This document shows, in pieces, positions 1 to 64,000 of a stretch of 64,000 nucleotides of DNA. Source of the DNA: Eubacterium sp. (lineage in GTDB: Bacteria; Bacillota; Clostridia; Lachnospirales; Lachnospiraceae). A program made the position numbers and the translations under genes. The notes under the pieces were generated by a model. It ran no database searches and was not told where the DNA came from. It saw only the letters and a program-made list of their open reading frames with translations. How positions within the stretch are numbered: position 1 is the first letter of the stretch; each line of letters starts with the position of its first letter. Location of the stretch: contig JAFVAQ010000036.1 of assembly GCA_017480495.1 (NCBI GenBank), positions 62,001 to 126,000 of the forward strand, read 5' to 3'.

Positions 1-949
1 ATATCTGATGAACCTTCTTGGACTTATCATCTGTATTGTCAGCGGTCTCCATAGCTCTTACCATGGCATGACCATTCATATATTCATTGAATTTGTTATA
101 TAGAGCCTCTTCCTTAGCGATTAGCTCTCGGGTATATCCATTACCCTTCTTGAAATCACTGGTTCCCAGAGCAAATTCGCGTTCTACTTCCTTGAGTTCC
201 AGATTAAGCTCCAATGCTTCCTTGATAAATTCATTGAAGAATTTCTTATCTACCTCATCTCCAGCATCTCTCAGAAGTGGTTCCATCTGAGTCCTAATCT
301 TCTCGACTACGACTTCATAGGCCCCCTTCTTCTCCATTAGCTTACGGAATTTCTCCTCCATCTCATCGAAGCTCATATCTCCATTAATACCAGCCAGACT
401 GAGAGTACGTGACATAGTACGTGTATACTTATCCTTAACTGCCTGCTCCTCACGCATAAGTCTGTTAGGATCATGCTCAGCCATATCCTGGAATTCCTCA
501 TTGAGCAGGATATCCTCAACCATATCCTCTGTAACGAATCTAAATTCGTTAGTTCCAAATATCTTCTTAACAGCCACATCAAGCTGAGCCTGATGAACTA
601 TCTCGCGATCCTTGTCAATTACCCTGTCACGTTCAGCCTTAATGCGGTTATTCTCAAATATAATTCCAGCAAATAGAGCCATCTTCACGATACTCTCTAT
701 TTTCTTCTTCCTCTCGTCGTCCTCAGCCTGATTTATCTGGTCCTCGTACTCGAGCTTCACACCCTTAACGTAGTTAAGCTGCTGAGTGGCATTTCCTATC
801 TCATTCTTAAGACGAGTTATCTCCTCTGGATTAGTCTCCTTATCAAGCCTATACTGGAGCTCATAGATGCGATCATTAACCTGGTTAATGGAGCTATCTA
901 TCATCTCTAGAGCACTCTTCTTCTCTTCCTTCTCTTTGTTATCACCCAT
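1..949 (-). CDS. Charged coiled-coil protein, 3' end outside window
   Basis: An open frame runs from ATG at 947-949 to the left edge without a stop, so at least 316 residues are present and the C terminus is missing. The start is supported by GGGAGGAAG seven bases upstream. The protein begins MGDNKEKEEKK, has no signal peptide or membrane segment, and is rich in Glu, Lys and Arg. Heptad-like stretches at about residues 12-90 (QVNDRIYELQYRLDKE, then a second helix) suggest coiled coil. I do not recognise a family. It follows the 605-residue protein at 1113-2930 in the same direction after 163 bases and is similarly charged, so it may belong to the same transcription unit. By position and character it could be a substrate or cytoplasmic accessory of the neighbouring secretion system; that is inference only. 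Confidence 0.75.
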   Translation of the reverse strand, partial: MGDNKEKEEKKSALEMIDSSINQVNDRIYELQYRLDKETNPEEITRLKNEIGNATQQLNYVKGVKLEYEDQINQAEDDERKKKIESIVKMALFAGIIFENNRIKAERDRVIDKDREIVHQAQLDVAVKKIFGTNEFRFVTEDMVEDILLNEEFQDMAEHDPNRLMREEQAVKDKYTRTMSRTLSLAGINGDMSFDEMEEKFRKLMEKKGAYEVVVEKIRTQMEPLLRDAGDEVDKKFFNEFIKEALELNLELKEVEREFALGTSDFKKGNGYTRELIAKEEALYNKFNEYMNGHAMVRAMETADNTDDKSKKVHQI

Positions 950-1069
950 AGTGACTTCCTCCCACAATATAACTCTAAATCACTTCCAAGCCTCACTGAA
1001 TACAACTATAGCTGCTATATTTTCGTCTCTATTACTAAGTGGAGACACTACAAGACGGAGAAAGTGCTT

Positions 1070-1094
1070 AGTGCCATTTCTGTAAAATGGCACT
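1070..1094 (-). terminator. Perfect 10-bp hairpin after the 605-residue gene
   Basis: Bases 1070-1079 pair perfectly with 1085-1094 around a 5-base loop. The hairpin lies 18 bases past the TAA of the gene at 1113-2930 on the minus strand. The minus strand after it reads AAGCACTTTC, which is a poor U tract, so this may be a weak terminator or an RNA-processing or stability element rather than a strong stop. The gene at 1-949 could then receive read-through. Confidence 0.45.
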
Positions 1095-1112
1095 AATTTG
1101 CTCACTCTCTCC

Positions 1113-2930
1113 TTACATTCCAGGGGCCTTCTTGCCTGCATTTGGATCCTTCTTCTTAAGTTCTGCATTTGGATCCTTCTTCTTGATGACAGGCGCCTTC
1201 TTCTTCTTACCTGCCATCTTCTGAATTTCAGCCTTGTAAGCCTTATCTATATCCTCATTAGTTACAGCCTTGCTAGGATCTATCAAGCCATTTATAACGA
1301 TATCCTTGGTAACATTTGTAGACTTAATTTTAGCAATCTCACTCATTTTAGGCTCTGTTGACTTATCCAGTCTCTTCATTGCCATACTTAATGTCTCGCC
1401 TGGCTTAAGCTTTAGATCCCCAGCCTTCTTCAGCTGATCCATCCTATTCTGGTAATATAATGTATTCGCAACATTATCCTGAAGCATTTCCTCATCATTA
1501 CCAACTGACGCTGCCATACTCTCTCTTGCCTCAGAGCATTTTGACACTTCCTCTTCGCACTTGGCTTTCATTTCCTCAGCCTTCTTATCTAGCTGGTTCT
1601 GGAACATTTCCTGGCGCATATTCTGAACATCAGTCATTATCTTATCAGCTAATTTGGTTCTGTATTGATCCTCTTTATCATCATAGTCGTCTTCTCCGAC
1701 CTTCTTGCCTGTCTTCTCGTCTACCTTGGCATTCTCGAAGCGCTTCTCTCTCTGCTCCATCTTATGCTCTTTGTATTCCTTCGACGCTCTATAAGCCTTG
1801 AGAGACAGTCTATCATATATTTCCATTTCCTCAGCTGTAAGATTAGTTCTGCCGCGAATCTGTTCCATAAATGTATCTAGTTCCTCAAGAGATTTCATCA
1901 TTTTCTTGAATTGAGGGGACTTCTTAACACTTGTGTTCGCTTTCTTGCACATGTATTTAAGCTTCTTAACATCCTTAAACTGAGTTTCGGTTAAGTCATT
2001 CTTGATTTCCGAATCCTGATAACCTCTATCAGGCGAGCTTCTGTCCTTTAATACATCCTCAACTGTTTTGATTTGCTTAATCTTTCTACCATTCATTTCA
2101 GGTAGATTCTTCTTGCCCTCACGTATTTCCTTCTGCTCAGCCTCGAACTTAGCTCTCTCCGCGTCCAGAGCCTCCTTCTCTTTCCTGAGCCTCTCCTTCT
2201 CGGCCTCGAAATTCGCTATGGTTTTCTCCAGATCCTGTGGATCTATCAGATTCTCCAGGTCATCCTCATTCTCATCTCCGTCTCCAGCATTAGAGGATGG
2301 GTTATTATTGGCCTCATAGCTGAAATCACCATCATTCTTGGCTCTCTCTTCATTGATATTGAGATTTTCTAAATCATCCTCAATATCTCCCCCCTGAGGA
2401 TTATTATTAGCTTCTTTCTCCGGTTTCGGCTCATTCTCTGGCTTCGCCTCGTTCTCAGCCTTTGCTTCAGCCTCTGGCTGCTTCATTCCAACCTTAATCA
2501 TAGCATCATCTACGAATCTACTAGCACCACCGAATGGATCCTGACTTATTTCCTGCATCAGATTCTCACTGTAATTCTCCGGAAACATAGCCTTAAGCTG
2601 TGTATTATAATCAATTATATTTATAGCCTCTCCTAAGTAAGCACCAATCAGGGATTGCTTAGCTAGAAGCTGCTGTGGACTAACACTATAATCTATGGTA
2701 TCTAGTTCATTCCTGGCAGAATTAAGCAGATACTTGAATTTCTCCCCAGGTGTAGGAGGAACGGTAGCATAGTTATAGACATCATTAGCATTCTCATTGG
2801 TAATCCACTCAAATGGATTAACGGCTACATTCGGGTCATTCTGACCCTGACCGCCCTGACCCTGCTGTCCACCCTGGCCATTATCACCAGAAGGAAACAT
2901 GTCCATTTCAAAATCGTTATTATCCTTCAT
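1113..2930 (-). CDS. Large charged coiled-coil protein with basic KKDPNA-repeat tail; possible secretion-system substrate
   Basis: The 605-residue protein starts at ATG with AGAGAGG nine bases upstream. It has no signal peptide or membrane helix. The N terminus has a Gly/Gln-rich stretch (residues 15-31). Residues 50-150 look globular and helical. Residues 150-240 are low-complexity Glu/Lys/Pro/Asn, followed by a strong coiled coil (about 235-280, with LEKTIANFEAEKERLRKEKE). The C terminus is markedly basic, with tandem KKKDPNA units from a 27-bp DNA repeat at 1138-1184. I do not recognise the family. It is the first gene of a unit started by the same SARP-type promoter as the secretion genes (2971-3006). 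VirD4-dependent substrates often carry charged, disordered C-terminal tails, so an effector role is plausible but unproven; a structural or regulatory role is equally possible. Confidence 0.8.
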   Translation of the reverse strand: MKDNNDFEMDMFPSGDNGQGGQQGQGGQGQNDPNVAVNPFEWITNENANDVYNYATVPPTPGEKFKYLLNSARNELDTIDYSVSPQQLLAKQSLIGAYLGEAINIIDYNTQLKAMFPENYSENLMQEISQDPFGGASRFVDDAMIKVGMKQPEAEAKAENEAKPENEPKPEKEANNNPQGGDIEDDLENLNINEERAKNDGDFSYEANNNPSSNAGDGDENEDDLENLIDPQDLEKTIANFEAEKERLRKEKEALDAERAKFEAEQKEIREGKKNLPEMNGRKIKQIKTVEDVLKDRSSPDRGYQDSEIKNDLTETQFKDVKKLKYMCKKANTSVKKSPQFKKMMKSLEELDTFMEQIRGRTNLTAEEMEIYDRLSLKAYRASKEYKEHKMEQREKRFENAKVDEKTGKKVGEDDYDDKEDQYRTKLADKIMTDVQNMRQEMFQNQLDKKAEEMKAKCEEEVSKCSEARESMAASVGNDEEMLQDNVANTLYYQNRMDQLKKAGDLKLKPGETLSMAMKRLDKSTEPKMSEIAKIKSTNVTKDIVINGLIDPSKAVTNEDIDKAYKAEIQKMAGKKKKAPVIKKKDPNAELKKKDPNAGKKAPGM

Positions 2931-2970
2931 AATTATTACCTCTCTCTATATACTGTAAGGTTATATATAC

Positions 2971-3006
2971 AGTATACAGTGTAATGCGCAACAAAAGCGT
3001 AACAAA
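2971..3006 (-). promoter_or_regulatory. SARP-type promoter a: paired TTTGTT repeats plus TATACT
   Basis: On the minus strand TTTGTT (3001-3006) is followed 11 bp later by a second TTTGTT (2990-2995), then 13 bp, then TATACT (2971-2976). The predicted start of transcription is about 34 bases before the ATG at 2930. The same geometry recurs at 11737-11772, 22084-22119 and 26127-26162. SARP-domain regulators are known to bind direct heptamer repeats with 11-bp periodicity close to the -10 box, and two such regulators are encoded in this window. The binding assignment is inference. Confidence 0.75.
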
Positions 3007-3018
3007 TATTATGATGTA

Positions 3019-3043
3019 GGTGTCAAAAGTACCTTTTGACACC
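3019..3043 (-). terminator. 11-bp hairpin ending the SpoIIE-like phosphatase unit
   Basis: GGTGTCAAAAG (3019-3029) pairs perfectly with 3033-3043 around a 3-base loop, just past the stop of the phosphatase gene at 3052 on the minus strand. No long U tract follows, but the next transcription unit's promoter begins only 13 bases beyond, so this probably separates the two units. Confidence 0.6.
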
Positions 3044-3051
3044 ATATGAAT

Positions 3052-4698
3052 TTACAATTTTTTTATATATGTGAAGCTAAGCATGGTTCTATCATCGAAT
3101 TGTGGGACGCCCTCTTCGAAAGCATCCGCTCTCTTAATCATAGCTTCTACCAGTTCCTCATTAGTTGCATCCTTATGAGCATTAAGAGTTTCAAGTATAT
3201 TGTCTAAGCCGAAGCGTTCGCCACTAGCAGACTTAGCTTCATTTAGACCGTCTGTATATAGGAATATTCTGTCTCCAGGATTAATATCGAATTCATAATC
3301 CTTGAATCTGGCACCAGGAATAAATCCAATAGGTGGACCGTGACGGGAGGTCTTATCTACGAAGTAATCCTCTCCACCCTTCATAATTGCCGGATAATCA
3401 TGACCTGCATTACATACATTTACATGTCCTGTGCTTAGGTCGATTATTGCCATCCATACTGTTACGAACATTCCCTCGCTATTCTTCTCAGCAATCACGT
3501 CATCTACATATTTAATGATTTCGGCTGCATTTCCACCCATCTTGGCACGGGCTCTGATAAGTGTCATGGATATAGCCATGAAGAATGCAGCTCCTGCACC
3601 CTTATCAGATACATCTGCTATTAGAATCACCAGATGATTATCATCTAGCATATAGTAATCATAGAAGTCTCCGCCAACCTCTCTGGCAGGATTCATGCTG
3701 GCATAGACATCGAAGCAGTCCTTGTCAGCCAGGAACTCTTCTCTCTTAGGAAGCATTCCCTTCTGGATATTAGCAGCAAGCTCGAGCTCTACATCCAGAC
3801 GCTCCTTCTCACTGGTGAACCTCGTAATATCCTCTATATTCTTAACTGTGTCTGACTCCATCTTATCAATGGATACAGCCAGCGCTCTTACTTCCTTAAC
3901 AGGAGAAGCAATCTCACTTAGAAGAGACTCCTCCGGAAGTGTATTCTCCTCTGCAAATCTATCTGTCTCTGTAGCTATAACCTTAACAGGATTAATCAGC
4001 CTCTTACGTAGTACCCTGCCTACTATAAGCAAACTAATAATAAGTAATACTATTGCGAGACCAGATACGCCCTGAATGAAGCTCCTTCTGGCATCAACCA
4101 GATCCTGCAGCTCTCTCTGTACACACATAATAGCTGTAACATTACCATTACTATCCTTGATAGGTACAAGTGCTGTGATATGAGGATTGGCCCCATTCAG
4201 ATTGAACTCTCTTAGAACTATCTCGTGATCCGAGCCCTTCTCTATAATATTTTTATATGCCTCGGCATAATCATTTGAGTTGATATCCTCAACATGTCCC
4301 AGCTCCCACTCTGTGAAGGGACTATTATCATTCAGACAATTAAATATGGAAGTATATGACTGATAGTCATCAGATGGTTTAATAACATAGATAACAGACA
4401 TACCCATATTGTTGCAGAAACTTGTAAGTCTCTGCTTCGTAGTAGCATATGACTCGAACTTACTGCCAACCTCTTCCTCAGTTGAAGCCAGATAATCATC
4501 TATGCTGTCTCCGTCTACAACCTCTGCGGAAAAGCGTGCTATACGATAAACAGAATCGTTATATTCATTTGTAAATGATTGGGTAAATGCATAGGAGCCA
4601 ATAAGTATTACTATTACAGCAAATAAAACTGTAAGGGCTATAACAATGCCATTTACGAAGGTATATAGACTAAACCCTTTCTTACTCTTATTATCCAA
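3052..4698 (-). CDS. Membrane-bound SpoIIE/RsbU-type PP2C serine phosphatase
   Basis: The 548-residue protein probably dephosphorylates a STAS anti-anti-sigma protein. One membrane helix at about 13-37 and another at 211-231 enclose an extracellular sensor (38-210) with Cache-like character. HAMP and coiled-coil segments lead to a C-terminal PP2C domain (about 330-548) with the metal-binding signatures GGDFYD (342-347), ADVSDKG (361-367), YTDG (481-484) and FDDRT (534-538). The start is TTG, five bases after GGAGG. It is the last gene of the giant-protein unit, 15 bases after an RsbW-like kinase gene. Kinase, phosphatase and the STAS protein at 11789 make a complete partner-switch set. What the extracellular domain senses is unknown. 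Confidence 0.9.
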   Translation of the reverse strand: MDNKSKKGFSLYTFVNGIVIALTVLFAVIVILIGSYAFTQSFTNEYNDSVYRIARFSAEVVDGDSIDDYLASTEEEVGSKFESYATTKQRLTSFCNNMGMSVIYVIKPSDDYQSYTSIFNCLNDNSPFTEWELGHVEDINSNDYAEAYKNIIEKGSDHEIVLREFNLNGANPHITALVPIKDSNGNVTAIMCVQRELQDLVDARRSFIQGVSGLAIVLLIISLLIVGRVLRKRLINPVKVIATETDRFAEENTLPEESLLSEIASPVKEVRALAVSIDKMESDTVKNIEDITRFTSEKERLDVELELAANIQKGMLPKREEFLADKDCFDVYASMNPAREVGGDFYDYYMLDDNHLVILIADVSDKGAGAAFFMAISMTLIRARAKMGGNAAEIIKYVDDVIAEKNSEGMFVTVWMAIIDLSTGHVNVCNAGHDYPAIMKGGEDYFVDKTSRHGPPIGFIPGARFKDYEFDINPGDRIFLYTDGLNEAKSASGERFGLDNILETLNAHKDATNEELVEAMIKRADAFEEGVPQFDDRTMLSFTYIKKL

Positions 4699-4713
4699 TT
4701 AATCCTCCAGGTT

Positions 4714-5157
4714 CTATGCAAGATTCTTCTTGATTGTCAGTACATTCTTACCATCTCTATACTCATAATCTACTGAGTCCATGGTACTCTTAACCAGGTG
4801 TATTCCAAAACCACCCTCTTGCTCCATAAACATAGCACCAGAGGTATCTGCGTCTTCCTTAGCAAGTGGATCAAATGGCTTGCCTGAATCCAGGAACTGA
4901 ATAGTTACAGAAAGCGGATTTTCTGTTACATCACATCTAATCTCAGCCTTACCTACTTCAGGACTATAGGCATAGGAAATAATATTAACAAATATCTCCT
5001 CTACTGCCAGTCTAATCTGAAACATAGGCTTCTTCTCGCAGCCATATTCCTCCAGCTTGTCACTAATAAAATCCTGTACTGGATCCATAGCATCGTCTAC
5101 GGCATCAATGATAATTGATTTTCCATCTTCGCTTATCTTATATTCTAAATCACCCAT
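4714..5157 (-). CDS. RsbW/SpoIIAB-type anti-sigma serine kinase (GHKL ATPase)
   Basis: This 147-residue protein matches the size of RsbW-family kinases, which phosphorylate STAS antagonists and bind sigma factors or other partners. The N box reads VEEIFVNIISYAY, and the ATP-lid region has the DSGKPFDP and GGFGIHLVKS motifs. The ATG at 5155-5157 is chosen because GAGGGGG lies seven bases upstream; a TTG six codons earlier has no such site. The gene sits 40 bases after the unknown 289-residue gene and 15 bases before the phosphatase gene, so the three are probably co-transcribed with the giant secreted protein. No sigma factor is encoded in the window, so its final target is unknown. It closely resembles the kinase domain fused to the phosphatase at 43311-45395. 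Confidence 0.88.
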   Translation of the reverse strand: MGDLEYKISEDGKSIIIDAVDDAMDPVQDFISDKLEEYGCEKKPMFQIRLAVEEIFVNIISYAYSPEVGKAEIRCDVTENPLSVTIQFLDSGKPFDPLAKEDADTSGAMFMEQEGGFGIHLVKSTMDSVDYEYRDGKNVLTIKKNLA

Positions 5158-5197
5158 TTTTGACCCCCTCGTCAATTAAGTATTTGTAAACTAATTA

Positions 5198-6067
5198 TTA
5201 ATCTACTGACCAGTCGATATCGCCCATCTCTTCAGCTGTAATCTCATCTTCATCTTCTTCATCTATATCTGTCTTAGACTTCTTCTTAGATGGCTTCTCA
5301 GGCTCGATGTATTCCTCGCCATTTAGCTCAGCCTCAAGCTTACGCCTCTCTCGTTCAAGCTTCTCCAGCTTACGACGAGCTCTCTTCTCCTTACGACTTA
5401 GTCCCTCTTCCTCTGGATGCTCTTCCTGCTTCTCAGGAGTATCCATAGCGAAGAAGTCGGTTGCAGTATCCACTTCCTCTTCAGGTTCACCGTCTCTACT
5501 CTTCTTCTTACGCTTAAATAGTTTGAAGCTCTTAATAGCTGCAATCTTCTCTTCCTTCGGCTTATTGCGGAATTCATCAATACGTGTAGTGAGATCCTTT
5601 TTATCAATAATTCGAGTCAGGCTGTCACTAGTTGCTTTATCGAATTTAAGCACAGCAAGTCTTACGGCCACACGGGCGGTAAGACTTCTAGGTGTAAAAA
5701 CTGACAATGTCAGCTCTTTATCTTCATTTTCATAGAATGCTATAACTACAGGGTAGAATACGTAGGTCTTAATCAGACAGCTGGCAGCATCTGGATTGCA
5801 ATGAAGGTTGATTCCTCGACCTATAGTAGACATCGCCGTTTTAGCTCTGTAGACTGCCTTCGTATTATTCTCTGAGTCTGTATTATATTTGAAGTGCTTA
5901 GTTGTGAGTCCCCATAATCTGAGGTTCTGGCTTCCATCGGGAACTCCCCAGAGTGGGAATCTAAGCTCGGAGGTCGTCGTGAAGTGACCATCCTTATCAA
6001 TCACTATGCGGTTTAGAAGCACATCACGTGCTTCTAACATCATAGGGTCTTTTTTCTTCTTAGACAA
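5198..6067 (-). CDS. Protein of unknown function with charged C-terminal tail
   Basis: This 289-residue protein is not recognised. Residues 1-175 look like a compact mixed fold (FTTTSELRFPLWGVPDG, and later hydrophobic strands such as TYVFYPVVIAFY). Residues 175-289 are very rich in Lys and Glu, including a predicted coiled coil near RKEKRARRKLEKLERERRK, and end in an acidic tail. No signal peptide or membrane segment is visible. The start is TTG, with AAGGAG nine bases upstream; an ATG eight codons later lacks this site. It lies between the giant secreted protein and the kinase/phosphatase pair, so it is probably regulated with them. It could be a cytoplasmic adaptor, or a substrate with a charged tail. 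Confidence 0.7.
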   Translation of the reverse strand: MSKKKKDPMMLEARDVLLNRIVIDKDGHFTTTSELRFPLWGVPDGSQNLRLWGLTTKHFKYNTDSENNTKAVYRAKTAMSTIGRGINLHCNPDAASCLIKTYVFYPVVIAFYENEDKELTLSVFTPRSLTARVAVRLAVLKFDKATSDSLTRIIDKKDLTTRIDEFRNKPKEEKIAAIKSFKLFKRKKKSRDGEPEEEVDTATDFFAMDTPEKQEEHPEEEGLSRKEKRARRKLEKLERERRKLEAELNGEEYIEPEKPSKKKSKTDIDEEDEDEITAEEMGDIDWSVD

Positions 6068-6119
6068 CTTCTTTGTCTCCTTATTTGTGATTTTCTCTAT
6101 CTAAATCATCTTCGAACTC

Positions 6120-9100
6120 TTATTCGCCTTCATCAGTAGAAGAATCAACTGTCAGATTGATAGTGTACTTCATATCTTCTGCTTCAGTTGGAATGATTTC
6201 GATTCTATATAACTTCGGACTACCCGAATCATTAACAGGTGTTGTAAAGTTAAAACTACCATTAGCTGTATCACTTGTTACTGTTTCATTTGTGACTTCT
6301 GTTGATTCACTACCAACCAGCGCGTATGCTCTGACACTAAAGCCTGCAGTAGATCCCGTAACAGCCATAACGCCAGATATTACATCATTACTCTTACCAT
6401 TAACAGTTGCTACTTTATCCGTAAATGTAATTGGGCCTACATCTGTCATACTTGCACTACATGTTACATCAAGAGGAGCCTTCTTTTCGTCACTCTTAAC
6501 TGTCAGATTGATAGTATACTTCAAATCTTCTCCTTCAGTTGGAATGATTTCAATCTTGTATATCTTCAGTTCTCCTGAATCATTAACAGGTGTTGTGAAG
6601 CTGAAACCACTCTTGGCTGTATCATACGCGACCGTATCATTTGTAACTTCTACCGGTGCGGAACCTACCATCTCGTATGCTCTAACCTTGAAGCCTGCGG
6701 TGGAGCCCATAACCGCCATAACACCAGTTATAACGTCGTTACTCTTACCAACAACTATTGCTTCACTATCCTCAAATGTAAGTGCTCCAACATCTGTCAT
6801 GCTTGCACTACACGTTACATTCAGATCAACCAGTCTGATAATACCACCATTCTCGATGCCCTTGAAGGTCTGATCAATATTACGCTCGAAGTGTGCATCC
6901 CGGTCAAATCCAACTTCCATATATAGCTTGGATATTGACCAGCTGGCATTCAGACTAGCAAGCACCTGAGCACTTAGTGAGTTAGTATCCTTAACCTGAT
7001 CATCTGATAATTCGGTTACATCAACTTCCTCAACCTTGGTCTCCTCTGCCTCTGGAGTTGATTCATCGGCTGCATCCTCAATTGCATTATATGGAAGAAT
7101 CTTAACCGATAGAATCTGTAGCTTCTTATTAAGCTCTGGCAGGAATACCTTCACTGTCTGATCATAGCCTGTAAAGAACTGTCTCTTATCAATAGCCTCC
7201 TCCTGCTCATCTGTAGTTAGTTCATCATTTATTGTTGTTTCTCCAGCCTGCTTATTTAGTTCTGGCTGAATATATCTGGTAATATCTACGAACTTCTTGG
7301 TCTTAATCCCATCACTATCTGTACGATATGTAAATACCATGCTTACTGCTGAATCTGTACCGCTCTCTGCATTCTTCATAGCATCGGATGTCGTAAATGT
7401 TACTGAAACTGGTGCAACTGCACCCTCACCATTCAGTTCATGTGAAGTAGCTTTATGTGGTGTAAGTCTGTCGCTAAGTGCATACGTCTCAGCAAATGCT
7501 GTATAGCTTCTCTTAGTTCTCTTAAGAGTCTTCTTAGCTCCTGTAGATGTATCCAGTTCTCTATCCTCAGCCTTAACTGAATATACCTCAGCTGCTGCTG
7601 CATCTATATTACCCTTGAGCTCACCGTAGCCTGCTATTGTGTAGCCTGTAATCTCCTTAACATATGGAACCTCAAATTTGAGCTCTGCGAAGAGTCCCTC
7701 GCTTATCTCCTGATATCCCTGATCAGTCAGATATACATATGGGGACTGATATTCCTGCTTACCATCATCTATAGTAGATGTATAAGTGAATGAAACTGCA
7801 ACATCTCTAGCCTCCTGAACCAGTGCCTGTTCAGGTGTTCCAGGTCCAAATAGAACTGCAAGTCTCTCTTCAGTAATATCTATCAGAGATTCATCTACTG
7901 CATAATCAGCTGAAGCACCTCTGACTCCACTCTGCTCTCCAAAGTAATATGGATATGTTCCTACTACTGTGTTACCTCTCATATGCTGTACTATAGCTTT
8001 ATCAAATACAACATTTGAATTAACGCATCTCGCTACCAGCTCTGATGGAAGTACCATGTTATTAGTAGGAAGCCCCTTATAGTAGTATACATTTCTTCCA
8101 AGTCCATCAGTTATACCTGCCAGATTATTCTGTGACTGAGTCATATACTGTGAATATGGAATGAAGTACTTGAATCTAAGCAGGTCTACCTGAGCGCCTG
8201 TATCATTCTTGGATCCAAGTGTAGGATATATGTATACGTTAACCTTGTCGTCGTTATTCTCTGGGAGTCTTGAAACCGGTGTAGCCCATGTCTCAGACTT
8301 CCACTCTATTTTATTTGTAAATGTAATAGGTTCAATTGGTGTAGCCATTCCAACAGGCAGATCAGTACCAACTGTCTTATCTCCATCCTGTGTACACAGC
8401 TTCTTAACTGTCATATTCCTATACAGCTCATCATTAGCATTCTTCTGGATAGCTCCATCCTCGATTACCTGAGATAAGCTTATCTTACCCATATCCCATC
8501 TACATGCTTTGTCAGTTACATTCATAACAGTAAATTCTATACTGTTGATTGAACCCAGGTCTGCAATGGCAGGCAGAATAAATCTGTCAGTGTGATATGG
8601 TCTCATCATATACTTAGGATTAGTTCTATATCCCGAACCATCTGCGGATACCACTTCATCATCCGGGTTCGTCGCCCCCTCAACCGTAGTTGCCGAGATG
8701 CCCTGATATTGTGCCATAAGCTGTGCTACATCGCACTCTATATCCTTGACGATTCCATCTGAGGCTCGAGTATAGTAAATCTTAGCCTTGATATTACCTG
8801 TGAAGTATCCGAAGTCACCATCCCATGGAAGATACGGAATCTCGCACAGAATCTTAACTCGGCTCTCTTTATAGGATCTCTCGAATTCCTTAGCTATTTC
8901 CTCTTGAGTTCTGGCCTGACGGCTTCTAAGCGATGATGTCTCACCCTCATCATGATAATCTATCTCTATCCAACCAATATCGTTGAATACATATGATAAG
9001 TAGCTTCCGCCATTAGTACTCTCTGATACTGTAATACTCTTAATATTCAGCTTATCATATGGATCAGCATCGGATGCTACATCCTCTGGGATAATTCTAA

Positions 9101-11678
9101 TCTTATTAACCTCTCCATAATCCTGGTTGGTTGATATATAGAATACCTCCGTCATATTAGACCTGAAACCATCACTGGTTATCTGCTGATTTGCCAGTAC
9201 ATATCCGCTTCGACCATTTTCAAATACCAGCTGGAAGTAGAAGTGGTTCTTAGAACCCGCATTTCCATTACCTGAGTCATGTGCATCGTCCGGTGCAACT
9301 TCAACTGCTATCTCATAAGTCTTACGCTTCTTGAAGAATCCCCAGTTAACCTGTGTCTGTTCATGGGTCATGGAGTACATAACCTTGCTATAGTCTATCT
9401 TTCTGACATCCAATGTCTTCTCAGAATTAAATGAAATAGTATATGTATCATTTCCAAAGAATAATTGATTCTCAAACTTAGAATACTCAATATTCTCCAG
9501 CTCTCTATATGTAGGATTGCCCTCCTTATCCAGAACTGGCTTACCATCTTCGTCTAATATCTTCTCTTTAACTTTCTTACCGTTAGCTCCTACTTCATTT
9601 CCATTCTCATCATAAACGAGAGGAATGGATGTTCTCAGATTGAAGAGCTCTGCAGCAACAGCATCTCTCTGAAGGAAGAAATTAGATCTAACCCCAGCCT
9701 GCTCATATGGAGTATTATAGGCTCTTCGAGATTTATAACTCTCTAGATAAGAGATAACCAGGTTATCCATTATCCATTCATCTTCACCATCTACGGTAAT
9801 CTCGACTCCTGTGAAGTCTCTTACATCTTCAATGGTTGCTACGAAGCTAATCTTACCTCCCGCTACTAGTCCAGATTCCAATACGAAATCCTTATCATTA
9901 GCAGTAGGCCACTTACCCATATACTTGGATGCTTCTTCCTTGACATGGTATACAGGTGTTTTCTCATCATAATCAGGATCCTCCATAGTTGAATAGTGAA
10001 TCTTGATACCTATATCACTTTCTGTAGCTCCAGTCTGCGAATCATTTGTATACAATGTAATTAGATACTTATCTCCACCAGCAGGGCCTGCCACAACTGA
10101 ATTACCCTTCGTATAAGGCTTCAATGACAGCTTATCAGTACTGTTAGGATAAATCTTACGTCCATCATCACCAGCTATTGTATAGTAATAGATAGGATCT
10201 GAATTCTCGAATGTGTATTGAACAGTGGCTCCAGCTACCTGCTGATTATTAATATCAGTACCACCCTGTATATATGGCATGCAACCACCCTTGTAGAGTG
10301 ATATACCAGACAAACTTATATCATCTGTCGCGCCTGTTGTTGAAACACTGCTGCCTCTCTTGCCTCCTGATGAAGAAAGTGTTACTCCCTTATTAGAGAT
10401 CTCCTTACGTGCATTATTTCCTGTATAAATAACGGTTTCGCCAATTACAGAAGCAAATTCAGGTAGAAGCCCCTGAAATGCTATCGTGTCTCCACGCTGT
10501 GCGAAGCCCATAATCTTGTCATTAGGATTAGTGTTCTTAAGAGTAGCATAGCTATTAAGTATCACTGGAAGCAGGACCTTCCTGGTCCAGCCATGTGTAT
10601 CCTGATACTGAAGCTCTACTGCTAGATCCTCAACTATTCCATCATAGGAACTAACTGTCTTGGCATCTGAATTCACAAATGCTTCGATACCACCCTCAAA
10701 TCTATCGGTAAAATCTAATCTTAAGGAATAAACCGAATCGTTGATTGCAAAATCCCTCTTCTGGGTATTAGCAGGATAATTAGTGATAGATGCCTTAAGA
10801 TAATTACCACCTACACTGTACATCTTATCCGAACCTGATGTATTAAAAGTAAGCTGCTCACCCTTATTCTTCTTATTCATCTCAGCTACCATGTAACCCT
10901 TGAAGTCGAAGAACTTACCACCAGATACCAGTCCATATTCCTCGTAGCCTCTATATTCATCAACCTTATAGAGTGCCATACCCTGTGGAGTCCACTGCCC
11001 TCTCTCAAGATATACATCAATCTTCTGGACAGAAGCAATCACATCACTAGCCTCAAAAACAAATGATTGAACTGTAAATGGATCAAGTGGCTTCTCAGCA
11101 GCCGGATTATCCTTATAACCAACTGATGTTGCAAGCTGCTTAGTTCCATTGTTATATATGCTCTGATTTTTTGAGTAATATAGAAGAAGTCTCTCGGTTT
11201 TGTCGGCTCCATCAACATTTGGGAATATATATTCCTGCTTGGATACGCCATCCTTATTTTTGTACTTAATACAATAATAGAGAACTGTCTCGCCACCACT
11301 AGCACCAGTTGCAAGTGTCAGACAATAGGTTTTATCTGTTCCCTTGTAGCTACTCTTAACTGCCCATTTCTCGAGTCCCTTATTCTGAGAAAAAGCAGGC
11401 ACTGTGGTATCTGCAGTTACAGAATATCTATCCTCATCCAAATCCTCTTCTATCGCAGCATCACCTGGAGTAGTTGTACTATAACTTGAAGAATATGATG
11501 AAGCATTCCCTAAATTAAATGACGGCAGCGAGTCTGATGATGAAGCAGAATATGCAGCACTAGTACCAGCCATATCAGCTTCCTTAGCACTTACAGGTAC
11601 AGTAGGCACTAGAGATACAAATATGGATGTCGCCATCACTCCTGCTATAAATTTTGTAAATAATTCCTTCAATCTCAT
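6120..11678 (-). CDS. Giant secreted repeat-containing protein of the secretion locus
   Basis: This 1852-residue protein has a clear signal peptide (basic MRLKELFTK, hydrophobic core, cleavage after VSA at residue 31) followed by a Ser/Thr-rich region. The body is rich in Tyr, Thr, Gly and Asp and looks beta-stranded. Two C-terminal repeats of about 117 residues share VTCSASMTDVG, GKSNDVI, GSTAGF and TTPVNDSG. There is no LPXTG motif and no C-terminal membrane helix, so it is probably released or held non-covalently. ATG follows AGAGGTGA by eight bases. It is the first gene after promoter b (11737-11772) and is followed by three regulatory or unknown genes. I do not recognise a family; an adhesin or surface component of the apparatus is a fair guess. 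Confidence 0.85.
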   Translation of the reverse strand: MRLKELFTKFIAGVMATSIFVSLVPTVPVSAKEADMAGTSAAYSASSSDSLPSFNLGNASSYSSSYSTTTPGDAAIEEDLDEDRYSVTADTTVPAFSQNKGLEKWAVKSSYKGTDKTYCLTLATGASGGETVLYYCIKYKNKDGVSKQEYIFPNVDGADKTERLLLYYSKNQSIYNNGTKQLATSVGYKDNPAAEKPLDPFTVQSFVFEASDVIASVQKIDVYLERGQWTPQGMALYKVDEYRGYEEYGLVSGGKFFDFKGYMVAEMNKKNKGEQLTFNTSGSDKMYSVGGNYLKASITNYPANTQKRDFAINDSVYSLRLDFTDRFEGGIEAFVNSDAKTVSSYDGIVEDLAVELQYQDTHGWTRKVLLPVILNSYATLKNTNPNDKIMGFAQRGDTIAFQGLLPEFASVIGETVIYTGNNARKEISNKGVTLSSSGGKRGSSVSTTGATDDISLSGISLYKGGCMPYIQGGTDINNQQVAGATVQYTFENSDPIYYYTIAGDDGRKIYPNSTDKLSLKPYTKGNSVVAGPAGGDKYLITLYTNDSQTGATESDIGIKIHYSTMEDPDYDEKTPVYHVKEEASKYMGKWPTANDKDFVLESGLVAGGKISFVATIEDVRDFTGVEITVDGEDEWIMDNLVISYLESYKSRRAYNTPYEQAGVRSNFFLQRDAVAAELFNLRTSIPLVYDENGNEVGANGKKVKEKILDEDGKPVLDKEGNPTYRELENIEYSKFENQLFFGNDTYTISFNSEKTLDVRKIDYSKVMYSMTHEQTQVNWGFFKKRKTYEIAVEVAPDDAHDSGNGNAGSKNHFYFQLVFENGRSGYVLANQQITSDGFRSNMTEVFYISTNQDYGEVNKIRIIPEDVASDADPYDKLNIKSITVSESTNGGSYLSYVFNDIGWIEIDYHDEGETSSLRSRQARTQEEIAKEFERSYKESRVKILCEIPYLPWDGDFGYFTGNIKAKIYYTRASDGIVKDIECDVAQLMAQYQGISATTVEGATNPDDEVVSADGSGYRTNPKYMMRPYHTDRFILPAIADLGSINSIEFTVMNVTDKACRWDMGKISLSQVIEDGAIQKNANDELYRNMTVKKLCTQDGDKTVGTDLPVGMATPIEPITFTNKIEWKSETWATPVSRLPENNDDKVNVYIYPTLGSKNDTGAQVDLLRFKYFIPYSQYMTQSQNNLAGITDGLGRNVYYYKGLPTNNMVLPSELVARCVNSNVVFDKAIVQHMRGNTVVGTYPYYFGEQSGVRGASADYAVDESLIDITEERLAVLFGPGTPEQALVQEARDVAVSFTYTSTIDDGKQEYQSPYVYLTDQGYQEISEGLFAELKFEVPYVKEITGYTIAGYGELKGNIDAAAAEVYSVKAEDRELDTSTGAKKTLKRTKRSYTAFAETYALSDRLTPHKATSHELNGEGAVAPVSVTFTTSDAMKNAESGTDSAVSMVFTYRTDSDGIKTKKFVDITRYIQPELNKQAGETTINDELTTDEQEEAIDKRQFFTGYDQTVKVFLPELNKKLQILSVKILPYNAIEDAADESTPEAEETKVEEVDVTELSDDQVKDTNSLSAQVLASLNASWSISKLYMEVGFDRDAHFERNIDQTFKGIENGGIIRLVDLNVTCSASMTDVGALTFEDSEAIVVGKSNDVITGVMAVMGSTAGFKVRAYEMVGSAPVEVTNDTVAYDTAKSGFSFTTPVNDSGELKIYKIEIIPTEGEDLKYTINLTVKSDEKKAPLDVTCSASMTDVGPITFTDKVATVNGKSNDVISGVMAVTGSTAGFSVRAYALVGSESTEVTNETVTSDTANGSFNFTTPVNDSGSPKLYRIEIIPTEAEDMKYTINLTVDSSTDEGE
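6123..6821 (-). repeat. Two tandem 117-codon repeats at the 3' end of the giant gene
   Basis: Unit 1 spans 6471-6821 and unit 2 spans 6123-6470, a period of 351 bases. The encoded units share VTCSASMTDVG, GKSNDVI, GSTAGF, TTPVNDSG, IEIIPTE and KYTINLTV. Differences are spread through both units, so the duplication is old rather than a recent expansion. Confidence 0.85.
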
Positions 11679-11736
11679 AACGAGTCACCTCTTCTGATAT
11701 ATGTCACAATATATTTATTTGTCCATCTTACCAAGC

Positions 11737-11772
11737 AGTATAGCAGTAGGTGGATAACAAAAGAGCAACAAA
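11737..11772 (-). promoter_or_regulatory. SARP-type promoter b upstream of the giant secreted protein
   Basis: On the minus strand TTTGTT (11767-11772), five bases, TTTGTT (11756-11761), 13 bases, then TATACT (11737-11742). The repeat pair and 13-bp distance are identical to promoters a, c and d. It lies between the STAS gene and the giant gene with about 50 bases of leader, so the giant-protein unit can be expressed separately from the T4SS unit. No strong terminator separates it from the STAS gene. Confidence 0.78.
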
Positions 11773-11788
11773 CAATAAAAACTGTAGA

Positions 11789-12091
11789 TTAGTTTCTGAT
11801 ATTTAATAATCCGGCCAGTCCGGTCATCTCGAAGACTTCCATTACGTTGTCATTAACATTCGTAAGGGTTAGCTTGCCACCTTTCTGATGAAGCTTAACA
11901 TATAGGTTTCTAATACTTCTAAGACCCGCACTGGATACATATTCCAGTTCCTTCATGTTAAGAATAATATTGGTAAATCTGTCTGCCATTTGTGAGAATA
12001 GAGCATCCGCATCTCTGGCTGTTCTGGTATCCAGATCGCCAGACATAAGGAGTTCTCCAGTTTCTCCTCTAGCTACTAATTTGACATCCAT
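11789..12091 (-). CDS. STAS-domain anti-anti-sigma factor in the T4SS operon
   Basis: This 100-residue protein has the STAS fold pattern of SpoIIAA/RsbV, including the phosphorylation motif SSAGLRS at residues 53-59 after LEYV. In the family, the unphosphorylated form binds the RsbW-type kinase and frees its partner. GGGAGG sits ten bases before ATG. The gene starts 21 bases after the VirB4 stop, so it is the last gene of the secretion operon, whereas its likely kinase and phosphatase are in the next unit (3052-5157). This split links assembly of the apparatus to the signalling switch. The paralogue at 42912-43211 has the same motif. Confidence 0.88.
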   Translation of the reverse strand: MDVKLVARGETGELLMSGDLDTRTARDADALFSQMADRFTNIILNMKELEYVSSAGLRSIRNLYVKLHQKGGKLTLTNVNDNVMEVFEMTGLAGLLNIRN

Positions 12092-12112
12092 GTATAGAAT
12101 CCTCCCGTGTGG

Positions 12113-15100
12113 TTACCTCTTCTTACGCTGTTCCTTGATGTATTCAGCTAGCTCCTCAAGTGTTACTTCGATTACATCTGAACCCATCTCGTTCATCTTC
12201 TCATCGAGGTCCATAGCAGCGTATTCATCAGCCGCCTCTGCTAGAAGCTCTGCGAACAGGAATGGTGCAGGCTCGTATTCCTCGCCCTCTTCCTCTCCGA
12301 ATAAATCGTCGTCATCATCGAAGCTGAAGTCCATATCATCGTCTTCATAATCATCGTCTTCATCAAAATCGTCCAGACGAATACTACCAAGACCCGAGGC
12401 TTCCTCTTCTTCATCTTCGTCATCAGAGAAGCTTAGGTCATCCTCGAGATCCGAAGATGTATCACCGAAGTCGAAGCTCTCTTCCTTCTCATCTTCATCA
12501 CCGAAGAGTAGATCATCCTCGAGATCCGAAGATGTATCACCGAAGTCGAAGCTCTCCTCCTCCTGCTTCTCCTCTTCTCTATTATCGAAAATACGTGTGA
12601 CTAGAGGTTCCTCAGTAGTAGCAGCTCTAAGTGTCTCTTCGGTGGTACGTAGTCCAGCCCCGATAGAGATCCACTTAAGCTTATCTATGATTTCCTTCTC
12701 CATTTCTTCACGCATAGATGCTTTGAACTGTTCTAGCTTCTCATCCAGCTCTTCCTGCGAGAATACCTTGCCACCTGTATTATAGGCATTGTAATTATTA
12801 TATGCTGCATCTGGTGGAGCAACCGACTCTCTTCCAAATGCCATATCATATTCCTTACGATTTACAACCTCTTCGGCAGCTATCAGCTTATCAACAGCAC
12901 TCTGTCTATGAACAGGTTCTGCAGGCTCAGTGTCATCCTCAGTGATTTCACTTAGAGTGATACCACCAAATGTCATAGTTGCTGGCTCCTCTTCTGGAGT
13001 ATCATCCAACAGAGCGTCGCCATATTCTTCATATTTATTAGTCTTCTCTTCGGAAGCTCTACTTCTAATAAGCTCTTCCATCTCATCATCTGAGTAACCG
13101 CTTGTCAGCTTATCAGCCTCATCCTCAGTGATTTCTGTAAATGTGAAGGTACTCTTCCTCTCTTCACGGACAGATGCCTGTTCCTCGTCCTTCTTACGAG
13201 CTGTGAAGTTCTTGTCATGTTCATCACGGCTGGAAGCAACGAAATCCTCCCATACACCCATACCTTCGTAACCAGAGAAGTAATTGCTCTGGAAATCACT
13301 CTGCTCGAACATATCTACAAAGGAATCCGGAACCTCAATAGCAAATGAGGATCTGGAGGTAGGACTCATAATTGTGAATGCCTCGCCTCGCTTAGCACCC
13401 AGAATATCCTCCTGCTCACGCTCATTGATTCCACCAGCCTTCTCATACAGCTTACAGAGATCTGACATATCATTTGGAGCCAGACCAAATACGAAGCTGT
13501 ACTGGCAGGCATTGATAATAGCTGTAGACTTACGGGCTATCTCTTCACTACCTACGAAGTCCTTGATATTCTGAGTAATAACGATTTGCATACCGTTATA
13601 CTTACGGATACGCTTAGCCAGCTGGAACATGAAATCCAGAGCAACTGGGAACTTCGTATCAATAAATACGTGTGCCTCATCGATTACTACTACTATCTTA
13701 CGGTTAAGACCATACTTGAGATTGTAATCTCTATTCTTGATTATCTCATTATCGATATACTTCAGAACCAGGAGCATCTGAGCATTCGCGATGGTTGTAT
13801 TTCTATTAGCCAGCATAGACTGGAAGTTAAATACTGAGAAGTTTTCATCTGTTGTAATAGTAGATGGACCATTCCAGATATTTGCATTACGTCCGCCTGT
13901 AGAGAACTTAGCAATATAGTTAACCAGAGATCTGAGAAGCTGTCTCAGGTACTCATTATTTGTTCTCTCGAATTCAGCCAGTACGATGTCATAGAGGTCA
14001 TCAAATATAGGATAATCCTGAGCCTTGAAGTCAGATAAATCTGTCTCTGCAGTTATACCGAAGTTCAGGTATAATCTCTCAACCAGTGAGTTAAGGTACT
14101 CAAGAGCATCCCTATCTATATCAGGCAGAATCTGCTTGAAAAATTCCTCCAGGAACTGCAGATGTGTTGCGAAGCTTCCACCTGGGCCGCCACCCTCTTC
14201 ACCTGCCTCATCATCATCAAGTGCTGTAATTATATGGAACGGATTAAGTCTTCCATATACTGCATTTCCTACGTTTATAACCTTACCATGCAGAGTATGT
14301 GCAAGCTGTGTATACTCGTTCTCTGGATCGAGAATGAATATCTTGGCATCCTCTGAAGCAAGATTTGTAAGGAGTGACTTGGTAGCAAAGGATTTACCTG
14401 AACCAGACTTACCTATGATTACCATATTGGAATTAACTCTCTCTTCATTTCTCTTGAAGAAGTCGATAAATACTGGTACTCCATCAGCAGAACCAAGCTT
14501 GATACCACCCTCATCAGACATATGAGCGAATACCCATGGGAACATAGCCGCAATAGTATTAGTAGGAATACCGCGGGATTCCTTGATCATAGGGTCATAT
14601 GCAGAAACCTGAGAGCCTATAAAGCCCTGAAGCTGTAGGAAATCCATTCCTGAGAGTGTCATACCAGCCTCACCCCAGCTTCTTCTCAGAGTCTTCTTGA
14701 TATCAGAAACTGCCGGACGAAGTGTATTGAATCCCTCCTTAAGAATCGGATCCTTGATAGTAGCTAGGGCATCAAATGCAGTAATATATATACTTACTGA
14801 CATAAGTGCTTCATTATCACGTTGAAGTGTTACCAGCAGTGCTGAAAGTGTCTCGATATGCTCCTGTAATTCGAGGAGCTTAGAATCTATGCTTGTAGCC
14901 ATATACTGACCACGCAGTTCTGAAAGCGAACGGTCGATTGCACGAATTGACTTCTCCCTATCCATAGGAGTCATCTTAACTGTAACCTTGGTTCCAGGGA
15001 AGGACATAACTCCTGCAAGCCATGAATCCCCAACAGTTGATGGATAATCAACAACTCTAAGAGTATGGGTTATCATCTTGTTAATCTCAACTCTTCTCAT

Positions 15101-16264
15101 AGAGAACTTGAGACTCTCAGGCATAGCCCACTCAGCCCACTTCTCGCGGTCAATCTTATCTATTTCCTTCTCATCGAAGTCGATATCATTATTATATTTC
15201 AGGAACAGAGCCAGTCCTCTATCATCCAGTCTTCTGGCTGTAAGCTCGGCACTCTCCAGGTCTGTAAGTGCCTGCCTAATTAGGATATCAAGTCTACCCC
15301 TATCCTTCTCGAATAGAACCAGATAATAGAATGGTTCTATAACCTTATCTTCATTACATAGAGACAGAACATCATTAATTCTGTCGTACTGAATCTCAAC
15401 TCTGGCCTGCAGCTCATCCTCACTCAGAAGACCACTTTCGTATGATTTCCTAAGAGCATCCAGCTTGTCATACTCAGCATCCAGGTAAGCATCATATATA
15501 ACAGGTCTCTCCAGCTTGACTATATTGGCACCATAATCTCCAGATAATCCTCTAAGGATTTTACCTACGCAATTTTCAATAGAATTATTTCTACGATATT
15601 CTGAGAAGAATCTGAACTCTATTGGATCTATCTCAATAGCGGCTCCATAGTACTCACCGTTATATTCGATGAATCCTCCATTAATTCCCGTAAACGGCAT
15701 AAAATCGCTCACTTCTTCGAAGTGCGCGTCTGCTTCCTTGTTCATCTCTTTTTCTTTTTTACGCTGAGCCGACCTCTCAGCTCTCGCCTGCCATACAGCA
15801 TTCTTCTCTTCCTCTGTGGCAGTCTTGCTCTTCAGAATCTTATCCTCTTCCTTGATAAGAAGCTTAAGGGCTTTCTTCTTCTCCTGATCCTCTAGTCTGT
15901 GTTCTTCCTGTTTTCCCTCATCTGCTCCATCTTCTTCGAAGAAGGCATCTATTGTTTCCTGTCTGGTACCTGTATTATTTAGTACCAGTGCTTCATCCGA
16001 ATAAACTCTCTGGAATCTATGAGGATAAGCCTTATATCTCATCATATTCCATAGGAATATATATAGGGGATCACTATCAAGTCTTACTAATAGTGCTGCA
16101 AAAATCAGCGCAACAACAGCGGCAATAGCCCATCTGGCAGGCAGTGAGGATATGGCACATATTGTTACTAGTACCATACCCACAAAACCAACTATCATAT
16201 CTACCAGTGTTATTCCCTTGAATATCTCGATTTTTACTTTAGTTTTACCTGGAATTAATCTCAT
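12113..16264 (-). CDS. VirB4-type T4SS ATPase with N-terminal PrgI/VirB3-like membrane segment
   Basis: The 1383-residue protein powers assembly or transport in type IV secretion. Residues 1-90 carry two hydrophobic helices (about 20-37 and 45-60) and resemble PrgI, the Gram-positive VirB3 counterpart, so it looks like a PrgI-VirB4 fusion. The ATPase domain has Walker A GKSGSGKS (618-625), Walker B IVVVIDEAH (857-865) and a TQN motif (897-899). Residues 1000-1383 form an unusual acidic, largely disordered extension with a duplicated 25-residue unit (ESFDFGDTSSDLEDDL), not part of typical VirB4 proteins of 650-850 residues. The ribosome binding site before ATG is weak (AGGA about 14 bases away). 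It lies between the channel gene and the STAS gene in one unit. Confidence 0.93.
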   Translation of the reverse strand: MRLIPGKTKVKIEIFKGITLVDMIVGFVGMVLVTICAISSLPARWAIAAVVALIFAALLVRLDSDPLYIFLWNMMRYKAYPHRFQRVYSDEALVLNNTGTRQETIDAFFEEDGADEGKQEEHRLEDQEKKKALKLLIKEEDKILKSKTATEEEKNAVWQARAERSAQRKKEKEMNKEADAHFEEVSDFMPFTGINGGFIEYNGEYYGAAIEIDPIEFRFFSEYRRNNSIENCVGKILRGLSGDYGANIVKLERPVIYDAYLDAEYDKLDALRKSYESGLLSEDELQARVEIQYDRINDVLSLCNEDKVIEPFYYLVLFEKDRGRLDILIRQALTDLESAELTARRLDDRGLALFLKYNNDIDFDEKEIDKIDREKWAEWAMPESLKFSMRRVEINKMITHTLRVVDYPSTVGDSWLAGVMSFPGTKVTVKMTPMDREKSIRAIDRSLSELRGQYMATSIDSKLLELQEHIETLSALLVTLQRDNEALMSVSIYITAFDALATIKDPILKEGFNTLRPAVSDIKKTLRRSWGEAGMTLSGMDFLQLQGFIGSQVSAYDPMIKESRGIPTNTIAAMFPWVFAHMSDEGGIKLGSADGVPVFIDFFKRNEERVNSNMVIIGKSGSGKSFATKSLLTNLASEDAKIFILDPENEYTQLAHTLHGKVINVGNAVYGRLNPFHIITALDDDEAGEEGGGPGGSFATHLQFLEEFFKQILPDIDRDALEYLNSLVERLYLNFGITAETDLSDFKAQDYPIFDDLYDIVLAEFERTNNEYLRQLLRSLVNYIAKFSTGGRNANIWNGPSTITTDENFSVFNFQSMLANRNTTIANAQMLLVLKYIDNEIIKNRDYNLKYGLNRKIVVVIDEAHVFIDTKFPVALDFMFQLAKRIRKYNGMQIVITQNIKDFVGSEEIARKSTAIINACQYSFVFGLAPNDMSDLCKLYEKAGGINEREQEDILGAKRGEAFTIMSPTSRSSFAIEVPDSFVDMFEQSDFQSNYFSGYEGMGVWEDFVASSRDEHDKNFTARKKDEEQASVREERKSTFTFTEITEDEADKLTSGYSDDEMEELIRSRASEEKTNKYEEYGDALLDDTPEEEPATMTFGGITLSEITEDDTEPAEPVHRQSAVDKLIAAEEVVNRKEYDMAFGRESVAPPDAAYNNYNAYNTGGKVFSQEELDEKLEQFKASMREEMEKEIIDKLKWISIGAGLRTTEETLRAATTEEPLVTRIFDNREEEKQEEESFDFGDTSSDLEDDLLFGDEDEKEESFDFGDTSSDLEDDLSFSDDEDEEEEASGLGSIRLDDFDEDDDYEDDDMDFSFDDDDDLFGEEEGEEYEPAPFLFAELLAEAADEYAAMDLDEKMNEMGSDVIEVTLEELAEYIKEQRKKR
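12438..12556 (-). repeat. Tandem 75-bp duplication in the VirB4 acidic tail
   Basis: About 44 identical bases at 12438-12481 recur at 12513-12556, a period of 75 bases (25 codons), encoding two copies of ESFDFGDTSSDLEDDL. The near identity implies a recent or homogenised duplication, and copy number may vary between strains. Confidence 0.85.
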
Positions 16265-16295
16265 ATTTTACTATATCATCCTAAATAAAATATTT

Positions 16296-16395
16296 TTATG
16301 AACCCTGACCTGGCCTTGGCGGCTCTGCATTTGGCCTTGGTGGCTCCGCATTTGGCTTTGGTGGTTCGCCACCTATATCATTAGCTACTGGGGGG
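16296..16395 (-). other. Out-of-frame proline-rich tail of the channel gene after a C6 run
   Basis: The channel frame ends at TAA 16381-16383, just after a run of six C (minus strand, 16390-16395). Removing one C moves the reading into an open frame ending at TAA 16296-16298. That frame encodes PPVANDIGG and then repeats of EPPRPNA, ending PGQGS, a composition matching the PPPARENPP just before the run. This suggests the natural product carries the tail. The frame change may be a sequencing error, phase variation or ribosomal frameshifting. Confidence 0.6.
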
Positions 16396-18369
16396 ATTCT
16401 CCCTTGCTGGAGGTGGATTTCTGAGCTCCATTTCATCCAGCATAGCATTGGCCTTGATGTCCTCCTTATCTGCCTGAACATCGGCTTTAGCCATCTTCTG
16501 TGCATCCTTGAAGCTTGCTCCCTTCTCCATATGATCCAAAGTATGCTTCATCATAGCAGCATCATCCTTGCCAGCTTCCTTACCATTCAGATGCTTACCT
16601 GTCTTATTAACGCTTTCTAGATCCCTCTTAAGAGCATTCTTGGTACGATCTTCCTTCCTCTTCTCAGCCTGCTGATTACCAGGATCATTCTTGGCCGAGG
16701 CTTCAGCACCACTTGTAATTCCCATAGCATCTGTAACCTTGCCTAGTCCCATCTTGCCCGAAAGCTTGGCAGCTCCTTCGCCAACCTTATCTCCAGCCTT
16801 CTCCATCATGGCACCAGCACTCATACCAGAGAGTTTCTTGCCAACTGAGCTATTCTCGACTGTATCTCTCATAGTACCAGCTGTAATAGCCTGATATCCA
16901 GCACTATCAGCCAGGATACCTGTGAAGATACCATTTACCTTATTAACACCATGTATTGCACCATACATGATAAGCATCTTGACAACCAGCGTTAGGATTC
17001 CACCGAAGAATCCACTTCCTACCTGAAGCGACGGTGACCATATGATTGGCAGGAACATCAGGAATAGTCTCAGTGATAGCACCATACCTACTATTGATAA
17101 CAGCTGTACTATGAATGCTGTCAGCCACTGCTTGAACTTACCACCATCATCAAGTGGCATAGCTGCAATTGCAAGTGGTGAAGCTATATATAGTGCTAAC
17201 AGGTTGAATATACGAAGCGAGCATGTCACTATTACTACGATCATTTCCTTAACAACTGATATACCTGCGAAGTATACTAGTACATAATTAGTCTGAGTAG
17301 GAGCTGGATCAAATACCTTCTTAACCTCTCCAAAGTCATAAATCTTATCAGGATCCGTATAGAATGGAAGTCTTGCACTATCGAAGAAGCTTGGATTCTT
17401 ATTGAATGCCTTATTTCTGGCTGCTGCTCCATCGCCTGTGATATTAGCCATAGTTCCTGACAGGAATAGGATTCTGTCAATAGGCACTGTCATATCCTTA
17501 GCCTTCAGCTCACTTCGCTTAACAGATGATAAAACCTTCATAGTTTGTTCCTTCTGCAAGTAATCCATAGCGTCCAGCATAGCATTGGTAAGACCCTCGT
17601 CATAAGAATCCAGCGGAGCCTCGGATGTATAATCATATGCTTGAGCAAGCTCCAGCATTACGCTCTGCCACGTCCTAACCTCTCTACCCTGCTTGTCGAT
17701 CTCCTTGTATTCAAAATTAAATACTCCTCTATCGCCCAGCCACTTGAGCTCTGGTCTAATCTCATTGTAGCAGGCATTCAGATTATATCTGGAACGATAT
17801 GAAGGGTTCACCGAATAGTTTCCTATAGTATTAATTATACGACTCATGCAGGCATATTCTTCATCTGTGAAGGTATGTGAGCTTCCTCCCTTAGCGAGCC
17901 CCTCACCATTTTGAACTGCCACACTAATTGCCTTCGTAAGTTCATTCGTAGTTGTGATAGCTACCGCCATAATGAAGTTCATAGACGCTATTATCAAAAT
18001 ACTCTTGAATAGATTCCCCAAAATAACTCCCAGAGTTACTCCCTGTTGCTTATCTCTAAGGTCTAAAACCTTACGAATAACAGCAACTATGGCGAAACCA
18101 AATGCAAATACAATACCTATAATCGCAACCGCACCATATATTCCTCGAACCGCATCATGCTCGAAGAACATATCAATAAGAGTGACATCCTTGTTGTTAT
18201 ACCTAACAGTATCCTCTCCGGTGAAGATCATCATAACCTCTTCTACCAGTGCAATAATCCTACATATGAATATTTCTATATAGTATAGAATACGCCATAC
18301 AGTATTTTCGAGGATGTCCTGTATCCATCCATTAATTGTCTCTTTTAAATCAAACCCTAATAATATCAT
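16381..18369 (-). CDS. VirB6/TrbL-like polytopic T4SS channel protein
   Basis: This 662-residue protein has hydrophobic segments at about 25-48, 77-98, 114-138, 361-405, 414-445 and 453-475. A large extracytoplasmic loop (about 140-355) and a hydrophilic Ala/Lys/Asp-rich C-terminal domain (480-662) complete it. This layout matches the VirB6/TrbL family that forms the inner-membrane pore in Gram-positive conjugation systems. AGGAGAAG precedes ATG. It is encoded between a surface protein and VirB4, as in many firmicute T4SS clusters. The reading frame stops soon after a C6 run, while a proline-rich continuation exists in another frame (16296-16395), so the annotated C terminus is doubtful. Confidence 0.85.
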   Translation of the reverse strand: MILLGFDLKETINGWIQDILENTVWRILYYIEIFICRIIALVEEVMMIFTGEDTVRYNNKDVTLIDMFFEHDAVRGIYGAVAIIGIVFAFGFAIVAVIRKVLDLRDKQQGVTLGVILGNLFKSILIIASMNFIMAVAITTTNELTKAISVAVQNGEGLAKGGSSHTFTDEEYACMSRIINTIGNYSVNPSYRSRYNLNACYNEIRPELKWLGDRGVFNFEYKEIDKQGREVRTWQSVMLELAQAYDYTSEAPLDSYDEGLTNAMLDAMDYLQKEQTMKVLSSVKRSELKAKDMTVPIDRILFLSGTMANITGDGAAARNKAFNKNPSFFDSARLPFYTDPDKIYDFGEVKKVFDPAPTQTNYVLVYFAGISVVKEMIVVIVTCSLRIFNLLALYIASPLAIAAMPLDDGGKFKQWLTAFIVQLLSIVGMVLSLRLFLMFLPIIWSPSLQVGSGFFGGILTLVVKMLIMYGAIHGVNKVNGIFTGILADSAGYQAITAGTMRDTVENSSVGKKLSGMSAGAMMEKAGDKVGEGAAKLSGKMGLGKVTDAMGITSGAEASAKNDPGNQQAEKRKEDRTKNALKRDLESVNKTGKHLNGKEAGKDDAAMMKHTLDHMEKGASFKDAQKMAKADVQADKEDIKANAMLDEMELRNPPPARENPPSS

Positions 18370-18402
18370 AATCTTCTCCTATCCCACGTAGTGATAGTTT
18401 TA

Positions 18403-19398
18403 TTATCTGACCCTCAGTTTCTTTCTCGAAATATAAAGTGCTACACCTATACCAATAATCAGCGCTAATACAATAAGCAGAAATGCTACTGCCTTAATAT
18501 TCAGATAAGTAAAGATTGTAAGCTCCTGCTGCTGAACATTTCCAGCCTTGTCAATTATCATTACCAGATAATCGCCACTCTCTGTCAGTTCATAATCTGT
18601 AGTTACCTTAGGAGTGCCCTCGTTGAAGCTTACATATACTGTATCATCGTCCTGTACACCCTCAAGAGTAACTGGTCCCCTGGCGTGATCCTTGTCATCT
18701 ATACCAACGAATTTAACATTTGGTGGAGTATGATCAACATTTACTGTTAGATAATAATCAATCTGTGTTAGATAGCATTGATAGGATATCTCATAATATC
18801 CCTCCTCTGTCATATCTACAGATCCTCTGCCAGTTCTAATCTCCTGACCATCCTTGATTACTCTGGTAACATTGAAACCATCTGGCATAATATACTGTGT
18901 TATAGCACCAGTATCATTTGTAACAATAGTGAAGGAACATATCTGATTCTCACTATTATCATCCCATACAACAGCCACGTATGATCCAGGATCAGAGACT
19001 GAAGTCGGTATAGAATCCATCTTGGTTCCATCCTTATATAGAGCAATGTTGTACTCACCACTAACTGCCATATTAACAGTTCCTGTAACATACATTCCGT
19101 CAGCGGCTGAGCAACTAAATACTCCATTTTGTGAGGCATAGTTAAACATCTGATTGGTTAAATCATAAGTTACATTGGAATCAATTGTGACAATATTAGA
19201 CGCACTTGCCACATTGGCTTCACTTCCAACGGGTTCACCGGTATATATATCCAGCTCTCCTACATAACCCTCATAGGTAGTATCCTCCGTAGTTTCTTCG
19301 GAGGTTTCTGAGTCCTCTCCCTCAGCGTATACACCTACCGCAGGCATGAATACTCCAAATAATAGAATTATACTTGTAACTATGAATCTTCTCATCAT
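18403..19398 (-). CDS. Signal-peptide surface protein with C-terminal membrane anchor
   Basis: This 331-residue protein has a signal peptide (residues 1-25, cleavage after VYA), then a Glu/Thr-rich linker. Next comes an all-beta extracellular region with Ig-like features (VDHTPPNVKFVG; ESGDYLVMIIDKAGN). One membrane helix at about 302-325 is followed by a basic RKKLRVR tail. It lies in the T4SS operon, 18 bases after the coupling-protein gene and 33 bases before the channel gene. No VirB8/TcpC-like gene is visible, and a single-pass protein with a large outer domain could fill part of that role, though topology is opposite. I do not recognise a specific family. Confidence 0.75.
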   Translation of the reverse strand: MMRRFIVTSIILLFGVFMPAVGVYAEGEDSETSEETTEDTTYEGYVGELDIYTGEPVGSEANVASASNIVTIDSNVTYDLTNQMFNYASQNGVFSCSAADGMYVTGTVNMAVSGEYNIALYKDGTKMDSIPTSVSDPGSYVAVVWDDNSENQICSFTIVTNDTGAITQYIMPDGFNVTRVIKDGQEIRTGRGSVDMTEEGYYEISYQCYLTQIDYYLTVNVDHTPPNVKFVGIDDKDHARGPVTLEGVQDDDTVYVSFNEGTPKVTTDYELTESGDYLVMIIDKAGNVQQQELTIFTYLNIKAVAFLLIVLALIIGIGVALYISRKKLRVR

Positions 19399-19416
19399 TT
19401 ACTCCATATATTGTAA

Positions 19417-21441
19417 TTAAGCACTTTCCATCATATTTTCATCGTCTTCGCTCTTACCAAGCACGATTTCATTTCTTCTATCGAGGTCGTAATACACCTC
19501 GTCAGCTCTGAACATGTGGCTTCTAAGCTCCTCCATATCCATTCTACCCATCTTGTAATATGGGCACTGATAACTAGGGGTGTACTTGGTTTTAAGTGGG
19601 AAATTACCGAATGTAACTATAATTGCATTACCGGTGCTTTCCTTATTATTAAGCATCTGCAACTCTGATGGATAGATAAGTGGTCTAACCTGAGTCTGAG
19701 CAGATACATTAATATCTCCTGCCTTGGCGCCTATTGACGATGATGTCGAGGTTGTACGGACTGTCATGTTACCACACAGCTTCGAGAATTCCTCACAGGT
19801 ACCAATATCATTGGAACCGATGAACATCTTCATACCACAGTTAGATTTAACGATGTCTGCTACCTTCTCGCCGTATACGTTATTAAGCTGCGAATAGGAC
19901 TGAACTACCATGTTGAACCAGATTTTTCTGGAACGACCTACTGTGATCATCTTATCGAATTTCTCGATCTTAGGCATGTTACCAAACTCATCCAAAATGA
20001 AGTATACATTTCTTGGAAGAGATAGGTCCTCTCTTGCCGATGCAACCTTGATAAGTGCTTTATACATACAGAGAATGAACACAGCCGCGAGTCCGTGACG
20101 TGTATCCTTCTCGTCTGGTATCTTCATGAAGAGGGCAGTTGGCTGGTCTGCGAACTTCTCTGCCTGGACGTCAGTTGCAGAGGTCAGACCACATAGTCCT
20201 CTATCATTAAACATATTTAGCTTGTCGAATGTAATCGACATATATGATGAAAGTGTAGTATCTGCTGCTGACATAACCTGACGTGACAGTGTGTATGCCT
20301 GTGACAGCTTACTACGTTCCTCGAAATATTCCTTAAGAGTCGCGAATTCATCCTCTGAATTCGTAAGTGCCTTATTAATATTGAAGAAATTGAATTTATC
20401 CTTAGTCATCTCGAGACGTTCATCCTCTGAATCCTCAAGCATGGCAAGACAGGTTGACATAATAATTGATCTTGCACCCTTCTCCCAAACAGGATCCTTC
20501 TCGTTTTCGATAGGACATATAACAGATATCAGATCATTTAAGTCCTCATACATTTCATCATAAAACTTCTGTCTGGTAACAGATACGTCATCCTGGCAAT
20601 GACTCAGATCGGCGTAAGCATTTCCATGCCATTCCGCCCATGGCTTACCAGGCTCTCCCTCTCCGTCCATTCTCTTAAGGTCCGGATAGTTGGACATATC
20701 ATCCTTGTGGAACTTGATACCCTTACCAGCCTCCACGTACTCCTGATACATATCCCAGATGCCATCAAGTGGATTCCATCTTGATGAAGAGTAGGTATCA
20801 CGGAGATCAAGCAGAAGAACCTTATATCCTCTGGATACAAGATACTTTGAATGTAGATCAAAAAGCTCACCCTTAGGGTCTGTCATGATCATGGAGCTTC
20901 CAGCTGCTGTTGAAGCAAGAAGCTGAATCATAGGGTTAATAAATGTGGTTGTTTTACCAGAACCAGTAGCACCGATAATCAGTGAGTGTGCACCTGGCAG
21001 GAAGTTAACCTGAAGATTGTTCTTCTTATCTAGCACTGCTCTTACAGGGATACCGTCCTTCTTAACATGGCTAAGCTGGTTATAGGTATGTCCAGGGAAA
21101 TACTTATCTCTCTCAATATCTGTTAGGAAACGGCTGTTCTCGAGCGAACCCTCGACTACATCAACCTTACCCTTCTTACCTAGGAGACCCTTGGTAGATC
21201 CAAATATGTATCTATCCATGTTATTTCCTGACAGCAGGAATATAAGACTGGCAAAAAATGCACCAATCGCACCTATAGCCCATGTCTGCCAATTAAGTAG
21301 CAGGGACCAATCTATTTTATAACCGCTTCCTTCCTCTAGCTGTTGAGGGGCCGTTATGAAGGACTGCACCACAAATCCGAGAAATCCGGCTATTATAATA
21401 AATAAAAATAGATAAATAAGTATTTTGTGAACTGTTTTCAT
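19417..21441 (-). CDS. VirD4/TraG-type T4SS coupling ATPase
   Basis: This 674-residue protein recruits substrates (DNA-protein complexes or effector proteins) to the secretion channel. Two N-terminal membrane helices (about 7-29 and 52-71) are followed by the ATPase domain, with Walker A GATGSGKTTT (157-166), the TDPKGE motif near 187-192 and Walker B FILDEFGN (481-488). QSYSQL near 514 is also typical of TraG/VirD4. GGGGTGA precedes ATG. It is encoded after the pilin and before the surface protein. Since no relaxase is seen in this window, its substrates may be proteins, but a relaxase could lie left of base 1. Confidence 0.94.
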   Translation of the reverse strand: MKTVHKILIYLFLFIIIAGFLGFVVQSFITAPQQLEEGSGYKIDWSLLLNWQTWAIGAIGAFFASLIFLLSGNNMDRYIFGSTKGLLGKKGKVDVVEGSLENSRFLTDIERDKYFPGHTYNQLSHVKKDGIPVRAVLDKKNNLQVNFLPGAHSLIIGATGSGKTTTFINPMIQLLASTAAGSSMIMTDPKGELFDLHSKYLVSRGYKVLLLDLRDTYSSSRWNPLDGIWDMYQEYVEAGKGIKFHKDDMSNYPDLKRMDGEGEPGKPWAEWHGNAYADLSHCQDDVSVTRQKFYDEMYEDLNDLISVICPIENEKDPVWEKGARSIIMSTCLAMLEDSEDERLEMTKDKFNFFNINKALTNSEDEFATLKEYFEERSKLSQAYTLSRQVMSAADTTLSSYMSITFDKLNMFNDRGLCGLTSATDVQAEKFADQPTALFMKIPDEKDTRHGLAAVFILCMYKALIKVASAREDLSLPRNVYFILDEFGNMPKIEKFDKMITVGRSRKIWFNMVVQSYSQLNNVYGEKVADIVKSNCGMKMFIGSNDIGTCEEFSKLCGNMTVRTTSTSSSIGAKAGDINVSAQTQVRPLIYPSELQMLNNKESTGNAIIVTFGNFPLKTKYTPSYQCPYYKMGRMDMEELRSHMFRADEVYYDLDRRNEIVLGKSEDDENMMESA

Positions 21442-21516
21442 TTATTCACCCCGATTCAATATCAGAAATCGCTCTCCTGCGACTTACGAAAATCAAATTA
21501 ATCTTATAACAGAATT

Positions 21517-21541
21517 GGGGATATAGGCTTACTATATCCCC
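21517..21541 (-). terminator. Intra-operon hairpin between pilin and coupling protein genes
   Basis: GGGGATATA (21517-21525) pairs perfectly with 21533-21541 around a 7-base loop, about 30 bases past the pilin stop. The minus strand after it is only moderately T-rich, so partial termination or mRNA processing is likely. That would let the pilin be made in excess over the ATPases. Confidence 0.5.
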
Positions 21542-21571
21542 TAATCATTTTATTTTTATACTACTCTAGCA

Positions 21572-22015
21572 TTAATCCTGTGTTTGTTCAGCTGCTGGTG
21601 CTGATGTTGTCTTAGATGATGACTCCATCCACTTTGTAAGTGGGTCGATTGAAAGTCTAAGTGCAACTACCAGTATAAAGATAAGCAGGTATCCAATGAT
21701 AGCTGTCTTGAGTGACTGCTTACGCTTCTCTCTCTCCTGTGGCTCCTCTGCCATAGCATACTTAACACCAAGCATGATACAGAAGATTGCACCACCTGCA
21801 CCTACAATAAGTAGGATTGGTCTAATCAAGCTATTAAGCAGTGTCACGATTGGGTTTGCAACGCTTGAGAAGTCCGGACCACTTGCGAATACTCCAGTTG
21901 TATAAGCTACTGCTGCAAATACAGCTACAAGAGCAGCTGATCCCATTTTAATAGCGATAACTGCCTTCTTGTTTGATGACACCTTCTTGATCATCTCTTT
22001 CATACTTGTCTTCAT
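21572..22015 (-). CDS. VirB2/TrbC-like pilin subunit
   Basis: This 147-residue protein starts with a basic region, then hydrophobic segments at about 21-45, 60-85 and 103-123. The basic cytoplasmic loop EEPQEREKRKQ between the second and third is characteristic of Gram-positive VirB2-like pilins encoded just upstream of VirD4. A possible processing site follows GVFA near residue 44. AAGGAGG is eight bases before ATG, a strong site fitting high expression. It is the first gene of the secretion unit, with promoter c 70-100 bases upstream and a hairpin just downstream. Confidence 0.85.
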   Translation of the reverse strand: MKTSMKEMIKKVSSNKKAVIAIKMGSAALVAVFAAVAYTTGVFASGPDFSSVANPIVTLLNSLIRPILLIVGAGGAIFCIMLGVKYAMAEEPQEREKRKQSLKTAIIGYLLIFILVVALRLSIDPLTKWMESSSKTTSAPAAEQTQD

Positions 22016-22083
22016 TCTTTCATCCTCCTTGGAAAATATGATATTTGTTGATAATTCTGCCTGATTAATTATCTTATGGACAC

Positions 22084-22119
22084 ATTATATCAGTAAAAGG
22101 GTAACAAAAGCGCAACAAA
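22084..22119 (-). promoter_or_regulatory. SARP-type promoter c driving the T4SS unit
   Basis: On the minus strand TTTGTT (22114-22119), five bases, TTTGTT (22103-22108), 13 bases, then a perfect TATAAT (22084-22089). It is the best -10 box of the set. The predicted transcript starts near 22077, giving a leader of about 60 bases before the pilin ATG. It lies only 16 bases past the stop of the histidine kinase, so read-through from the regulatory unit is also possible. Confidence 0.85.
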
Positions 22120-22135
22120 TATTATATTTATTTTG

Positions 22136-23386
22136 TTATTTTTGTTTATTCGGCTGAACAGCCATCATTTCAGGTATTTTAATGATGGAGTCTGTGCCCT
22201 CTGGAGACTTATTGATACTAAGCTCTCCCTTGCACATAATGCTGAGTCTGGTCTTAACATTCTTGGTTCCAACGCTCTTATGCTTCTTCTGTGTTGCCAG
22301 CTTAGTCTGCTTACCATGTCCGCCATCAGATACCGCGATTATTATAAATCCACCCTCTCTTCTGGTAGAGATTCGGATGTCATCTCCCTCTGTACTCATG
22401 CCTATGCCGTAATAAATGGCATTTTCTACTAATGGCTGTACCGTAAGTGCAGGCAGATAGAAGTCGGTCACCTCAAAATCCTTATGCACGTGGAAATTCC
22501 TGGATGGTAGGATTTCGGCGAGTTCAATATATGTATCTACATGCTCCATCTCCTGTTCAAATGGAATCATTCCATCATTCGTAAGAGATTCGAAGTTCTT
22601 CCTCAGGTAACCTGAGAAGCTGAATATTGCATTCTTGACAGAGCCTGGATCCTCATCACACAGCAGTGCAATCTGCTGAAGTGAATTATATATAAAGTGT
22701 GGATGAATCTGTTCCATTAGGAGTGAAACCTTGTTCTCTGACAGCTCAACCTGACTGGTCAGTAGATCCTTCTCTGTATCCATCTGATATCCGAAAAAAA
22801 CAGTCAGTAGGAATAGGATTAGTCCAAAACCAGCCAGCTCGAAGCGGGAATCCCCTATCCCGACCAGTGAAGTACTTATGGGGGCTATCAAGCCTGTGAT
22901 AAATCCTAGACTCGCCTTGATACTCTTGGAGGATATCATAAGCATTACCATCACGACTATATACTGTATCAGGAAGAATATATTGGCCAGGAAACGGCTT
23001 CCGCCGTAAACCGAGAAGCCTATAACCAGTACCGCAATCAGACACTGGAAGATGGTCCAGAAATATCCGTCCCATTCCTGTCCCTCTGAACGCTCTGTTT
23101 CTATGAAATAGAGTCCGAACAGTGGTGCCACAAATGCATACATGACCCAGGAGGCTATTACGTACTTGCTTCCTGTATATTGCTCGGATGACATAGACTG
23201 AAGCTGGAATGCTAGTCCTCCCATATTGACACAGACTGCCGCTATAAACCAGCCCATTCTACGACTGTGATTCTTCATCTGTATAGATACCAGCAGCACT
23301 ACTATTGTCAGAATCATGGATACAAGTACGAATATTATATTGGTTAATGTGTAATAATCTGAATACTGCTCAAATATTCTATCCAT
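22136..23386 (-). CDS. LytS-type membrane histidine kinase 1
   Basis: This 416-residue protein has six to seven membrane helices in residues 12-200. The His_kinase domain motif QIHPHFIYNSL has the likely phosphoacceptor H230. A GHKL ATPase domain has VQPLVENAIYYGI and SDGGHG motifs. It should sense an envelope or extracellular signal and phosphorylate the SARP-type regulator encoded two genes upstream (24095-24898). GGGAGAG precedes ATG, and the start is only three bases after the stop of the 231-residue membrane protein gene, suggesting coupled translation. Its paralogue at 27076-28317 has the same design. Confidence 0.9.
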   Translation of the reverse strand: MDRIFEQYSDYYTLTNIIFVLVSMILTIVVLLVSIQMKNHSRRMGWFIAAVCVNMGGLAFQLQSMSSEQYTGSKYVIASWVMYAFVAPLFGLYFIETERSEGQEWDGYFWTIFQCLIAVLVIGFSVYGGSRFLANIFFLIQYIVVMVMLMISSKSIKASLGFITGLIAPISTSLVGIGDSRFELAGFGLILFLLTVFFGYQMDTEKDLLTSQVELSENKVSLLMEQIHPHFIYNSLQQIALLCDEDPGSVKNAIFSFSGYLRKNFESLTNDGMIPFEQEMEHVDTYIELAEILPSRNFHVHKDFEVTDFYLPALTVQPLVENAIYYGIGMSTEGDDIRISTRREGGFIIIAVSDGGHGKQTKLATQKKHKSVGTKNVKTRLSIMCKGELSINKSPEGTDSIIKIPEMMAVQPNKQK

Positions 23387-23389
23387 CTA

Positions 23390-24085
23390 TTATATCTCTC
23401 CCGAATTGTATCTATACATGTAGTAGTCGTAGCAGAAATTCTTGGTCTTAACGTATACCATAATAATTACTGTTACATAATAGATTACGACTGAGAGAAA
23501 TAGCATTATACTTAGCTGTACAATTGGTCCCTTAGCCAGAACTATAATTGGAAGAAGTATAACTGAGAATACTAGAAATATAAGATGCGCTATGAGCCAC
23601 AGCTTCTCCTGTTTCCTAGTTTCCTCCTCTAATTTCTTCTTCTCCATTTTCTTATATATATTAGTCATTCCTCTAAGCATATAGAAGATTGCCAGTAGAA
23701 CTCCTATTCCAGGAGTAAGTCTTAGTACCGCAGCAAGTATATCCATCGGTGTAGTCATTATTAAACTGTCCAACCACTTCGCAAATGCATATATGAGCTC
23801 TCCAAGCATATAGGTAAGTGCTGAATAATAGGCTATTCTAAACCACCTATTGATACCAAACATCCTGTACAGGCAGGTGGCTATGGCGCATATTATCAAG
23901 TATTCTATAACATTAAATGTCATGGATATCTCACTGGTGGATTCCAGGAGGCTACTCATCTCAGCGTAATTCCCCAGCATCAATATGAGGCACAATGCAA
24001 CCATGGATATAATGGAGCCAACGAACAGTGCTAATATAAAATATGGAAATATTCTAAGAGTTTTTAAATCAACCTTGTTATTCAT
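23390..24085 (-). CDS. Polytopic membrane protein of unknown function between regulator and kinase genes
   Basis: This 231-residue protein is strongly hydrophobic, with about six predicted membrane helices and a basic cytoplasmic loop around KKMEKKKLEEETRKQEK (residues 144-160). I do not recognise a family. It lies 9 bases after the response regulator gene and 3 bases before the histidine kinase gene, so it is almost certainly co-transcribed with them. A role as a sensory partner or modulator of the kinase is a reasonable inference from position only. Confidence 0.75.
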   Translation of the reverse strand: MNNKVDLKTLRIFPYFILALFVGSIISMVALCLILMLGNYAEMSSLLESTSEISMTFNVIEYLIICAIATCLYRMFGINRWFRIAYYSALTYMLGELIYAFAKWLDSLIMTTPMDILAAVLRLTPGIGVLLAIFYMLRGMTNIYKKMEKKKLEEETRKQEKLWLIAHLIFLVFSVILLPIIVLAKGPIVQLSIMLFLSVVIYYVTVIIMVYVKTKNFCYDYYMYRYNSGEI

Positions 24086-24094
24086 TCTAGGCTC

Positions 24095-24898
24095 CTACAG
24101 TGAATCCGGCTTCATAATAAGCTCACCCAGCGTCATCTCTGCCCATGAATATTGATTCATATATTCACCCATGAATGAGTTGATTGCCTGACTGTCACCC
24201 TTTAAGTAATTCAGGTAATCACAATCTACCGCAGAACAGTCGACACCGTATGCATTCCATCCCTTAACCAGGACCTTCTCTGCACCATTCTTAGAGAGAT
24301 CATCCCTCAGAGCTGACAGGAAGACTCTAAGCTGCTTCTTCAGACTCTTGTCCTCTTCTCTATCCTCGAAGAGTGCCGCACACAGTTCTCCAATTGAGCA
24401 GAGCGCCCCTCTTCGATCTATCAGATAAGCAAGGATTTCCTTGCTTCTACTTCTCTTGAATTTAATCGGCTGATCATCCTTATCAAATACCTCGAAGTTA
24501 CCGAAGCATTGAATTCGGAGTAAACCAGTTTTCTTAATCTCGACAGGATTTCGAAGGTTCTCCAGTTCTCTCTTAAGAGCATCGATTGTAGCAGGCTTGA
24601 GAATAAATCCACTTGCATGAAGCTGGAAGGACTGATATGCGAATTTCTCATGTCCTGTTACGAATATGATATTGGTATTTGGGGAGAGCTTCTTGATTTC
24701 CATCGATAGCTCCAGTCCTGAGATACCTGGCATCTCTACATCTAGCCAAGCTACATCAGGATTCTCCTCTCCTACATATTCCAGTGCTTTGTCTGCATCT
24801 GAGAATGGTACGTGCTCTCCATCCGGATCAAGCTCGTACATCATCTCAGCTATTTCCTGAGCTACATTTAACTGGTCGTCAACTGATACTGTTATCAT
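24095..24898 (-). CDS. SARP-family response regulator 1
   Basis: This 267-residue protein has a receiver domain (1-120) with acidic pocket D7/D8, phosphoacceptor D53 in AWLDVEMPG and Lys in GFILKP. It ends in an OmpR-like winged helix of the SARP/SAPR type (about 128-230; IQCFGNFEVFDK, FKRSRSKEILAYLIDRRG). Proteins of this class bind direct repeats at 11-bp spacing, matching the paired TTTGTT sites at four promoters in the locus. AAAGGA precedes ATG. It lies between the cell-wall hydrolase gene and the membrane protein gene. It ends with a TAG stop. Confidence 0.92.
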   Translation of the reverse strand: MITVSVDDQLNVAQEIAEMMYELDPDGEHVPFSDADKALEYVGEENPDVAWLDVEMPGISGLELSMEIKKLSPNTNIIFVTGHEKFAYQSFQLHASGFILKPATIDALKRELENLRNPVEIKKTGLLRIQCFGNFEVFDKDDQPIKFKRSRSKEILAYLIDRRGALCSIGELCAALFEDREEDKSLKKQLRVFLSALRDDLSKNGAEKVLVKGWNAYGVDCSAVDCDYLNYLKGDSQAINSFMGEYMNQYSWAEMTLGELIMKPDSL

Positions 24899-24924
24899 TA
24901 GATATTCCTTTCTACTCTAATGTA

Positions 24925-26088
24925 CTAATGGAAGACATTTCCGCCTATGTTAACTCCTTCGATTCCGTACTGCTCGGCATACCATGCTGCCTTGAAGTAA
25001 TAATTCGGTACATTTCTCTTGCCATCCAACACCTCCTGCGCCACCTGATAGCATGAAGTAGCCGGACCTCTCGCGAGAATTACAGCTAGTATACCTGTTT
25101 CGGCTGGTTCAAACTGATATGGTGCATAAACCACACCCTCAATAGTATTGGCGAAGTTGGGACTCTCAACCCGGTTCATAACTACGCTTCCTACAGCAAC
25201 CATACCCTCATAGCTTACACTACCTGCCTCAGCCTCGATTATGCCTGCCAAAAGTGTCAGCTCATAATCGTCATATGGATATGGAGTCGAATAATAGAAT
25301 TCAGTTCCATCTCCTGAAAATGAGATTCCACTGGATGTCCCATCATATCCACGTGCACCTAGTATTTCTCTCTGCGCCGCTTCAAGCGCCAGAACCTCCG
25401 TTTTCAGCTGTTCAGCGAAGGCTTCTGCACTCTCTGCTCTCTCCTTTGCTTCCTCCATAAGAGAGCTAAGCTCATCCATTTGCTTAGACAGTTCCTTACG
25501 CTGTCCCTCCAGATTCTCAAGAGCGAGCTCCTTGTCATCCTTAAGCGATTTAAGAGCCTCTGTCTGAGTAGTCTCTGAATTCATAATCGTTTCGAGTTCA
25601 GATATCTTGGAATTGATATAAGCACTATAGGAATCTACATATTCATCCTGATTAATCAGATCATCTAAGTCATCAGCATTTAGCATCATTGCTAGTGAAT
25701 TATCCGTATTCATGGATTCATACATCTCACTGAGAGCATTTCCCATCTCGGTACGTGCCACAGAAATCTTATCCTCTATCTCAATAAGGTTATTATTGGA
25801 TATCTCGATTTCTTTATCTATCTCATCAATCTCGTCATTAGTGCGCTCTATTTCCTGAGATAGCTCAGCGATGCCACTATTGACTTCCTTAATTTCCTCT
25901 ACCAGCTCTGCCGCTGTATTCTTATTTGCCTCTGCGGTCTCCTGCTGATCCTCGTAGTCCTTCCTCTTATCCTCGAGGGACTGGGCATTTACTGGAAATG
26001 CACTGAGAATGCAGGCTATAATCAGTAGAAGACAGAGTACTGTATTCTTCTTAATGATTATCAATTTATTTTTCCTCACTGTCTGCAT
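24925..26088 (-). CDS. Secreted coiled-coil peptidoglycan hydrolase with SleB-type domain (VirB1-like)
   Basis: This 387-residue protein probably opens peptidoglycan for the secretion apparatus. A signal peptide ends at VNAQS near residue 36. A long CwlO-like coiled coil (about 38-240) precedes a linker and a C-terminal cell-wall hydrolase domain of the SleB/Hydrolase_2 family (about 275-387). That domain has the catalytic-type motif AGIIEAEAGSVSYEGM and later VGSVVMNRVESPNF and YQFEP. The ATG start lacks a ribosome binding site; TTG at 26062-26064 has GTGAGG eight bases upstream and leaves an intact signal peptide, so that start may be the real one. It is the first gene after promoter d and precedes the two-component genes. 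Confidence 0.87.
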   Translation of the reverse strand: MQTVRKNKLIIIKKNTVLCLLLIIACILSAFPVNAQSLEDKRKDYEDQQETAEANKNTAAELVEEIKEVNSGIAELSQEIERTNDEIDEIDKEIEISNNNLIEIEDKISVARTEMGNALSEMYESMNTDNSLAMMLNADDLDDLINQDEYVDSYSAYINSKISELETIMNSETTQTEALKSLKDDKELALENLEGQRKELSKQMDELSSLMEEAKERAESAEAFAEQLKTEVLALEAAQREILGARGYDGTSSGISFSGDGTEFYYSTPYPYDDYELTLLAGIIEAEAGSVSYEGMVAVGSVVMNRVESPNFANTIEGVVYAPYQFEPAETGILAVILARGPATSCYQVAQEVLDGKRNVPNYYFKAAWYAEQYGIEGVNIGGNVFH

Positions 26089-26126
26089 GGGTGCAGAATT
26101 ATACCCACTTCTCGGTATACATCATC

Positions 26127-26162
26127 ATTTTACATAATGTTGTCCAACAAATGTCCAACAAA
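26127..26162 (-). promoter_or_regulatory. SARP-type promoter d upstream of the SleB-type hydrolase
   Basis: On the minus strand TTTGTT (26157-26162), five bases (GGACA), TTTGTT (26146-26151), 13 bases, then TAAAAT (26127-26132). Spacings are identical to promoters a-c. The upstream repeat overlaps the U tract of the preceding terminator. This unit encodes regulator 1 and kinase 1, so the regulon is likely autoregulated. Confidence 0.8.
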
Positions 26163-26163
26163 A

Positions 26164-26187
26164 AAGAGGCTAGTATTTTAGCCTCTT
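26164..26187 (-). terminator. Rho-independent terminator after response regulator 2
   Basis: AAGAGGCTA (26164-26172) pairs with 26179-26187 around a 6-base loop. On the minus strand it is followed by TTTTTTG. It lies about 37 bases past the stop of the regulator gene at 26224 and directly abuts promoter d. Confidence 0.85.
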
Positions 26188-26223
26188 CTAGAAGTTTTAT
26201 TCTCTACATTTTGTCTGATGTGA

Positions 26224-27042
26224 TTAGTCGAAGCTTCTATTTAGAAGTGAATTCGTGATATATCCCTCTGTGATGCTCGCCCAGGAATACGAATTCATAT
26301 ACTCGCCTCGATACCTGTTAATTACCTCGACGTCACCATTCAAGAATCTATAGAGGTCGCAATCGATAAGCTCCGGAACAATCATCATATTTCCGCGTTC
26401 CACTCTTACTATATCGCTTATGCCATACTCCTTCAGTGTGTCTCTGAGGCTTCGTATGATTACATCCATCTGCTTCTGCATGGTTCTATCATATGTAGCG
26501 TCCTCCCAGAGTATATGGAATGCATCAGCTCTTGTCACGCTTCCTCCCTGTCTGTCTACAAGGTACGCCAGTAGCTCCTTCGCCCTGGCACGTCTGAATG
26601 TAATAGCCTTGCCATCCACATATACATCGAACTCTCCGAAGGTTCTCACCTCTATATGTGAGGTAGCCAGGATTCCAGTATTCGCACTCTGTGTTATGGC
26701 ATACTTAACCTCTTCCTCTAGTCTATCCTTCGAGATTGGCTTCATTAGATAGCCTGAAGCATGAAGCTTGAATGCGTCCAAGGCATATTCCGAGAAGCCT
26801 GTTATGAATATAATAGAGGCTCCAGCGTACTTCTGCTTAATTAGCGCCGCCAGAGCTATACCACTCATTTCGGGCATATCTATATCGAGAAATGCTATAT
26901 CGATTGGATGATGCTCCATCCATTTTAGTGCCTCGGTAATATCAGTGAAGCCCTTCACCTCATCAATCTGGCTGAGTTGTTCGCACATGGACACGGTCAT
27001 ATTAAGAATTAATTCTTCGTCATCAATGCATATTGCTCTCAT
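26224..27042 (-). CDS. SARP-family response regulator 2
   Basis: This 272-residue protein has a receiver domain with D7/D8, phosphoacceptor D53 in AFLDIDMPEMSG and Lys in GYLMKP, then a SARP-type winged-helix domain (VRTFGEFDVYVDG; FRRARAKELLAYLVDRQGG). It is a paralogue of regulator 1 (24095-24898) with the same architecture and length. GAGAGG precedes ATG, and the gene lies 33 bases after the LytS-type kinase 2 gene. It is a second candidate for binding the paired TTTGTT operators; alternatively the two regulators have separate targets. Confidence 0.92.
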   Translation of the reverse strand: MRAICIDDEELILNMTVSMCEQLSQIDEVKGFTDITEALKWMEHHPIDIAFLDIDMPEMSGIALAALIKQKYAGASIIFITGFSEYALDAFKLHASGYLMKPISKDRLEEEVKYAITQSANTGILATSHIEVRTFGEFDVYVDGKAITFRRARAKELLAYLVDRQGGSVTRADAFHILWEDATYDRTMQKQMDVIIRSLRDTLKEYGISDIVRVERGNMMIVPELIDCDLYRFLNGDVEVINRYRGEYMNSYSWASITEGYITNSLLNRSFD

Positions 27043-27075
27043 ACTTTAATCCTCTCGCGATAAATCCTGATCTTA

Positions 27076-28194
27076 TTAATCCTCGATTGGTATGTGTATG
27101 GTAATCGTCGTTCCTTCATCCAGCTTGCTATCGATTGTAAGTGTACCATCACACAGCTTCTCTATTCTCTCCTTAACATTTCTTATTCCAATATGTGAGC
27201 TGTCAGCGGTACGTAGCGAATCTACATCGAAGCCCTTGCCGTTATCCTGAACAATAATTTCATGGTAGTCATCATATTTACGCGAAATGACCCTTACAAC
27301 TCCCGATTTTCGAATACGAACACCGTGTCTGATGGCATTTTCTACCAATGGCTGTATGCTGAGGGCCGGGATATCAAATTCCGTATCCTCTGTATCATAA
27401 TCTATTCTTATGTTAGGAAAACGAACCATCTCGATTTCAGCATAGGTTTCCGTATGCTCCAGCTCCTTCTCAAATGGTATTAAGTCTGAGTGGCTGAGGG
27501 ATTCGATATTCTGTCTTAGATAGCTTCCGAATTTACCTGTTGTCTCCGATGCCAGCTCTGGGTCATTTAGACAGAGTGCTTGAATTGTCGAAAGCGTGTT
27601 ATACATAAAGTGTGGCTGAATCTGGGACATCATTATTTTGATTCTCTGCTGTGCCTTCAGATCCTCCTCGTGTTCACGCACAAATTGCAGATGGAGCCAG
27701 ATGTAGAAAGTAACACAGCTGGTAACCATTGTTACTAGTAGCAATCCCACTCTATAATCTGTCATGAAGAATGAGTCTATTATTGCAGACACCATTATTG
27801 CGATCACTATCAGAAATGGCATAATCATAATGAAGTTCTTCTTATGTTTATACCTGACTATTACCTGGCACAAAAGCCATATCAGAAGTACGAAGCTGAT
27901 AAGATGACAGGTAAATCCAAGTGGACCACGCACGAAGTTATTGTCCTCTGTTATTGTGAATGCAACATTACTAAATAGTGCCGTCAGGAATACCAAGGTA
28001 TTAAGCGCCACCAGAACCCACGGACGTTTATCCTTATTAACTATTTGCATGAAGCACACGATTATGACAGGCCGAATTGTATAATCATATATACTGGTCA
28101 CGAGTCTGCCTTGAACCATATTCTCATATGCGAAGCACTCTCCCAGCTCCTGTGTGATGAGAAGCGAAAAAACCAGAAGTATGATTATCATCAT
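27076..28194 (-). CDS. LytS-type membrane histidine kinase 2, probably 5'-interrupted
   Basis: As readable from ATG 28192-28194, this 372-residue protein has about five membrane helices and the kinase motif QIQPHFMYNTL (His 195 in this numbering). Its GHKL ATPase domain has IQPLVENAIRHGV, DNGKGF and HIGIRNVKERIE. It should pair with SARP-type regulator 2 encoded 33 bases downstream. No ribosome binding site precedes this ATG. The same frame continues upstream for 41 codons to a better-looking N terminus that includes a first membrane helix, but an in-frame TAG at 28258-28260 interrupts it. The kinase may therefore be truncated, inactive, or affected by a base-call error. Confidence 0.85.
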   Translation of the reverse strand: MMIIILLVFSLLITQELGECFAYENMVQGRLVTSIYDYTIRPVIIVCFMQIVNKDKRPWVLVALNTLVFLTALFSNVAFTITEDNNFVRGPLGFTCHLISFVLLIWLLCQVIVRYKHKKNFIMIMPFLIVIAIMVSAIIDSFFMTDYRVGLLLVTMVTSCVTFYIWLHLQFVREHEEDLKAQQRIKIMMSQIQPHFMYNTLSTIQALCLNDPELASETTGKFGSYLRQNIESLSHSDLIPFEKELEHTETYAEIEMVRFPNIRIDYDTEDTEFDIPALSIQPLVENAIRHGVRIRKSGVVRVISRKYDDYHEIIVQDNGKGFDVDSLRTADSSHIGIRNVKERIEKLCDGTLTIDSKLDEGTTITIHIPIED

Positions 28195-28317
28195 TAACTT
28201 GCGGTCACGCTTGCCTATGTATGGATCCAGCAGACATGAAATTAGCGTAAAAAACAGCTACAGGAATAGAGCCACATATAGGGCTATTATATTTTGTGTA
28301 TATAGAGAATCAAACAT
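28195..28317 (-). other. In-frame 5' extension of kinase 2 with an internal TAG
   Basis: Starting at ATG 28315-28317, the frame encodes MFDSLYTQNIIALYVALFL, then TAG (28258-28260), then LFFTLISCLLDPYIGKRDRKL, joining directly to the kinase. Together these form a typical first membrane helix followed by a basic loop, as expected for a LytS-type N terminus. One base change from a Leu, Trp, Ser, Gln, Lys or Glu codon would explain the TAG. Confidence 0.7.
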
Positions 28318-28349
28318 ATAGGTCTCGCTTTCTTCGAAATCAACACCTA

Positions 28350-29453
28350 TTATATCATAACAAGGGCATTTTTGTATTCATCCAGATTTCGGGATTTGTG
28401 AATTTCCTTGAGGAGCTTCCTGTCTAAGCCGAGGCCAGGAGCGAAGTAAGTCCAGAGCTCCTTCATCTTCATTACCACCTGCTTATCGCCTGACATTTCC
28501 TCGCGGTAGTTCTCCATTATCTCTGTTATGAAGGCTTTAAAGGTTTTGTCCCATTCGAGTCCTGCGATATCACTACTATCCTGCTCTGGGTGCTCCTCGT
28601 GATACTTTATAGCTCTAGCTAGATTTGGATTCATGATGAGGCCACGGCCAATCATGATACTTTGTTTATTATCTTCTTGGTTTGAATGTGTGTCATAGGA
28701 ATCATAGTAATTTGCATATTGATTAAAGTAGGCTGACCCCGTATCTCTTAGTTTACATAATGTGTCGTCATAGGATTCTATGTCAGTTATATTTCCATTG
28801 TAGCATAGCGGAATATGGTTCTTATACCTTGTCTCGTATTTAGCCATATACTCTACTGCTCTGACATATTTATCTATGTGAGGTTCGCCGGAATAGAATT
28901 CGTTACGTAGTCGAGGATGAACAATCAGCTCCTTAATTGGATACTTTATGTAAACCCTGAGTATATCATCCCACTCTGATAGGAATTCCATACCTAATCT
29001 GGTTTTAATAGATACACTCATAGCATTTGATTCCGAGCCATTGCCAGCTGGAGTTATGTTAACTATGCTATGAAATATTTTATCCAAAAATCTATCCAGA
29101 TCCTCTACTCTATCCAGGAAGCCTGCACCTCTACCCTTGGATACAACTGTTCCTGATGGACAGCCAAGATTTAGATTCACTTCTGAGTAGCCAAGCTCTG
29201 CAAGCTGACGGGCAATTTCCAGAAATAAATCTGCGTCATTAGTAAGAATTTGAGGGACTACGTCTAGTCCCTCATTATTCTCTGGCAGAACATCTCTCTT
29301 CTCTCTTCCCTTCAAATGACTAGCAGTAAGAAAAGGGGTATAGTATCTGTCTATACCCCCATAGTATTTTGCTATTGCACGTCTAAAGATATATGTAGTT
29401 ATTCCTTCCATTGGAGCAAGGTATATCCTTGGCTCGCAGCCTTGCTTTTCCAT
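28350..29453 (-). CDS. tRNA-dihydrouridine synthase family protein
   Basis: This 367-residue flavoprotein belongs to the Dus family, which reduces uridine to dihydrouridine in tRNA. The FMN-binding start YLAPMEGIT, the catalytic-loop motif NLNLGCPS, and the later KTRLGME and LIVHPRLR segments are typical; the last differs slightly from the usual IHGRT. ATG at 29451-29453 has no close strong binding site; AGAGGAAA is about 20 bases upstream. It lies 28 bases after the pncC-like gene and 32 bases before the extended start of kinase 2. The exact Dus subclass is uncertain. Confidence 0.88.
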   Translation of the reverse strand: MEKQGCEPRIYLAPMEGITTYIFRRAIAKYYGGIDRYYTPFLTASHLKGREKRDVLPENNEGLDVVPQILTNDADLFLEIARQLAELGYSEVNLNLGCPSGTVVSKGRGAGFLDRVEDLDRFLDKIFHSIVNITPAGNGSESNAMSVSIKTRLGMEFLSEWDDILRVYIKYPIKELIVHPRLRNEFYSGEPHIDKYVRAVEYMAKYETRYKNHIPLCYNGNITDIESYDDTLCKLRDTGSAYFNQYANYYDSYDTHSNQEDNKQSIMIGRGLIMNPNLARAIKYHEEHPEQDSSDIAGLEWDKTFKAFITEIMENYREEMSGDKQVVMKMKELWTYFAPGLGLDRKLLKEIHKSRNLDEYKNALVMI

Positions 29454-29481
29454 CTTATTTACTTTCTTGATTTCCTCTTAT

Positions 29482-30018
29482 TTAATCTTCTAAATCTTCA
29501 CTCAGTAATTCAATTAATTGATGGTAGCAGAATTCTACACTTTCTTCCCTTACTTCATTTCTGCCAATATCTCCAAATTGCTGAGTATATGTGTGAGTCT
29601 TGCCGTTTATACAGAATCCAAAGCAAACCATTCCGATAGGCTTATCTGCAGTACCACCAGTTGGTCCGGCTATTCCTGATATTCCAACACCAACCTCAGC
29701 ACCCATGGCTGCCGCTGCTCCCGCTGCCATCTCTCCAGCAACCTGCTCACTGACTACGCCATACTTTTCTATACTTTCTTCACTTACTCCGACATACTTT
29801 ACCTTTGCCTCATTAGCATAGGTAACGAAGCTTACATCTAGTACACTCGAGGCATCTGGTACATTTACCAGCTTACCTGCTGCTAGACCTGCCGTACAGG
29901 ACTCGGCAAAGGTTATATGATAACCCAATTCCATCAGAAGATGAACTGCAGCATATTCTATCCCTAACTCGATTCTTCCTTGTTCTATTATTTCCTGTTC
30001 TCCAATTTTCTTATTCAT
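29482..30018 (-). CDS. pncC: Nicotinamide-nucleotide amidohydrolase (CinA C-terminal domain)
   Basis: This 178-residue protein matches PncC/CinA-C, which deamidates nicotinamide mononucleotide for pyridine-nucleotide salvage. The family signature FAESCTAGL, the segment VSFVTYANEAK, and GISGIAGPTGGTADKP are present. The N-terminal CinA domain is absent, so it is the stand-alone form. It lies between the carboxypeptidase and dihydrouridine synthase genes with gaps of 53 and 28 bases, suggesting one operon. Confidence 0.9.
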   Translation of the reverse strand: MNKKIGEQEIIEQGRIELGIEYAAVHLLMELGYHITFAESCTAGLAAGKLVNVPDASSVLDVSFVTYANEAKVKYVGVSEESIEKYGVVSEQVAGEMAAGAAAAMGAEVGVGISGIAGPTGGTADKPIGMVCFGFCINGKTHTYTQQFGDIGRNEVREESVEFCYHQLIELLSEDLED

Positions 30019-30071
30019 CTTTATTCTCCAACAGTCTTCTTTATCGAGCAGTCTTCGCGAGTCAATATGAC

Positions 30072-31334
30072 CTAATCCGTAAGGGATCTATAAATTGCGA
30101 CATGGTCATAGATTGCTCTCCACGAGCTAAAGGAATTAGCTGTTACGCATATATAACGCTTGCCATTATCAGCTTCGTAGTAGCTGGCGGCACAGCAGCC
30201 AGACTGTTTAACGAATCCTGTCTTAGCAGCGATAACATCGCCATCCATTTCCTTATCTTCTATTCTTCTAAGGAACCAATTTGATACTGGTATGCCATCT
30301 GGCATATCAAGTTCCTCATAGGTGGTTGATGTAGTATAGGTTCTAGCTGAAAGAACATCTCTCAGCAGATCGTCCTGCACCGCAACTCCAAGCACTATTG
30401 CTATATCCTTAACGGTACAATGAAGGTCTTCATTATATACGCCTACTGGATTTGTAAAATGCGCATTCTCGGAAAGTCCAAGTTCTGCTGCCTTTCTATT
30501 CATTTCTTCAACAAACTTCTCTTCAGAACCACAGCAATACTCAGCAAGTCCCATAGCCGCATCTGCTCCTGAAGGAAGAATAGTTCCGTATAGAAGGTCT
30601 CTTACTGTAACCTCATCTCCTGGAAGGAATCCAACCGCGCTACAGTCATTATCTGACCAATAGTCTGCTATCTCTTGAGTGATAGTAAATGTGTCATCAA
30701 GAGTCGTCTCATCTATAAAATCTCTAGCTGTAACTACAGTAAGTATCTTGGTCATTGAGGCAGGACTGATAACCGTTTCGTAGCCTCTCTCCGCAACTAT
30801 GCTATCATTATCTACATCAACAAGTATCATATATGTACTTACCAGCTCCTGAGTCTTGACGGGATCTCCTGGAGTACTGTAATTAATAGAACCTTCAACA
30901 GAATTAAGCGTTAATGTAACGGAGTCCCAAGCACTTCCACCTTCTTCATCCTCGGCTGCAGCTGCATTTTCCTCCGCACTAGCCTCTATGATGGCCTGGA
31001 AAGAAGACATATCCGCCTGAGGCAGATGAATAGTGGATTCTGTAGGAGAAGGATTATATATCTTAAGCCCTGTCATCCAGGTTTCCTGCTCTGCGCCTGC
31101 TGCATCACCATTGGCAACAGGTTCTTCCTCCTCAGCCTCATCAGCGGTCGCATTAGTGGAGCTAGCAATAAGGTTATCTATTGGCTCCTTTTTATCCTCC
31201 GCCTTCTTACTTGTTTTATTCATAAGTCCAAAGAATATAAGGGCAAAAATAAATATAAGAGCCAGCACTACAAATACTACTAACACTCTTAAGAATATCA
31301 CGAGTCCCTTTTTTGAATCTGAATGTTCACTCAT
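30072..31334 (-). CDS. Membrane-anchored D-alanyl-D-alanine carboxypeptidase (peptidase S11)
   Basis: This 420-residue protein trims peptidoglycan stem peptides outside the membrane. A single N-terminal membrane anchor (about 12-36) leads to a low-complexity linker and the S11 domain. The Ser-x-x-Lys motif is in SPASMTKIL and the KTG motif in AAKTGFVKQSG. The usual SxN triad position reads LPSGADAA, with Ala in place of Asn. ATG at 31332-31334 is chosen because GTGAGGTG lies nine bases upstream; an ATG nine codons earlier has no site. It is divergent from the SulP gene, with an 85-base shared upstream region. Confidence 0.9.
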   Translation of the reverse strand: MSEHSDSKKGLVIFLRVLVVFVVLALIFIFALIFFGLMNKTSKKAEDKKEPIDNLIASSTNATADEAEEEEPVANGDAAGAEQETWMTGLKIYNPSPTESTIHLPQADMSSFQAIIEASAEENAAAAEDEEGGSAWDSVTLTLNSVEGSINYSTPGDPVKTQELVSTYMILVDVDNDSIVAERGYETVISPASMTKILTVVTARDFIDETTLDDTFTITQEIADYWSDNDCSAVGFLPGDEVTVRDLLYGTILPSGADAAMGLAEYCCGSEEKFVEEMNRKAAELGLSENAHFTNPVGVYNEDLHCTVKDIAIVLGVAVQDDLLRDVLSARTYTTSTTYEELDMPDGIPVSNWFLRRIEDKEMDGDVIAAKTGFVKQSGCCAASYYEADNGKRYICVTANSFSSWRAIYDHVAIYRSLTD

Positions 31335-31419
31335 TTTAAAACACCTCACAAAACTGTTCATTATTTTATCATAGTATCCTGATATTTTAAATATGATTCT
31401 TGAAGATAGATAAGTAATA

Positions 31420-33153
31420 ATGTATATTTTAGCTATGGATATAAAGGCTTATATAAAATCAAAATTCCCTGAGGGATATACTCCTCTATATATAGCTAAG
31501 GACATTTTATCGGGCGTAATCGTCGCCCTTATTTCTATACCTATTTCTATGGGCTATGCTCAAATAGCAGGTCTTCCGATGATCTACGGACTCTATGGTT
31601 CACTATTCCCAATACTAATATTTGGACTGATAACAACCTCCTACGATTTTGTCTTCGGAGTAGATGCTGCACCTGCTGCACTTACAGGAGCTTCTATCGC
31701 AGCTCTCGGTATTGCCTCCGGTTCTGAAGAGGCAGTCAGAGCTGTTCCGGTACTTACAATTCTTGTTTCCCTATGGCTGCTCCTATTCTATTTCCTAAAT
31801 GCTGGCAGGGCCGTAAAGTATATCTCTGTTCCAGTTATGGGTGGCTTCATCACAGGCATTTGCCTAGAAATCATATCCATGCAGATTCCTAAGCTCTGGG
31901 GCGGAAATCCAGGAACTGGAGAACTCCCTGAGCTTATAATTCATATGATAAAGGAGCTCTCCTCCTTTAATGCACTTTCTCTAATACTTGGGTTAGTCAC
32001 GATTGCTATAATCCTTGTCTTCAGAAGACTAATTCCCAAACTTCCAATGTCTGTTATCATGCTGATTATTGGCGGAATCCTAAATGTCAGATTTCACTTA
32101 GATGCTCATGGAGTAAAGCTTCTTCCAGAGGCCGCATCAGGACTTCCGCTTCCAAAGCTTCTTCATATAGATTACACTATACTTCCAGAGCTAAGCTTCT
32201 CCGCCCTCACTATCGCGCTGGTTATAATGTCTGAAACTCTTCTGGCCTCTCGTTCAAATGCTATTGAGGATGGCTATGATCTAAAGCCCAAAAGAGAAGT
32301 ACTTGCATACTCACTAGCTAACTTTGTGGCAGGAGTTTTCGGATGCTGCCCAGTAAATGCCAGCGTATCTAGAACTACAATAGTTAGACAGTTTGGTGGC
32401 CGTTCTCAGATAATGAGTATCTTTGCCAGCATATCAATGATATTTATACTTATTTTCTGTACCAGCTTTATTCCACTACTACCTGTTCCTATCCTGACCG
32501 CGATTATAATTTCTGCACTCATATCAGCGTGTGAATTTGAGCTCGCTCATAGATTAAAAAATAGCAGCCGGTCAGACTTTATAATTTTCATGTCTGCCTG
32601 TGTAGGAGTACTTCTATTCGGCACAGTATATGGAGTTGTGATAGGTGTTCTGCTCTCCTTCTTCGCGGTAATAAGAGAAGCTGTAAATCCCCCTCGAACA
32701 TTTGTAGGCGTTAGACCGGGACACGAGGGAATATATTCTCTAAAGGCGCATAAGGATGCCAGACCTATCCAGGGAACTGTTATCTACAGATTCGGCGGCA
32801 ATCTATTCTTTGCAAATATAGATACCTTCGTAAATGATATCGAGAAGGAAATAGATGAACACACCCGAGTTGTTATCATTTATGCGAGCGGAATAAATAA
32901 TGTGGATATAACCGCCACGGATAGAGTTATGGCTCTATATAAGAATCTTCGCAAGAAGGATATACTCTTCTACATCGCTGAAAATGATGAAATCGTAAAT
33001 GATGAGCTGAGGAGATATGGTGCCGGCGAGCTGATTGATGAGGGTGTGGTACAAAATGATATCGAGAAGATATTTGAAATGATAAAACTGAAAAACCCAT
33101 ATCCTCTTGCAGAGGAGAATCCATATTTTCAAAATAGAGAAAAAGAATCTTAG
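31420..33153 (+). CDS. SulP/SLC26-family anion transporter with C-terminal STAS domain
   Basis: This 577-residue protein has 10-12 membrane helices and the SulP signature region near residue 50 (ALISIPISMGYAQIAGLP). A cytoplasmic STAS domain occupies about 445-560 (GTVIYRFGGNLFFANID). Family members move sulfate, bicarbonate or dicarboxylates; the substrate here cannot be read from sequence. No strong ribosome binding site precedes ATG 31420, and ATG five codons later is an alternative start. It is followed after 30 bases by rlmH in the same direction. Confidence 0.9.
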   Translation: MYILAMDIKAYIKSKFPEGYTPLYIAKDILSGVIVALISIPISMGYAQIAGLPMIYGLYGSLFPILIFGLITTSYDFVFGVDAAPAALTGASIAALGIASGSEEAVRAVPVLTILVSLWLLLFYFLNAGRAVKYISVPVMGGFITGICLEIISMQIPKLWGGNPGTGELPELIIHMIKELSSFNALSLILGLVTIAIILVFRRLIPKLPMSVIMLIIGGILNVRFHLDAHGVKLLPEAASGLPLPKLLHIDYTILPELSFSALTIALVIMSETLLASRSNAIEDGYDLKPKREVLAYSLANFVAGVFGCCPVNASVSRTTIVRQFGGRSQIMSIFASISMIFILIFCTSFIPLLPVPILTAIIISALISACEFELAHRLKNSSRSDFIIFMSACVGVLLFGTVYGVVIGVLLSFFAVIREAVNPPRTFVGVRPGHEGIYSLKAHKDARPIQGTVIYRFGGNLFFANIDTFVNDIEKEIDEHTRVVIIYASGINNVDITATDRVMALYKNLRKKDILFYIAENDEIVNDELRRYGAGELIDEGVVQNDIEKIFEMIKLKNPYPLAEENPYFQNREKES

Positions 33154-33183
33154 AATATCAGTATCATAAAAAAGGATTACAAA

Positions 33184-33681
33184 ATGAAAATAGACATACT
33201 ATGTGTAGGTAAGATAAAAGAAAAATTCTATAGAGAGGCGCTGGCCGAGTATTCCAAGAGACTCAGCCGCTACTGCTCACTGAATATTATAGAGGTTGCT
33301 GATGAGAAGACTCCGGATAATGCAAGTGAAACCGCGGTGGAGCAGATACTTGCCAAAGAAGCTGAAAGACTCAGTAAATATATACCTGAAAGTACCGGAG
33401 CAGGAACAGATACCTACGTAATAACTCTTGAAATAAAAGGAAAAAGGCTCACCAGCGAAGCGCTGGCAAGCCATATAGAGTCCCTAGGAATCGATGGGAT
33501 AAGTCATTTAATTTTTATAATAGGCGGTTCATTAGGTTTACATAATTCCATTACATCCAGATCAAACTTTAAGCTAAGCTTCTCTGATATGACATTTCCA
33601 CACCAACTGATGCGGGTTATTCTGTCGGAGCAGATCTACCGTTCCTACAGAATCATTTATAACGAACCTTACCATAAATAA
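33184..33681 (+). CDS. rlmH: 23S rRNA (pseudouridine1915-N3)-methyltransferase RlmH
   Basis: This 165-residue SPOUT methyltransferase methylates the pseudouridine at position 1915 of helix 69 in 23S rRNA. Diagnostic features are the start MKIDILCVGKIKEKF, the SAM-binding trefoil-knot segment FIIGGSLG and the C-terminal SFSDMTFPHQLMR and EQIYRSYRI. AAAGGATT precedes ATG. Its length is typical, and it appears to share a transcript with the SulP gene. Confidence 0.96.
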   Translation: MKIDILCVGKIKEKFYREALAEYSKRLSRYCSLNIIEVADEKTPDNASETAVEQILAKEAERLSKYIPESTGAGTDTYVITLEIKGKRLTSEALASHIESLGIDGISHLIFIIGGSLGLHNSITSRSNFKLSFSDMTFPHQLMRVILSEQIYRSYRIIYNEPYHK

Positions 33682-33723
33682 TTCCTATCTTCTAAGGTTA
33701 GGATTCTTCTTTACTCAAATATT

Positions 33724-35142
33724 CTATTCTCTACCATCCCAACAGTAAGTACAGAGGTTTTCTCTATCTATACCTGTTGCGGCAATCATATCATCCAGAC
33801 GATTGAACTTAAGGGATGTAAAGTTCAGCTTCTGTCTGATCTTTTCAAGCATCTTGTGATATCTATCTGAATCAGGATTTGCATAGTCATCAAGGATTGT
33901 TCTATCAACCTGCTCTCCTTCTTCTTCAGCTATAACACGTCTCGCAATGAGCTCCATCTCGCTATTTGATCTGGAGAAGTTTATATACTTACATCCAAAC
34001 AAAAGTGGTGGGCAGGCAGGTCTGATATGAACCTCTTTAGCTCCACTATCATACAGGAACTCTGTTGTTTCACGAAGCTGTGTACCACGTACGATGGAAT
34101 CATCTATAAGCAGAAGCTTCTTGCCATCTATTAACTCATGAACAGGAATCAGCTTCATCTTTGCGATGAGATTTCTCTTATTCTGATGCGTTGGCATGAA
34201 GGAACGTGGCCAGGTAGGTGTATACTTTACAAATGGTCTAGAGAATGGAACTCCTGACTCATTAGCATATCCCATAGCATGTGCCGTACCAGAATCAGGT
34301 ACACCTGCAACCGCATCTATATCCGCCTTAGTATATCCATCACGTCTAGCGAGCGCTTCACCGCACTTATATCTCATTTCCTCTACAGACACTCCCTCGT
34401 AACGAGAGGATGGATATCCGTAGTATACCCAAAGGAAGGTACATATACGAAGCTTCTCTCCTGGCTTAACCATTACAGTTACAGCCTCTGGAGTCATAAC
34501 GTCTATCTCTCCAGGTCCGAGTTCCTTAAAATCCTTATATCCAAGATTCAGATATGAGAAGGATTCAAATGCAGCACAGAAGCCTTCGTCTTCTTTATAT
34601 CCAATAACAACAGGTGTACGACCATACTTGTCTCTTGCGAGATAAACAGCATCCTGGGTAAGTAGGAGCATTGTCATAGAACCATCTATAACATCCTGAG
34701 CATATTTGATACCTTCTATTAAGTTATCCTTCTGGTTTATAAGCGCTGCAGTAAGCTCAGTCTTGTTAACCTCACCACTACTCATCATCTGGAAGTGTGA
34801 TCCGCCGTTCTTAAAAACCTCAGCAATAAGCTCATCAGAATTGTTTATCTTTCCAACACAGGCAAGTGCATAGGTTCCGTGATGTGAACGAACAAGAAGT
34901 GGCTGTGGATCATAGTCTGAGATACATCCTATACCCAGATTACCTTCCATCTCATGAACATCCTTACCAAACTTACTTCTGAATGGAGCATTTTCAATAT
35001 TGTGAATAGCTCTGTTAAAGCCTTCTCTTCCATGAACAACCATTCCTGCACGTCTGGTACCCAGATGTGAATGATAATCAGTTCCATAGAACAGATCAAA
35101 AACTGAATCTCCTTTTAATGCTGTCGCAAAAAATCCACCCAT
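33724..35142 (-). CDS. PurF-like amidophosphoribosyltransferase homologue lacking the catalytic cysteine
   Basis: This 472-residue protein aligns with glutamine PRPP amidotransferase across both domains: glutaminase-like N terminus (YHSHLGTRRAGM, GNLGIGCISD) and phosphoribosyltransferase C terminus with the PRPP loop LLIDDSIVRGTQ. The mature family enzyme starts with Cys, but this sequence begins MGGFF, so it should not hydrolyse glutamine. GGAGATT precedes ATG. It may be ammonia-dependent, regulatory, or act on another PRPP reaction. It is convergent with rlmH and not near purine genes. Confidence 0.85.
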   Translation of the reverse strand: MGGFFATALKGDSVFDLFYGTDYHSHLGTRRAGMVVHGREGFNRAIHNIENAPFRSKFGKDVHEMEGNLGIGCISDYDPQPLLVRSHHGTYALACVGKINNSDELIAEVFKNGGSHFQMMSSGEVNKTELTAALINQKDNLIEGIKYAQDVIDGSMTMLLLTQDAVYLARDKYGRTPVVIGYKEDEGFCAAFESFSYLNLGYKDFKELGPGEIDVMTPEAVTVMVKPGEKLRICTFLWVYYGYPSSRYEGVSVEEMRYKCGEALARRDGYTKADIDAVAGVPDSGTAHAMGYANESGVPFSRPFVKYTPTWPRSFMPTHQNKRNLIAKMKLIPVHELIDGKKLLLIDDSIVRGTQLRETTEFLYDSGAKEVHIRPACPPLLFGCKYINFSRSNSEMELIARRVIAEEEGEQVDRTILDDYANPDSDRYHKMLEKIRQKLNFTSLKFNRLDDMIAATGIDRENLCTYCWDGRE

Positions 35143-35319
35143 TTTTAGAATCTCCTACTTGTTATTATCATAATATTTCTCTAGTTCAGCTATTTTACGA
35201 AAAAACAAAAATATAGTAACACAAATTATTTTAATAATAAAGTATAAATGAAAGACAATTTTATCACTATATTTGGTTACTTTTACTGTAAAGTAGCCCC
35301 TCTTAAAATAATAAAGAAA

Positions 35320-35350
35320 ACCCTGTCAGGAATCCTTCTCCCGACAGGGT
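35320..35350 (-). terminator. Rho-independent terminator after the flavodiiron gene
   Basis: ACCCTGTC (35320-35327) pairs with GACAGGGT (35343-35350). On the minus strand the stem is followed by TTTCTTTATT. It lies 11 bases past the stop at 35362. Confidence 0.85.
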
Positions 35351-35361
35351 CTAACTTTCAA

Positions 35362-36546
35362 TTATTTACCTGCAGCTACTACAGCCTCTGCAAGGGCTTC
35401 GATATTTGGAATATCCGAATCCTTCATAGTACTCTTAATTGTAACTACTGGCTCCAGAACCTCTACATTCTTCCAGCCCTCTGCTATACCCTTTACAGTT
35501 CTAGCAGCACTTGGTGCCCAGGAACCATTCTCAAGTATGAAGAGCTTACGGTTCTGATAGGTCTTCACTGTAAGGTGATTCAGGAAGTCATGCATAGGAA
35601 GGAATACTCCAGCATCGTAGCTGGCAGCACAGATAACCATGCGGTCATATCTAAATGCATCTTCAACGCACTCTGCCATATCTTCTCTACAAATATCTGA
35701 GATAGCCACCTTCTCGCCTCTAGCCTCCAGCATTTCAGCCAGCTTCTTAGCGGCCTTTGCTGTATTTCCATGGATAGAAGCATAAGCTACGAATACACCA
35801 TGAGTCTCTGGCTCATAGCTGCTCCATGTATTATATGTATCGATATAATATCCGATTTCATCTCCTGGCATAGGAAGTACTGGTCCATGAAGTGGAAGTA
35901 TCTTCTGTATATCAAGTCCAGCCGCCTTCTTCAGAAGTGTCTGAACCATTGAACCATACTTTCCAACTATTCCGAAGTAATATCTTCTAGCTTCGCAAGC
36001 CCATCCCTCAGGATCATCGAAGTCCAGTGCGCCGAACTTACCAAATGCATCTGCTGAGAAAAGGATATTCTCGCTCTGCTCATAAGTCATCATTACCTCC
36101 GGCCAGTGGATCATTGGCGCCATAATAAACTGAAGAGTATGTGTTCCAAGAGAGATAGTATCCCCCTCTTTAACCTCTATAGCTCTTTCTCCAAGATCAA
36201 GTCCATCAAAGAACTGTCCCATCAGCTGGAAGGCCTTAGTTGTAGCTACCACCTGTGCCTCTGGAAATGTCTCTACAACAGTTCCGAAGCTTCCTGAATG
36301 ATCTGGCTCCATATGCTGTATAACAATATAATCCAGCTTTCTGTCTCCCAGAGCTTCCTTTACATTTGCTATCCACTCATCTGTCTTAGTAGCATCAACG
36401 CTATCCATAAGCGCTGTCTTCTCATCTAAAATAACGTATGAATTGTATGACATTCCTTCTGGTACATCATACTGACTCTCGAAAAGATCTATATCATGAT
36501 CATCTACACCTACATACTTTATTGTATCTGAAACACTTGTAACCAT
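35362..36546 (-). CDS. FprA-type flavodiiron protein
   Basis: This 394-residue A-type flavoprotein probably reduces oxygen and/or nitric oxide in the cytoplasm of an anaerobe. The metallo-beta-lactamase-like domain has the diiron ligand motif HMEPDH (78-83) and further ligands at MAPMIHWPE and LPLHGP. The C-terminal flavodoxin domain starts near residue 253 with FVAYASIHGNT. No rubredoxin or NADH-reductase domain is fused. AGGAGG lies six bases before ATG. It is followed by a good terminator. Confidence 0.94.
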   Translation of the reverse strand: MVTSVSDTIKYVGVDDHDIDLFESQYDVPEGMSYNSYVILDEKTALMDSVDATKTDEWIANVKEALGDRKLDYIVIQHMEPDHSGSFGTVVETFPEAQVVATTKAFQLMGQFFDGLDLGERAIEVKEGDTISLGTHTLQFIMAPMIHWPEVMMTYEQSENILFSADAFGKFGALDFDDPEGWACEARRYYFGIVGKYGSMVQTLLKKAAGLDIQKILPLHGPVLPMPGDEIGYYIDTYNTWSSYEPETHGVFVAYASIHGNTAKAAKKLAEMLEARGEKVAISDICREDMAECVEDAFRYDRMVICAASYDAGVFLPMHDFLNHLTVKTYQNRKLFILENGSWAPSAARTVKGIAEGWKNVEVLEPVVTIKSTMKDSDIPNIEALAEAVVAAGK

Positions 36547-36678
36547 TTTGTCCTCCTAATGTATAATGTTTTAGTCTCAAAACGAGACTACATTATTCTA
36601 ACACATTTTACGATTAATGCATACCCATTCCCTTCACTTCCGGCTTCTGCATATTTTTACTGGACTGTTGCATACAAG

Positions 36679-36888
36679 CTATTTTATCTCAATCACCTTA
36701 TAGTCCTTATCCTCTACTGCCTTAGTAAGAACTCCCTCATCAACCTCAGCTTCAAGCTTAACAACTGCTGTTCCTTTCTTGTGGCTAGCCTTCGCACTCT
36801 TTACTCCCTCTATAGCTTCAAGTGCCTTCTGAACTGTAGCCTCGCAGTGTTCACACATCATTCCTTCAATAACTATAGTTTTCTTCAT
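36679..36888 (-). other. Internally initiated CopZ-like copper chaperone inside copA
   Basis: The last 69 codons of copA start with ATG (36886-36888), with AAGGAGATGACATC directly upstream, a strong ribosome binding site. The product starts MKKTIVIEGMMCEHCEATV and matches a complete stand-alone CopZ-type domain. Either a fused copA-copZ pair kept its old start signal, or both forms are made. Confidence 0.6.
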
Positions 36889-39408
36889 GATGTCATCTCC
36901 TTCTTCTGTCTTAATACTTTCTTTTATTTCATTTATAACACTATCAAAATTCCTGCTAAATTCTTTTGATCCCAGTTTAGCTGGTACTCTATCTCTCTTG
37001 GTACTACGCAGCTTAACTGTATTCAGTCTCAGTGCATTCATACACACAAAGAAGCTTGAAAGCGCCATAGCCGCCGCTCCATACATCGGCTTCATAGCTA
37101 TACCGTAGAGTCCCATTGCAAGAGGTATACATAGAGCATTATAGAAAAATGCCCAGAACAAGTTCTCATGTATATTTCTAATAGTTGCCCTGCTCATTCT
37201 GATTGCAGCTGCAACATCTCTTATGCTACTTTTCATAAGAACTACATCCGCCGCATCTACAGCAACATCTGTTCCCGCACCAATAGCTAGTCCCGTATCC
37301 GCACTGGTTAGGGCAACGGCATCATTGATACCATCTCCTACCATGGCAACTTTGACACTATTTTTCTTACGTTTGACCGACTTAGAGCCGCCATCCCTTT
37401 CCTTCCTTGTTAACATAATATTTTTGAGGGAATTAATCACATCACTCTTTCCAGAGGGCATAACGCCAGCAATTACACTATTTACCTTAATCTTTTCAGC
37501 TATAGCATCTGCTGTAGCCTGGTTGTCTCCAGTTAACACAACTGTTTTGATTCCCATTCCAGCCAGCTCGCTTATAGCTTCTACGCTATCTTCCTTTATC
37601 TGATCTGTGACAGCTATTATACCTAGCACTTTATTTTCACAAACAAATATAAGTGGTGTCTTGCCCTGTGCAGCTAACTCTGCTATCTGCTTACTTAGCT
37701 TTTGCTGTTCCTCTAACTTTGGATCTTTCCCCTCCAAATCAGAAATTATGTTAACCGATAAAATGCTTTCAATATATTTACTATTTCCAGCATATAGCTT
37801 CTTTCCGTTTAAATCTCTAGCCGTTACACCCGAACCCGCTACTACTTCAAAATCCTCTATATCAAGAGATATCAGTTCTGGTTTACATAATTTATCTATG
37901 TACGTAACCACCGCCCTAGCTAGTGGATGCTCTGAATATTTCTCCAGACCATATGCCGTTTTTAATAGCTCGTACTCCTTAACCCCATCAAAAGGCAGTA
38001 TATCCGTGACCTCTGGCTCTCCCTTTGTAATAGTTCCGGTCTTATCTAGAACAACTACTCCTACTCTTCCAGCCCCCTCTAGAGCCTCAGCAGTTTTATA
38101 AAGTATTCCATGCTTAGCGCCCATTCCATTTCCGACCATAATCGCAACTGGAGTTGCAAGTCCTAGCGCACATGGACAGCTTATAACAAGTACAGATATA
38201 GCTCTCGCTATGGCAAAACTAATAGTTTCTCCTGCTATCATCCAGCCCACAAATGTTATTATCGCAAGCACAATTACGGTAGGTACAAAAACAGCAGACA
38301 CCTTGTCAGCAATTCTAGCCAGTGGAGCCTTTGTAGCTGCCGCATCTCCTACCATCTGTATTATCTGAGAAAGAGTTGTATCCTCCCCAACTCTAAGAGC
38401 TCTACATTTTAGGAAACCATTTGTATTAATTGTTCCGGCGGAAACTGTGTCTCCCTCCTGCTTATCTACTGGAACGCTCTCTCCTGTTAGGGCAGCTTCA
38501 TTTATAGCAGAGCTTCCTTCTACTATATCACCATCTACTGGCACTATATCTCCTGCACGAAGTATATAGATATCCCCAACCTTTACTTCGTCTATATCTA
38601 CAGTAACCTCTTCCAACTTGTTACTAGTCTTATTCTCCTTGCGAGTTTCTTCCTCATCCACTTCTATTCTTCGTAGCACGGTCGCTTTCTTCGGAGCTAG
38701 GGACAGCAGACTCTTCAGAGCATCTGTCGTTCTACCCTTGGACCTTGCCTCAAGAAGCTTACCAACTGTTATAAGTGTAGGAATCATTGCCGCCGACTCA
38801 AAGTAGAGATTCATGGCATATTTCATAACAGTATCCATATCTCCCTTTGAGGAAGCCCTAAACATAATCACAAGTTCCGCTAAACTATATCCAAAGGAAG
38901 CCGCACTTCCCAAAGCAACAAGTGTATCCATATTAGGCGCCCCAGAAAAAAGCGACCTAAAACCACTTATGAAGAATTTCTTATTTATGATCATTACTAT
39001 TAGAGCCAGTACCATTTCAAGGAGCGCTAGGTTTATGTGATTCTCTAGAATTGGGAAAAGAATAGGCCAGCCCCACATCATATGTCCCATAGAGAAGTAC
39101 ATAAGAATAAGAAGCACTACAATTGAACTAATAAGTCTTCTTCTTAGTCTTGGAGTTTCTTTATCCTCCAGAAGATCCTCCAAGGCATCTATATCAGAAT
39201 TCACATCATCACCAAAAAGAGACGCGCCATAGCCCGCCTTCTCAACCGCTTCAATTATATCTTTGTCACTTGCAGTTCCCTCAACTCCCATAGAGTTTGT
39301 GAGTAGACTTACTGCACAGCTCTCTACTCCATCAACGGCATTTACAGCCTTTTCGACTCTTGCCTGACAGGCAGCACAGCTCATTCCTGTAACTTCAAAT
39401 TTTCTCAT
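36679..39408 (-). CDS. copA: Copper-translocating P1B-type ATPase with C-terminal CopZ-like domain
   Basis: This 909-residue protein exports Cu(I). An N-terminal heavy-metal domain has MSCAAC (9-14). Membrane helices, the actuator motif TGES (308-311), the metal-site CPC (411-413), the phosphorylation site DKTGT (455-459) and GDGINDA near the hinge follow. A further heavy-metal domain with GMMCEHC sits at the very C terminus, after a 60-residue linker. An internal ATG (36886-36888) preceded by AAGGAG would allow that domain to be made alone. GAGGCGG precedes the main ATG. It is followed by the flavodiiron gene in the same direction. Confidence 0.94.
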   Translation of the reverse strand: MRKFEVTGMSCAACQARVEKAVNAVDGVESCAVSLLTNSMGVEGTASDKDIIEAVEKAGYGASLFGDDVNSDIDALEDLLEDKETPRLRRRLISSIVVLLILMYFSMGHMMWGWPILFPILENHINLALLEMVLALIVMIINKKFFISGFRSLFSGAPNMDTLVALGSAASFGYSLAELVIMFRASSKGDMDTVMKYAMNLYFESAAMIPTLITVGKLLEARSKGRTTDALKSLLSLAPKKATVLRRIEVDEEETRKENKTSNKLEEVTVDIDEVKVGDIYILRAGDIVPVDGDIVEGSSAINEAALTGESVPVDKQEGDTVSAGTINTNGFLKCRALRVGEDTTLSQIIQMVGDAAATKAPLARIADKVSAVFVPTVIVLAIITFVGWMIAGETISFAIARAISVLVISCPCALGLATPVAIMVGNGMGAKHGILYKTAEALEGAGRVGVVVLDKTGTITKGEPEVTDILPFDGVKEYELLKTAYGLEKYSEHPLARAVVTYIDKLCKPELISLDIEDFEVVAGSGVTARDLNGKKLYAGNSKYIESILSVNIISDLEGKDPKLEEQQKLSKQIAELAAQGKTPLIFVCENKVLGIIAVTDQIKEDSVEAISELAGMGIKTVVLTGDNQATADAIAEKIKVNSVIAGVMPSGKSDVINSLKNIMLTRKERDGGSKSVKRKKNSVKVAMVGDGINDAVALTSADTGLAIGAGTDVAVDAADVVLMKSSIRDVAAAIRMSRATIRNIHENLFWAFFYNALCIPLAMGLYGIAMKPMYGAAAMALSSFFVCMNALRLNTVKLRSTKRDRVPAKLGSKEFSRNFDSVINEIKESIKTEEGDDIMKKTIVIEGMMCEHCEATVQKALEAIEGVKSAKASHKKGTAVVKLEAEVDEGVLTKAVEDKDYKVIEIK

Positions 39409-39458
39409 ATTTCCGCCTCAGTTAATATTATCTAACTCAGTATAAGCTCAAAACAAAA

Positions 39459-39488
39459 AAGTGTCAACCGCGTGAGCAGTTGACACTT
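39459..39488 (-). terminator. Rho-independent terminator after the lipid kinase gene
   Basis: AAGTGTCAAC (39459-39468) pairs perfectly with 39479-39488 around a 10-base loop. On the minus strand it is followed by TTTTTTGTTTT. It separates the lipid kinase gene from copA. Confidence 0.9.
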
Positions 39489-39513
39489 GGGAGGGATATT
39501 AATATCAGCATAT

Positions 39514-40452
39514 TTATATCAACACATTCAAAATGCCTCTCAGCACCTTCATCTCTATATGCTTCTCATCACCAAGGTATTCTCCATCTCCGTGAAGCAC
39601 CATCGGTCTATCAGCATCGAAGACCAGATACTCCACATCCTGAAGCATGAAGCCCTTTTTACCTACATGCTTTGACTTCATTAGTACAGGAAGCATCAGA
39701 AATGTTCTCCACTTTGGTATTCCTGAAACAGCACATATAGAAAGCAGTCCGTCGTCGTACTTTGCCATTGGATTCATAGGAACTCCACCCCCCTCAGCAG
39801 GGAAGTTCATCGCTGCAAGGAATATGAGATCCTTGAAGCTAAGTGACTGCTCAGAATCCTTTCCATTGCTCAGCTTCATCCAAACCTTAACCTTATAGGT
39901 TTCCATGCTGAACAAGGTACTTATAGTGAGTAATATATAAGCCACATGTCCTATACGGAATCTATTAAGAATATTCTTCGTCTTAGATGATAGCATCTTC
40001 TTACAAACGATAGCATCAAGGCCGATTCCAGAGCTTATACCAAAGATTCTCTTATATCCATTTTCTGTTGTAACTTCGCCCAGATCTATATCCACGCCTC
40101 TAGTAGCAGAAAGCAGCATATCAAGCGCCGCATCAGTATCCTTAGGAATGCCCATACCTCTGGCGAAATCATTTCCGGAACCTGTAGGAATAAGTCCGAA
40201 ACGAATTCTGCTAAAATCTGTTATTCCATTAAGAACTTCGTTGATAGTACCGTCTCCACCTACTACCACGAGACGAATATCTTCTTCCTCAAGCTCTGAT
40301 ATTCTCTTAGCTAGTTCAGTAGCATGTCCTGTATATTTAGTTACATATGCTTTGTAGTTTATCCCCTTCTGCTTCAGAAGGAAATGCACTCTGTCCCAGG
40401 TTTTCTTAGCCTTACCGCTACCACCTGTATAATTTACTATAAAGTAATACAT
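39514..40452 (-). CDS. Diacylglycerol/lipid kinase family protein (DgkB/YegS type)
   Basis: This 312-residue protein has the diacylglycerol kinase catalytic signature VVVGGDGTINEVLNG near 81-95 and the substrate/ATP motif LIPTGSGNDFAR near 107-118. The C-terminal domain has VLHGDGEYLG. The family phosphorylates diacylglycerol or related lipids at the membrane. AAGGGG precedes ATG. It lies 58 bases after a small unknown gene and ends at a strong terminator. Confidence 0.92.
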   Translation of the reverse strand: MYYFIVNYTGGSGKAKKTWDRVHFLLKQKGINYKAYVTKYTGHATELAKRISELEEEDIRLVVVGGDGTINEVLNGITDFSRIRFGLIPTGSGNDFARGMGIPKDTDAALDMLLSATRGVDIDLGEVTTENGYKRIFGISSGIGLDAIVCKKMLSSKTKNILNRFRIGHVAYILLTISTLFSMETYKVKVWMKLSNGKDSEQSLSFKDLIFLAAMNFPAEGGGVPMNPMAKYDDGLLSICAVSGIPKWRTFLMLPVLMKSKHVGKKGFMLQDVEYLVFDADRPMVLHGDGEYLGDEKHIEMKVLRGILNVLI

Positions 40453-40510
40453 AAGGTACCCCTTAGTTATATTTTACTACCCCAAAATCTTTATTGAGTA
40501 ATCAAGAAAT

Positions 40511-40864
40511 CTATGCATAATAATCAAGATTATATAATTTTCTCAGATGCATCAGATACTCTGAGATATTATTAAATGCAACCTCTAGTCCCTCTGATAC
40601 AAATAGTTCAGGAAGGTCTCCCTCTGCATAAAACTCTGGGAAAATATTAGTCAGATCAACAAGTGCTGTAGTTGATTCACTGCTATCAAAATCCTTAAGC
40701 GAATCATCAAACTTCTGAACCAGTTTATAGTAATCAGAATGTCTAACAGCTCTATTTCCCTTAATAATCTTGTGATAATACTTTACGCCTTCTGTATATC
40801 CCTTTTTCTCGGAATACATTTCCACCGCACGATTTAAATCAAATAATTCTGTATTTTCTGCCAT
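40511..40864 (-). CDS. Small acidic protein of unknown function
   Basis: This 117-residue protein is predicted to be helical and soluble, with no signal peptide or membrane segment (start MAENTELFDLNRAVEMY; end HLRKLYNLDYYA). I do not recognise it. AGGAGAG precedes ATG. It is upstream of the lipid kinase gene in the same direction and divergent from the DUF975 gene. Confidence 0.7.
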   Translation of the reverse strand: MAENTELFDLNRAVEMYSEKKGYTEGVKYYHKIIKGNRAVRHSDYYKLVQKFDDSLKDFDSSESTTALVDLTNIFPEFYAEGDLPELFVSEGLEVAFNNISEYLMHLRKLYNLDYYA

Positions 40865-40935
40865 GTCTCAACTCTCCTGTTAATTAATGATAATAATATG
40901 ATAATTCAAAAATTCCTTTTTTACAATAGCTAAAG

Positions 40936-40964
40936 TGGACATTATTTTAGTTATATAATATAAT
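40936..40964 (+). promoter_or_regulatory. Sigma-A-type promoter of the DUF975 gene
   Basis: TGGACA (40936-40941), a 17-base spacer and TATAAT (40959-40964) lie 29 bases before the ATG at 40994. Both boxes are near consensus and the spacing is ideal. Confidence 0.8.
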
Positions 40965-40993
40965 GAATTATCTTATTTTTTGTGGAGGTAAAT

Positions 40994-42169
40994 ATGTTAG
41001 ATCGTGGTTATTTAAAAAGCAGGGGTAATGCAGCCTACAAGAGAAATTACTGGCTGTGCGTTGTAGTTGCATTTATTCTTGCATGGGCAGCAGGAACTAG
41101 TGCCGGTTCCGGTGGTTCCAGCAGCTTTAGAAATTTTGGTAACAACTCTTCTTATAATAGTAGTTACGACAGTGACAGTTACTACGAAAGCTTCAATGAT
41201 GACAATTTTGATCTGAATGAAATAATTGAGGATACTCACGGGGATAATGGTTATAATACACGTGAGTTTAGACAGTTCCTTGCAATCTTCGGTGGAATTT
41301 TCCTAGTAGTATTTATAGTAGTATTAATATTCTCACTGGCGCTTAGTATATTTGTTAGGAATCCTTTAGCGGTCGGGTGTAAACGCTTCTTTGTGGTGAA
41401 CTCCTTCGAAAATGCCAAATTTAATGAAGTTGGCTTCGGTTTCAAAAAGGGACAGTATATGAACATAGTTAAGGTTGAGTTCATGAAGAAGCTTTTCCTC
41501 TTCCTGTGGTTACTACCAGCTCTTGCTTCACTAATCCTTGGATTTGTACTAGCTTATACAACTGATACTATAGGACTACTCTTCCTATTTATGTTTATTT
41601 ATTTAGGACTACTTTTCTTACCTATTTACAAGCAGTACGAATACTACATGGTAGACTATATCTTGTCAGAGGATCCAACTATCGGATATAAAGATGCAAT
41701 TCAGCAAAGTAAAAATATGATGAATGGTTACAAATGGGCCACCTTCGTTTTAGAGCTTTCTTTCATAGGATGGATTATTCTTGGAGTCTTTACCTGTGGC
41801 TTACTAAATATCTTCATGGTTAGCCCATATATGAATGCAACCTTTGCAGAGTTATTCCTGGAACTAAGATCAAAGCATTTTGGTCCAAATGTTCAGCCAT
41901 ATTATATACCAGCTACAGTAGGTGGATATGGCGGATATCCTCAGCAGGGTAATCCACAGCAGGGATATGGTCAGCAGCCAGCAGGTCAGCAGGGGTATGA
42001 TAATCAGTACTACATGCCAAGCTATCCTTCTACACCATATGATCCAAGAAATAATTATGATTCAAATGAATCTAATTCAAGTGAAACTAATTCATATAAT
42101 TCTAACGAACCATATAATCCGGATCAGACGATTGGTGGTTCAGATAATAATGATCCTTACGGAATGTAA
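40994..42169 (+). CDS. DUF975-family membrane protein with Gln/Asn/Pro-rich tail
   Basis: This 391-residue protein begins MLDRGYLKSRGNAAYKRNYW, typical of DUF975 proteins. About six hydrophobic segments lie between residues 14 and 290 (for example FGGIFLVVFIVVLIFSLAL). An early Gly/Ser/Asn-rich extracytoplasmic loop and a disordered C-terminal tail rich in Gln, Tyr, Pro and Asn (about 310-391) complete it. The ATG at 40994 has GGAGG seven bases upstream; the GTG four codons earlier is part of that site. The function of the family is unknown. It ends at a strong bidirectional terminator. Confidence 0.88.
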   Translation: MLDRGYLKSRGNAAYKRNYWLCVVVAFILAWAAGTSAGSGGSSSFRNFGNNSSYNSSYDSDSYYESFNDDNFDLNEIIEDTHGDNGYNTREFRQFLAIFGGIFLVVFIVVLIFSLALSIFVRNPLAVGCKRFFVVNSFENAKFNEVGFGFKKGQYMNIVKVEFMKKLFLFLWLLPALASLILGFVLAYTTDTIGLLFLFMFIYLGLLFLPIYKQYEYYMVDYILSEDPTIGYKDAIQQSKNMMNGYKWATFVLELSFIGWIILGVFTCGLLNIFMVSPYMNATFAELFLELRSKHFGPNVQPYYIPATVGGYGGYPQQGNPQQGYGQQPAGQQGYDNQYYMPSYPSTPYDPRNNYDSNESNSSETNSYNSNEPYNPDQTIGGSDNNDPYGM

Positions 42170-42192
42170 AGGTTAAGAACCAAACAAATAAA

Positions 42193-42220
42193 TGGTTGTG
42201 AAACAAACGTTTCACAACCA
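42193..42220. terminator. Bidirectional terminator between the DUF975 and upp genes
   Basis: TGGTTGTGAAAC (42193-42204) pairs perfectly with 42209-42220 around a 4-base loop. The plus strand continues with nine T, and the minus strand continues TTTATTTG, so it can stop both convergent transcripts. Confidence 0.92.
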
Positions 42221-42239
42221 TTTTTTTTTATAATCCATG

Positions 42240-42881
42240 TTATTTTGTACCGAATATTCTGTCTCCAGCATCTCCTAGTCCTGGGCAGATATATGCATCA
42301 TCATTTAACTCTCTATCAACATTTCCGACATATATCTCTATATCAGGATGTGCCTCAGCCAGCTTCTTTAATCCCTCAGGCGCTGCAATTATACAAAGGA
42401 ACTTGATGTGGTTACCCCCACTCTTCTTTATATAATCAACAGCAGCTATAGCTGAACCTCCTGTTGCCAGCATTGGATCAAGAACAGCAATGAGACGCTG
42501 ATCTATTGGATCAGGAAGCTTACAATAATATTCATGAGGCTCATGAGTTTCTGGATCTCTATATAGTCCCACATGACCAACCTTAGCTGTAGGAACAAGA
42601 GCAGTTATACCATTTACCATTCCCAGTCCTGCTCTAAGTATTGGTACAATAGCCAGCTTCTTGCCGTCTATCATAGGAGACATACACTTCTCTATAGGAG
42701 TTTCAACCTCAACATCCTTAAGAGGAAGATCACGGAATGCTTCGAAAGCCTCAAGCATTGCTATCTCTTCTACCAGTTTGCGAAATTCATTTGTACCCGT
42801 ATCCTTATTTCTTAGAAGTGATATCTTGTGCTTAATAAGCGGATGAGTCATCACTTCAACATTAGCATAGTTCTCGTACAT
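42240..42881 (-). CDS. upp: Uracil phosphoribosyltransferase
   Basis: This 213-residue enzyme makes UMP from uracil and PRPP. Typical features are [10 protein letters not shown], the PRPP-binding loop [11 protein letters not shown] and the uracil-binding C terminus [23 protein letters not shown] precedes ATG. It lies 30 bases after the STAS gene, so read-through from the partner-switch operon is likely. Length is usual for the family. Confidence 0.96.
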
Positions 42882-42911
42882 AATGCACCTCTACAAATAT
42901 TTACTTTATAA

Positions 42912-43211
42912 CTACTGAATATTAATAATGTCTATAAAACCAGTGATTTCAAATACTTCAAGAACATCATCTGAGGCATTCTTGATTGACATCTCTCCCT
43001 GTTTATTCATTATCTTCTGAGCTGAGAGCATTACTCTAAGTCCAGCACTTGATATATATTCAAGCTTCTCAAAATCAAAGACAAGATTCTTCACACCGTC
43101 CAGATTACTTTTAAGTTCAGCTTCAAAATCAGGAGATGTTGTTGTATCAAGACGTCCATCAAGACTTACAGTAAGTGTATCACCCTGTAGATCTTTATCA
43201 ACATTTAACAT
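42912..43211 (-). CDS. STAS-domain anti-anti-sigma factor, second module
   Basis: This 99-residue SpoIIAA/RsbV-type protein has the phosphorylation motif SSAGLRV at about 54-60 after KLEYI. AAGGAGG lies eight bases before ATG. It follows the phosphatase-kinase fusion gene by 99 bases and is its most likely substrate. It is homologous to the STAS protein of the T4SS locus (11789-12091), so cross-talk between the two switches is possible. Confidence 0.9.
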   Translation of the reverse strand: MLNVDKDLQGDTLTVSLDGRLDTTTSPDFEAELKSNLDGVKNLVFDFEKLEYISSAGLRVMLSAQKIMNKQGEMSIKNASDDVLEVFEITGFIDIINIQ

Positions 43212-43310
43212 AATAATTCCTCCTTAATATGATACCAATTTATATAATACAGCTTTTATCTCAAAATAACAACTTATAATTACATTTAAAACTCTTTATT
43301 ATATTATTCT

Positions 43311-45395
43311 TTAAAATTTCTTGACGATAGTAAGTATGTTCTTTCCATCCTCATATTCGTAGGTCATTTCATCCATACTCTTCTTAACCATGTATACTCC
43401 AAGACCACCTATCTGTCTCTCCTCTGAGGAAAGGGTTACATCTGGATCTGGTTTCTGAAGAGGATTATATGGTGTACCACTATCCTCAAATACAACTTTG
43501 ATAGCATTAGGATCCTTGAAAAACTCAACTGTTATAGTTGCCATACCCTTCTTATCACCATATGCATAGTTTGCGATATTTACAAATATTTCCTCAACGG
43601 CTATATCCATAGCAATCTTAATGTTATTTCCACCATGGGCAGCTAGTCCATTCTCGATAAACTTAGTTACCCTGTCCATATTGTCGAGATCAGCTTCAAT
43701 AGTTAATTCTCTCTTGTGCTCGCCTAGCTTCTTAGATAGATTTGCTCCAAAATAACTGAAGCTCATCATAGTAGTATCATCAAACTGCTCTGCACCAGCA
43801 ACAAATTCATTAATGCTATCTGTAACATTTTTCAGAATCTCAACAGGACTAGCGTTAGGATCCTTATTAAGAGCCTCCAGCAGTCTATCTGTACCATATA
43901 GCTCATTATTACTATTTGTTGATTCTGGAACACCATCTGTATATACAAATAAACTGTCTCCAGGATATATCTGGAATTCATGCTGCTTGAACTTTAGTCC
44001 TTCTAATGTTGCAACAGCCATTGAATGACGGTAGGTAACTAGTTCGTACTGTCCTCCCTTTCTCCTTAGAACAGGATGCTCGTGTCCAGCATTTGCAGCG
44101 ACACCCTTACCTGTTGAGATTTCAATTATTGCCATCCAAACAGTTACGAATAGTTCTGCATCATTTCCTTCACACAGCTGATCATTTGCATAAGCCAGAA
44201 CCTCTGAAGGAGAACCTCCCATCAGCGCTCTATTCTTGATAAGAGTCTTCGCAATTACCATGAATAGTGCCGCCGGAACGCCCTTACCAGATACATCAGC
44301 CATTACCAAACCAATATGATCATCATCGATCATGAAGAAATCATAGAAATCTCCACCAACTTCTTTTGCTGGATCCATAGAGGCATAGAGATCAAATTCT
44401 TTTCTTTCTGGAAAAGCTGGGAAGATTCTTGGGAGCATATCTGCCTGAATCTGAGTAGCGACATTAAGCTCCGCACCTATTCTTTCCTTCTCAGCAGTAA
44501 CCTTTTTGAGGTTATCCATGTAATCTATCAAACTATGCTGCATGTACTGAGTTGATTTATATAGATTCTCTATCTCATCGTCCGTCTTAATATCAAGTTC
44601 CTGAATCATATCCTTAGAATATGTTTCACTATCAGCAAAATTCTCTGCCTCCTGAGTAAGAAGCTCTATTGGCTCTGCAACACCCTTATAAACAGATTTC
44701 ATAACCATAAATGTAACAAGTATAACAGTTACAAATGCTGTAGCAGAAACAATAATAAGGAATATTCTGAACTGGTTATATATCTTAGTATTATCCATAT
44801 CTACAAAGGCAATGGCCACAGCCTCACCGTTTGAGTTATAGATTGCACCACCACCAGAACTTAGCCAGCCATAACCAGATAATGTGTTCGTAGGTTCAAC
44901 GTCCTGATTACCCTTTAGATAATCAAAGCTACTTTCCAGCTCTTCAGTATGTCCTAGGCTATTATATCTATCAAAGGCCTCCATCAAGTCTATAGATTTA
45001 CCATTATCAATTACACAAATATATACAAACTCTGTACCCATGTTGGCGTTAAAGTCTTCCATGAATTCGATAGTTTCATCATACTCTTTTAGAAGACCCT
45101 TCTGATCCAGCCATTCCTTAACCTTATCCTGTTTTTTCTCTCCCTCCGGCATTTTACGAAGTTCATCAAAATCTTCGCCCTGCTGTGCCTTATACAGGCG
45201 CTCTATGAAGTCACCATCTATGCCGTCAGCTACGGTACTCGCAACTCTTGAAGTATGTTCATCAAATATCTTGGTATACTGAATATAGGTAGCTATAGCA
45301 CTTCCTACAATCAGAAGAATTGCCAGCAGTGCCAGACCAGTATTTATCATTCTACCAAGCTTTTTGGTTAACTTAGAGACTTTCTTTTTCTTCAT
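43311..45395 (-). CDS. Membrane SpoIIE-type phosphatase fused to an RsbW-type kinase
   Basis: This 694-residue protein joins opposing activities of a partner switch. It has membrane helices at 17-37 and 210-233 around an extracellular Cache-like sensor, then a HAMP/coiled-coil linker. The PP2C domain (about 330-552) has GGDFYD (347-352), ADVSGKG (366-372), VYTDG near 484-488 and FDDTT near 538-542. The GHKL kinase domain (562-690) has VEEIFVNIANYAYG (600-613) and GGLGVYMVK (663-671). It corresponds to the separate phosphatase and kinase of the T4SS locus joined head to tail. Its start overlaps the upstream MFS-hybrid gene by 23 bases, implying coupled translation. Confidence 0.93.
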   Translation of the reverse strand: MKKKKVSKLTKKLGRMINTGLALLAILLIVGSAIATYIQYTKIFDEHTSRVASTVADGIDGDFIERLYKAQQGEDFDELRKMPEGEKKQDKVKEWLDQKGLLKEYDETIEFMEDFNANMGTEFVYICVIDNGKSIDLMEAFDRYNSLGHTEELESSFDYLKGNQDVEPTNTLSGYGWLSSGGGAIYNSNGEAVAIAFVDMDNTKIYNQFRIFLIIVSATAFVTVILVTFMVMKSVYKGVAEPIELLTQEAENFADSETYSKDMIQELDIKTDDEIENLYKSTQYMQHSLIDYMDNLKKVTAEKERIGAELNVATQIQADMLPRIFPAFPERKEFDLYASMDPAKEVGGDFYDFFMIDDDHIGLVMADVSGKGVPAALFMVIAKTLIKNRALMGGSPSEVLAYANDQLCEGNDAELFVTVWMAIIEISTGKGVAANAGHEHPVLRRKGGQYELVTYRHSMAVATLEGLKFKQHEFQIYPGDSLFVYTDGVPESTNSNNELYGTDRLLEALNKDPNASPVEILKNVTDSINEFVAGAEQFDDTTMMSFSYFGANLSKKLGEHKRELTIEADLDNMDRVTKFIENGLAAHGGNNIKIAMDIAVEEIFVNIANYAYGDKKGMATITVEFFKDPNAIKVVFEDSGTPYNPLQKPDPDVTLSSEERQIGGLGVYMVKKSMDEMTYEYEDGKNILTIVKKF

Positions 45396-48366
45396 CCTTT
45401 ACCACCCTTTTTATACTACGACGCTTTGATATACCTAAACTAATAAGGAATATTAAACTAAAGGACATAAGCCCTGCAATCATAACAAAGAGTCCCTTAC
45501 TAACGCCTGACATCAGAACAAGACCGAAAACAAATGAACCTAGAGACTGAGCTCCATTTTCAAAGAGACTATATATTCCCATACTTCTATCATATCCATA
45601 CTCCTCAACCTCATGGAGATCAGTATAATATGCAGATAAAAGTGGTATTCCAAAGCTATCAGCTATTCCTATTAATACAAGCGCAAGGAACAAGGTTTTA
45701 ACATTATGATTAAGTGCTATATTAAGGAACGCCTCAGCATAAAGTACCGCACTTAAGAATAGACCTAAGCCCTTAGCATTATGCTTAGAGAAGAGCGCTG
45801 TCAGCTTAGAACCAAGTATAACTGAGAGCACTCCAGTAATTATATAGGAGTAACCAATATGTGTCTCTGAGATTCCCCATCTATCTCCAAGGATAGGATA
45901 CATATAATAGAGATAATATCCACTTATAAGAAGTGGTGTCAGCATAAACAAGAAATAGGTTATTACTCTTGGCTTGAAGACAAAGCTAATAGGATTCATC
46001 TTCTTCTCACCAGCATCTTCACCTTCTTCTTCTACATAGTCCATCTTTGCAAGATATTTATTAGATACGTATATAAGTATAATACTTGAAAAGCCAGTTA
46101 TGAGGAAGAGGAGCTTGTAGTTAACCCACTGAATGAGGAAACCACCCAGCACAACTCCGGCGTTACATCCTGTAAGAGATGCAATATTTTCCAAAGCGTA
46201 GCCTCTATCCTTTTCTTCTTCTGGAAGTGAGGCTATGAAAACATTTACAAGCAGGAGTTCTACTCCCCATCCCATTCCAAGAAGAATAGAACTTAGAGAT
46301 AGCACCCAAATATTAGGAATAACTCTCAGAATAAGGCTTCCTGTGAAAACCATTGAGGACAGCATAACTGATTTTCTAACGCCAAGCTTTCTTATAATCT
46401 TACCGCCTATAGCTGAGAATATCGCTCCCGAGAATACCTCTGCACTGACTGGTATAGCAGCCATTATTTCAGGTGTGAAGAAAGCGAAATTGAATTCTTT
46501 AGAAATCTTAGTCGCATAAATAGGAAGTATTGCCGCAGTGAGATTCGTAAAGAAGAATACCAGGAATATAACATTTCTAAATATCTCTGATGGCAGCTCC
46601 TTAGGACTTCCGCCCGCTTCAACTTTTTCTCTATATTTCTGCTGGCCTTCCACATATGAAACAATTTCAAGTGCCACCATTATAATAACTACTGTCATGG
46701 CTATAACGTTAATGAGCAGCTTGAAGAGAAGCGCTCTATTCTTCTCGTTGATCGTGGTCATATCAGTTCCGACTTCGACTATACCTATTGTATTACCTTG
46801 ACCATCAGTAAGTGGTTTCTTGATATATAGGTAGTCACCCTGGCTAGTTGAACTCTGATATCTCTTAGTTCCGCCCCCATCAATGATATCTTGGTAGTCA
46901 TCAATAGTTTCTCCAGTTGGATAACATGCATATATATCCTCAAGAGTATATACAATAACGACCTCTCCGTTTGGTCTGAAGTTATATATCTCACAATATA
47001 GATCTTCACCCTCTTTTGTGAAGAATACATCCCTCGCAGACTTTCTAATGAGCTTATAGTCCTCCCCCATGAAATCAGAGACCTTGCTGATATTTTCTAC
47101 CGACTCAGAAGGAAGCTTAGCTATTGTAATTGAGGCCGCAAGTTCTTCCTTACGGTATAGCTCATCCATATATTGTTCTTGAAAACTTGGGAAAAGACTT
47201 CCGAGGAATAAAGCACCAAGAATAACAACACCAATAATTATTCCGACTATAAGTCTTATAGACTGATTCTGCTGAGTAAATACAAAGTGAAGTCCCTTTG
47301 CAAGCAAAATTATAAATGTCGTAACTACAAACAAACCTGCCAAATTATATAAAAAGCCTTCTATGAATAAACGATTTCCGTACTTAGCAGAATCTACAAA
47401 TTCACAGTTATCGCCATCCCATAGACTTATTCCACTCTCAGAAACGGAACAGATACCACCCATATCTGCATTTACAATAGCGTCCATTTCTCTTTCTTCA
47501 ATATCCTCTGAAGATCTAAGATATGACTTATATCCAGTATTGATTTCGTGCTTGATTATCATTCTTCTACCAATATCAGCTATGTAGAGAAAACCATTTT
47601 CGTAGCATATATTCTGTGGCACACTTCCATCTTCCATATCAGATGTAAAGATAAGCTCATCGTTCTCACCATCGATATATTTATAAACCTGACCTGAATA
47701 GGTGTCATAGAACAGAGTTCCCGTCTCCTGATCAAGAGCAGTATAGAGGATATTTTCATCAGAGTTCTCTATCCTGTAGAGACTATTTCTCTCATTACCA
47801 TTCTTGTAAACTCCAACACCTGAGGGTTCATTTATCATATATAGAATTCCGTCCTCAGTTGGCTCAAATCCTACCACATGCTGGCGCATAGTACTGTGAG
47901 GATTGTCCTTCGTATATATTTCCTCAAGTTGCTCACCATCTTCAGATATCTTTACTATTTTTTCTTTATTTATACGAATTCCATTATCGTATTCTATCTC
48001 GTAGATATAGATACCTCCATCTCCGCCAACAGTTACCTTGCTGACGCCTTCAAAGCCCACATCCGCTCCATCCAGTATCCATTCTATCTCCCCGTCACTA
48101 AGAACCTTATATATTGAATCTCCAGAATCCGCTACAACTATCAGATCTCCATTCTCTAGACGTGACGCATCAACAACATCCTCGAACAGGACTTCCTTAA
48201 ATGGATTCACCAAAAACCATGACTGTAAGTAGTAAAGGAGAATGCAACTAACAACAAAAACAACTCCCCACAGTATTTTTAATACTCTTCGGGGAGTTAA
48301 TAGCTTGCTATTTATCTCCTTGATACTCTTAAAATCATTAATGTTTTTTATCCTTTTGCTGCCCAT
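45373..48366 (-). CDS. Beta-propeller / sensor / MFS hybrid membrane protein
   Basis: This 997-residue protein has an unusual layout. A membrane anchor (30-48) leads to an extracytoplasmic propeller-like repeat region (about 55-335, strands such as NGDLIVVADSGDSIYKV). Two membrane helices follow (336-358, 371-391), then a Cache-like extracellular sensor (400-540), another helix (548-572), and a 10-12-helix MFS transporter domain (about 595-985; GGKIIRKLGVRKSVM is MFS-like). It overlaps the phosphatase-kinase gene by 23 bases and lies 10 bases after the DUF2156 gene. It may sense or import a ligand and report to the switch; the ligand is unknown. Confidence 0.85.
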   Translation of the reverse strand: MGSKRIKNINDFKSIKEINSKLLTPRRVLKILWGVVFVVSCILLYYLQSWFLVNPFKEVLFEDVVDASRLENGDLIVVADSGDSIYKVLSDGEIEWILDGADVGFEGVSKVTVGGDGGIYIYEIEYDNGIRINKEKIVKISEDGEQLEEIYTKDNPHSTMRQHVVGFEPTEDGILYMINEPSGVGVYKNGNERNSLYRIENSDENILYTALDQETGTLFYDTYSGQVYKYIDGENDELIFTSDMEDGSVPQNICYENGFLYIADIGRRMIIKHEINTGYKSYLRSSEDIEEREMDAIVNADMGGICSVSESGISLWDGDNCEFVDSAKYGNRLFIEGFLYNLAGLFVVTTFIILLAKGLHFVFTQQNQSIRLIVGIIIGVVILGALFLGSLFPSFQEQYMDELYRKEELAASITIAKLPSESVENISKVSDFMGEDYKLIRKSARDVFFTKEGEDLYCEIYNFRPNGEVVIVYTLEDIYACYPTGETIDDYQDIIDGGGTKRYQSSTSQGDYLYIKKPLTDGQGNTIGIVEVGTDMTTINEKNRALLFKLLINVIAMTVVIIMVALEIVSYVEGQQKYREKVEAGGSPKELPSEIFRNVIFLVFFFTNLTAAILPIYATKISKEFNFAFFTPEIMAAIPVSAEVFSGAIFSAIGGKIIRKLGVRKSVMLSSMVFTGSLILRVIPNIWVLSLSSILLGMGWGVELLLVNVFIASLPEEEKDRGYALENIASLTGCNAGVVLGGFLIQWVNYKLLFLITGFSSIILIYVSNKYLAKMDYVEEEGEDAGEKKMNPISFVFKPRVITYFLFMLTPLLISGYYLYYMYPILGDRWGISETHIGYSYIITGVLSVILGSKLTALFSKHNAKGLGLFLSAVLYAEAFLNIALNHNVKTLFLALVLIGIADSFGIPLLSAYYTDLHEVEEYGYDRSMGIYSLFENGAQSLGSFVFGLVLMSGVSKGLFVMIAGLMSFSLIFLISLGISKRRSIKRVVKDEEKESL

Positions 48367-48376
48367 AGCTAACCTC

Positions 48377-49330
48377 TTAAACTTCTAGAATTAGTTTTGA
48401 CTCTAAGGAATAATGTGGAGCCATATGTTCCTTATATCTTCTCAGACTCTCTACGCCCATATCCTCAGTATAATTTATCTCTGTCACATCTGACATATAT
48501 CTATCAAAGCTTTCTCTAAGTAAAAATTCATTTAAGCCCTTAATATGATTGTTCGCATTCTTATACTGATAAACACCGAGGCCATTTCTAACGCTTACTA
48601 TAGAAAGGCCAACTGCCTTTCCATCAACTCTTACGAGTATACCCTCAACATTAAGAGTATCTATATTTTTCACGATTATATCAATAACATTCTTGAGGCA
48701 TCCATAGTGACACATATTGCAGTCAGTAAACTCGCACCATAGATTCTCCATCATTTCTTCGCATTCGTCTGCTAGCTCAGGAGTCAGTTCAACTACCTCA
48801 TATTCATTTCGGCGCATGAAATATCTATATCTATATCTGTCATCCTGCGAATCCATTCCAGCCTCGAAATCTTCTGGTGTGAAGACATAATCCATCTCTT
48901 CTCTATTATCAGTTACCTTGAAATGGATTCCTGTAGCTTCGTAGTATGGAAGCATCCATCTAGAGACGTCATAGATCATCAGCTCCGCTCCAAAGAATTC
49001 AAAATCCTCCTCCAGAACCTTCATCGCGTCTATTATCTCTTCCTCAGTATAATGACCTATAAAAGGTATCGCAGATATATATCCTTCAGTACTATCATAA
49101 TTAACTGCTATAATCAGATCTTCGAATATCTTGTAGTAGGTCGGAAAGGTATCATGCCATGCATATAGATTCACAAAACATGTAGAGGAACTCCAATGGT
49201 TATTCATCTCGTCATAATACTTATCAAAAACCTTTTGATCCTCAGGAGTTACCTTTTTGTAGCCTCTTTCAATTATTTTATTTAATAAATCTTCAGGTAT
49301 TCTAGAATACTGCTTGCTATCTACCTTCAT
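48377..49330 (-). CDS. DUF2156-family protein (MprF C-terminal-like, GNAT fold)
   Basis: This 317-residue soluble protein resembles the DUF2156/phosphatidylglycerol-lysyltransferase C-terminal domain, which has two GNAT-like lobes. Recognisable parts are FVNLYAWHDTFPTYYKIF near residue 56, YRYRYFMRRNEYEVVELTPE, and the late MGVESLRRYKEHM. Family members transfer aminoacyl groups from tRNA, but the membrane flippase part is absent, so the substrate is unknown. Its ATG overlaps the TGA of the alpha-galactosidase gene (ATGA), which couples the sugar genes to the signalling genes. Confidence 0.82.
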   Translation of the reverse strand: MKVDSKQYSRIPEDLLNKIIERGYKKVTPEDQKVFDKYYDEMNNHWSSSTCFVNLYAWHDTFPTYYKIFEDLIIAVNYDSTEGYISAIPFIGHYTEEEIIDAMKVLEEDFEFFGAELMIYDVSRWMLPYYEATGIHFKVTDNREEMDYVFTPEDFEAGMDSQDDRYRYRYFMRRNEYEVVELTPELADECEEMMENLWCEFTDCNMCHYGCLKNVIDIIVKNIDTLNVEGILVRVDGKAVGLSIVSVRNGLGVYQYKNANNHIKGLNEFLLRESFDRYMSDVTEINYTEDMGVESLRRYKEHMAPHYSLESKLILEV

Positions 49331-51708
49331 GATATATCTACTGCCTCCATATAATAAACTCTTGCGGCAAAGTCCGCAAAAACACGTGTTTTATCATTAA
49401 AGCCTGTACCTGCATAAGCCGGAAGTAGTTTAACACCAGCTCCCATTATAGCACTTCCGAACATATTTAGGCTATCATAATCTCCTCCGAGCTTATATAC
49501 CTTAGATAGTATGTCCTGCGTTACTGAACCAGGCTTTATATGTACAGGTGAAACTGTGTTCACCAAATCACCAAATTCTTTGATATTTACCTTTATCTCT
49601 CTATTATAGAAATGATAATACTTGTCACGGTCGAGTCCACGTGGTCTGAAATATTCATAGGACATATTTGGATTCGCAAGTCTCTGAACTATGAGACCTA
49701 CAGCCTTCTCCTTATCTGGGGAAACCACCGTCCATTCAGTGACATTTTCATTTCCATATGAATTCCTAAAGGTTCTTCCTCTATACATTTGACCATATTG
49801 GAATACCTTGCGGAATTTCTTATATACCTCAACCTGTCTCTTAACTTCCGCCAGATCGTCCCTACTCATATCACATAAGTTACATTCATAACCCATGCTA
49901 CCAAAGGCCGCAACTCCGAACCTTGTCTCAAGAGGAGTTATTCTAAGCGTCTGATGATTAGGAACTCCGGACACATGAGCGCTCCAGCAGCTCTGAGGAT
50001 ATCCGTAGCTATATCCACTCTGAATATCTGTACGCATTATAGCGTCAGTATCATCGCTTCCCCATATCTGAGGGAAGTAGCTGAGAATTCCGAGGTCGAA
50101 TCTATTACCCCCTGCAGCACATCCTTCAAAGAGGATATGTGGAAATCTCTCTGTGAGAACCTTCATACATATATATAGGCCAATGATATATCTATGAGTA
50201 AGCTCTCCTTGATAATTATATGTATCCGAAAGCCCTGCCAGATAGCTTGAATAAATATCTGTCAGAGTTCGGTTCATATCCCATTTTACATATTCTATAT
50301 TTGCAGAGGAGAACACCTTGGACATAGCCTCTATGATGTAGTCCTGAACTGCTGGATTTGCAAGATCAAGTATTCTCTGATTACGTCCCTCGCTGTGCTC
50401 CTTCAGGGGATTCTGAATAGCCCAATCCGGATGCTCTCTATATAGATTGGAATTAACACTTACCATCTCTGGCTCAACCCAAAGACCAAAGGATAATCCC
50501 AGCTTATTAATCTTATCCGCTAATCCTTTAAGTCCTCCTGGCAGCTTCTTCTTGTTAGGGTACCAGTCTCCAAGCGAAGATGTGTCATCATTTCTCTCGC
50601 CAAACCAGCCATCATCCATAACAAAGAGTTCTATTCCAACCTCCTTAGCTGCCTTTGCAAGTTTAAGAAGCTTTCTCTCATTTATATCAAAGTAAGCCGC
50701 CTCCCAACTATTAAGAAGAACAGGACGTTCCTTCTTACTCCATTCACCTCTCGTAACATGTTCTCGAATAAAGCGGTGGAAATTCGTGCTCAGTCCATTA
50801 AAACCAGCAAAGGAAAATGTCATTATAGCCTCTGGAGTTTCGAACTCCTCTCCACTCTCCAGACGCCACTTAAATCCCCTAGGATTTATTCCCCACAGGA
50901 CTCTGGTCTTATCAAATTCATTTACCTCTACTATCTCCGCGTGATTACCGCTGTATATAAGATTAAATCCAAAGGCTATTCCATAGTCTTCTGTAGTTGT
51001 CTCCCTTGAAAGCATGAATAACGGATTGGCATTACTGGAAGAAGTACCTGTATAGCTTGAATTGATATGCTTACCGGCCTTTATAGTCACATCCTTACGC
51101 CCCATCTCCCTGGCCCACGCTCCGTTAAAGGTTGACATAACATAATCGTCGCCATTGATTCCCAGCTGAGCAGACATTAGCTGATGTATAAATACAGCCT
51201 TCTTGCCATAATTAACAAGACGTGCTGTTCTAGTTATTACATTTTCTTCCTCATAGACATAATAATCCAGGAAGAGCCTCAGTTCATTTGCTTTATCAAT
51301 GAGGGATATCTGCAGGTGACTACGCTCTCCCTTTAGTCCATAGGAGGAAGGCATAGTACTTAGCTCCTCCTTTATATCATCAATCTCAGAGGCCTCAAAC
51401 AGAAAATCTGAGGTTCTGCTCCCATCAGAATTCTCAACCACCGCAAAGGCCTCTCGATTGTCCCCTCTTCCTTCAAAGGATGCCTCCAAAAGAAGATTGT
51501 TCAGTGTTAGTTGAGGAAACTCTGCACTATATGCATTATTATTTCCTGGAATAAATTCCTGGCGTTCTATAAGACCATCCAGACTATCTACAACACGGAT
51601 ACGTGATCCGTAGTATAAATGCTCCAGATGTCCACTCTTTGTAATTCTAAAAATATATGAAGTATTATCTGTATTTAATACGAAATAACTCTTTCCATCT
51701 ATTATCAT
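49327..51708 (-). CDS. GH36 alpha-galactosidase
   Basis: This 793-residue enzyme hydrolyses terminal alpha-galactosyl residues, as in raffinose-family sugars. It lacks a signal peptide, so it acts in the cytoplasm. The N-terminal beta-sandwich is followed by the catalytic barrel with VMDDGWFG, LWVEPEMV, the nucleophile Asp477 in KWDMNR (475-480) and the acid/base Asp in WGSDDTD (549-555). AAAGGACT precedes ATG. It lies 39 bases after the GPH symporter gene and overlaps the DUF2156 gene by 4 bases. Tetrameric bacterial GH36 enzymes are usually about 730-750 residues, so it is slightly long. Confidence 0.96.
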   Translation of the reverse strand: MIIDGKSYFVLNTDNTSYIFRITKSGHLEHLYYGSRIRVVDSLDGLIERQEFIPGNNNAYSAEFPQLTLNNLLLEASFEGRGDNREAFAVVENSDGSRTSDFLFEASEIDDIKEELSTMPSSYGLKGERSHLQISLIDKANELRLFLDYYVYEEENVITRTARLVNYGKKAVFIHQLMSAQLGINGDDYVMSTFNGAWAREMGRKDVTIKAGKHINSSYTGTSSSNANPLFMLSRETTTEDYGIAFGFNLIYSGNHAEIVEVNEFDKTRVLWGINPRGFKWRLESGEEFETPEAIMTFSFAGFNGLSTNFHRFIREHVTRGEWSKKERPVLLNSWEAAYFDINERKLLKLAKAAKEVGIELFVMDDGWFGERNDDTSSLGDWYPNKKKLPGGLKGLADKINKLGLSFGLWVEPEMVSVNSNLYREHPDWAIQNPLKEHSEGRNQRILDLANPAVQDYIIEAMSKVFSSANIEYVKWDMNRTLTDIYSSYLAGLSDTYNYQGELTHRYIIGLYICMKVLTERFPHILFEGCAAGGNRFDLGILSYFPQIWGSDDTDAIMRTDIQSGYSYGYPQSCWSAHVSGVPNHQTLRITPLETRFGVAAFGSMGYECNLCDMSRDDLAEVKRQVEVYKKFRKVFQYGQMYRGRTFRNSYGNENVTEWTVVSPDKEKAVGLIVQRLANPNMSYEYFRPRGLDRDKYYHFYNREIKVNIKEFGDLVNTVSPVHIKPGSVTQDILSKVYKLGGDYDSLNMFGSAIMGAGVKLLPAYAGTGFNDKTRVFADFAARVYYMEAVDIS

Positions 51709-51747
51709 TTGTAAGTCCTTTTTAAATGCTCTCTTATTCTACTCCAC

Positions 51748-53199
51748 CTATTCACTTACTTCATTTAACGCTGCAGAACTGGCATCGCGTACTTTCAGTT
51801 CTTCTGTAATCTCCTTCATCTTGTCTTCCGTTAAGATGAACTTTTTCTTAAATACTATTATGGCTATAAAAAGACCTATGATTGGAATAATCGTCATAGT
51901 CATTCTAAGTCCCAGCTTAGCGGCTGCTGATACATCTGCAGAGAAATCATGAAGCAGATCCGCTGCTCCTTCAGTATCATCACTCAGATTATTAACCTGC
52001 AGACATATTGAGGCAACAAGCGCTGCAATACCGGATGCAAGCTTAACTACAAAGGTCTGCATAGAGAAGATAACCGATTCATCTCTTCTACTATTTTTGA
52101 GATCCCCGTAGTCTACTGTATTCGCCAAGAATACTGTTGTCAGTACCTGAAGTACTCCATTCGCAGCAAAGATAAAGAAGCCTGGGATAAAGAGTATGAA
52201 TACATTTGACATATTTATAAATGCTATTGCAAGAAGAACTCCGTATCCTATTATTGCACTAGCAAGACAGATATAGAATACTTTGATATTGCTAGCGAAC
52301 TTACGAAGGACTGGATAGAAAATCATCATTGAAAGTATCTGAATAGCACCACCAAACATGTTGAAATATGTGAAGCTGCCCTTCCAGCCCGCTCCACCAA
52401 AATCATATTTGAAGAAATATATAACAAGGTTTGATGTGATATATATCGATGTATTGATAAGTACAATTGCAAGAACTATTGTCATCGCCTGATCATTTGT
52501 GATAAGAGCCTTGAACATCTGTCCTACAGATGGTGACTCCATATCAACCGTTGCCTGCTCTTTTATATTCACACAGGTGATAATGATGAATACGATAAAG
52601 AGAATAGCTATGATAAGTGCAAACCACTTAAAGCCGGCTATTTCAACAGCTTTTGCAGAAGCATTTGAACCTGCTATAAGCTTTCCAATCTTGCTAACAA
52701 TTGCAACTGTGAAGATAGTAACTAATGCTGAACCTACACCTGCACAGGAACGAGCGAGAGTTGTCAGATTCTCTCTATCCTTACCCGAATCAGTAAAAGC
52801 AGGTATCATTGACCAATAAGGAATATCCATCATTGTATAGGTTACTCCCCATAGAATATAAGTAACTGCTGCATAGGCTACAAGTCCCTTGCCATCTAAA
52901 CTAGGTGGGCAGGCAAACATCAGAAACAGTATAATGGCATTTGTTATAGTTCCAATCATCAGCCAAGGTCTGAACTTACCCCATTTAGTCTTGGTCTTCG
53001 CAACAATAACTCCCATGATAGGATCATTAAATGCATCGAATACTCTTGCTGCCATAAGAATGATACCCATTGCTATAGCATTTACTCCAAGAACATTTTG
53101 AAAATAGTAAAGCACATAACTTGCTGAGAGCATGTAAACCATGTCTTTACCTACAGCTCCCAGTCCATAAGAAATCTTTTCTGTTAATCCTAGCTTCAT
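51748..53199 (-). CDS. GPH-family glycoside:cation symporter
   Basis: This 483-residue protein has 12 predicted membrane helices and the GPH/MelB signature near the N terminus (ARVFDAFNDPIMGVIVAKT followed by KWGKFRPWL). It probably imports galactosides with sodium or protons for the flanking GH2 and GH36 enzymes. There is no IIA-like C-terminal domain, unlike LacS. GGAGAAGG precedes ATG. It lies 31 bases after the GH2 gene. Confidence 0.95.
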   Translation of the reverse strand: MKLGLTEKISYGLGAVGKDMVYMLSASYVLYYFQNVLGVNAIAMGIILMAARVFDAFNDPIMGVIVAKTKTKWGKFRPWLMIGTITNAIILFLMFACPPSLDGKGLVAYAAVTYILWGVTYTMMDIPYWSMIPAFTDSGKDRENLTTLARSCAGVGSALVTIFTVAIVSKIGKLIAGSNASAKAVEIAGFKWFALIIAILFIVFIIITCVNIKEQATVDMESPSVGQMFKALITNDQAMTIVLAIVLINTSIYITSNLVIYFFKYDFGGAGWKGSFTYFNMFGGAIQILSMMIFYPVLRKFASNIKVFYICLASAIIGYGVLLAIAFINMSNVFILFIPGFFIFAANGVLQVLTTVFLANTVDYGDLKNSRRDESVIFSMQTFVVKLASGIAALVASICLQVNNLSDDTEGAADLLHDFSADVSAAAKLGLRMTMTIIPIIGLFIAIIVFKKKFILTEDKMKEITEELKVRDASSAALNEVSE

Positions 53200-53230
53200 A
53201 CGCCTTCTCCTTTTTTTATTTCTTACTTCG

Positions 53231-55684
53231 CTACTTAATTATAAAATCTACAGTTGTTGTTTCCCCATTTTGTGTTGTTATACTAAGCTTTGCTGTTCCT
53301 GTCTTGCCAGTGGTCTTAATATATGTACCACCCATACCACCCTGGAGAGATATAACTGATGGACCAATCAGTTCAATAGGTCCTTCAACAGTAAAGCTTA
53401 ATGGATCATTTGAAAATGGAAGTACATTTCCATATTCATCCCTATCCTCTATTCTTATAGCTGCAACATCATAGGAACTCTCTTCCTTTAGTTCAGTATG
53501 ATCGACATCTATAAATAGTTTTCTCTTTGTCATAGGAGCAAGTGTTACAGTCTTAACAACCTCACCGTCCTTAATAGCTTCAAATCGGTAGGTAGTAGAC
53601 TCACTTCCCCAATCTCCTACATATTTATTGAAATAAGCAACTGCGTCAGTCATGCTCATTCTGTATTTAACACTTACAAATCCAGCCTTAGCCATCATCT
53701 TTTTAGACATGCCATAGAGACCAACTCTTGCAACTTCATTCAAGAGTACCTTCAGGTCCTCTGCCTGCTTCTCAGACATACCTGGTTCACCCTCTAGAAT
53801 GGCATCTCCTATATAATCATCTACCTTGATAGGTCCATGACTTAGATTCTTCCATTCACTATCTGCAGTGAAATACTCCTTTATAAATCTATCATTCTTG
53901 TACATCTTCACGCTGTCAGCATTTGTGAGAATATAAACATCGCCTCTGTTGCTTCCAGGATGCTCGCCGATATCCATCGAGGAGCTAACCTTAAGTACAG
54001 GAGTATCCTCCTGCTGAATGCTATAAACTGCTGCAGCCAGCTTAGGATTACGGAACATATCCATAACTCCGTGATAGCATATACGGTCTCCACTTCCGAA
54101 GTCCTTATGAGTATTATAATCAAACATACACCAGCCAAAAGAACCTGCTATATCTGTCTGATTAGCAACCTCATCTATAACATTTGCATGCCTAAGCATA
54201 TGCTCCATTCTGTGTTCTTCCCAATCGAAGGCCTTAGTAGGATACATATGTCCATTGTATTCACTTACAAGATATGGCTTGTCGACATTCGAAGTAACAT
54301 CTGATTTCTTCTCTACGCCCTTGTTGCCACCGGTATGAGAGAAATCATTGTAGGTATAAACATCCTCCAGCATGCTACCCTTCTTGTAGCAACGAACTCC
54401 ACCTGTCTGACGGGATGGATCAAGCTCTCTGCAAAGCTCATTAGTTCTGGTGTAGAAATCATCATCGTCTACGGACTCATTTATTCTTACGCCCCAGAGA
54501 ATAATGGATGGATGATTCCTATACTGTGTAACCATCTCGCGTACATTCTCTACCGCCTGATCCTTCCAGTCTGCATCACCTATATGCTGCCAGCCTGGGA
54601 ATTCAGTAAATACAAGAAGCCCCAGCTCGTCGCATTTATCTATAAAATACTGACTCTGAGGATAATGTGAAGTACGAACTGCATTTAGTCCCAGCTCATA
54701 TTTGAGTATATTTGCATCCCGCTCCTGCATAGATTTCGGCATCGCATATCCAACATAAGGATAGCTTTGATGACGGTTTAGTCCACGAATCTTAACCTTA
54801 CGTCCGTTGAGGAAGAAACCACTCACCTTGAACTGTGCCCTGCGGAATCCTATTTTAACTTCTTTTTCATCAAGGACCTTGTCCTTAGTATTCTTTCTGT
54901 TTGGATCAGCCTTCTTGATAAGCTCGGTCTTAACCTCGTATCTGACAGGATTCTCGATATCCCACAGTTCTACCTCTCCTGTCATGGCTGGAATATCTGA
55001 GAGGACATTTCCCTCTCCTTCTATATTCTGGCAGATAAGCTCCTGGTATTCTGTCTCGCCACACCTTCTGATAGACTGTCTAATTGCTAGCCCCTCGCTC
55101 ATTTCATTTAGCTCTATCCTCGAAAGTATCTGAGAGGCTCCAACCTTCCTGATACCATCTTCTTCAAACTTATCTGCAAGCTTTGTGGTAATAAAAATGT
55201 CTTTGATATAGTTCTTCTCTTTGACATCTATATAGACATCTCTATATATGCCACCATAAGTCATATAATCTATAACAAAACCAAATGGAGGAATATTTAA
55301 ACTCTCTCTGCTATCACATTTAACTGCGATAACATTATCCTCGCCTATTTTAAGTGCTGCAGAGATATCTGCAGTAAATGCTGTATATCCTGTGTGATGC
55401 TCTGCAACCCTGACACTGTTAACGTATACAGTTGCATCATGAGCAACTCCTTCAAAGGTCAGAAGTATCTTCTTACCCTCCCACTTCTTAGGAGCCTTCA
55501 GAATTCTTCTATAACCACTAACCATCTGGTAATCCTTCTCATCACAATAATGATAAGGTAATTCCTTTACAGTATGTGGTATACGTACATCCTTCATAGA
55601 TGAATCTGTATAATCTCTACCTAGAATATCCTCACTGAAATTCTCGCTGAATTTCCAGTCGTTATTTAAGTATATCCTCTCCAT
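53231..55684 (-). CDS. GH2-family glycosidase (beta-galactosidase-like)
   Basis: This 817-residue enzyme has the three GH2 N-terminal domains: jelly roll with LNNDWKFSENFSED and GYRRILKAP, Ig-like domain, and barrel. The acid/base Glu is probably in WGVRINES near residue 430, and the nucleophile Glu in YLVSEYNGH near 500. A C-terminal beta domain follows. It lacks a signal peptide, so it acts inside the cell. Its substrate is probably a beta-galactoside given the neighbours, but GH2 also includes glucuronidases and mannosidases. AAGGAGG precedes ATG, 20 bases after the TetR gene. Confidence 0.92.
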   Translation of the reverse strand: MERIYLNNDWKFSENFSEDILGRDYTDSSMKDVRIPHTVKELPYHYCDEKDYQMVSGYRRILKAPKKWEGKKILLTFEGVAHDATVYVNSVRVAEHHTGYTAFTADISAALKIGEDNVIAVKCDSRESLNIPPFGFVIDYMTYGGIYRDVYIDVKEKNYIKDIFITTKLADKFEEDGIRKVGASQILSRIELNEMSEGLAIRQSIRRCGETEYQELICQNIEGEGNVLSDIPAMTGEVELWDIENPVRYEVKTELIKKADPNRKNTKDKVLDEKEVKIGFRRAQFKVSGFFLNGRKVKIRGLNRHQSYPYVGYAMPKSMQERDANILKYELGLNAVRTSHYPQSQYFIDKCDELGLLVFTEFPGWQHIGDADWKDQAVENVREMVTQYRNHPSIILWGVRINESVDDDDFYTRTNELCRELDPSRQTGGVRCYKKGSMLEDVYTYNDFSHTGGNKGVEKKSDVTSNVDKPYLVSEYNGHMYPTKAFDWEEHRMEHMLRHANVIDEVANQTDIAGSFGWCMFDYNTHKDFGSGDRICYHGVMDMFRNPKLAAAVYSIQQEDTPVLKVSSSMDIGEHPGSNRGDVYILTNADSVKMYKNDRFIKEYFTADSEWKNLSHGPIKVDDYIGDAILEGEPGMSEKQAEDLKVLLNEVARVGLYGMSKKMMAKAGFVSVKYRMSMTDAVAYFNKYVGDWGSESTTYRFEAIKDGEVVKTVTLAPMTKRKLFIDVDHTELKEESSYDVAAIRIEDRDEYGNVLPFSNDPLSFTVEGPIELIGPSVISLQGGMGGTYIKTTGKTGTAKLSITTQNGETTTVDFIIK

Positions 55685-55704
55685 TGTAACCCTCCTTGTA
55701 AGTA

Positions 55705-56265
55705 CTATGTATTTAGTATTCCATCGACCAGAATCTCGACTACCTCATCAAGCCCCTCTTGATATGAGATTCTATTCTCGATAAGTATGTCTCTCATGAA
55801 AAATTGTTCCAGAGATGCTTCCAGCATCATCTTGAGAATAGGAATCTTGATTGGTCTAATTACGCCCTCTTCTATCCCCTGCTCTATTAATGCTATGGTG
55901 TTCTCCCAACCATTCTCTAGTCTATGCTCAACTTGCTGATATACTGATGGATACTTGTCCTTCAGTACATATAGCTGTCGCAAATCCAGTTCACGGTAGC
56001 TGACAGGCATAACACCCAGAATCTTACGTATCTTCTCAACCGTAGACAGACTGTCATCATCAAGTACTCTCTGCTCCGCTTCCTTGATTCCATCAAACAG
56101 ATAATCAACCAGTGCGAGAAACATCTCTTCCTTGGTTCTAAAAACCGTATATATAGTTTTCTTACTGATTCCAAGGGAGTGTGCCACATCATCCATTGTG
56201 AACTTAAGTCCCTTGTAATTGAATACCTGAAGAGTCCCCTCAAGTAGCTGTTGTCGTAATTCCAT
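55705..56265 (-). CDS. TetR-family repressor of the galactoside operon
   Basis: This 186-residue regulator has a TetR-type helix-turn-helix at about 18-45 (FTMDDVAHSLGISKKTIYTVF) and a helical ligand-binding domain. ATG 56263-56265 is chosen because AGGG lies nine bases upstream and the product then has normal TetR length; an upstream in-frame start adds 29 unlikely residues that overlap the promoter. It is the first gene of the operon and lies directly downstream of twin inverted repeats flanking the promoter, so autoregulation is likely. The effector is unknown. Confidence 0.9.
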   Translation of the reverse strand: MELRQQLLEGTLQVFNYKGLKFTMDDVAHSLGISKKTIYTVFRTKEEMFLALVDYLFDGIKEAEQRVLDDDSLSTVEKIRKILGVMPVSYRELDLRQLYVLKDKYPSVYQQVEHRLENGWENTIALIEQGIEEGVIRPIKIPILKMMLEASLEQFFMRDILIENRISYQEGLDEVVEILVDGILNT

Positions 56266-56303
56266 AATATATACCCTAAAATCAGAAAAACTTTGGTGGT
56301 TTT

Positions 56304-56390
56304 GGAAACTATTTTGATATTTTCCGTTTCCTTGATTGTAACATATGTACAAGTATTTGTAAAGAAACTATTTTTATTTATTCAGTTTCC
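56304..56390 (-). promoter_or_regulatory. Galactoside operon promoter flanked by twin TetR-type operators
   Basis: The minus strand has TTTACA (56358-56363), a 17-base spacer and TACAAT (56335-56340). An inverted repeat GGAAAC-N16-GTTTC (56364-56390) abuts the -35 box. A second, perfect GGAAAC-N16-GTTTCC (56304-56331) lies just after the -10 box, over the likely start of transcription. Equal 16-base spacers suggest one protein, most simply the TetR product, binds both. Confidence 0.78.
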
Positions 56391-56433
56391 TATTATAGAA
56401 CCAACTGCCTGGAATTCTCTTAAATAAAAATGC

Positions 56434-56451
56434 CACGGGCCGAGACCCGTG
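56434..56451 (-). terminator. Terminator of the zinc-ribbon gene
   Basis: CACGGG (56434-56439) pairs with CCCGTG (56446-56451). On the minus strand it is followed by GCATTTTTATTT. It begins six bases after the TAG stop of the zinc-ribbon gene. Confidence 0.82.
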
Positions 56452-56456
56452 ACACT

Positions 56457-56603
56457 CTATTTCTTAGCTTTAATTTTTGATTCCTTGCCACAGTTTAGAC
56501 ATACATAAACCATGACACCCATCTTACCTGCCAGGCCACCTGCCTGTTTTACAGGTTCTATTCTATTAGATCCACATTTTGGACATTTAATCAGTGCTGC
56601 CAT
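56457..56603 (-). CDS. Small zinc-ribbon protein
   Basis: This 48-residue protein has two zinc-binding knuckles, KCPKCGSN near residue 6 and VCLNCGKE near residue 34, with a basic tail KIKAKK. ATG 56601-56603 is preferred because AGGGGG lies six bases upstream; an ATG two codons earlier would overlap that site. Such proteins are common in clostridia and may bind nucleic acid, but the function is unknown. It ends with TAG and is followed by a good terminator. Confidence 0.8.
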   Translation of the reverse strand: MAALIKCPKCGSNRIEPVKQAGGLAGKMGVMVYVCLNCGKESKIKAKK

Positions 56604-56703
56604 ACGCATCCCCCTTCCTCGTATGAGCTCTACATGATATTACTATACATTTAATTCAATTATAACTTCTATAGAGTTCATTCGCAAGGGACAAAATAGA
56701 AAA

Positions 56704-56849
56704 TATAAAAAAGAAGAAACTGTGACCACGTATGTAGCCACAGCTTTTTCGAATATCACATATTTCCCCCATATACATAAGTGCCCTAAGGGGCATATTG
56801 GGATTAACCTAATGACATTGGTCTTGGGGACCTTCCTTTCTATAGTCTG
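56704..56849 (-). ncRNA. Possible small structured RNA of about 145 nt
   Basis: A good promoter (56856-56884) and a hairpin plus T-rich tract (56720-56743, then TTTCTTCTTTTTT on the minus strand) bound a stretch with no convincing gene. It contains further short inverted repeats, including GGTC-CCCAA-GACC and TGCCC-CTTA-GGGCA. An open frame of 69 codons exists but has poor coding character and runs through the terminator. No known RNA family is recognised. Confidence 0.35.
56720..56743 (-). terminator. Hairpin ending the possible small RNA
   Basis: CTGTGACCAC (56720-56729) pairs with 56734-56743 around a 4-base loop, with two G-T wobbles. The minus strand continues TTTCTTCTTTTTT. It could also terminate transcripts from the CvpA-like remnant. 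Confidence 0.65.
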
Positions 56850-56855
56850 CATAAC

Positions 56856-56884
56856 ATTATATCGGTTAAATCTCTGACATACAA
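56856..56884 (-). promoter_or_regulatory. Promoter of the possible small RNA
   Basis: On the minus strand TTGTAT (56879-56884), a 17-base spacer and a perfect TATAAT (56856-56861). It begins just downstream of the stop of the CvpA-like remnant, so it starts a separate transcript leading toward the zinc-ribbon gene. Confidence 0.6.
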
Positions 56885-56889
56885 TGAAG

Positions 56890-57369
56890 TTAATTTCCAG
56901 CCATTCCTGCTAAGCTGCTACAATATTCCTTCTCATCTCTCTCAAGGAGCACTCTGCTTGCCATCATAAATACAGCAATATATGTTATTACGATAATGAT
57001 TCGGCTGGCACAGTACTTGCCTACATAATCATAGAAGTTATCAGCCTCAATTTTGTCCATATTGACTTCCTTCATATTTAGTACAATTACGTCTGTCACA
57101 ACCTGAGGCAATCCTGCATTCCTAATGAAGTTGACCTCATCACTTACATTCGGATCATAGGTATAAATCTTATCCATAAGCTGGGTAAGTAATGCCTCAT
57201 CATCTCCTACCTCTTCACCGGTTGCTACCATATAATCTCGTCTTGCCTTCTCCTCTATATCTCGCTCAACCAGATAGCTTATTCCCTTCTGCAATAACCC
57301 ATAGTCGAAATTATTTACCAGGAATGTACTTATCTTTGGAGCAACCAGGTGACAACAAATGAGCAACAA
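56890..57369 (-). pseudogene. CvpA-like gene fragment, truncated at both ends
   Basis: The 159-codon open frame resembles the middle of CvpA-family membrane proteins. It has VAPKISTFLVNN, then a charged loop, then GLPQVVTDVI, and NFYDYVGKYCASRIII followed by a hydrophobic helix. Intact family members are about 200-230 residues and have an N-terminal helix pair and further C-terminal helices, which are missing. No ATG start or ribosome binding site is visible; only TTG codons are available. The frame begins within a TTTGTT repeat pair just after the V-ATPase terminator. It is probably a remnant, though a short functional protein cannot be excluded. Confidence 0.55.
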
Positions 57370-57370
57370 A
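57354..57370 (-). promoter_or_regulatory. Fifth TTTGTT repeat pair, distant from the T4SS locus
   Basis: On the minus strand TTTGTT (57365-57370), GCTCA, TTTGTT (57354-57359), with the same 11-bp spacing as promoters a-d. About 18 of the first 20 bases match promoter b. At the expected -10 position (57335-57340) the sequence is TCCAAA, a poor box, and the frame of the CvpA-like fragment runs through it. It may be a relic operator or a chance match. Confidence 0.4.
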
Positions 57371-57398
57371 AAAACTTCTGACCGAAGCCAGAAGTTTT
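57371..57398 (-). terminator. Terminator of the V-type ATPase operon
   Basis: AAAACTTCTG (57371-57380) pairs perfectly with 57389-57398 around an 8-base loop. On the minus strand it runs into TTTTTTTG. It starts five bases after the atpD stop. Confidence 0.92.
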
Positions 57399-57402
57399 TA
57401 AT

Positions 57403-58059
57403 CTACTTATCCTTATAATGATGTGCCTCTTCAAGCATCATCGACTTAACCTTCATTAGACGCACCTGTGTACTACGCTCATTCTCATCTAACTTCATGG
57501 TTATATACTTTATACTCTCCTGCGTCTCAGGAATGATTACATGCTCCAGAGCATTAACACGTCGTCTGGTCTTCTCTATCTCAGCAGCCATAAGCTGGCA
57601 GGACTTCTCAACCTCTGCAAGCTTCAGCATGTCTGGGAAGACAGCCGCAAGTGAATCAACAGCTCCGTCCAGATCACCAGAAGTAAATGCAAAACCATAT
57701 GAGTATATATCATTCTCATCCGGAGTTCTGGTCTTGAAATCAAATACAGGAATATCAACACTCATAACATTTTTCTTATCCTGAACAAGAGATACTTCCT
57801 GCTTAGGTGCCATAAGCGCTGTTCTCAGAGTCTGTTCAGACATTCCTGCTTTTGCAAGGACGAAGTTCTTGTTGGCAGCGTCTATACCCTTCTCAACCTT
57901 TTCACGAAGTTCCATGTTGACCTTAACGAGATCGAGAAACTCGCGCATCAGTTCGTCGCGCTTATCCTTCAGGAGGCGATGACCCTTGACGGCAGTATTA
58001 AGTTTTTTCTTTAGCCTGGTTAATTCCATTCGTGTTGGAATTACAGTTTGTGTTGCCAT
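57403..58059 (-). CDS. atpD: V-type ATPase subunit D
   Basis: This 218-residue central-stalk subunit couples ATP hydrolysis in the A3B3 head to the membrane ring. It begins MATQTVIPTRMELTRLKKKL and is almost wholly helical, as expected, with LLKDKRDELMREF near residue 30 and a C-terminal coil (VNALEHVIIPETQESIKYI). The ATG at 58057-58059 is chosen because AAGGAA lies upstream and the product starts as in the family; an upstream in-frame start would lie in the intergenic inverted repeat. It is last in the operon and ends with TAG, followed by a strong terminator. Confidence 0.94.
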   Translation of the reverse strand: MATQTVIPTRMELTRLKKKLNTAVKGHRLLKDKRDELMREFLDLVKVNMELREKVEKGIDAANKNFVLAKAGMSEQTLRTALMAPKQEVSLVQDKKNVMSVDIPVFDFKTRTPDENDIYSYGFAFTSGDLDGAVDSLAAVFPDMLKLAEVEKSCQLMAAEIEKTRRRVNALEHVIIPETQESIKYITMKLDENERSTQVRLMKVKSMMLEEAHHYKDK

Positions 58060-58080
58060 AGTTTTTTCCTTATTGTTGTA

Positions 58081-58267
58081 TTCTCCACGGTGAGATACCA
58101 AGTGACCAAGCACATGTTCTCGAGTGGACGCTTTCGCTCCCGTTCGGGCACCCCTAGGCTCACTAAGCTCTCACTGCGCTCCGCTTGTGAATCGCTAAGT
58201 GAACAGGCCCGAAAGGGCCACGAGAACATATGCTTGGTCACTTATAGTATCTCACTCGCGGGGAGAA
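58081..58267. repeat. 187-bp long-armed inverted repeat between atpB and atpD
   Basis: The left arm (about 58081-58122) and right arm (about 58221-58267) are inverted copies with few mismatches, including GAGAACAT and GCTTGGTCACT. The interior has a perfect GGCCC-GAAA-GGGCC hairpin (58206-58219) and another imperfect TCACTAAGC/GCTAAGTGA pair. It is richer in G and C than its surroundings. It lies in the operon's only large gap. It could be a MITE-like insertion or an RNA structure that tunes atpD expression. No flanking target-site duplication is obvious. Confidence 0.8.
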
Positions 58268-58294
58268 ATATTAATATGTAACAATTAATAGTTT

Positions 58295-59659
58295 TTAATA
58301 ATATTGGTCGAGGAACTTGTCATTAATACGTTTCAGTTCGGAACGAGGAAGTATACGAAGAAGTTCCCATCCGATATCAAGAGTTTCCTGAATGTCTCGA
58401 TCAGCCTGGTAACCCTGGGATACATACTTCTTCTCGAATTCTTCAGCGAATTTAGCGTAGAGAAGGTCGATGTCTGTGAGGGCTGCCTCACCGAGGATTA
58501 CCATGAGTTCCTTAGCTTCTTTACCACGTGCGTAAGCTGAGAACAGCTGGTTCATTGTTGCAGCATGGTCAGCTCTTGTCTTACCTTCGCCGATACCTTT
58601 ATCCTTCAGACGTGAAAGTGAAGGGAGTACGTCGATAGGTGGTGTGATACCCTTTCTGTAAAGCTCACGGGAAAGGATAATCTGTCCCTCTGTGATATAT
58701 CCTGTAAGGTCAGGGATAGGATGTGTCTTATCATCCTCTGGCATAGTAAGAATAGGAATCATTGTTATAGAACCATTCTTACCACGCTGACGTCCTGCTC
58801 TTTCATACATAGTTGCAAGGTCAGTGTACATGTATCCAGGATATCCACGACGTCCAGGAACCTCTTTACGAGCAGCACTAATCTCACGAAGTGCATCTGC
58901 GTAGTTTGTAATATCTGTCATTATAACAAGGACATGCATACCCTTTTCGAATGCCAGATACTCAGCTGCAGTAAGAGCCATACGAGGTGTAGATATACGC
59001 TCTACGGCAGGGTCATTTGCGAGGTTTCTGAAGAGAACTGTTCTATCGATAGCTCCACTCTCACGGAAGGACTCTTCGAAGAAGTGAGCTTCCTCAAATG
59101 TAATACCCATAGCTGCAAATACTACGGCGAATTCATCATCTGTTCCCTTAACCTTTGCCTGACGTGCTATCTGAGCAGCCAACTGTGCATGTGGAAGACC
59201 TGAAGCTGAGAATATAGGAAGCTTCTGTCCACGCACTAGTGTGTTCAGACCATCGATAGCGGATACACCTGTCTCGATAAACTCTTCTGGATATGCTCTA
59301 GCAGCAGGGTTCATAGGAAGACCATTTATATCCATTCTTGCCTCAGGAAGAATCTCAGGGCCTCCATCAACTGTACGTCCAAGTCCATCGAATACTCGAC
59401 CAAGCATGTCGCCTGACACACCAAGCTCAAGTGAACGACCGAGGAACTTAACCTTACTACTCTCAAGGTTGATACCTGTTGCACTATCGAAGAGCTGAAC
59501 TAATGCATTGCTGCCATCTATTTCAAGAACCTTACAACGACGCTTCTCGCCAGTTGCAAGTTCTATCTCACCCAGCTCGTCATACTTTACATTTTCTACA
59601 TCCTTTACCAGCATAAGTGGGCCGGCAACTTCTTGTATAGTACGATACTCTTTTGGCAT
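58295..59659 (-). CDS. atpB: V-type ATPase subunit B
   Basis: This 454-residue non-catalytic nucleotide-binding subunit alternates with subunit A in the head. It starts [16 protein letters not shown] and has the typical B-subunit segments [30 protein letters not shown] and [20 protein letters not shown]. As expected for B, the P loop is not a canonical Walker A. Its ATG overlaps the atpA stop by one base (TAATG), implying translational coupling. It is followed by the 235-base gap with the inverted repeat. Confidence 0.96.
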
Positions 59660-61431
59660 TAGTCTTCCTCCTTTCCGATAAGTCCGGATACTTCTCTGAT
59701 AAGTGCATCATGAACTTCCTTGTATCTTTCTTCTATCTTATCTTCTACTGTATATTTGTAACGACCGATGTCCTCACGTACTTCCATCGCTACGATATCA
59801 TTTATATTTGCACCTTCTTTAAGGGCCTTTGAGCTCTCCTCATAGAAGAGGTAAACCAGCTTCTGCATATAGAACTGCTTCTGCATAGATGTATATGTAT
59901 CGATCTCATCGAAGGAGTTCTGATGTAGGAAGTCCTCACGAATAGAACGAGCAGCTTCCATCTTCAGTCTATCCTGTGGTGACAGCGCATCCATACCTAC
60001 CATCTTAACGATTTCGTTCAGAGATGCTTCTTCCTGAAGAAGTCCCATCAGTTCCTGTCTAAGCTTCATCCAATCTTCATCGACATTTTTATCGAACCAG
60101 CCTTTGATCTCATCGAGATATAGGCTATAGCTGTTCAGCCAGTTAATAGCTGGGAAATGTCTCTGATATGCAAGCTGTGCATCCAGTGACCAGAACACCT
60201 TAACTATACGAAGTGTAGCCTGTGATACTGGCTCAGAGATATCACCACCTGGAGGAGATACGGCTCCGATAGCTGAAAGCGCTCCTTCTCTTCCATCACT
60301 ACCAAGACATACAACGTGTCCAGCTCTCTCATAGAACTGAGCAAGACGGGATGCAAGGTATGCAGGATAACCTTCCTCACCTGGCATTTCCTCAAGACGT
60401 CCTGACATCTCACGAAGAGCCTCTGCCCATCTTGAAGTTGAGTCTGCCATAAGGGCTACTGAATAACCCATATCACGGAAGTACTCTGCAAGAGTGATAC
60501 CTGTATAGATAGATGCCTCACGGGCAGCAACCGGCATATCTGATGTATTTGCGATCAGGATGGTTCTCTTCATAAGTGACTCACCTGTACGAGGATCCTT
60601 AAGTTCTGGGAACTCGTTCAGAACGTCGGTCATCTCATTTCCACGCTCTCCACATCCGATATATACTACTATCTCAGCATCTGCCCATTTAGCAAGCTGA
60701 TGCTGGATAACTGTCTTACCTGAACCAAATGGTCCAGGAACTGCAGCAACACCACCCTTAGCTATAGGGAAGAATGTATCTACAACTCTCTGTCCTGTAA
60801 TCAGCGGCTGACGAGGTGGAAGCTTCTTCTGATATGGACGGCCCTTACGAACTGGCCATTTCTGCATCATCATTACATCCTTATCGCCATCTTTTGTTTC
60901 AACTACAGCTACTGTTTCAGTTACTGTGAAGGATCCACTGTTTATAGACTTGATAGTTCCTTCAACTCCATAAGGAATCATAATCTTTTGAGTAACTACC
61001 TCTGTCTCCTGAACTGTACCGATGATATCACCCGCCTGAACCTTATCGCCAACCTTTGCAGTTGCTACAAAGTCCCATTTCTTTTCTCTATCCAGAGAAG
61101 GAACTTCAACTCCTCGCTCCAGCAGATTTCCACCGGTAACCTCCATAATCTTTGTAAGAGGTCTCTGGATACCATCATAGATAGAACCCATAAGTCCAGG
61201 TCCAAGTTCAACTGATAGAGGAACTTCTGTTGATTCAACAGGCTCGCCAGGTCCAAGACCAGCGGTTTCCTCATATACCTGGATTGATGCCTCATCACCG
61301 TGCATCTCTATTATTTCACCGATAAGTCTCTCGTTACTAACACGCACAACGTCGAACATATCTGCATCACGCATGCCTGTGGCAATAACAAGAGGTCCGG
61401 CAACCTTCTTAATCTTACCTACTACTCCCAT
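59659..61431 (-). CDS. atpA: V-type ATPase catalytic subunit A
   Basis: This 590-residue catalytic subunit has the Walker A motif GPFGSGKTV near residue 234, the V-type-specific insertion (about 110-190), [20 protein letters not shown] and the catalytic-site region GCGERGNEM. Its length is typical. In clostridia this enzyme usually exchanges protons or sodium ions; the ion cannot be fixed from this subunit. It lies between atpF (39-base gap) and atpB (1-base overlap). Confidence 0.97.
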
Positions 61432-61470
61432 GGAGTGTATCTCCTTTCTTCCAAAATGAGTATATTGGGT

Positions 61471-61794
61471 TTATTCGCCGAATAGGATGTCGCTTCCGAC
61501 TGCCTGTTCTACTGAACGGCGAACAGCCATTATTCCGTCTCCGGTATTCCCCTTAACACCTGGTATCTGAATGATTGCAGGTGTCATCTCTTCTTTATAT
61601 TTCTGTATCTGTTTAGCAGTTACAGCAGCAAGTTCTTCTGTAATATATATGATTCCATATCCGCTGCTTGCCAGATTTTTTAGTGTTTTGACTGCATCTT
61701 CTTCGCCATCAACTGGAAATGTACTTAGTCCAAGGGAAGCAAAACCATAGATGCTATCATAATCGCCTATTACAGCTATTCTATTCTCATCCAT
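61471..61794 (-). CDS. atpF: V-type ATPase subunit F
   Basis: This 107-residue regulatory subunit of the central stalk has the Rossmann-like start AVIGDYDSIYGFASLG and IIYITEELA near residue 52. It overlaps the end of atpC by eight bases and lies 39 bases before atpA. Length and order are as in other V-type operons. Confidence 0.93.
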   Translation of the reverse strand: MDENRIAVIGDYDSIYGFASLGLSTFPVDGEEDAVKTLKNLASSGYGIIYITEELAAVTAKQIQKYKEEMTPAIIQIPGVKGNTGDGIMAVRRSVEQAVGSDILFGE

Positions 61795-62758
61795 ACATTT
61801 TCCTTACCCTTTCCGAGATAACGTCCTCACCGAATCCATTAGCCTTTGCAGTCATAATGATTCTAGCAGTTCTTATCTCGTTTTGTTTAGCCAAGAAGAA
61901 TGCAACTATTGGTCCACTGGACTGAATATTTGTCTTCTGATTCATAAGTGTACCCATCACATAATCGTCACACCATTTCTCAAAGCTGGAGAAGGAATCC
62001 TTAAGTGCTTCAACTGCATCATGGTATCCAACTCTCTCCAGGAATTCGTAAACAGAATCACGATTAGTTGCAGCTGCCACTGCAAGCTTCTTAGTATCAA
62101 GCTTACCAACTGGTGCAAGAGCCTCTTCTATAACGCTGAGAGGTCTTCTAGTATCAGCGGCTCTGACTGCTATCTTGATATCCGCCATTAGAACCTTTGT
62201 CTCTGCATACTCAATAAGGAATCTATCCTTTGTCAGCTTTGCAGATTCAATTGTCGCATCTAGACAAGCTCTATCTATCATCATATCAAGTCTCTGGCCA
62301 TCTCTAGTGGTTAACATAAAATCAAGAGCTTCTTCTGCGATTTTTCTCATATATTCAGGAAGCTTCTCAAAATCCTTATCTCTTATAATGCTAAGCATCT
62401 GATCTTTGCCATACTTGTCATGATCATAGAAGGCCATTCCATCATCAAGACCAGTACATACTTCCTTAATAGCAGCTTTAAGATTGTGATAGAGTTCCTG
62501 TATAAATAGAACATCTATTATCTCGGAATTAACTCCAAGTGTTCTCAGTAGACGCATCTGTGCTTCTTCTTCAGTCGCAAGTACAGTTTCCATATCGCTT
62601 CCAACTGAACCGTCGCCCCATCCCTTCTCAGTTAGGTATGATAGAACTTCTTTTTCACTCTTCATTCCTACCATCGATTGAATGTCAGCATCAGTCAGTA
62701 AGGTTTTCTCTTTGGCGCGAATACATGCAACTGCATAGATATAATCCGCATCTCTCAT
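61787..62758 (-). CDS. atpC: V-type ATPase subunit C
   Basis: This 323-residue protein links the central stalk to the membrane ring. It begins MRDADYIYAVACIRAKEKTL, typical of NtpC/AtpC, and is helical with a funnel-shaped three-domain pattern expected for the family. It starts 18 bases after the interrupted atpE frame and overlaps atpF by eight bases. Confidence 0.93.
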   Translation of the reverse strand: MRDADYIYAVACIRAKEKTLLTDADIQSMVGMKSEKEVLSYLTEKGWGDGSVGSDMETVLATEEEAQMRLLRTLGVNSEIIDVLFIQELYHNLKAAIKEVCTGLDDGMAFYDHDKYGKDQMLSIIRDKDFEKLPEYMRKIAEEALDFMLTTRDGQRLDMMIDRACLDATIESAKLTKDRFLIEYAETKVLMADIKIAVRAADTRRPLSVIEEALAPVGKLDTKKLAVAAATNRDSVYEFLERVGYHDAVEALKDSFSSFEKWCDDYVMGTLMNQKTNIQSSGPIVAFFLAKQNEIRTARIIMTAKANGFGEDVISERVRKMYG

Positions 62759-62776
62759 TTACTGTCTACTCCAATC

Positions 62777-63367
62777 TTACCAAAGTAAATTATTTACTAT
62801 ATCTGTCAATTCTTCTTTATTCTCATCAAAAAGTGCATCGAAAGATGAATTAATCTCGATGTTTCCATATTTAAGAATAAATCCACCATCTATATCTACA
62901 GTGTCCTGAGATATATCTATCATGCCACCTTTTTTGGTAGCTACCTGATTAACCTTTTCACTGAAATCAGAAGGCATTCTATCCAGATCCTTCTTATTCA
63001 GAAGAAGAACGCCCTTCTCTGACTGAGCCTGCTTCTCAAGAAGCTTCAGAAGATTATCAAAATATTCTTCCTTCTAAAGAATGAGAAGCTTCGCCTTAGC
63101 CTTAACGATCATGCTGTCTATTATTTCCTGCTTTGTCTCGAGGAGGATTAGTCTCTCTGCCTGCTCACACTGTGAAACAGTCTTCTTGTTCTCCCCTGCA
63201 AGCTTCTTATCTAGTCTATCATTTGCGGCCGCTAAGAAACTATCACAGTCCTGACTAGCTTTATCAATCAGTTTATTGGCAGATTCTTCTGCAGCTGATA
63301 TTATGCCTGCTGATTCCTTATCAGCATCTGCAAGTATCGCGCTGGTTATTTTCTCTATCCCTGCCAT
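62777..63367 (-). pseudogene. atpE: V-type ATPase subunit E gene interrupted by in-frame TAG
   Basis: The frame encodes a full-length peripheral-stalk subunit E (about 196 residues): helical N part from MAGIEKITSAILADADKE to AKAKLLIL, then TAG at 63074-63076. It continues in the same frame with KEEYFDNLLKLLEK to the end at NNLLW. The residues on both sides match the family, so a single base change explains the interruption. Subunit E is needed for the stator. Either the base is wrong, the stop is read through, or the ATPase is defective. An internal ATG at 62975-62977 would give only a 66-residue C-terminal piece. AAAGGAA precedes the main ATG. Confidence 0.8.
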
Positions 63368-63429
63368 GCCTTGTTCCTTTCTTATTATTTATTACAATGT
63401 TATTTTAACGTTAATTCGGAAATGCTCTA

Positions 63430-64000
<571 letters not shown>

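Follow-up and report, generated by a model that had tools for sequence, protein, structure and literature searches.

A direct-repeat promoter motif probably couples an apparently non-conjugative Gram-positive type IV secretion locus to dispersed candidate substrates in Lachnospiraceae

We analysed a stretch of 64,000 nucleotides from a Eubacterium sp. genome of the Lachnospiraceae (contig JAFVAQ010000036.1, positions 62,001 to 126,000), hereafter the window, in which a locus on the minus strand carries the VirB4 and VirD4 ATPases, VirB6-like protein, pilin and wall hydrolase of a Gram-positive-type type IV secretion system (T4SS). In the direction of transcription, the locus begins with the sensor kinase HK1 (27076..28194; PF06580, which we take to be LytS-type) and the regulator RR1 (26224..27042), a receiver joined to an OmpR-like winged helix. 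They are followed by a unit encoding a cell-wall hydrolase with a coiled coil (24925..26088; PF07486), probably the wall-opening part, a second regulator of the same architecture, RR2 (24095..24898), a hydrophobic 231-aa membrane protein with no Pfam match (23390..24085) and a second PF06580 sensor kinase, HK2 (22136..23386). The next operon encodes the pilin (21572..22015; PF18895), a VirD4 coupling protein of the CD1115 family (19417..21441; above the NCBIfam cut-off), a 331-aa protein, p331, with an apparent signal peptide and a C-terminal transmembrane segment (18403..19398), a VirB6-like membrane protein of the MMCAP2_0566 family (16381..18369; above cut-off), a VirB4 ATPase with an acidic C-terminal tail (12113..16264), nearest to the Mbov_0397 ICE family and below its cut-off (539 versus 590 bits), and an anti-sigma-antagonist-like STAS-domain protein (11789..12091). 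Then come a 1852-aa giant secreted or surface protein with a PLAT domain (6120..11678), a 289-aa charged protein (5198..6067), an RsbW-like HATPase (4714..5175; PF13581), a SpoIIE-type phosphatase with a membrane sensor part (3052..4698) and a 605-aa candidate T4SS substrate (1113..2930), recognised from its sequence as leaderless, charged and lysine-rich at its C-terminus. The gene order is kept across genera, together with the STAS, HATPase and SpoIIE genes, and the 331-aa and 289-aa proteins are likewise kept in the locus.

A pattern scan of the window finds TTTGTT-N5-TTTGTT-N13-TA(T/A)A(A/C)T at four promoters, all on the minus strand with 5' ends at 3006, 11772, 22119 and 26162, each with two perfect TTTGTT repeats at an 11-bp period and 13 bp to the -10 box, exactly as the earlier note had described them. 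The site at 2971..3006 (-10 box TATACT) precedes the 605-aa candidate substrate, and its 36-mer recurs identically in another genome (G012:C30:15803). The site at 11737..11772 (TATACT) precedes the giant protein unit, as it does in loci L094 and L055 and, with one or two mismatches, in L120 and L089. The site at 22084..22119 (TATAAT) stands before the pilin-VirD4-p331-VirB6-VirB4-STAS operon and also precedes the pilin in L086, L088, L090, L091, L092 and L094, with one or two mismatches in L254 and L255. The fourth, at 26127..26162 (TAAAAT), precedes the hydrolase-RR2-membrane protein-HK2 unit. The repeats had been called identical; this is true of TTTGTT and the spacings, but the sites are of two kinds, type A (TTTGTTRCNCTTTTGTT) at 3006, 11772 and 22119 and type B (TTTGTTGGACATTTGTTGGACA) at 26162. 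A logo was built from 39 sites chosen for their 13-bp spacer, although 12- and 14-bp spacers occur too; in it, the type-A 11-mers (TTTGTTGCGCT, TTTGTTRYGCT) stop 8 bp short of the -10 box. A fifth TTTGTT-N5-TTTGTT in the window, at 57370 on the minus strand, lacks a -10 box at a distance of 12-14 bp, and neither the core nor the full pattern matched in any of 100 shuffles of the window (order-1 Markov). A terminator-like hairpin, read by eye, lies ahead of site 26162, the first TTTGTT of which overlaps the terminator T-run.

The four sites probably belong to a genus-wide regulon. The earlier note had seen a regulon of units within the T4SS locus; a single regulon is retained here, but it is not confined to that locus and reaches far beyond it. 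The genome of the window has 11 distinct places for TTTGTT-N5-TTTGTT-N10-16-TANNNT and none for the reversed pattern, and 61 genomes of the same genus have 269 type-A pattern matches versus one reversed, with the proviso that variable-spacing matches may count one site twice. Such a scan of the genome and its relatives had been proposed with the motif. A less strict pattern, run on 16 genomes of the order that belong to other families, matched at 7 scattered places versus 4 for its reverse. Within the genus, type-A matches occur in 28/28 VirB4-positive genomes (236 matches, median 7) versus 12/33 VirB4-negative ones (33 matches; Fisher 4e-8), the positives being a count of high-identity rows that includes fragments in G011 and G046, while lower-scoring rows were counted as other VirB4s. 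One genome in a single contig, G005, has RR1, RR2 and a type-B site and lacks VirB4.

Outside the T4SS locus, most of the sites examined, which include all 25 exact sites of G023 (one dropped by the -10 filter) and most of those of G013, stand before large proteins that have no leader and are rich in lysine at the C-terminus. The 34 soluble proteins of at least 300 aa behind sites have a median length of 960 aa and a net charge of +5 over the last 30 residues, whereas for 82 soluble ORFs from the neighbourhood the values are 413 aa and 0 (p ~1e-11); these 34 include the giant surface protein of L055, with a borderline leader, and a later test used 33. Some sites precede lipoproteins (L009, L014, L049) or a pseudopilin-like ORF (L041), there is no clear gene behind the site of L023 or the C2 site of L015, and within 400 bp of 5 of the 55 sites the stretch examined has no complete ORF of at least 100 aa; three of these five run into cut ORFs. 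Pfam searches with 32 of the 33 candidates recognised a Fic, FAM20/PI-kinase-like, ADP-ribosylglycohydrolase (L037) or Ntox11 (L024) domain in a few. Seven site-driven proteins have in common a helical C-terminal domain of ~275 residues with no convincing match in the PDB. Among genes picked by this domain alone, 27 of 37 carry a site in the 350 bp upstream of them, versus 4 of 273 control ORFs (p 2e-26; the site threshold was set by us, equally for controls), although the 37 genes are not all independent because some are orthologs of each other or of motif-found genes. These 37 are what was left of 40 fetched genes after removing 3 cut at contig ends, the 40 being the first domain-match rows once 7 already motif-found had been dropped; the other 10 have no recognisable site. 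The domain also follows the machine: it is found in 25/28 VirB4-positive versus 5/33 VirB4-negative genomes of the genus (the positive genomes G008, G061 and G070 have no match at E<=1e-6), and VirB4 is present in 4/4 domain-positive genomes of a second family and in 1/20 domain-negative genomes, all 20 from the family of the window. Basic tails and the shared domain are enriched among the candidate substrates, a basic C-terminus being weak evidence of a secretion signal when taken alone.

That the sites merely reflect a chance likeness of AT-rich promoters is hardly credible, since, however short and T-rich the motif and despite the T-run overlapped at 26162, the shuffles, the reversed-pattern controls and the domain-first test all speak against it. 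It is also very improbable that the machine represents a conjugative element and that the large proteins sharing its regulation serve unrelated cell-surface or stress functions. VirB4, VirB6 and VirD4 do fall in or near ICE-type families, and the machine resembles Gram-positive ICE systems (CD1110/CD1115 and Mbov_0396/0397 families) in all three. Unlike them, it has a co-regulated set of candidate substrates and partner-switch genes, and no PF03432 relaxase, the only relaxase family searched, lies near this VirB4 in 13/13 genomes; five of the 13 (G023, G043, G055, G056, G064) have none anywhere. The conserved gene order with STAS, HATPase and SpoIIE also argues against this explanation, as does the nature of the substrates, which lack leaders and are therefore unlikely to take the Sec route. 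The T4SS is, from its gene content, Gram-positive and apparently non-conjugative.

The promoters had been called SARP-type, which is half right. RR1 and RR2 share an OmpR-type winged helix with SARP activators (AfsR, ActII-4; Streptomyces), the sites of which, according to PMC10936776, consist of a pair of 11-bp direct repeats lying between the -35 and the -10, with 8 bp from the second to the -10; type-A 11-mers end at this same distance, upholding the view of 11-bp-period repeats as class-II-type activator sites. Membership of the SARP family was not borne out: Pfam found no BTAD in either regulator at E<=10, with HMMER filters that can drop weak matches, and each, 267-272 aa long, has ~45 residues past the wing, compared with ~150 in the BTA domain of AfsR (PMC10936776). 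Unlike SARPs, they also have an N-terminal receiver, adjoining sensor kinases and no link to an antibiotic cluster. Response_reg scores 84.6 and 69.2 bits in the two regulators, and the invariant D7, D8, D53, T81 and K101 in A2 include the phospho-acceptor Asp; Trans_reg_C scores 24.8 and 19.6 bits, below its 26.2-bit cut-off. The best Foldseek matches of a predicted model are full-length OmpR/PhoB regulators (VanR, DrrB, RpaA, PhoP), and both proteins are OmpR/PhoB-like response regulators. For PhoB, too, a pair of 11-mers forming a 22-bp box stands where the -35 would be. By contrast with the OmpR/PhoB family, the receiver scores best with BtsR/LytR models, the kinases are of the PF06580 type, and the ~45-residue C-terminal extension carries a conserved YSW.

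The arrangement of the sites points to a likely two-component cascade, from RR1 through type B to RR2 and type A. RR1 and HK1 lie upstream of site 26162, which precedes the hydrolase/RR2/HK2 unit; in 13 genomes a type-B site is found 59-2115 bp ahead of RR2, and in 11 it is flanked by an RR1-like gene on one side and RR2 on the other. The earlier proposal that one or both regulators control the regulon, including their own unit, is borne out in that they are the likely activators and that 26162 precedes the RR2 unit, but no such repeat stands before RR1/HK1 in the window. In support of the cascade, type B with one mismatch precedes the pilin in L111 and L115, where the regulator is RR1-type (343 and 354 bits versus 185 and 175 for RR2), although an RR2 may lie elsewhere in these genomes, because L111 and L115 are known only as loci. 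The division between A and B is not clean: G056 and G057 have a type-B site before VirD4 inside the T4SS operon, with type-A sites alongside, and the gene behind type B in L108 and L126 encodes another receiver protein. That another regulator, a response-regulator paralogue or a global OmpR-type factor, binds the repeats while those of the locus act elsewhere seems unlikely. In its favour, paralogues of ~31-43% identity are abundant (11 matches in G020), A and B stand side by side in G056 and G057, and 10 of the 12 VirB4-negative genomes with type-A matches lack an RR2 ortholog (among them G047, G048 and G053, with 5, 3 and 3 matches). Against it, RR2 orthologs (at least 70% identity) occur in 28/28 VirB4-positive genomes, type-A matches in 30/30 RR2-positive versus 10/31 RR2-negative genomes, and type B recurs at one place in the regulator locus. 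In the cascade that we favour, HK1/RR1 would sense a cue and RR1 would bind the two type-B repeats (TTTGTTGGACA), activating the hydrolase-RR2-membrane protein-HK2 unit. RR2 would then bind the paired type-A 11-mers, which would take the place of a -35 box at a distance of 8 bp from a TGn-TATAAT -10, and would turn on together the pilin-VirD4-VirB6-VirB4 operon, the unit of the giant surface protein and the partner-switch genes, and the substrates. VirD4 would recruit these through their C-terminal part, a basic tail and in some the shared helical domain, for delivery into a neighbouring cell.

In our best explanation, which we consider probable, the regulon couples this T4SS to large candidate substrates dispersed over the genome, with the RR1/RR2 cascade as its switch. 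The earlier note had missed the two site types, the likely cascade and the candidate T4SS substrates, dozens of them, that these genomes encode away from the locus. More tentatively, rumen Lachnospiraceae may possess a Legionella-like injection system, an ICE-derived, relaxase-free T4SS under a two-tier two-component cascade. Its targets would be neighbouring eukaryotes, for instance ciliates of the rumen, and its modular effectors, numbering up to dozens, would include Fic, FAM20/PI-kinase-like and ADP-ribosylglycohydrolase proteins together with many that have no known domain; a helical C-terminal domain not described before would recruit some of them. It is conceivable, if somewhat doubtful, that the substrates of a genuine regulon and T4SS are directed against competing bacteria rather than eukaryotes, in contact-dependent antagonism like that of the bacterial-killing Xanthomonas-type T4SSs. 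The gut is dense with bacteria, the set includes one polymorphic-toxin domain (Ntox11) and one ADP-ribosylglycohydrolase, and the Fic protein weakly matches the PADLOC models PDC-S04 and SoFic. Its best solved-structure matches by sequence are nevertheless FICD proteins, and those of the kinase-like family FAM20A/FAM20C. Moreover, antibacterial substrates normally have an adjacent immunity gene, but a co-directional ORF of at least 100 aa lies within 80 bp of only 5/34 site-driven proteins versus 41/136 controls.

PmrA, also an effector regulator in Coxiella, offers with CpxR the closest parallel to an injection system so regulated. In Legionella pneumophila, response-regulator elements of PmrA/CpxR lie upstream of many dispersed Icm/Dot substrate genes, and T4SS substrates carry C-terminal signals (PMC2701608). 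Here too a shared regulator element precedes dispersed genes, the products of which are putative substrates. Unlike in Legionella, the bacteria are Gram-positive Lachnospiraceae, the machine is ICE-type rather than Dot/Icm, the regulators differ, there are two site types and a likely cascade, and some candidates share the helical C-terminal domain. Our searches of open-licence PMC papers turned up no account, for Gram-positive commensals of the gut or rumen, of a T4SS that injects proteins and has a large set of substrates regulated with it. With the shared promoter, candidate substrates can be listed from sequence genome by genome, and a possible action of Lachnospiraceae on ciliates or on rival bacteria becomes directly testable.

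The four promoter motifs that the earlier note had placed along the type IV secretion system (T4SS) locus were confirmed by direct reading of the window. All lie on the minus strand and share the architecture TTTGTT-N5-TTTGTT, 13 bp and a -10 box (TATACT at sites 3006 and 11772, TATAAT at 22119, TAAAAT at 26162). No instance of the repeat pair or of the full motif arose in 100 Markov shuffles of the window. One further repeat pair, the fifth in the window, lies at 57370 (-) after a T-rich inverted repeat; it lacks a -10 box at 12-14 bp and probably does not serve as a promoter of this regulon. Read in the direction of transcription (minus strand throughout), the locus starts with the sensor kinase HK1 (PF06580; 27076..28194) and the response regulator RR1 (26224..27042), followed by a terminator-like hairpin and site 26162, downstream of which come a cell-wall hydrolase, the response regulator RR2 (24095..24898), a membrane protein and the kinase HK2 (22136..23386). 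Site 22119 precedes the T4SS pilin, VirD4, a 331-aa protein, a VirB6-like protein, VirB4 and a STAS protein; site 11772, an 1852-aa PLAT-domain surface protein, a 289-aa protein, an RsbW-like HATPase and a SpoIIE phosphatase; and site 3006, a 605-aa charged protein. The locus contains a full partner-switch set (STAS, RsbW-like HATPase and SpoIIE phosphatase; 3052-5175 and 11789-12091), which travels with the T4SS locus in other genera and may gate the machine post-translationally.

These sites almost certainly mark a genome- and genus-wide regulon. The genome of the window, 1.89 Mb in size and 66% complete, has a loose form of the pattern at 11 places and its reversed version at none. The pattern of sites 3006, 11772 and 22119 (type A) is matched 269 times, in 40 of the 61 genus genomes searched, against one match for the reversed pattern; a looser pattern, tried on 16 genomes of the order from other families, found seven scattered matches with different flanking bases (reversed, four). 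The variant at 26162 (type B), TTTGTTGGANATTTGTTGGA, is present in 18 of the 61 genomes at up to two mismatches, its reversed control matching once. For 39 sites spaced by 13 bp, the sequence logo is TTTGTTGCGCT TTTGTTRYGCT, 8 bp, TATAAT, most sites carrying TG before the -10 box (T at -3 in 27, G at -2 in 25). Class-II promoters depend on an activator whose site replaces the -35 element, and the two 11-mers would stand in for the -35 in a similar manner.

VirB4 of the window's type, RR2 orthologs, type-A matches and a helical C-terminal domain of candidate substrates occur together across the 61 genomes: all 28 VirB4-positive genomes have RR2 and type-A matches, and 25 have the domain. As exceptions, 12 VirB4-negative genomes hold 33 type-A matches; RR2 is missing from ten of the twelve (including G047, G048 and G053, with five, three and three matches). 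The other two encode RR2. One, G013, has ten matches, one of them 350 bp from the start of a contig beginning with the giant-protein unit, so that its T4SS may sit in an assembly gap. The other, G005, a one-contig genome without a VirB4 match, has RR1, RR2 and type B (C1:1439358-1441590) and two type-A matches only, and may have lost the machine naturally.

In the stretches examined around sites from four genomes (G000, G023, G009 and G013), 50 of the 55 sites passing the filter are followed within 400 bp by a complete ORF of 100 aa or more. Thirty-four of these encode soluble, leaderless proteins of at least 300 aa (counting L055, really a giant surface protein); the others include pilins, giant surface proteins, lipoproteins, one SpoIIE and one STAS protein. 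Small lipoproteins lie behind sites L009:2841, L014:3992 and L049:1494, and the regulon may include surface proteins. The 34 proteins are lysine-rich and differ from 82 neighbouring soluble ORFs in median length (960 versus 413 aa) and in net charge of the C-terminal 30 residues (+5 versus 0; p ~1e-11, with length). K, R or H occurs within the last three residues of 28/33 site-driven proteins and 64/148 control ORFs. The window's genome encodes nine candidates, some with one-mismatch sites: the 605-aa protein in the window and, elsewhere, proteins of 1679, 747, 566, 744, 349, 1007, 714 and 1129 aa. Pfam, run on 32 of 33 candidates, placed five above cut-off. The 566-aa protein has Fic (2.5e-6), and its sequence HSFGDGNGRSCR fits the Fic active-site motif; L013 and L045 have PI3/4-kinase, L037 ADP-ribosylglycohydrolase (1e-39) and L024 Ntox11 (1e-20). 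L044 and L052 align with the L013/L045 pair, their own Pfam scores lying under cut-off, and the other 25 had no Pfam match above it. The best solved-chain matches are FICD proteins for the Fic protein and FAM20A/FAM20C for the kinase-like family. Modules are common to the candidates, in an order shuffled between proteins.

The C-terminal domain (~275 residues), common to seven candidates, is present in 30 of the 61 genomes. Forty more domain genes were picked by their order in the list, for a test independent of the motif. The upstream DNA sufficed in 37, and 27 of them have a similarly built site no more than 350 bp upstream, versus 4/273 control ORFs (p 2e-26); the 37 include orthologs and hence are not fully independent. 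The domain is confidently modelled as all-helical (pLDDT 85.6), and no convincing PDB relative of the model was found. A search of 295 genomes of the order found the domain only in the window's genome and four others, which belong to a single genus of another family; all four encode a VirB4 of the window's type (52-55% identity), against 1/20 domain-negative genomes tested. The TTTGTT site is absent upstream of the nine domain genes examined in that family, three of which have a different 11-bp-period repeat in an exploratory search. Its sequence is TTATGNC-N4-TTATGNC, and it precedes three domain genes and one pilin (L247, L250, L252, L113:4467), standing 16 bp before a -35-like box (TTGAAA in three, TTGATT in one); this is possibly a rewired version of the TTTGTT regulon.

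The earlier note's SARP-type regulation held in part. The 11-bp repeat geometry and the winged helix match those described in PMC10936776, but RR1 and RR2 carry a receiver, and no BTA domain was found in them by Pfam or from the length after the wing. With VanR, DrrB, RpaA and PhoP among the top Foldseek matches of the regulator model, we call them OmpR/PhoB-like response regulators with SARP-like promoter geometry. In 13 genomes a type-B site is found 59-2115 bp upstream of RR2, and in 11 of them it stands between an RR1-like gene and RR2. Two loci of another lineage (L111, L115) have an RR1-like regulator (343 and 354 bits, versus 185 and 175 for RR2) and a one-mismatch type-B site ahead of the pilin; among the inspected loci, those with RR2 carry type A at the pilin or the T4SS operon. 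The division is imperfect: G056 and G057 additionally have type B ahead of VirD4. We lean slightly towards putative binding of RR1 to type B and RR2 to type A, in a cascade where RR1 would act on type B, RR2 would be produced and RR2 would then act on type A. In several genomes (G067:C137, G075:C47, G063:C21, G008:C36 and G057:C9), RR2 has a further response-regulator gene of its family beside it; where RR1 and RR2 share a contig, this third gene lies between them.

The machine is of ICE type, VirD4 scoring above the CD1115 cut-off and VirB4 (539 bits) below the Mbov_0397 cut-off of 590. No PF03432 relaxase was found near VirB4 in 13 VirB4-positive genomes, the nearest on the same contig lying ~370 kb away (G002), and five nearly complete genomes of the 13 lack it altogether. 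Loci of Pseudobutyrivibrio and Ruminococcus preserve the T4SS gene order. The candidates are probably substrates that this T4SS would secrete. Close co-directional neighbours, found for 5/34 substrate genes and 41/136 controls, are few, which speaks against linked immunity genes. We propose, tentatively and with some doubt, a eukaryotic target. Of 74 loci, 11 have titles naming rumen, omasum or abomasum and two have titles naming colon; 16 more are labelled RUG (rumen uncultured genome), and four are presumably termite-gut bins, judging from bin names. Since rumen genomes abound in the catalogues behind these loci, the habitat gives no more than a hint of a ciliate or other protist target. The nearest known kind of system is the PmrA/CpxR-controlled effector set of Legionella, as described in PMC2701608; the present system would be a variant of it from Gram-positive commensals that has a machine, regulators and a C-terminal domain of its own.
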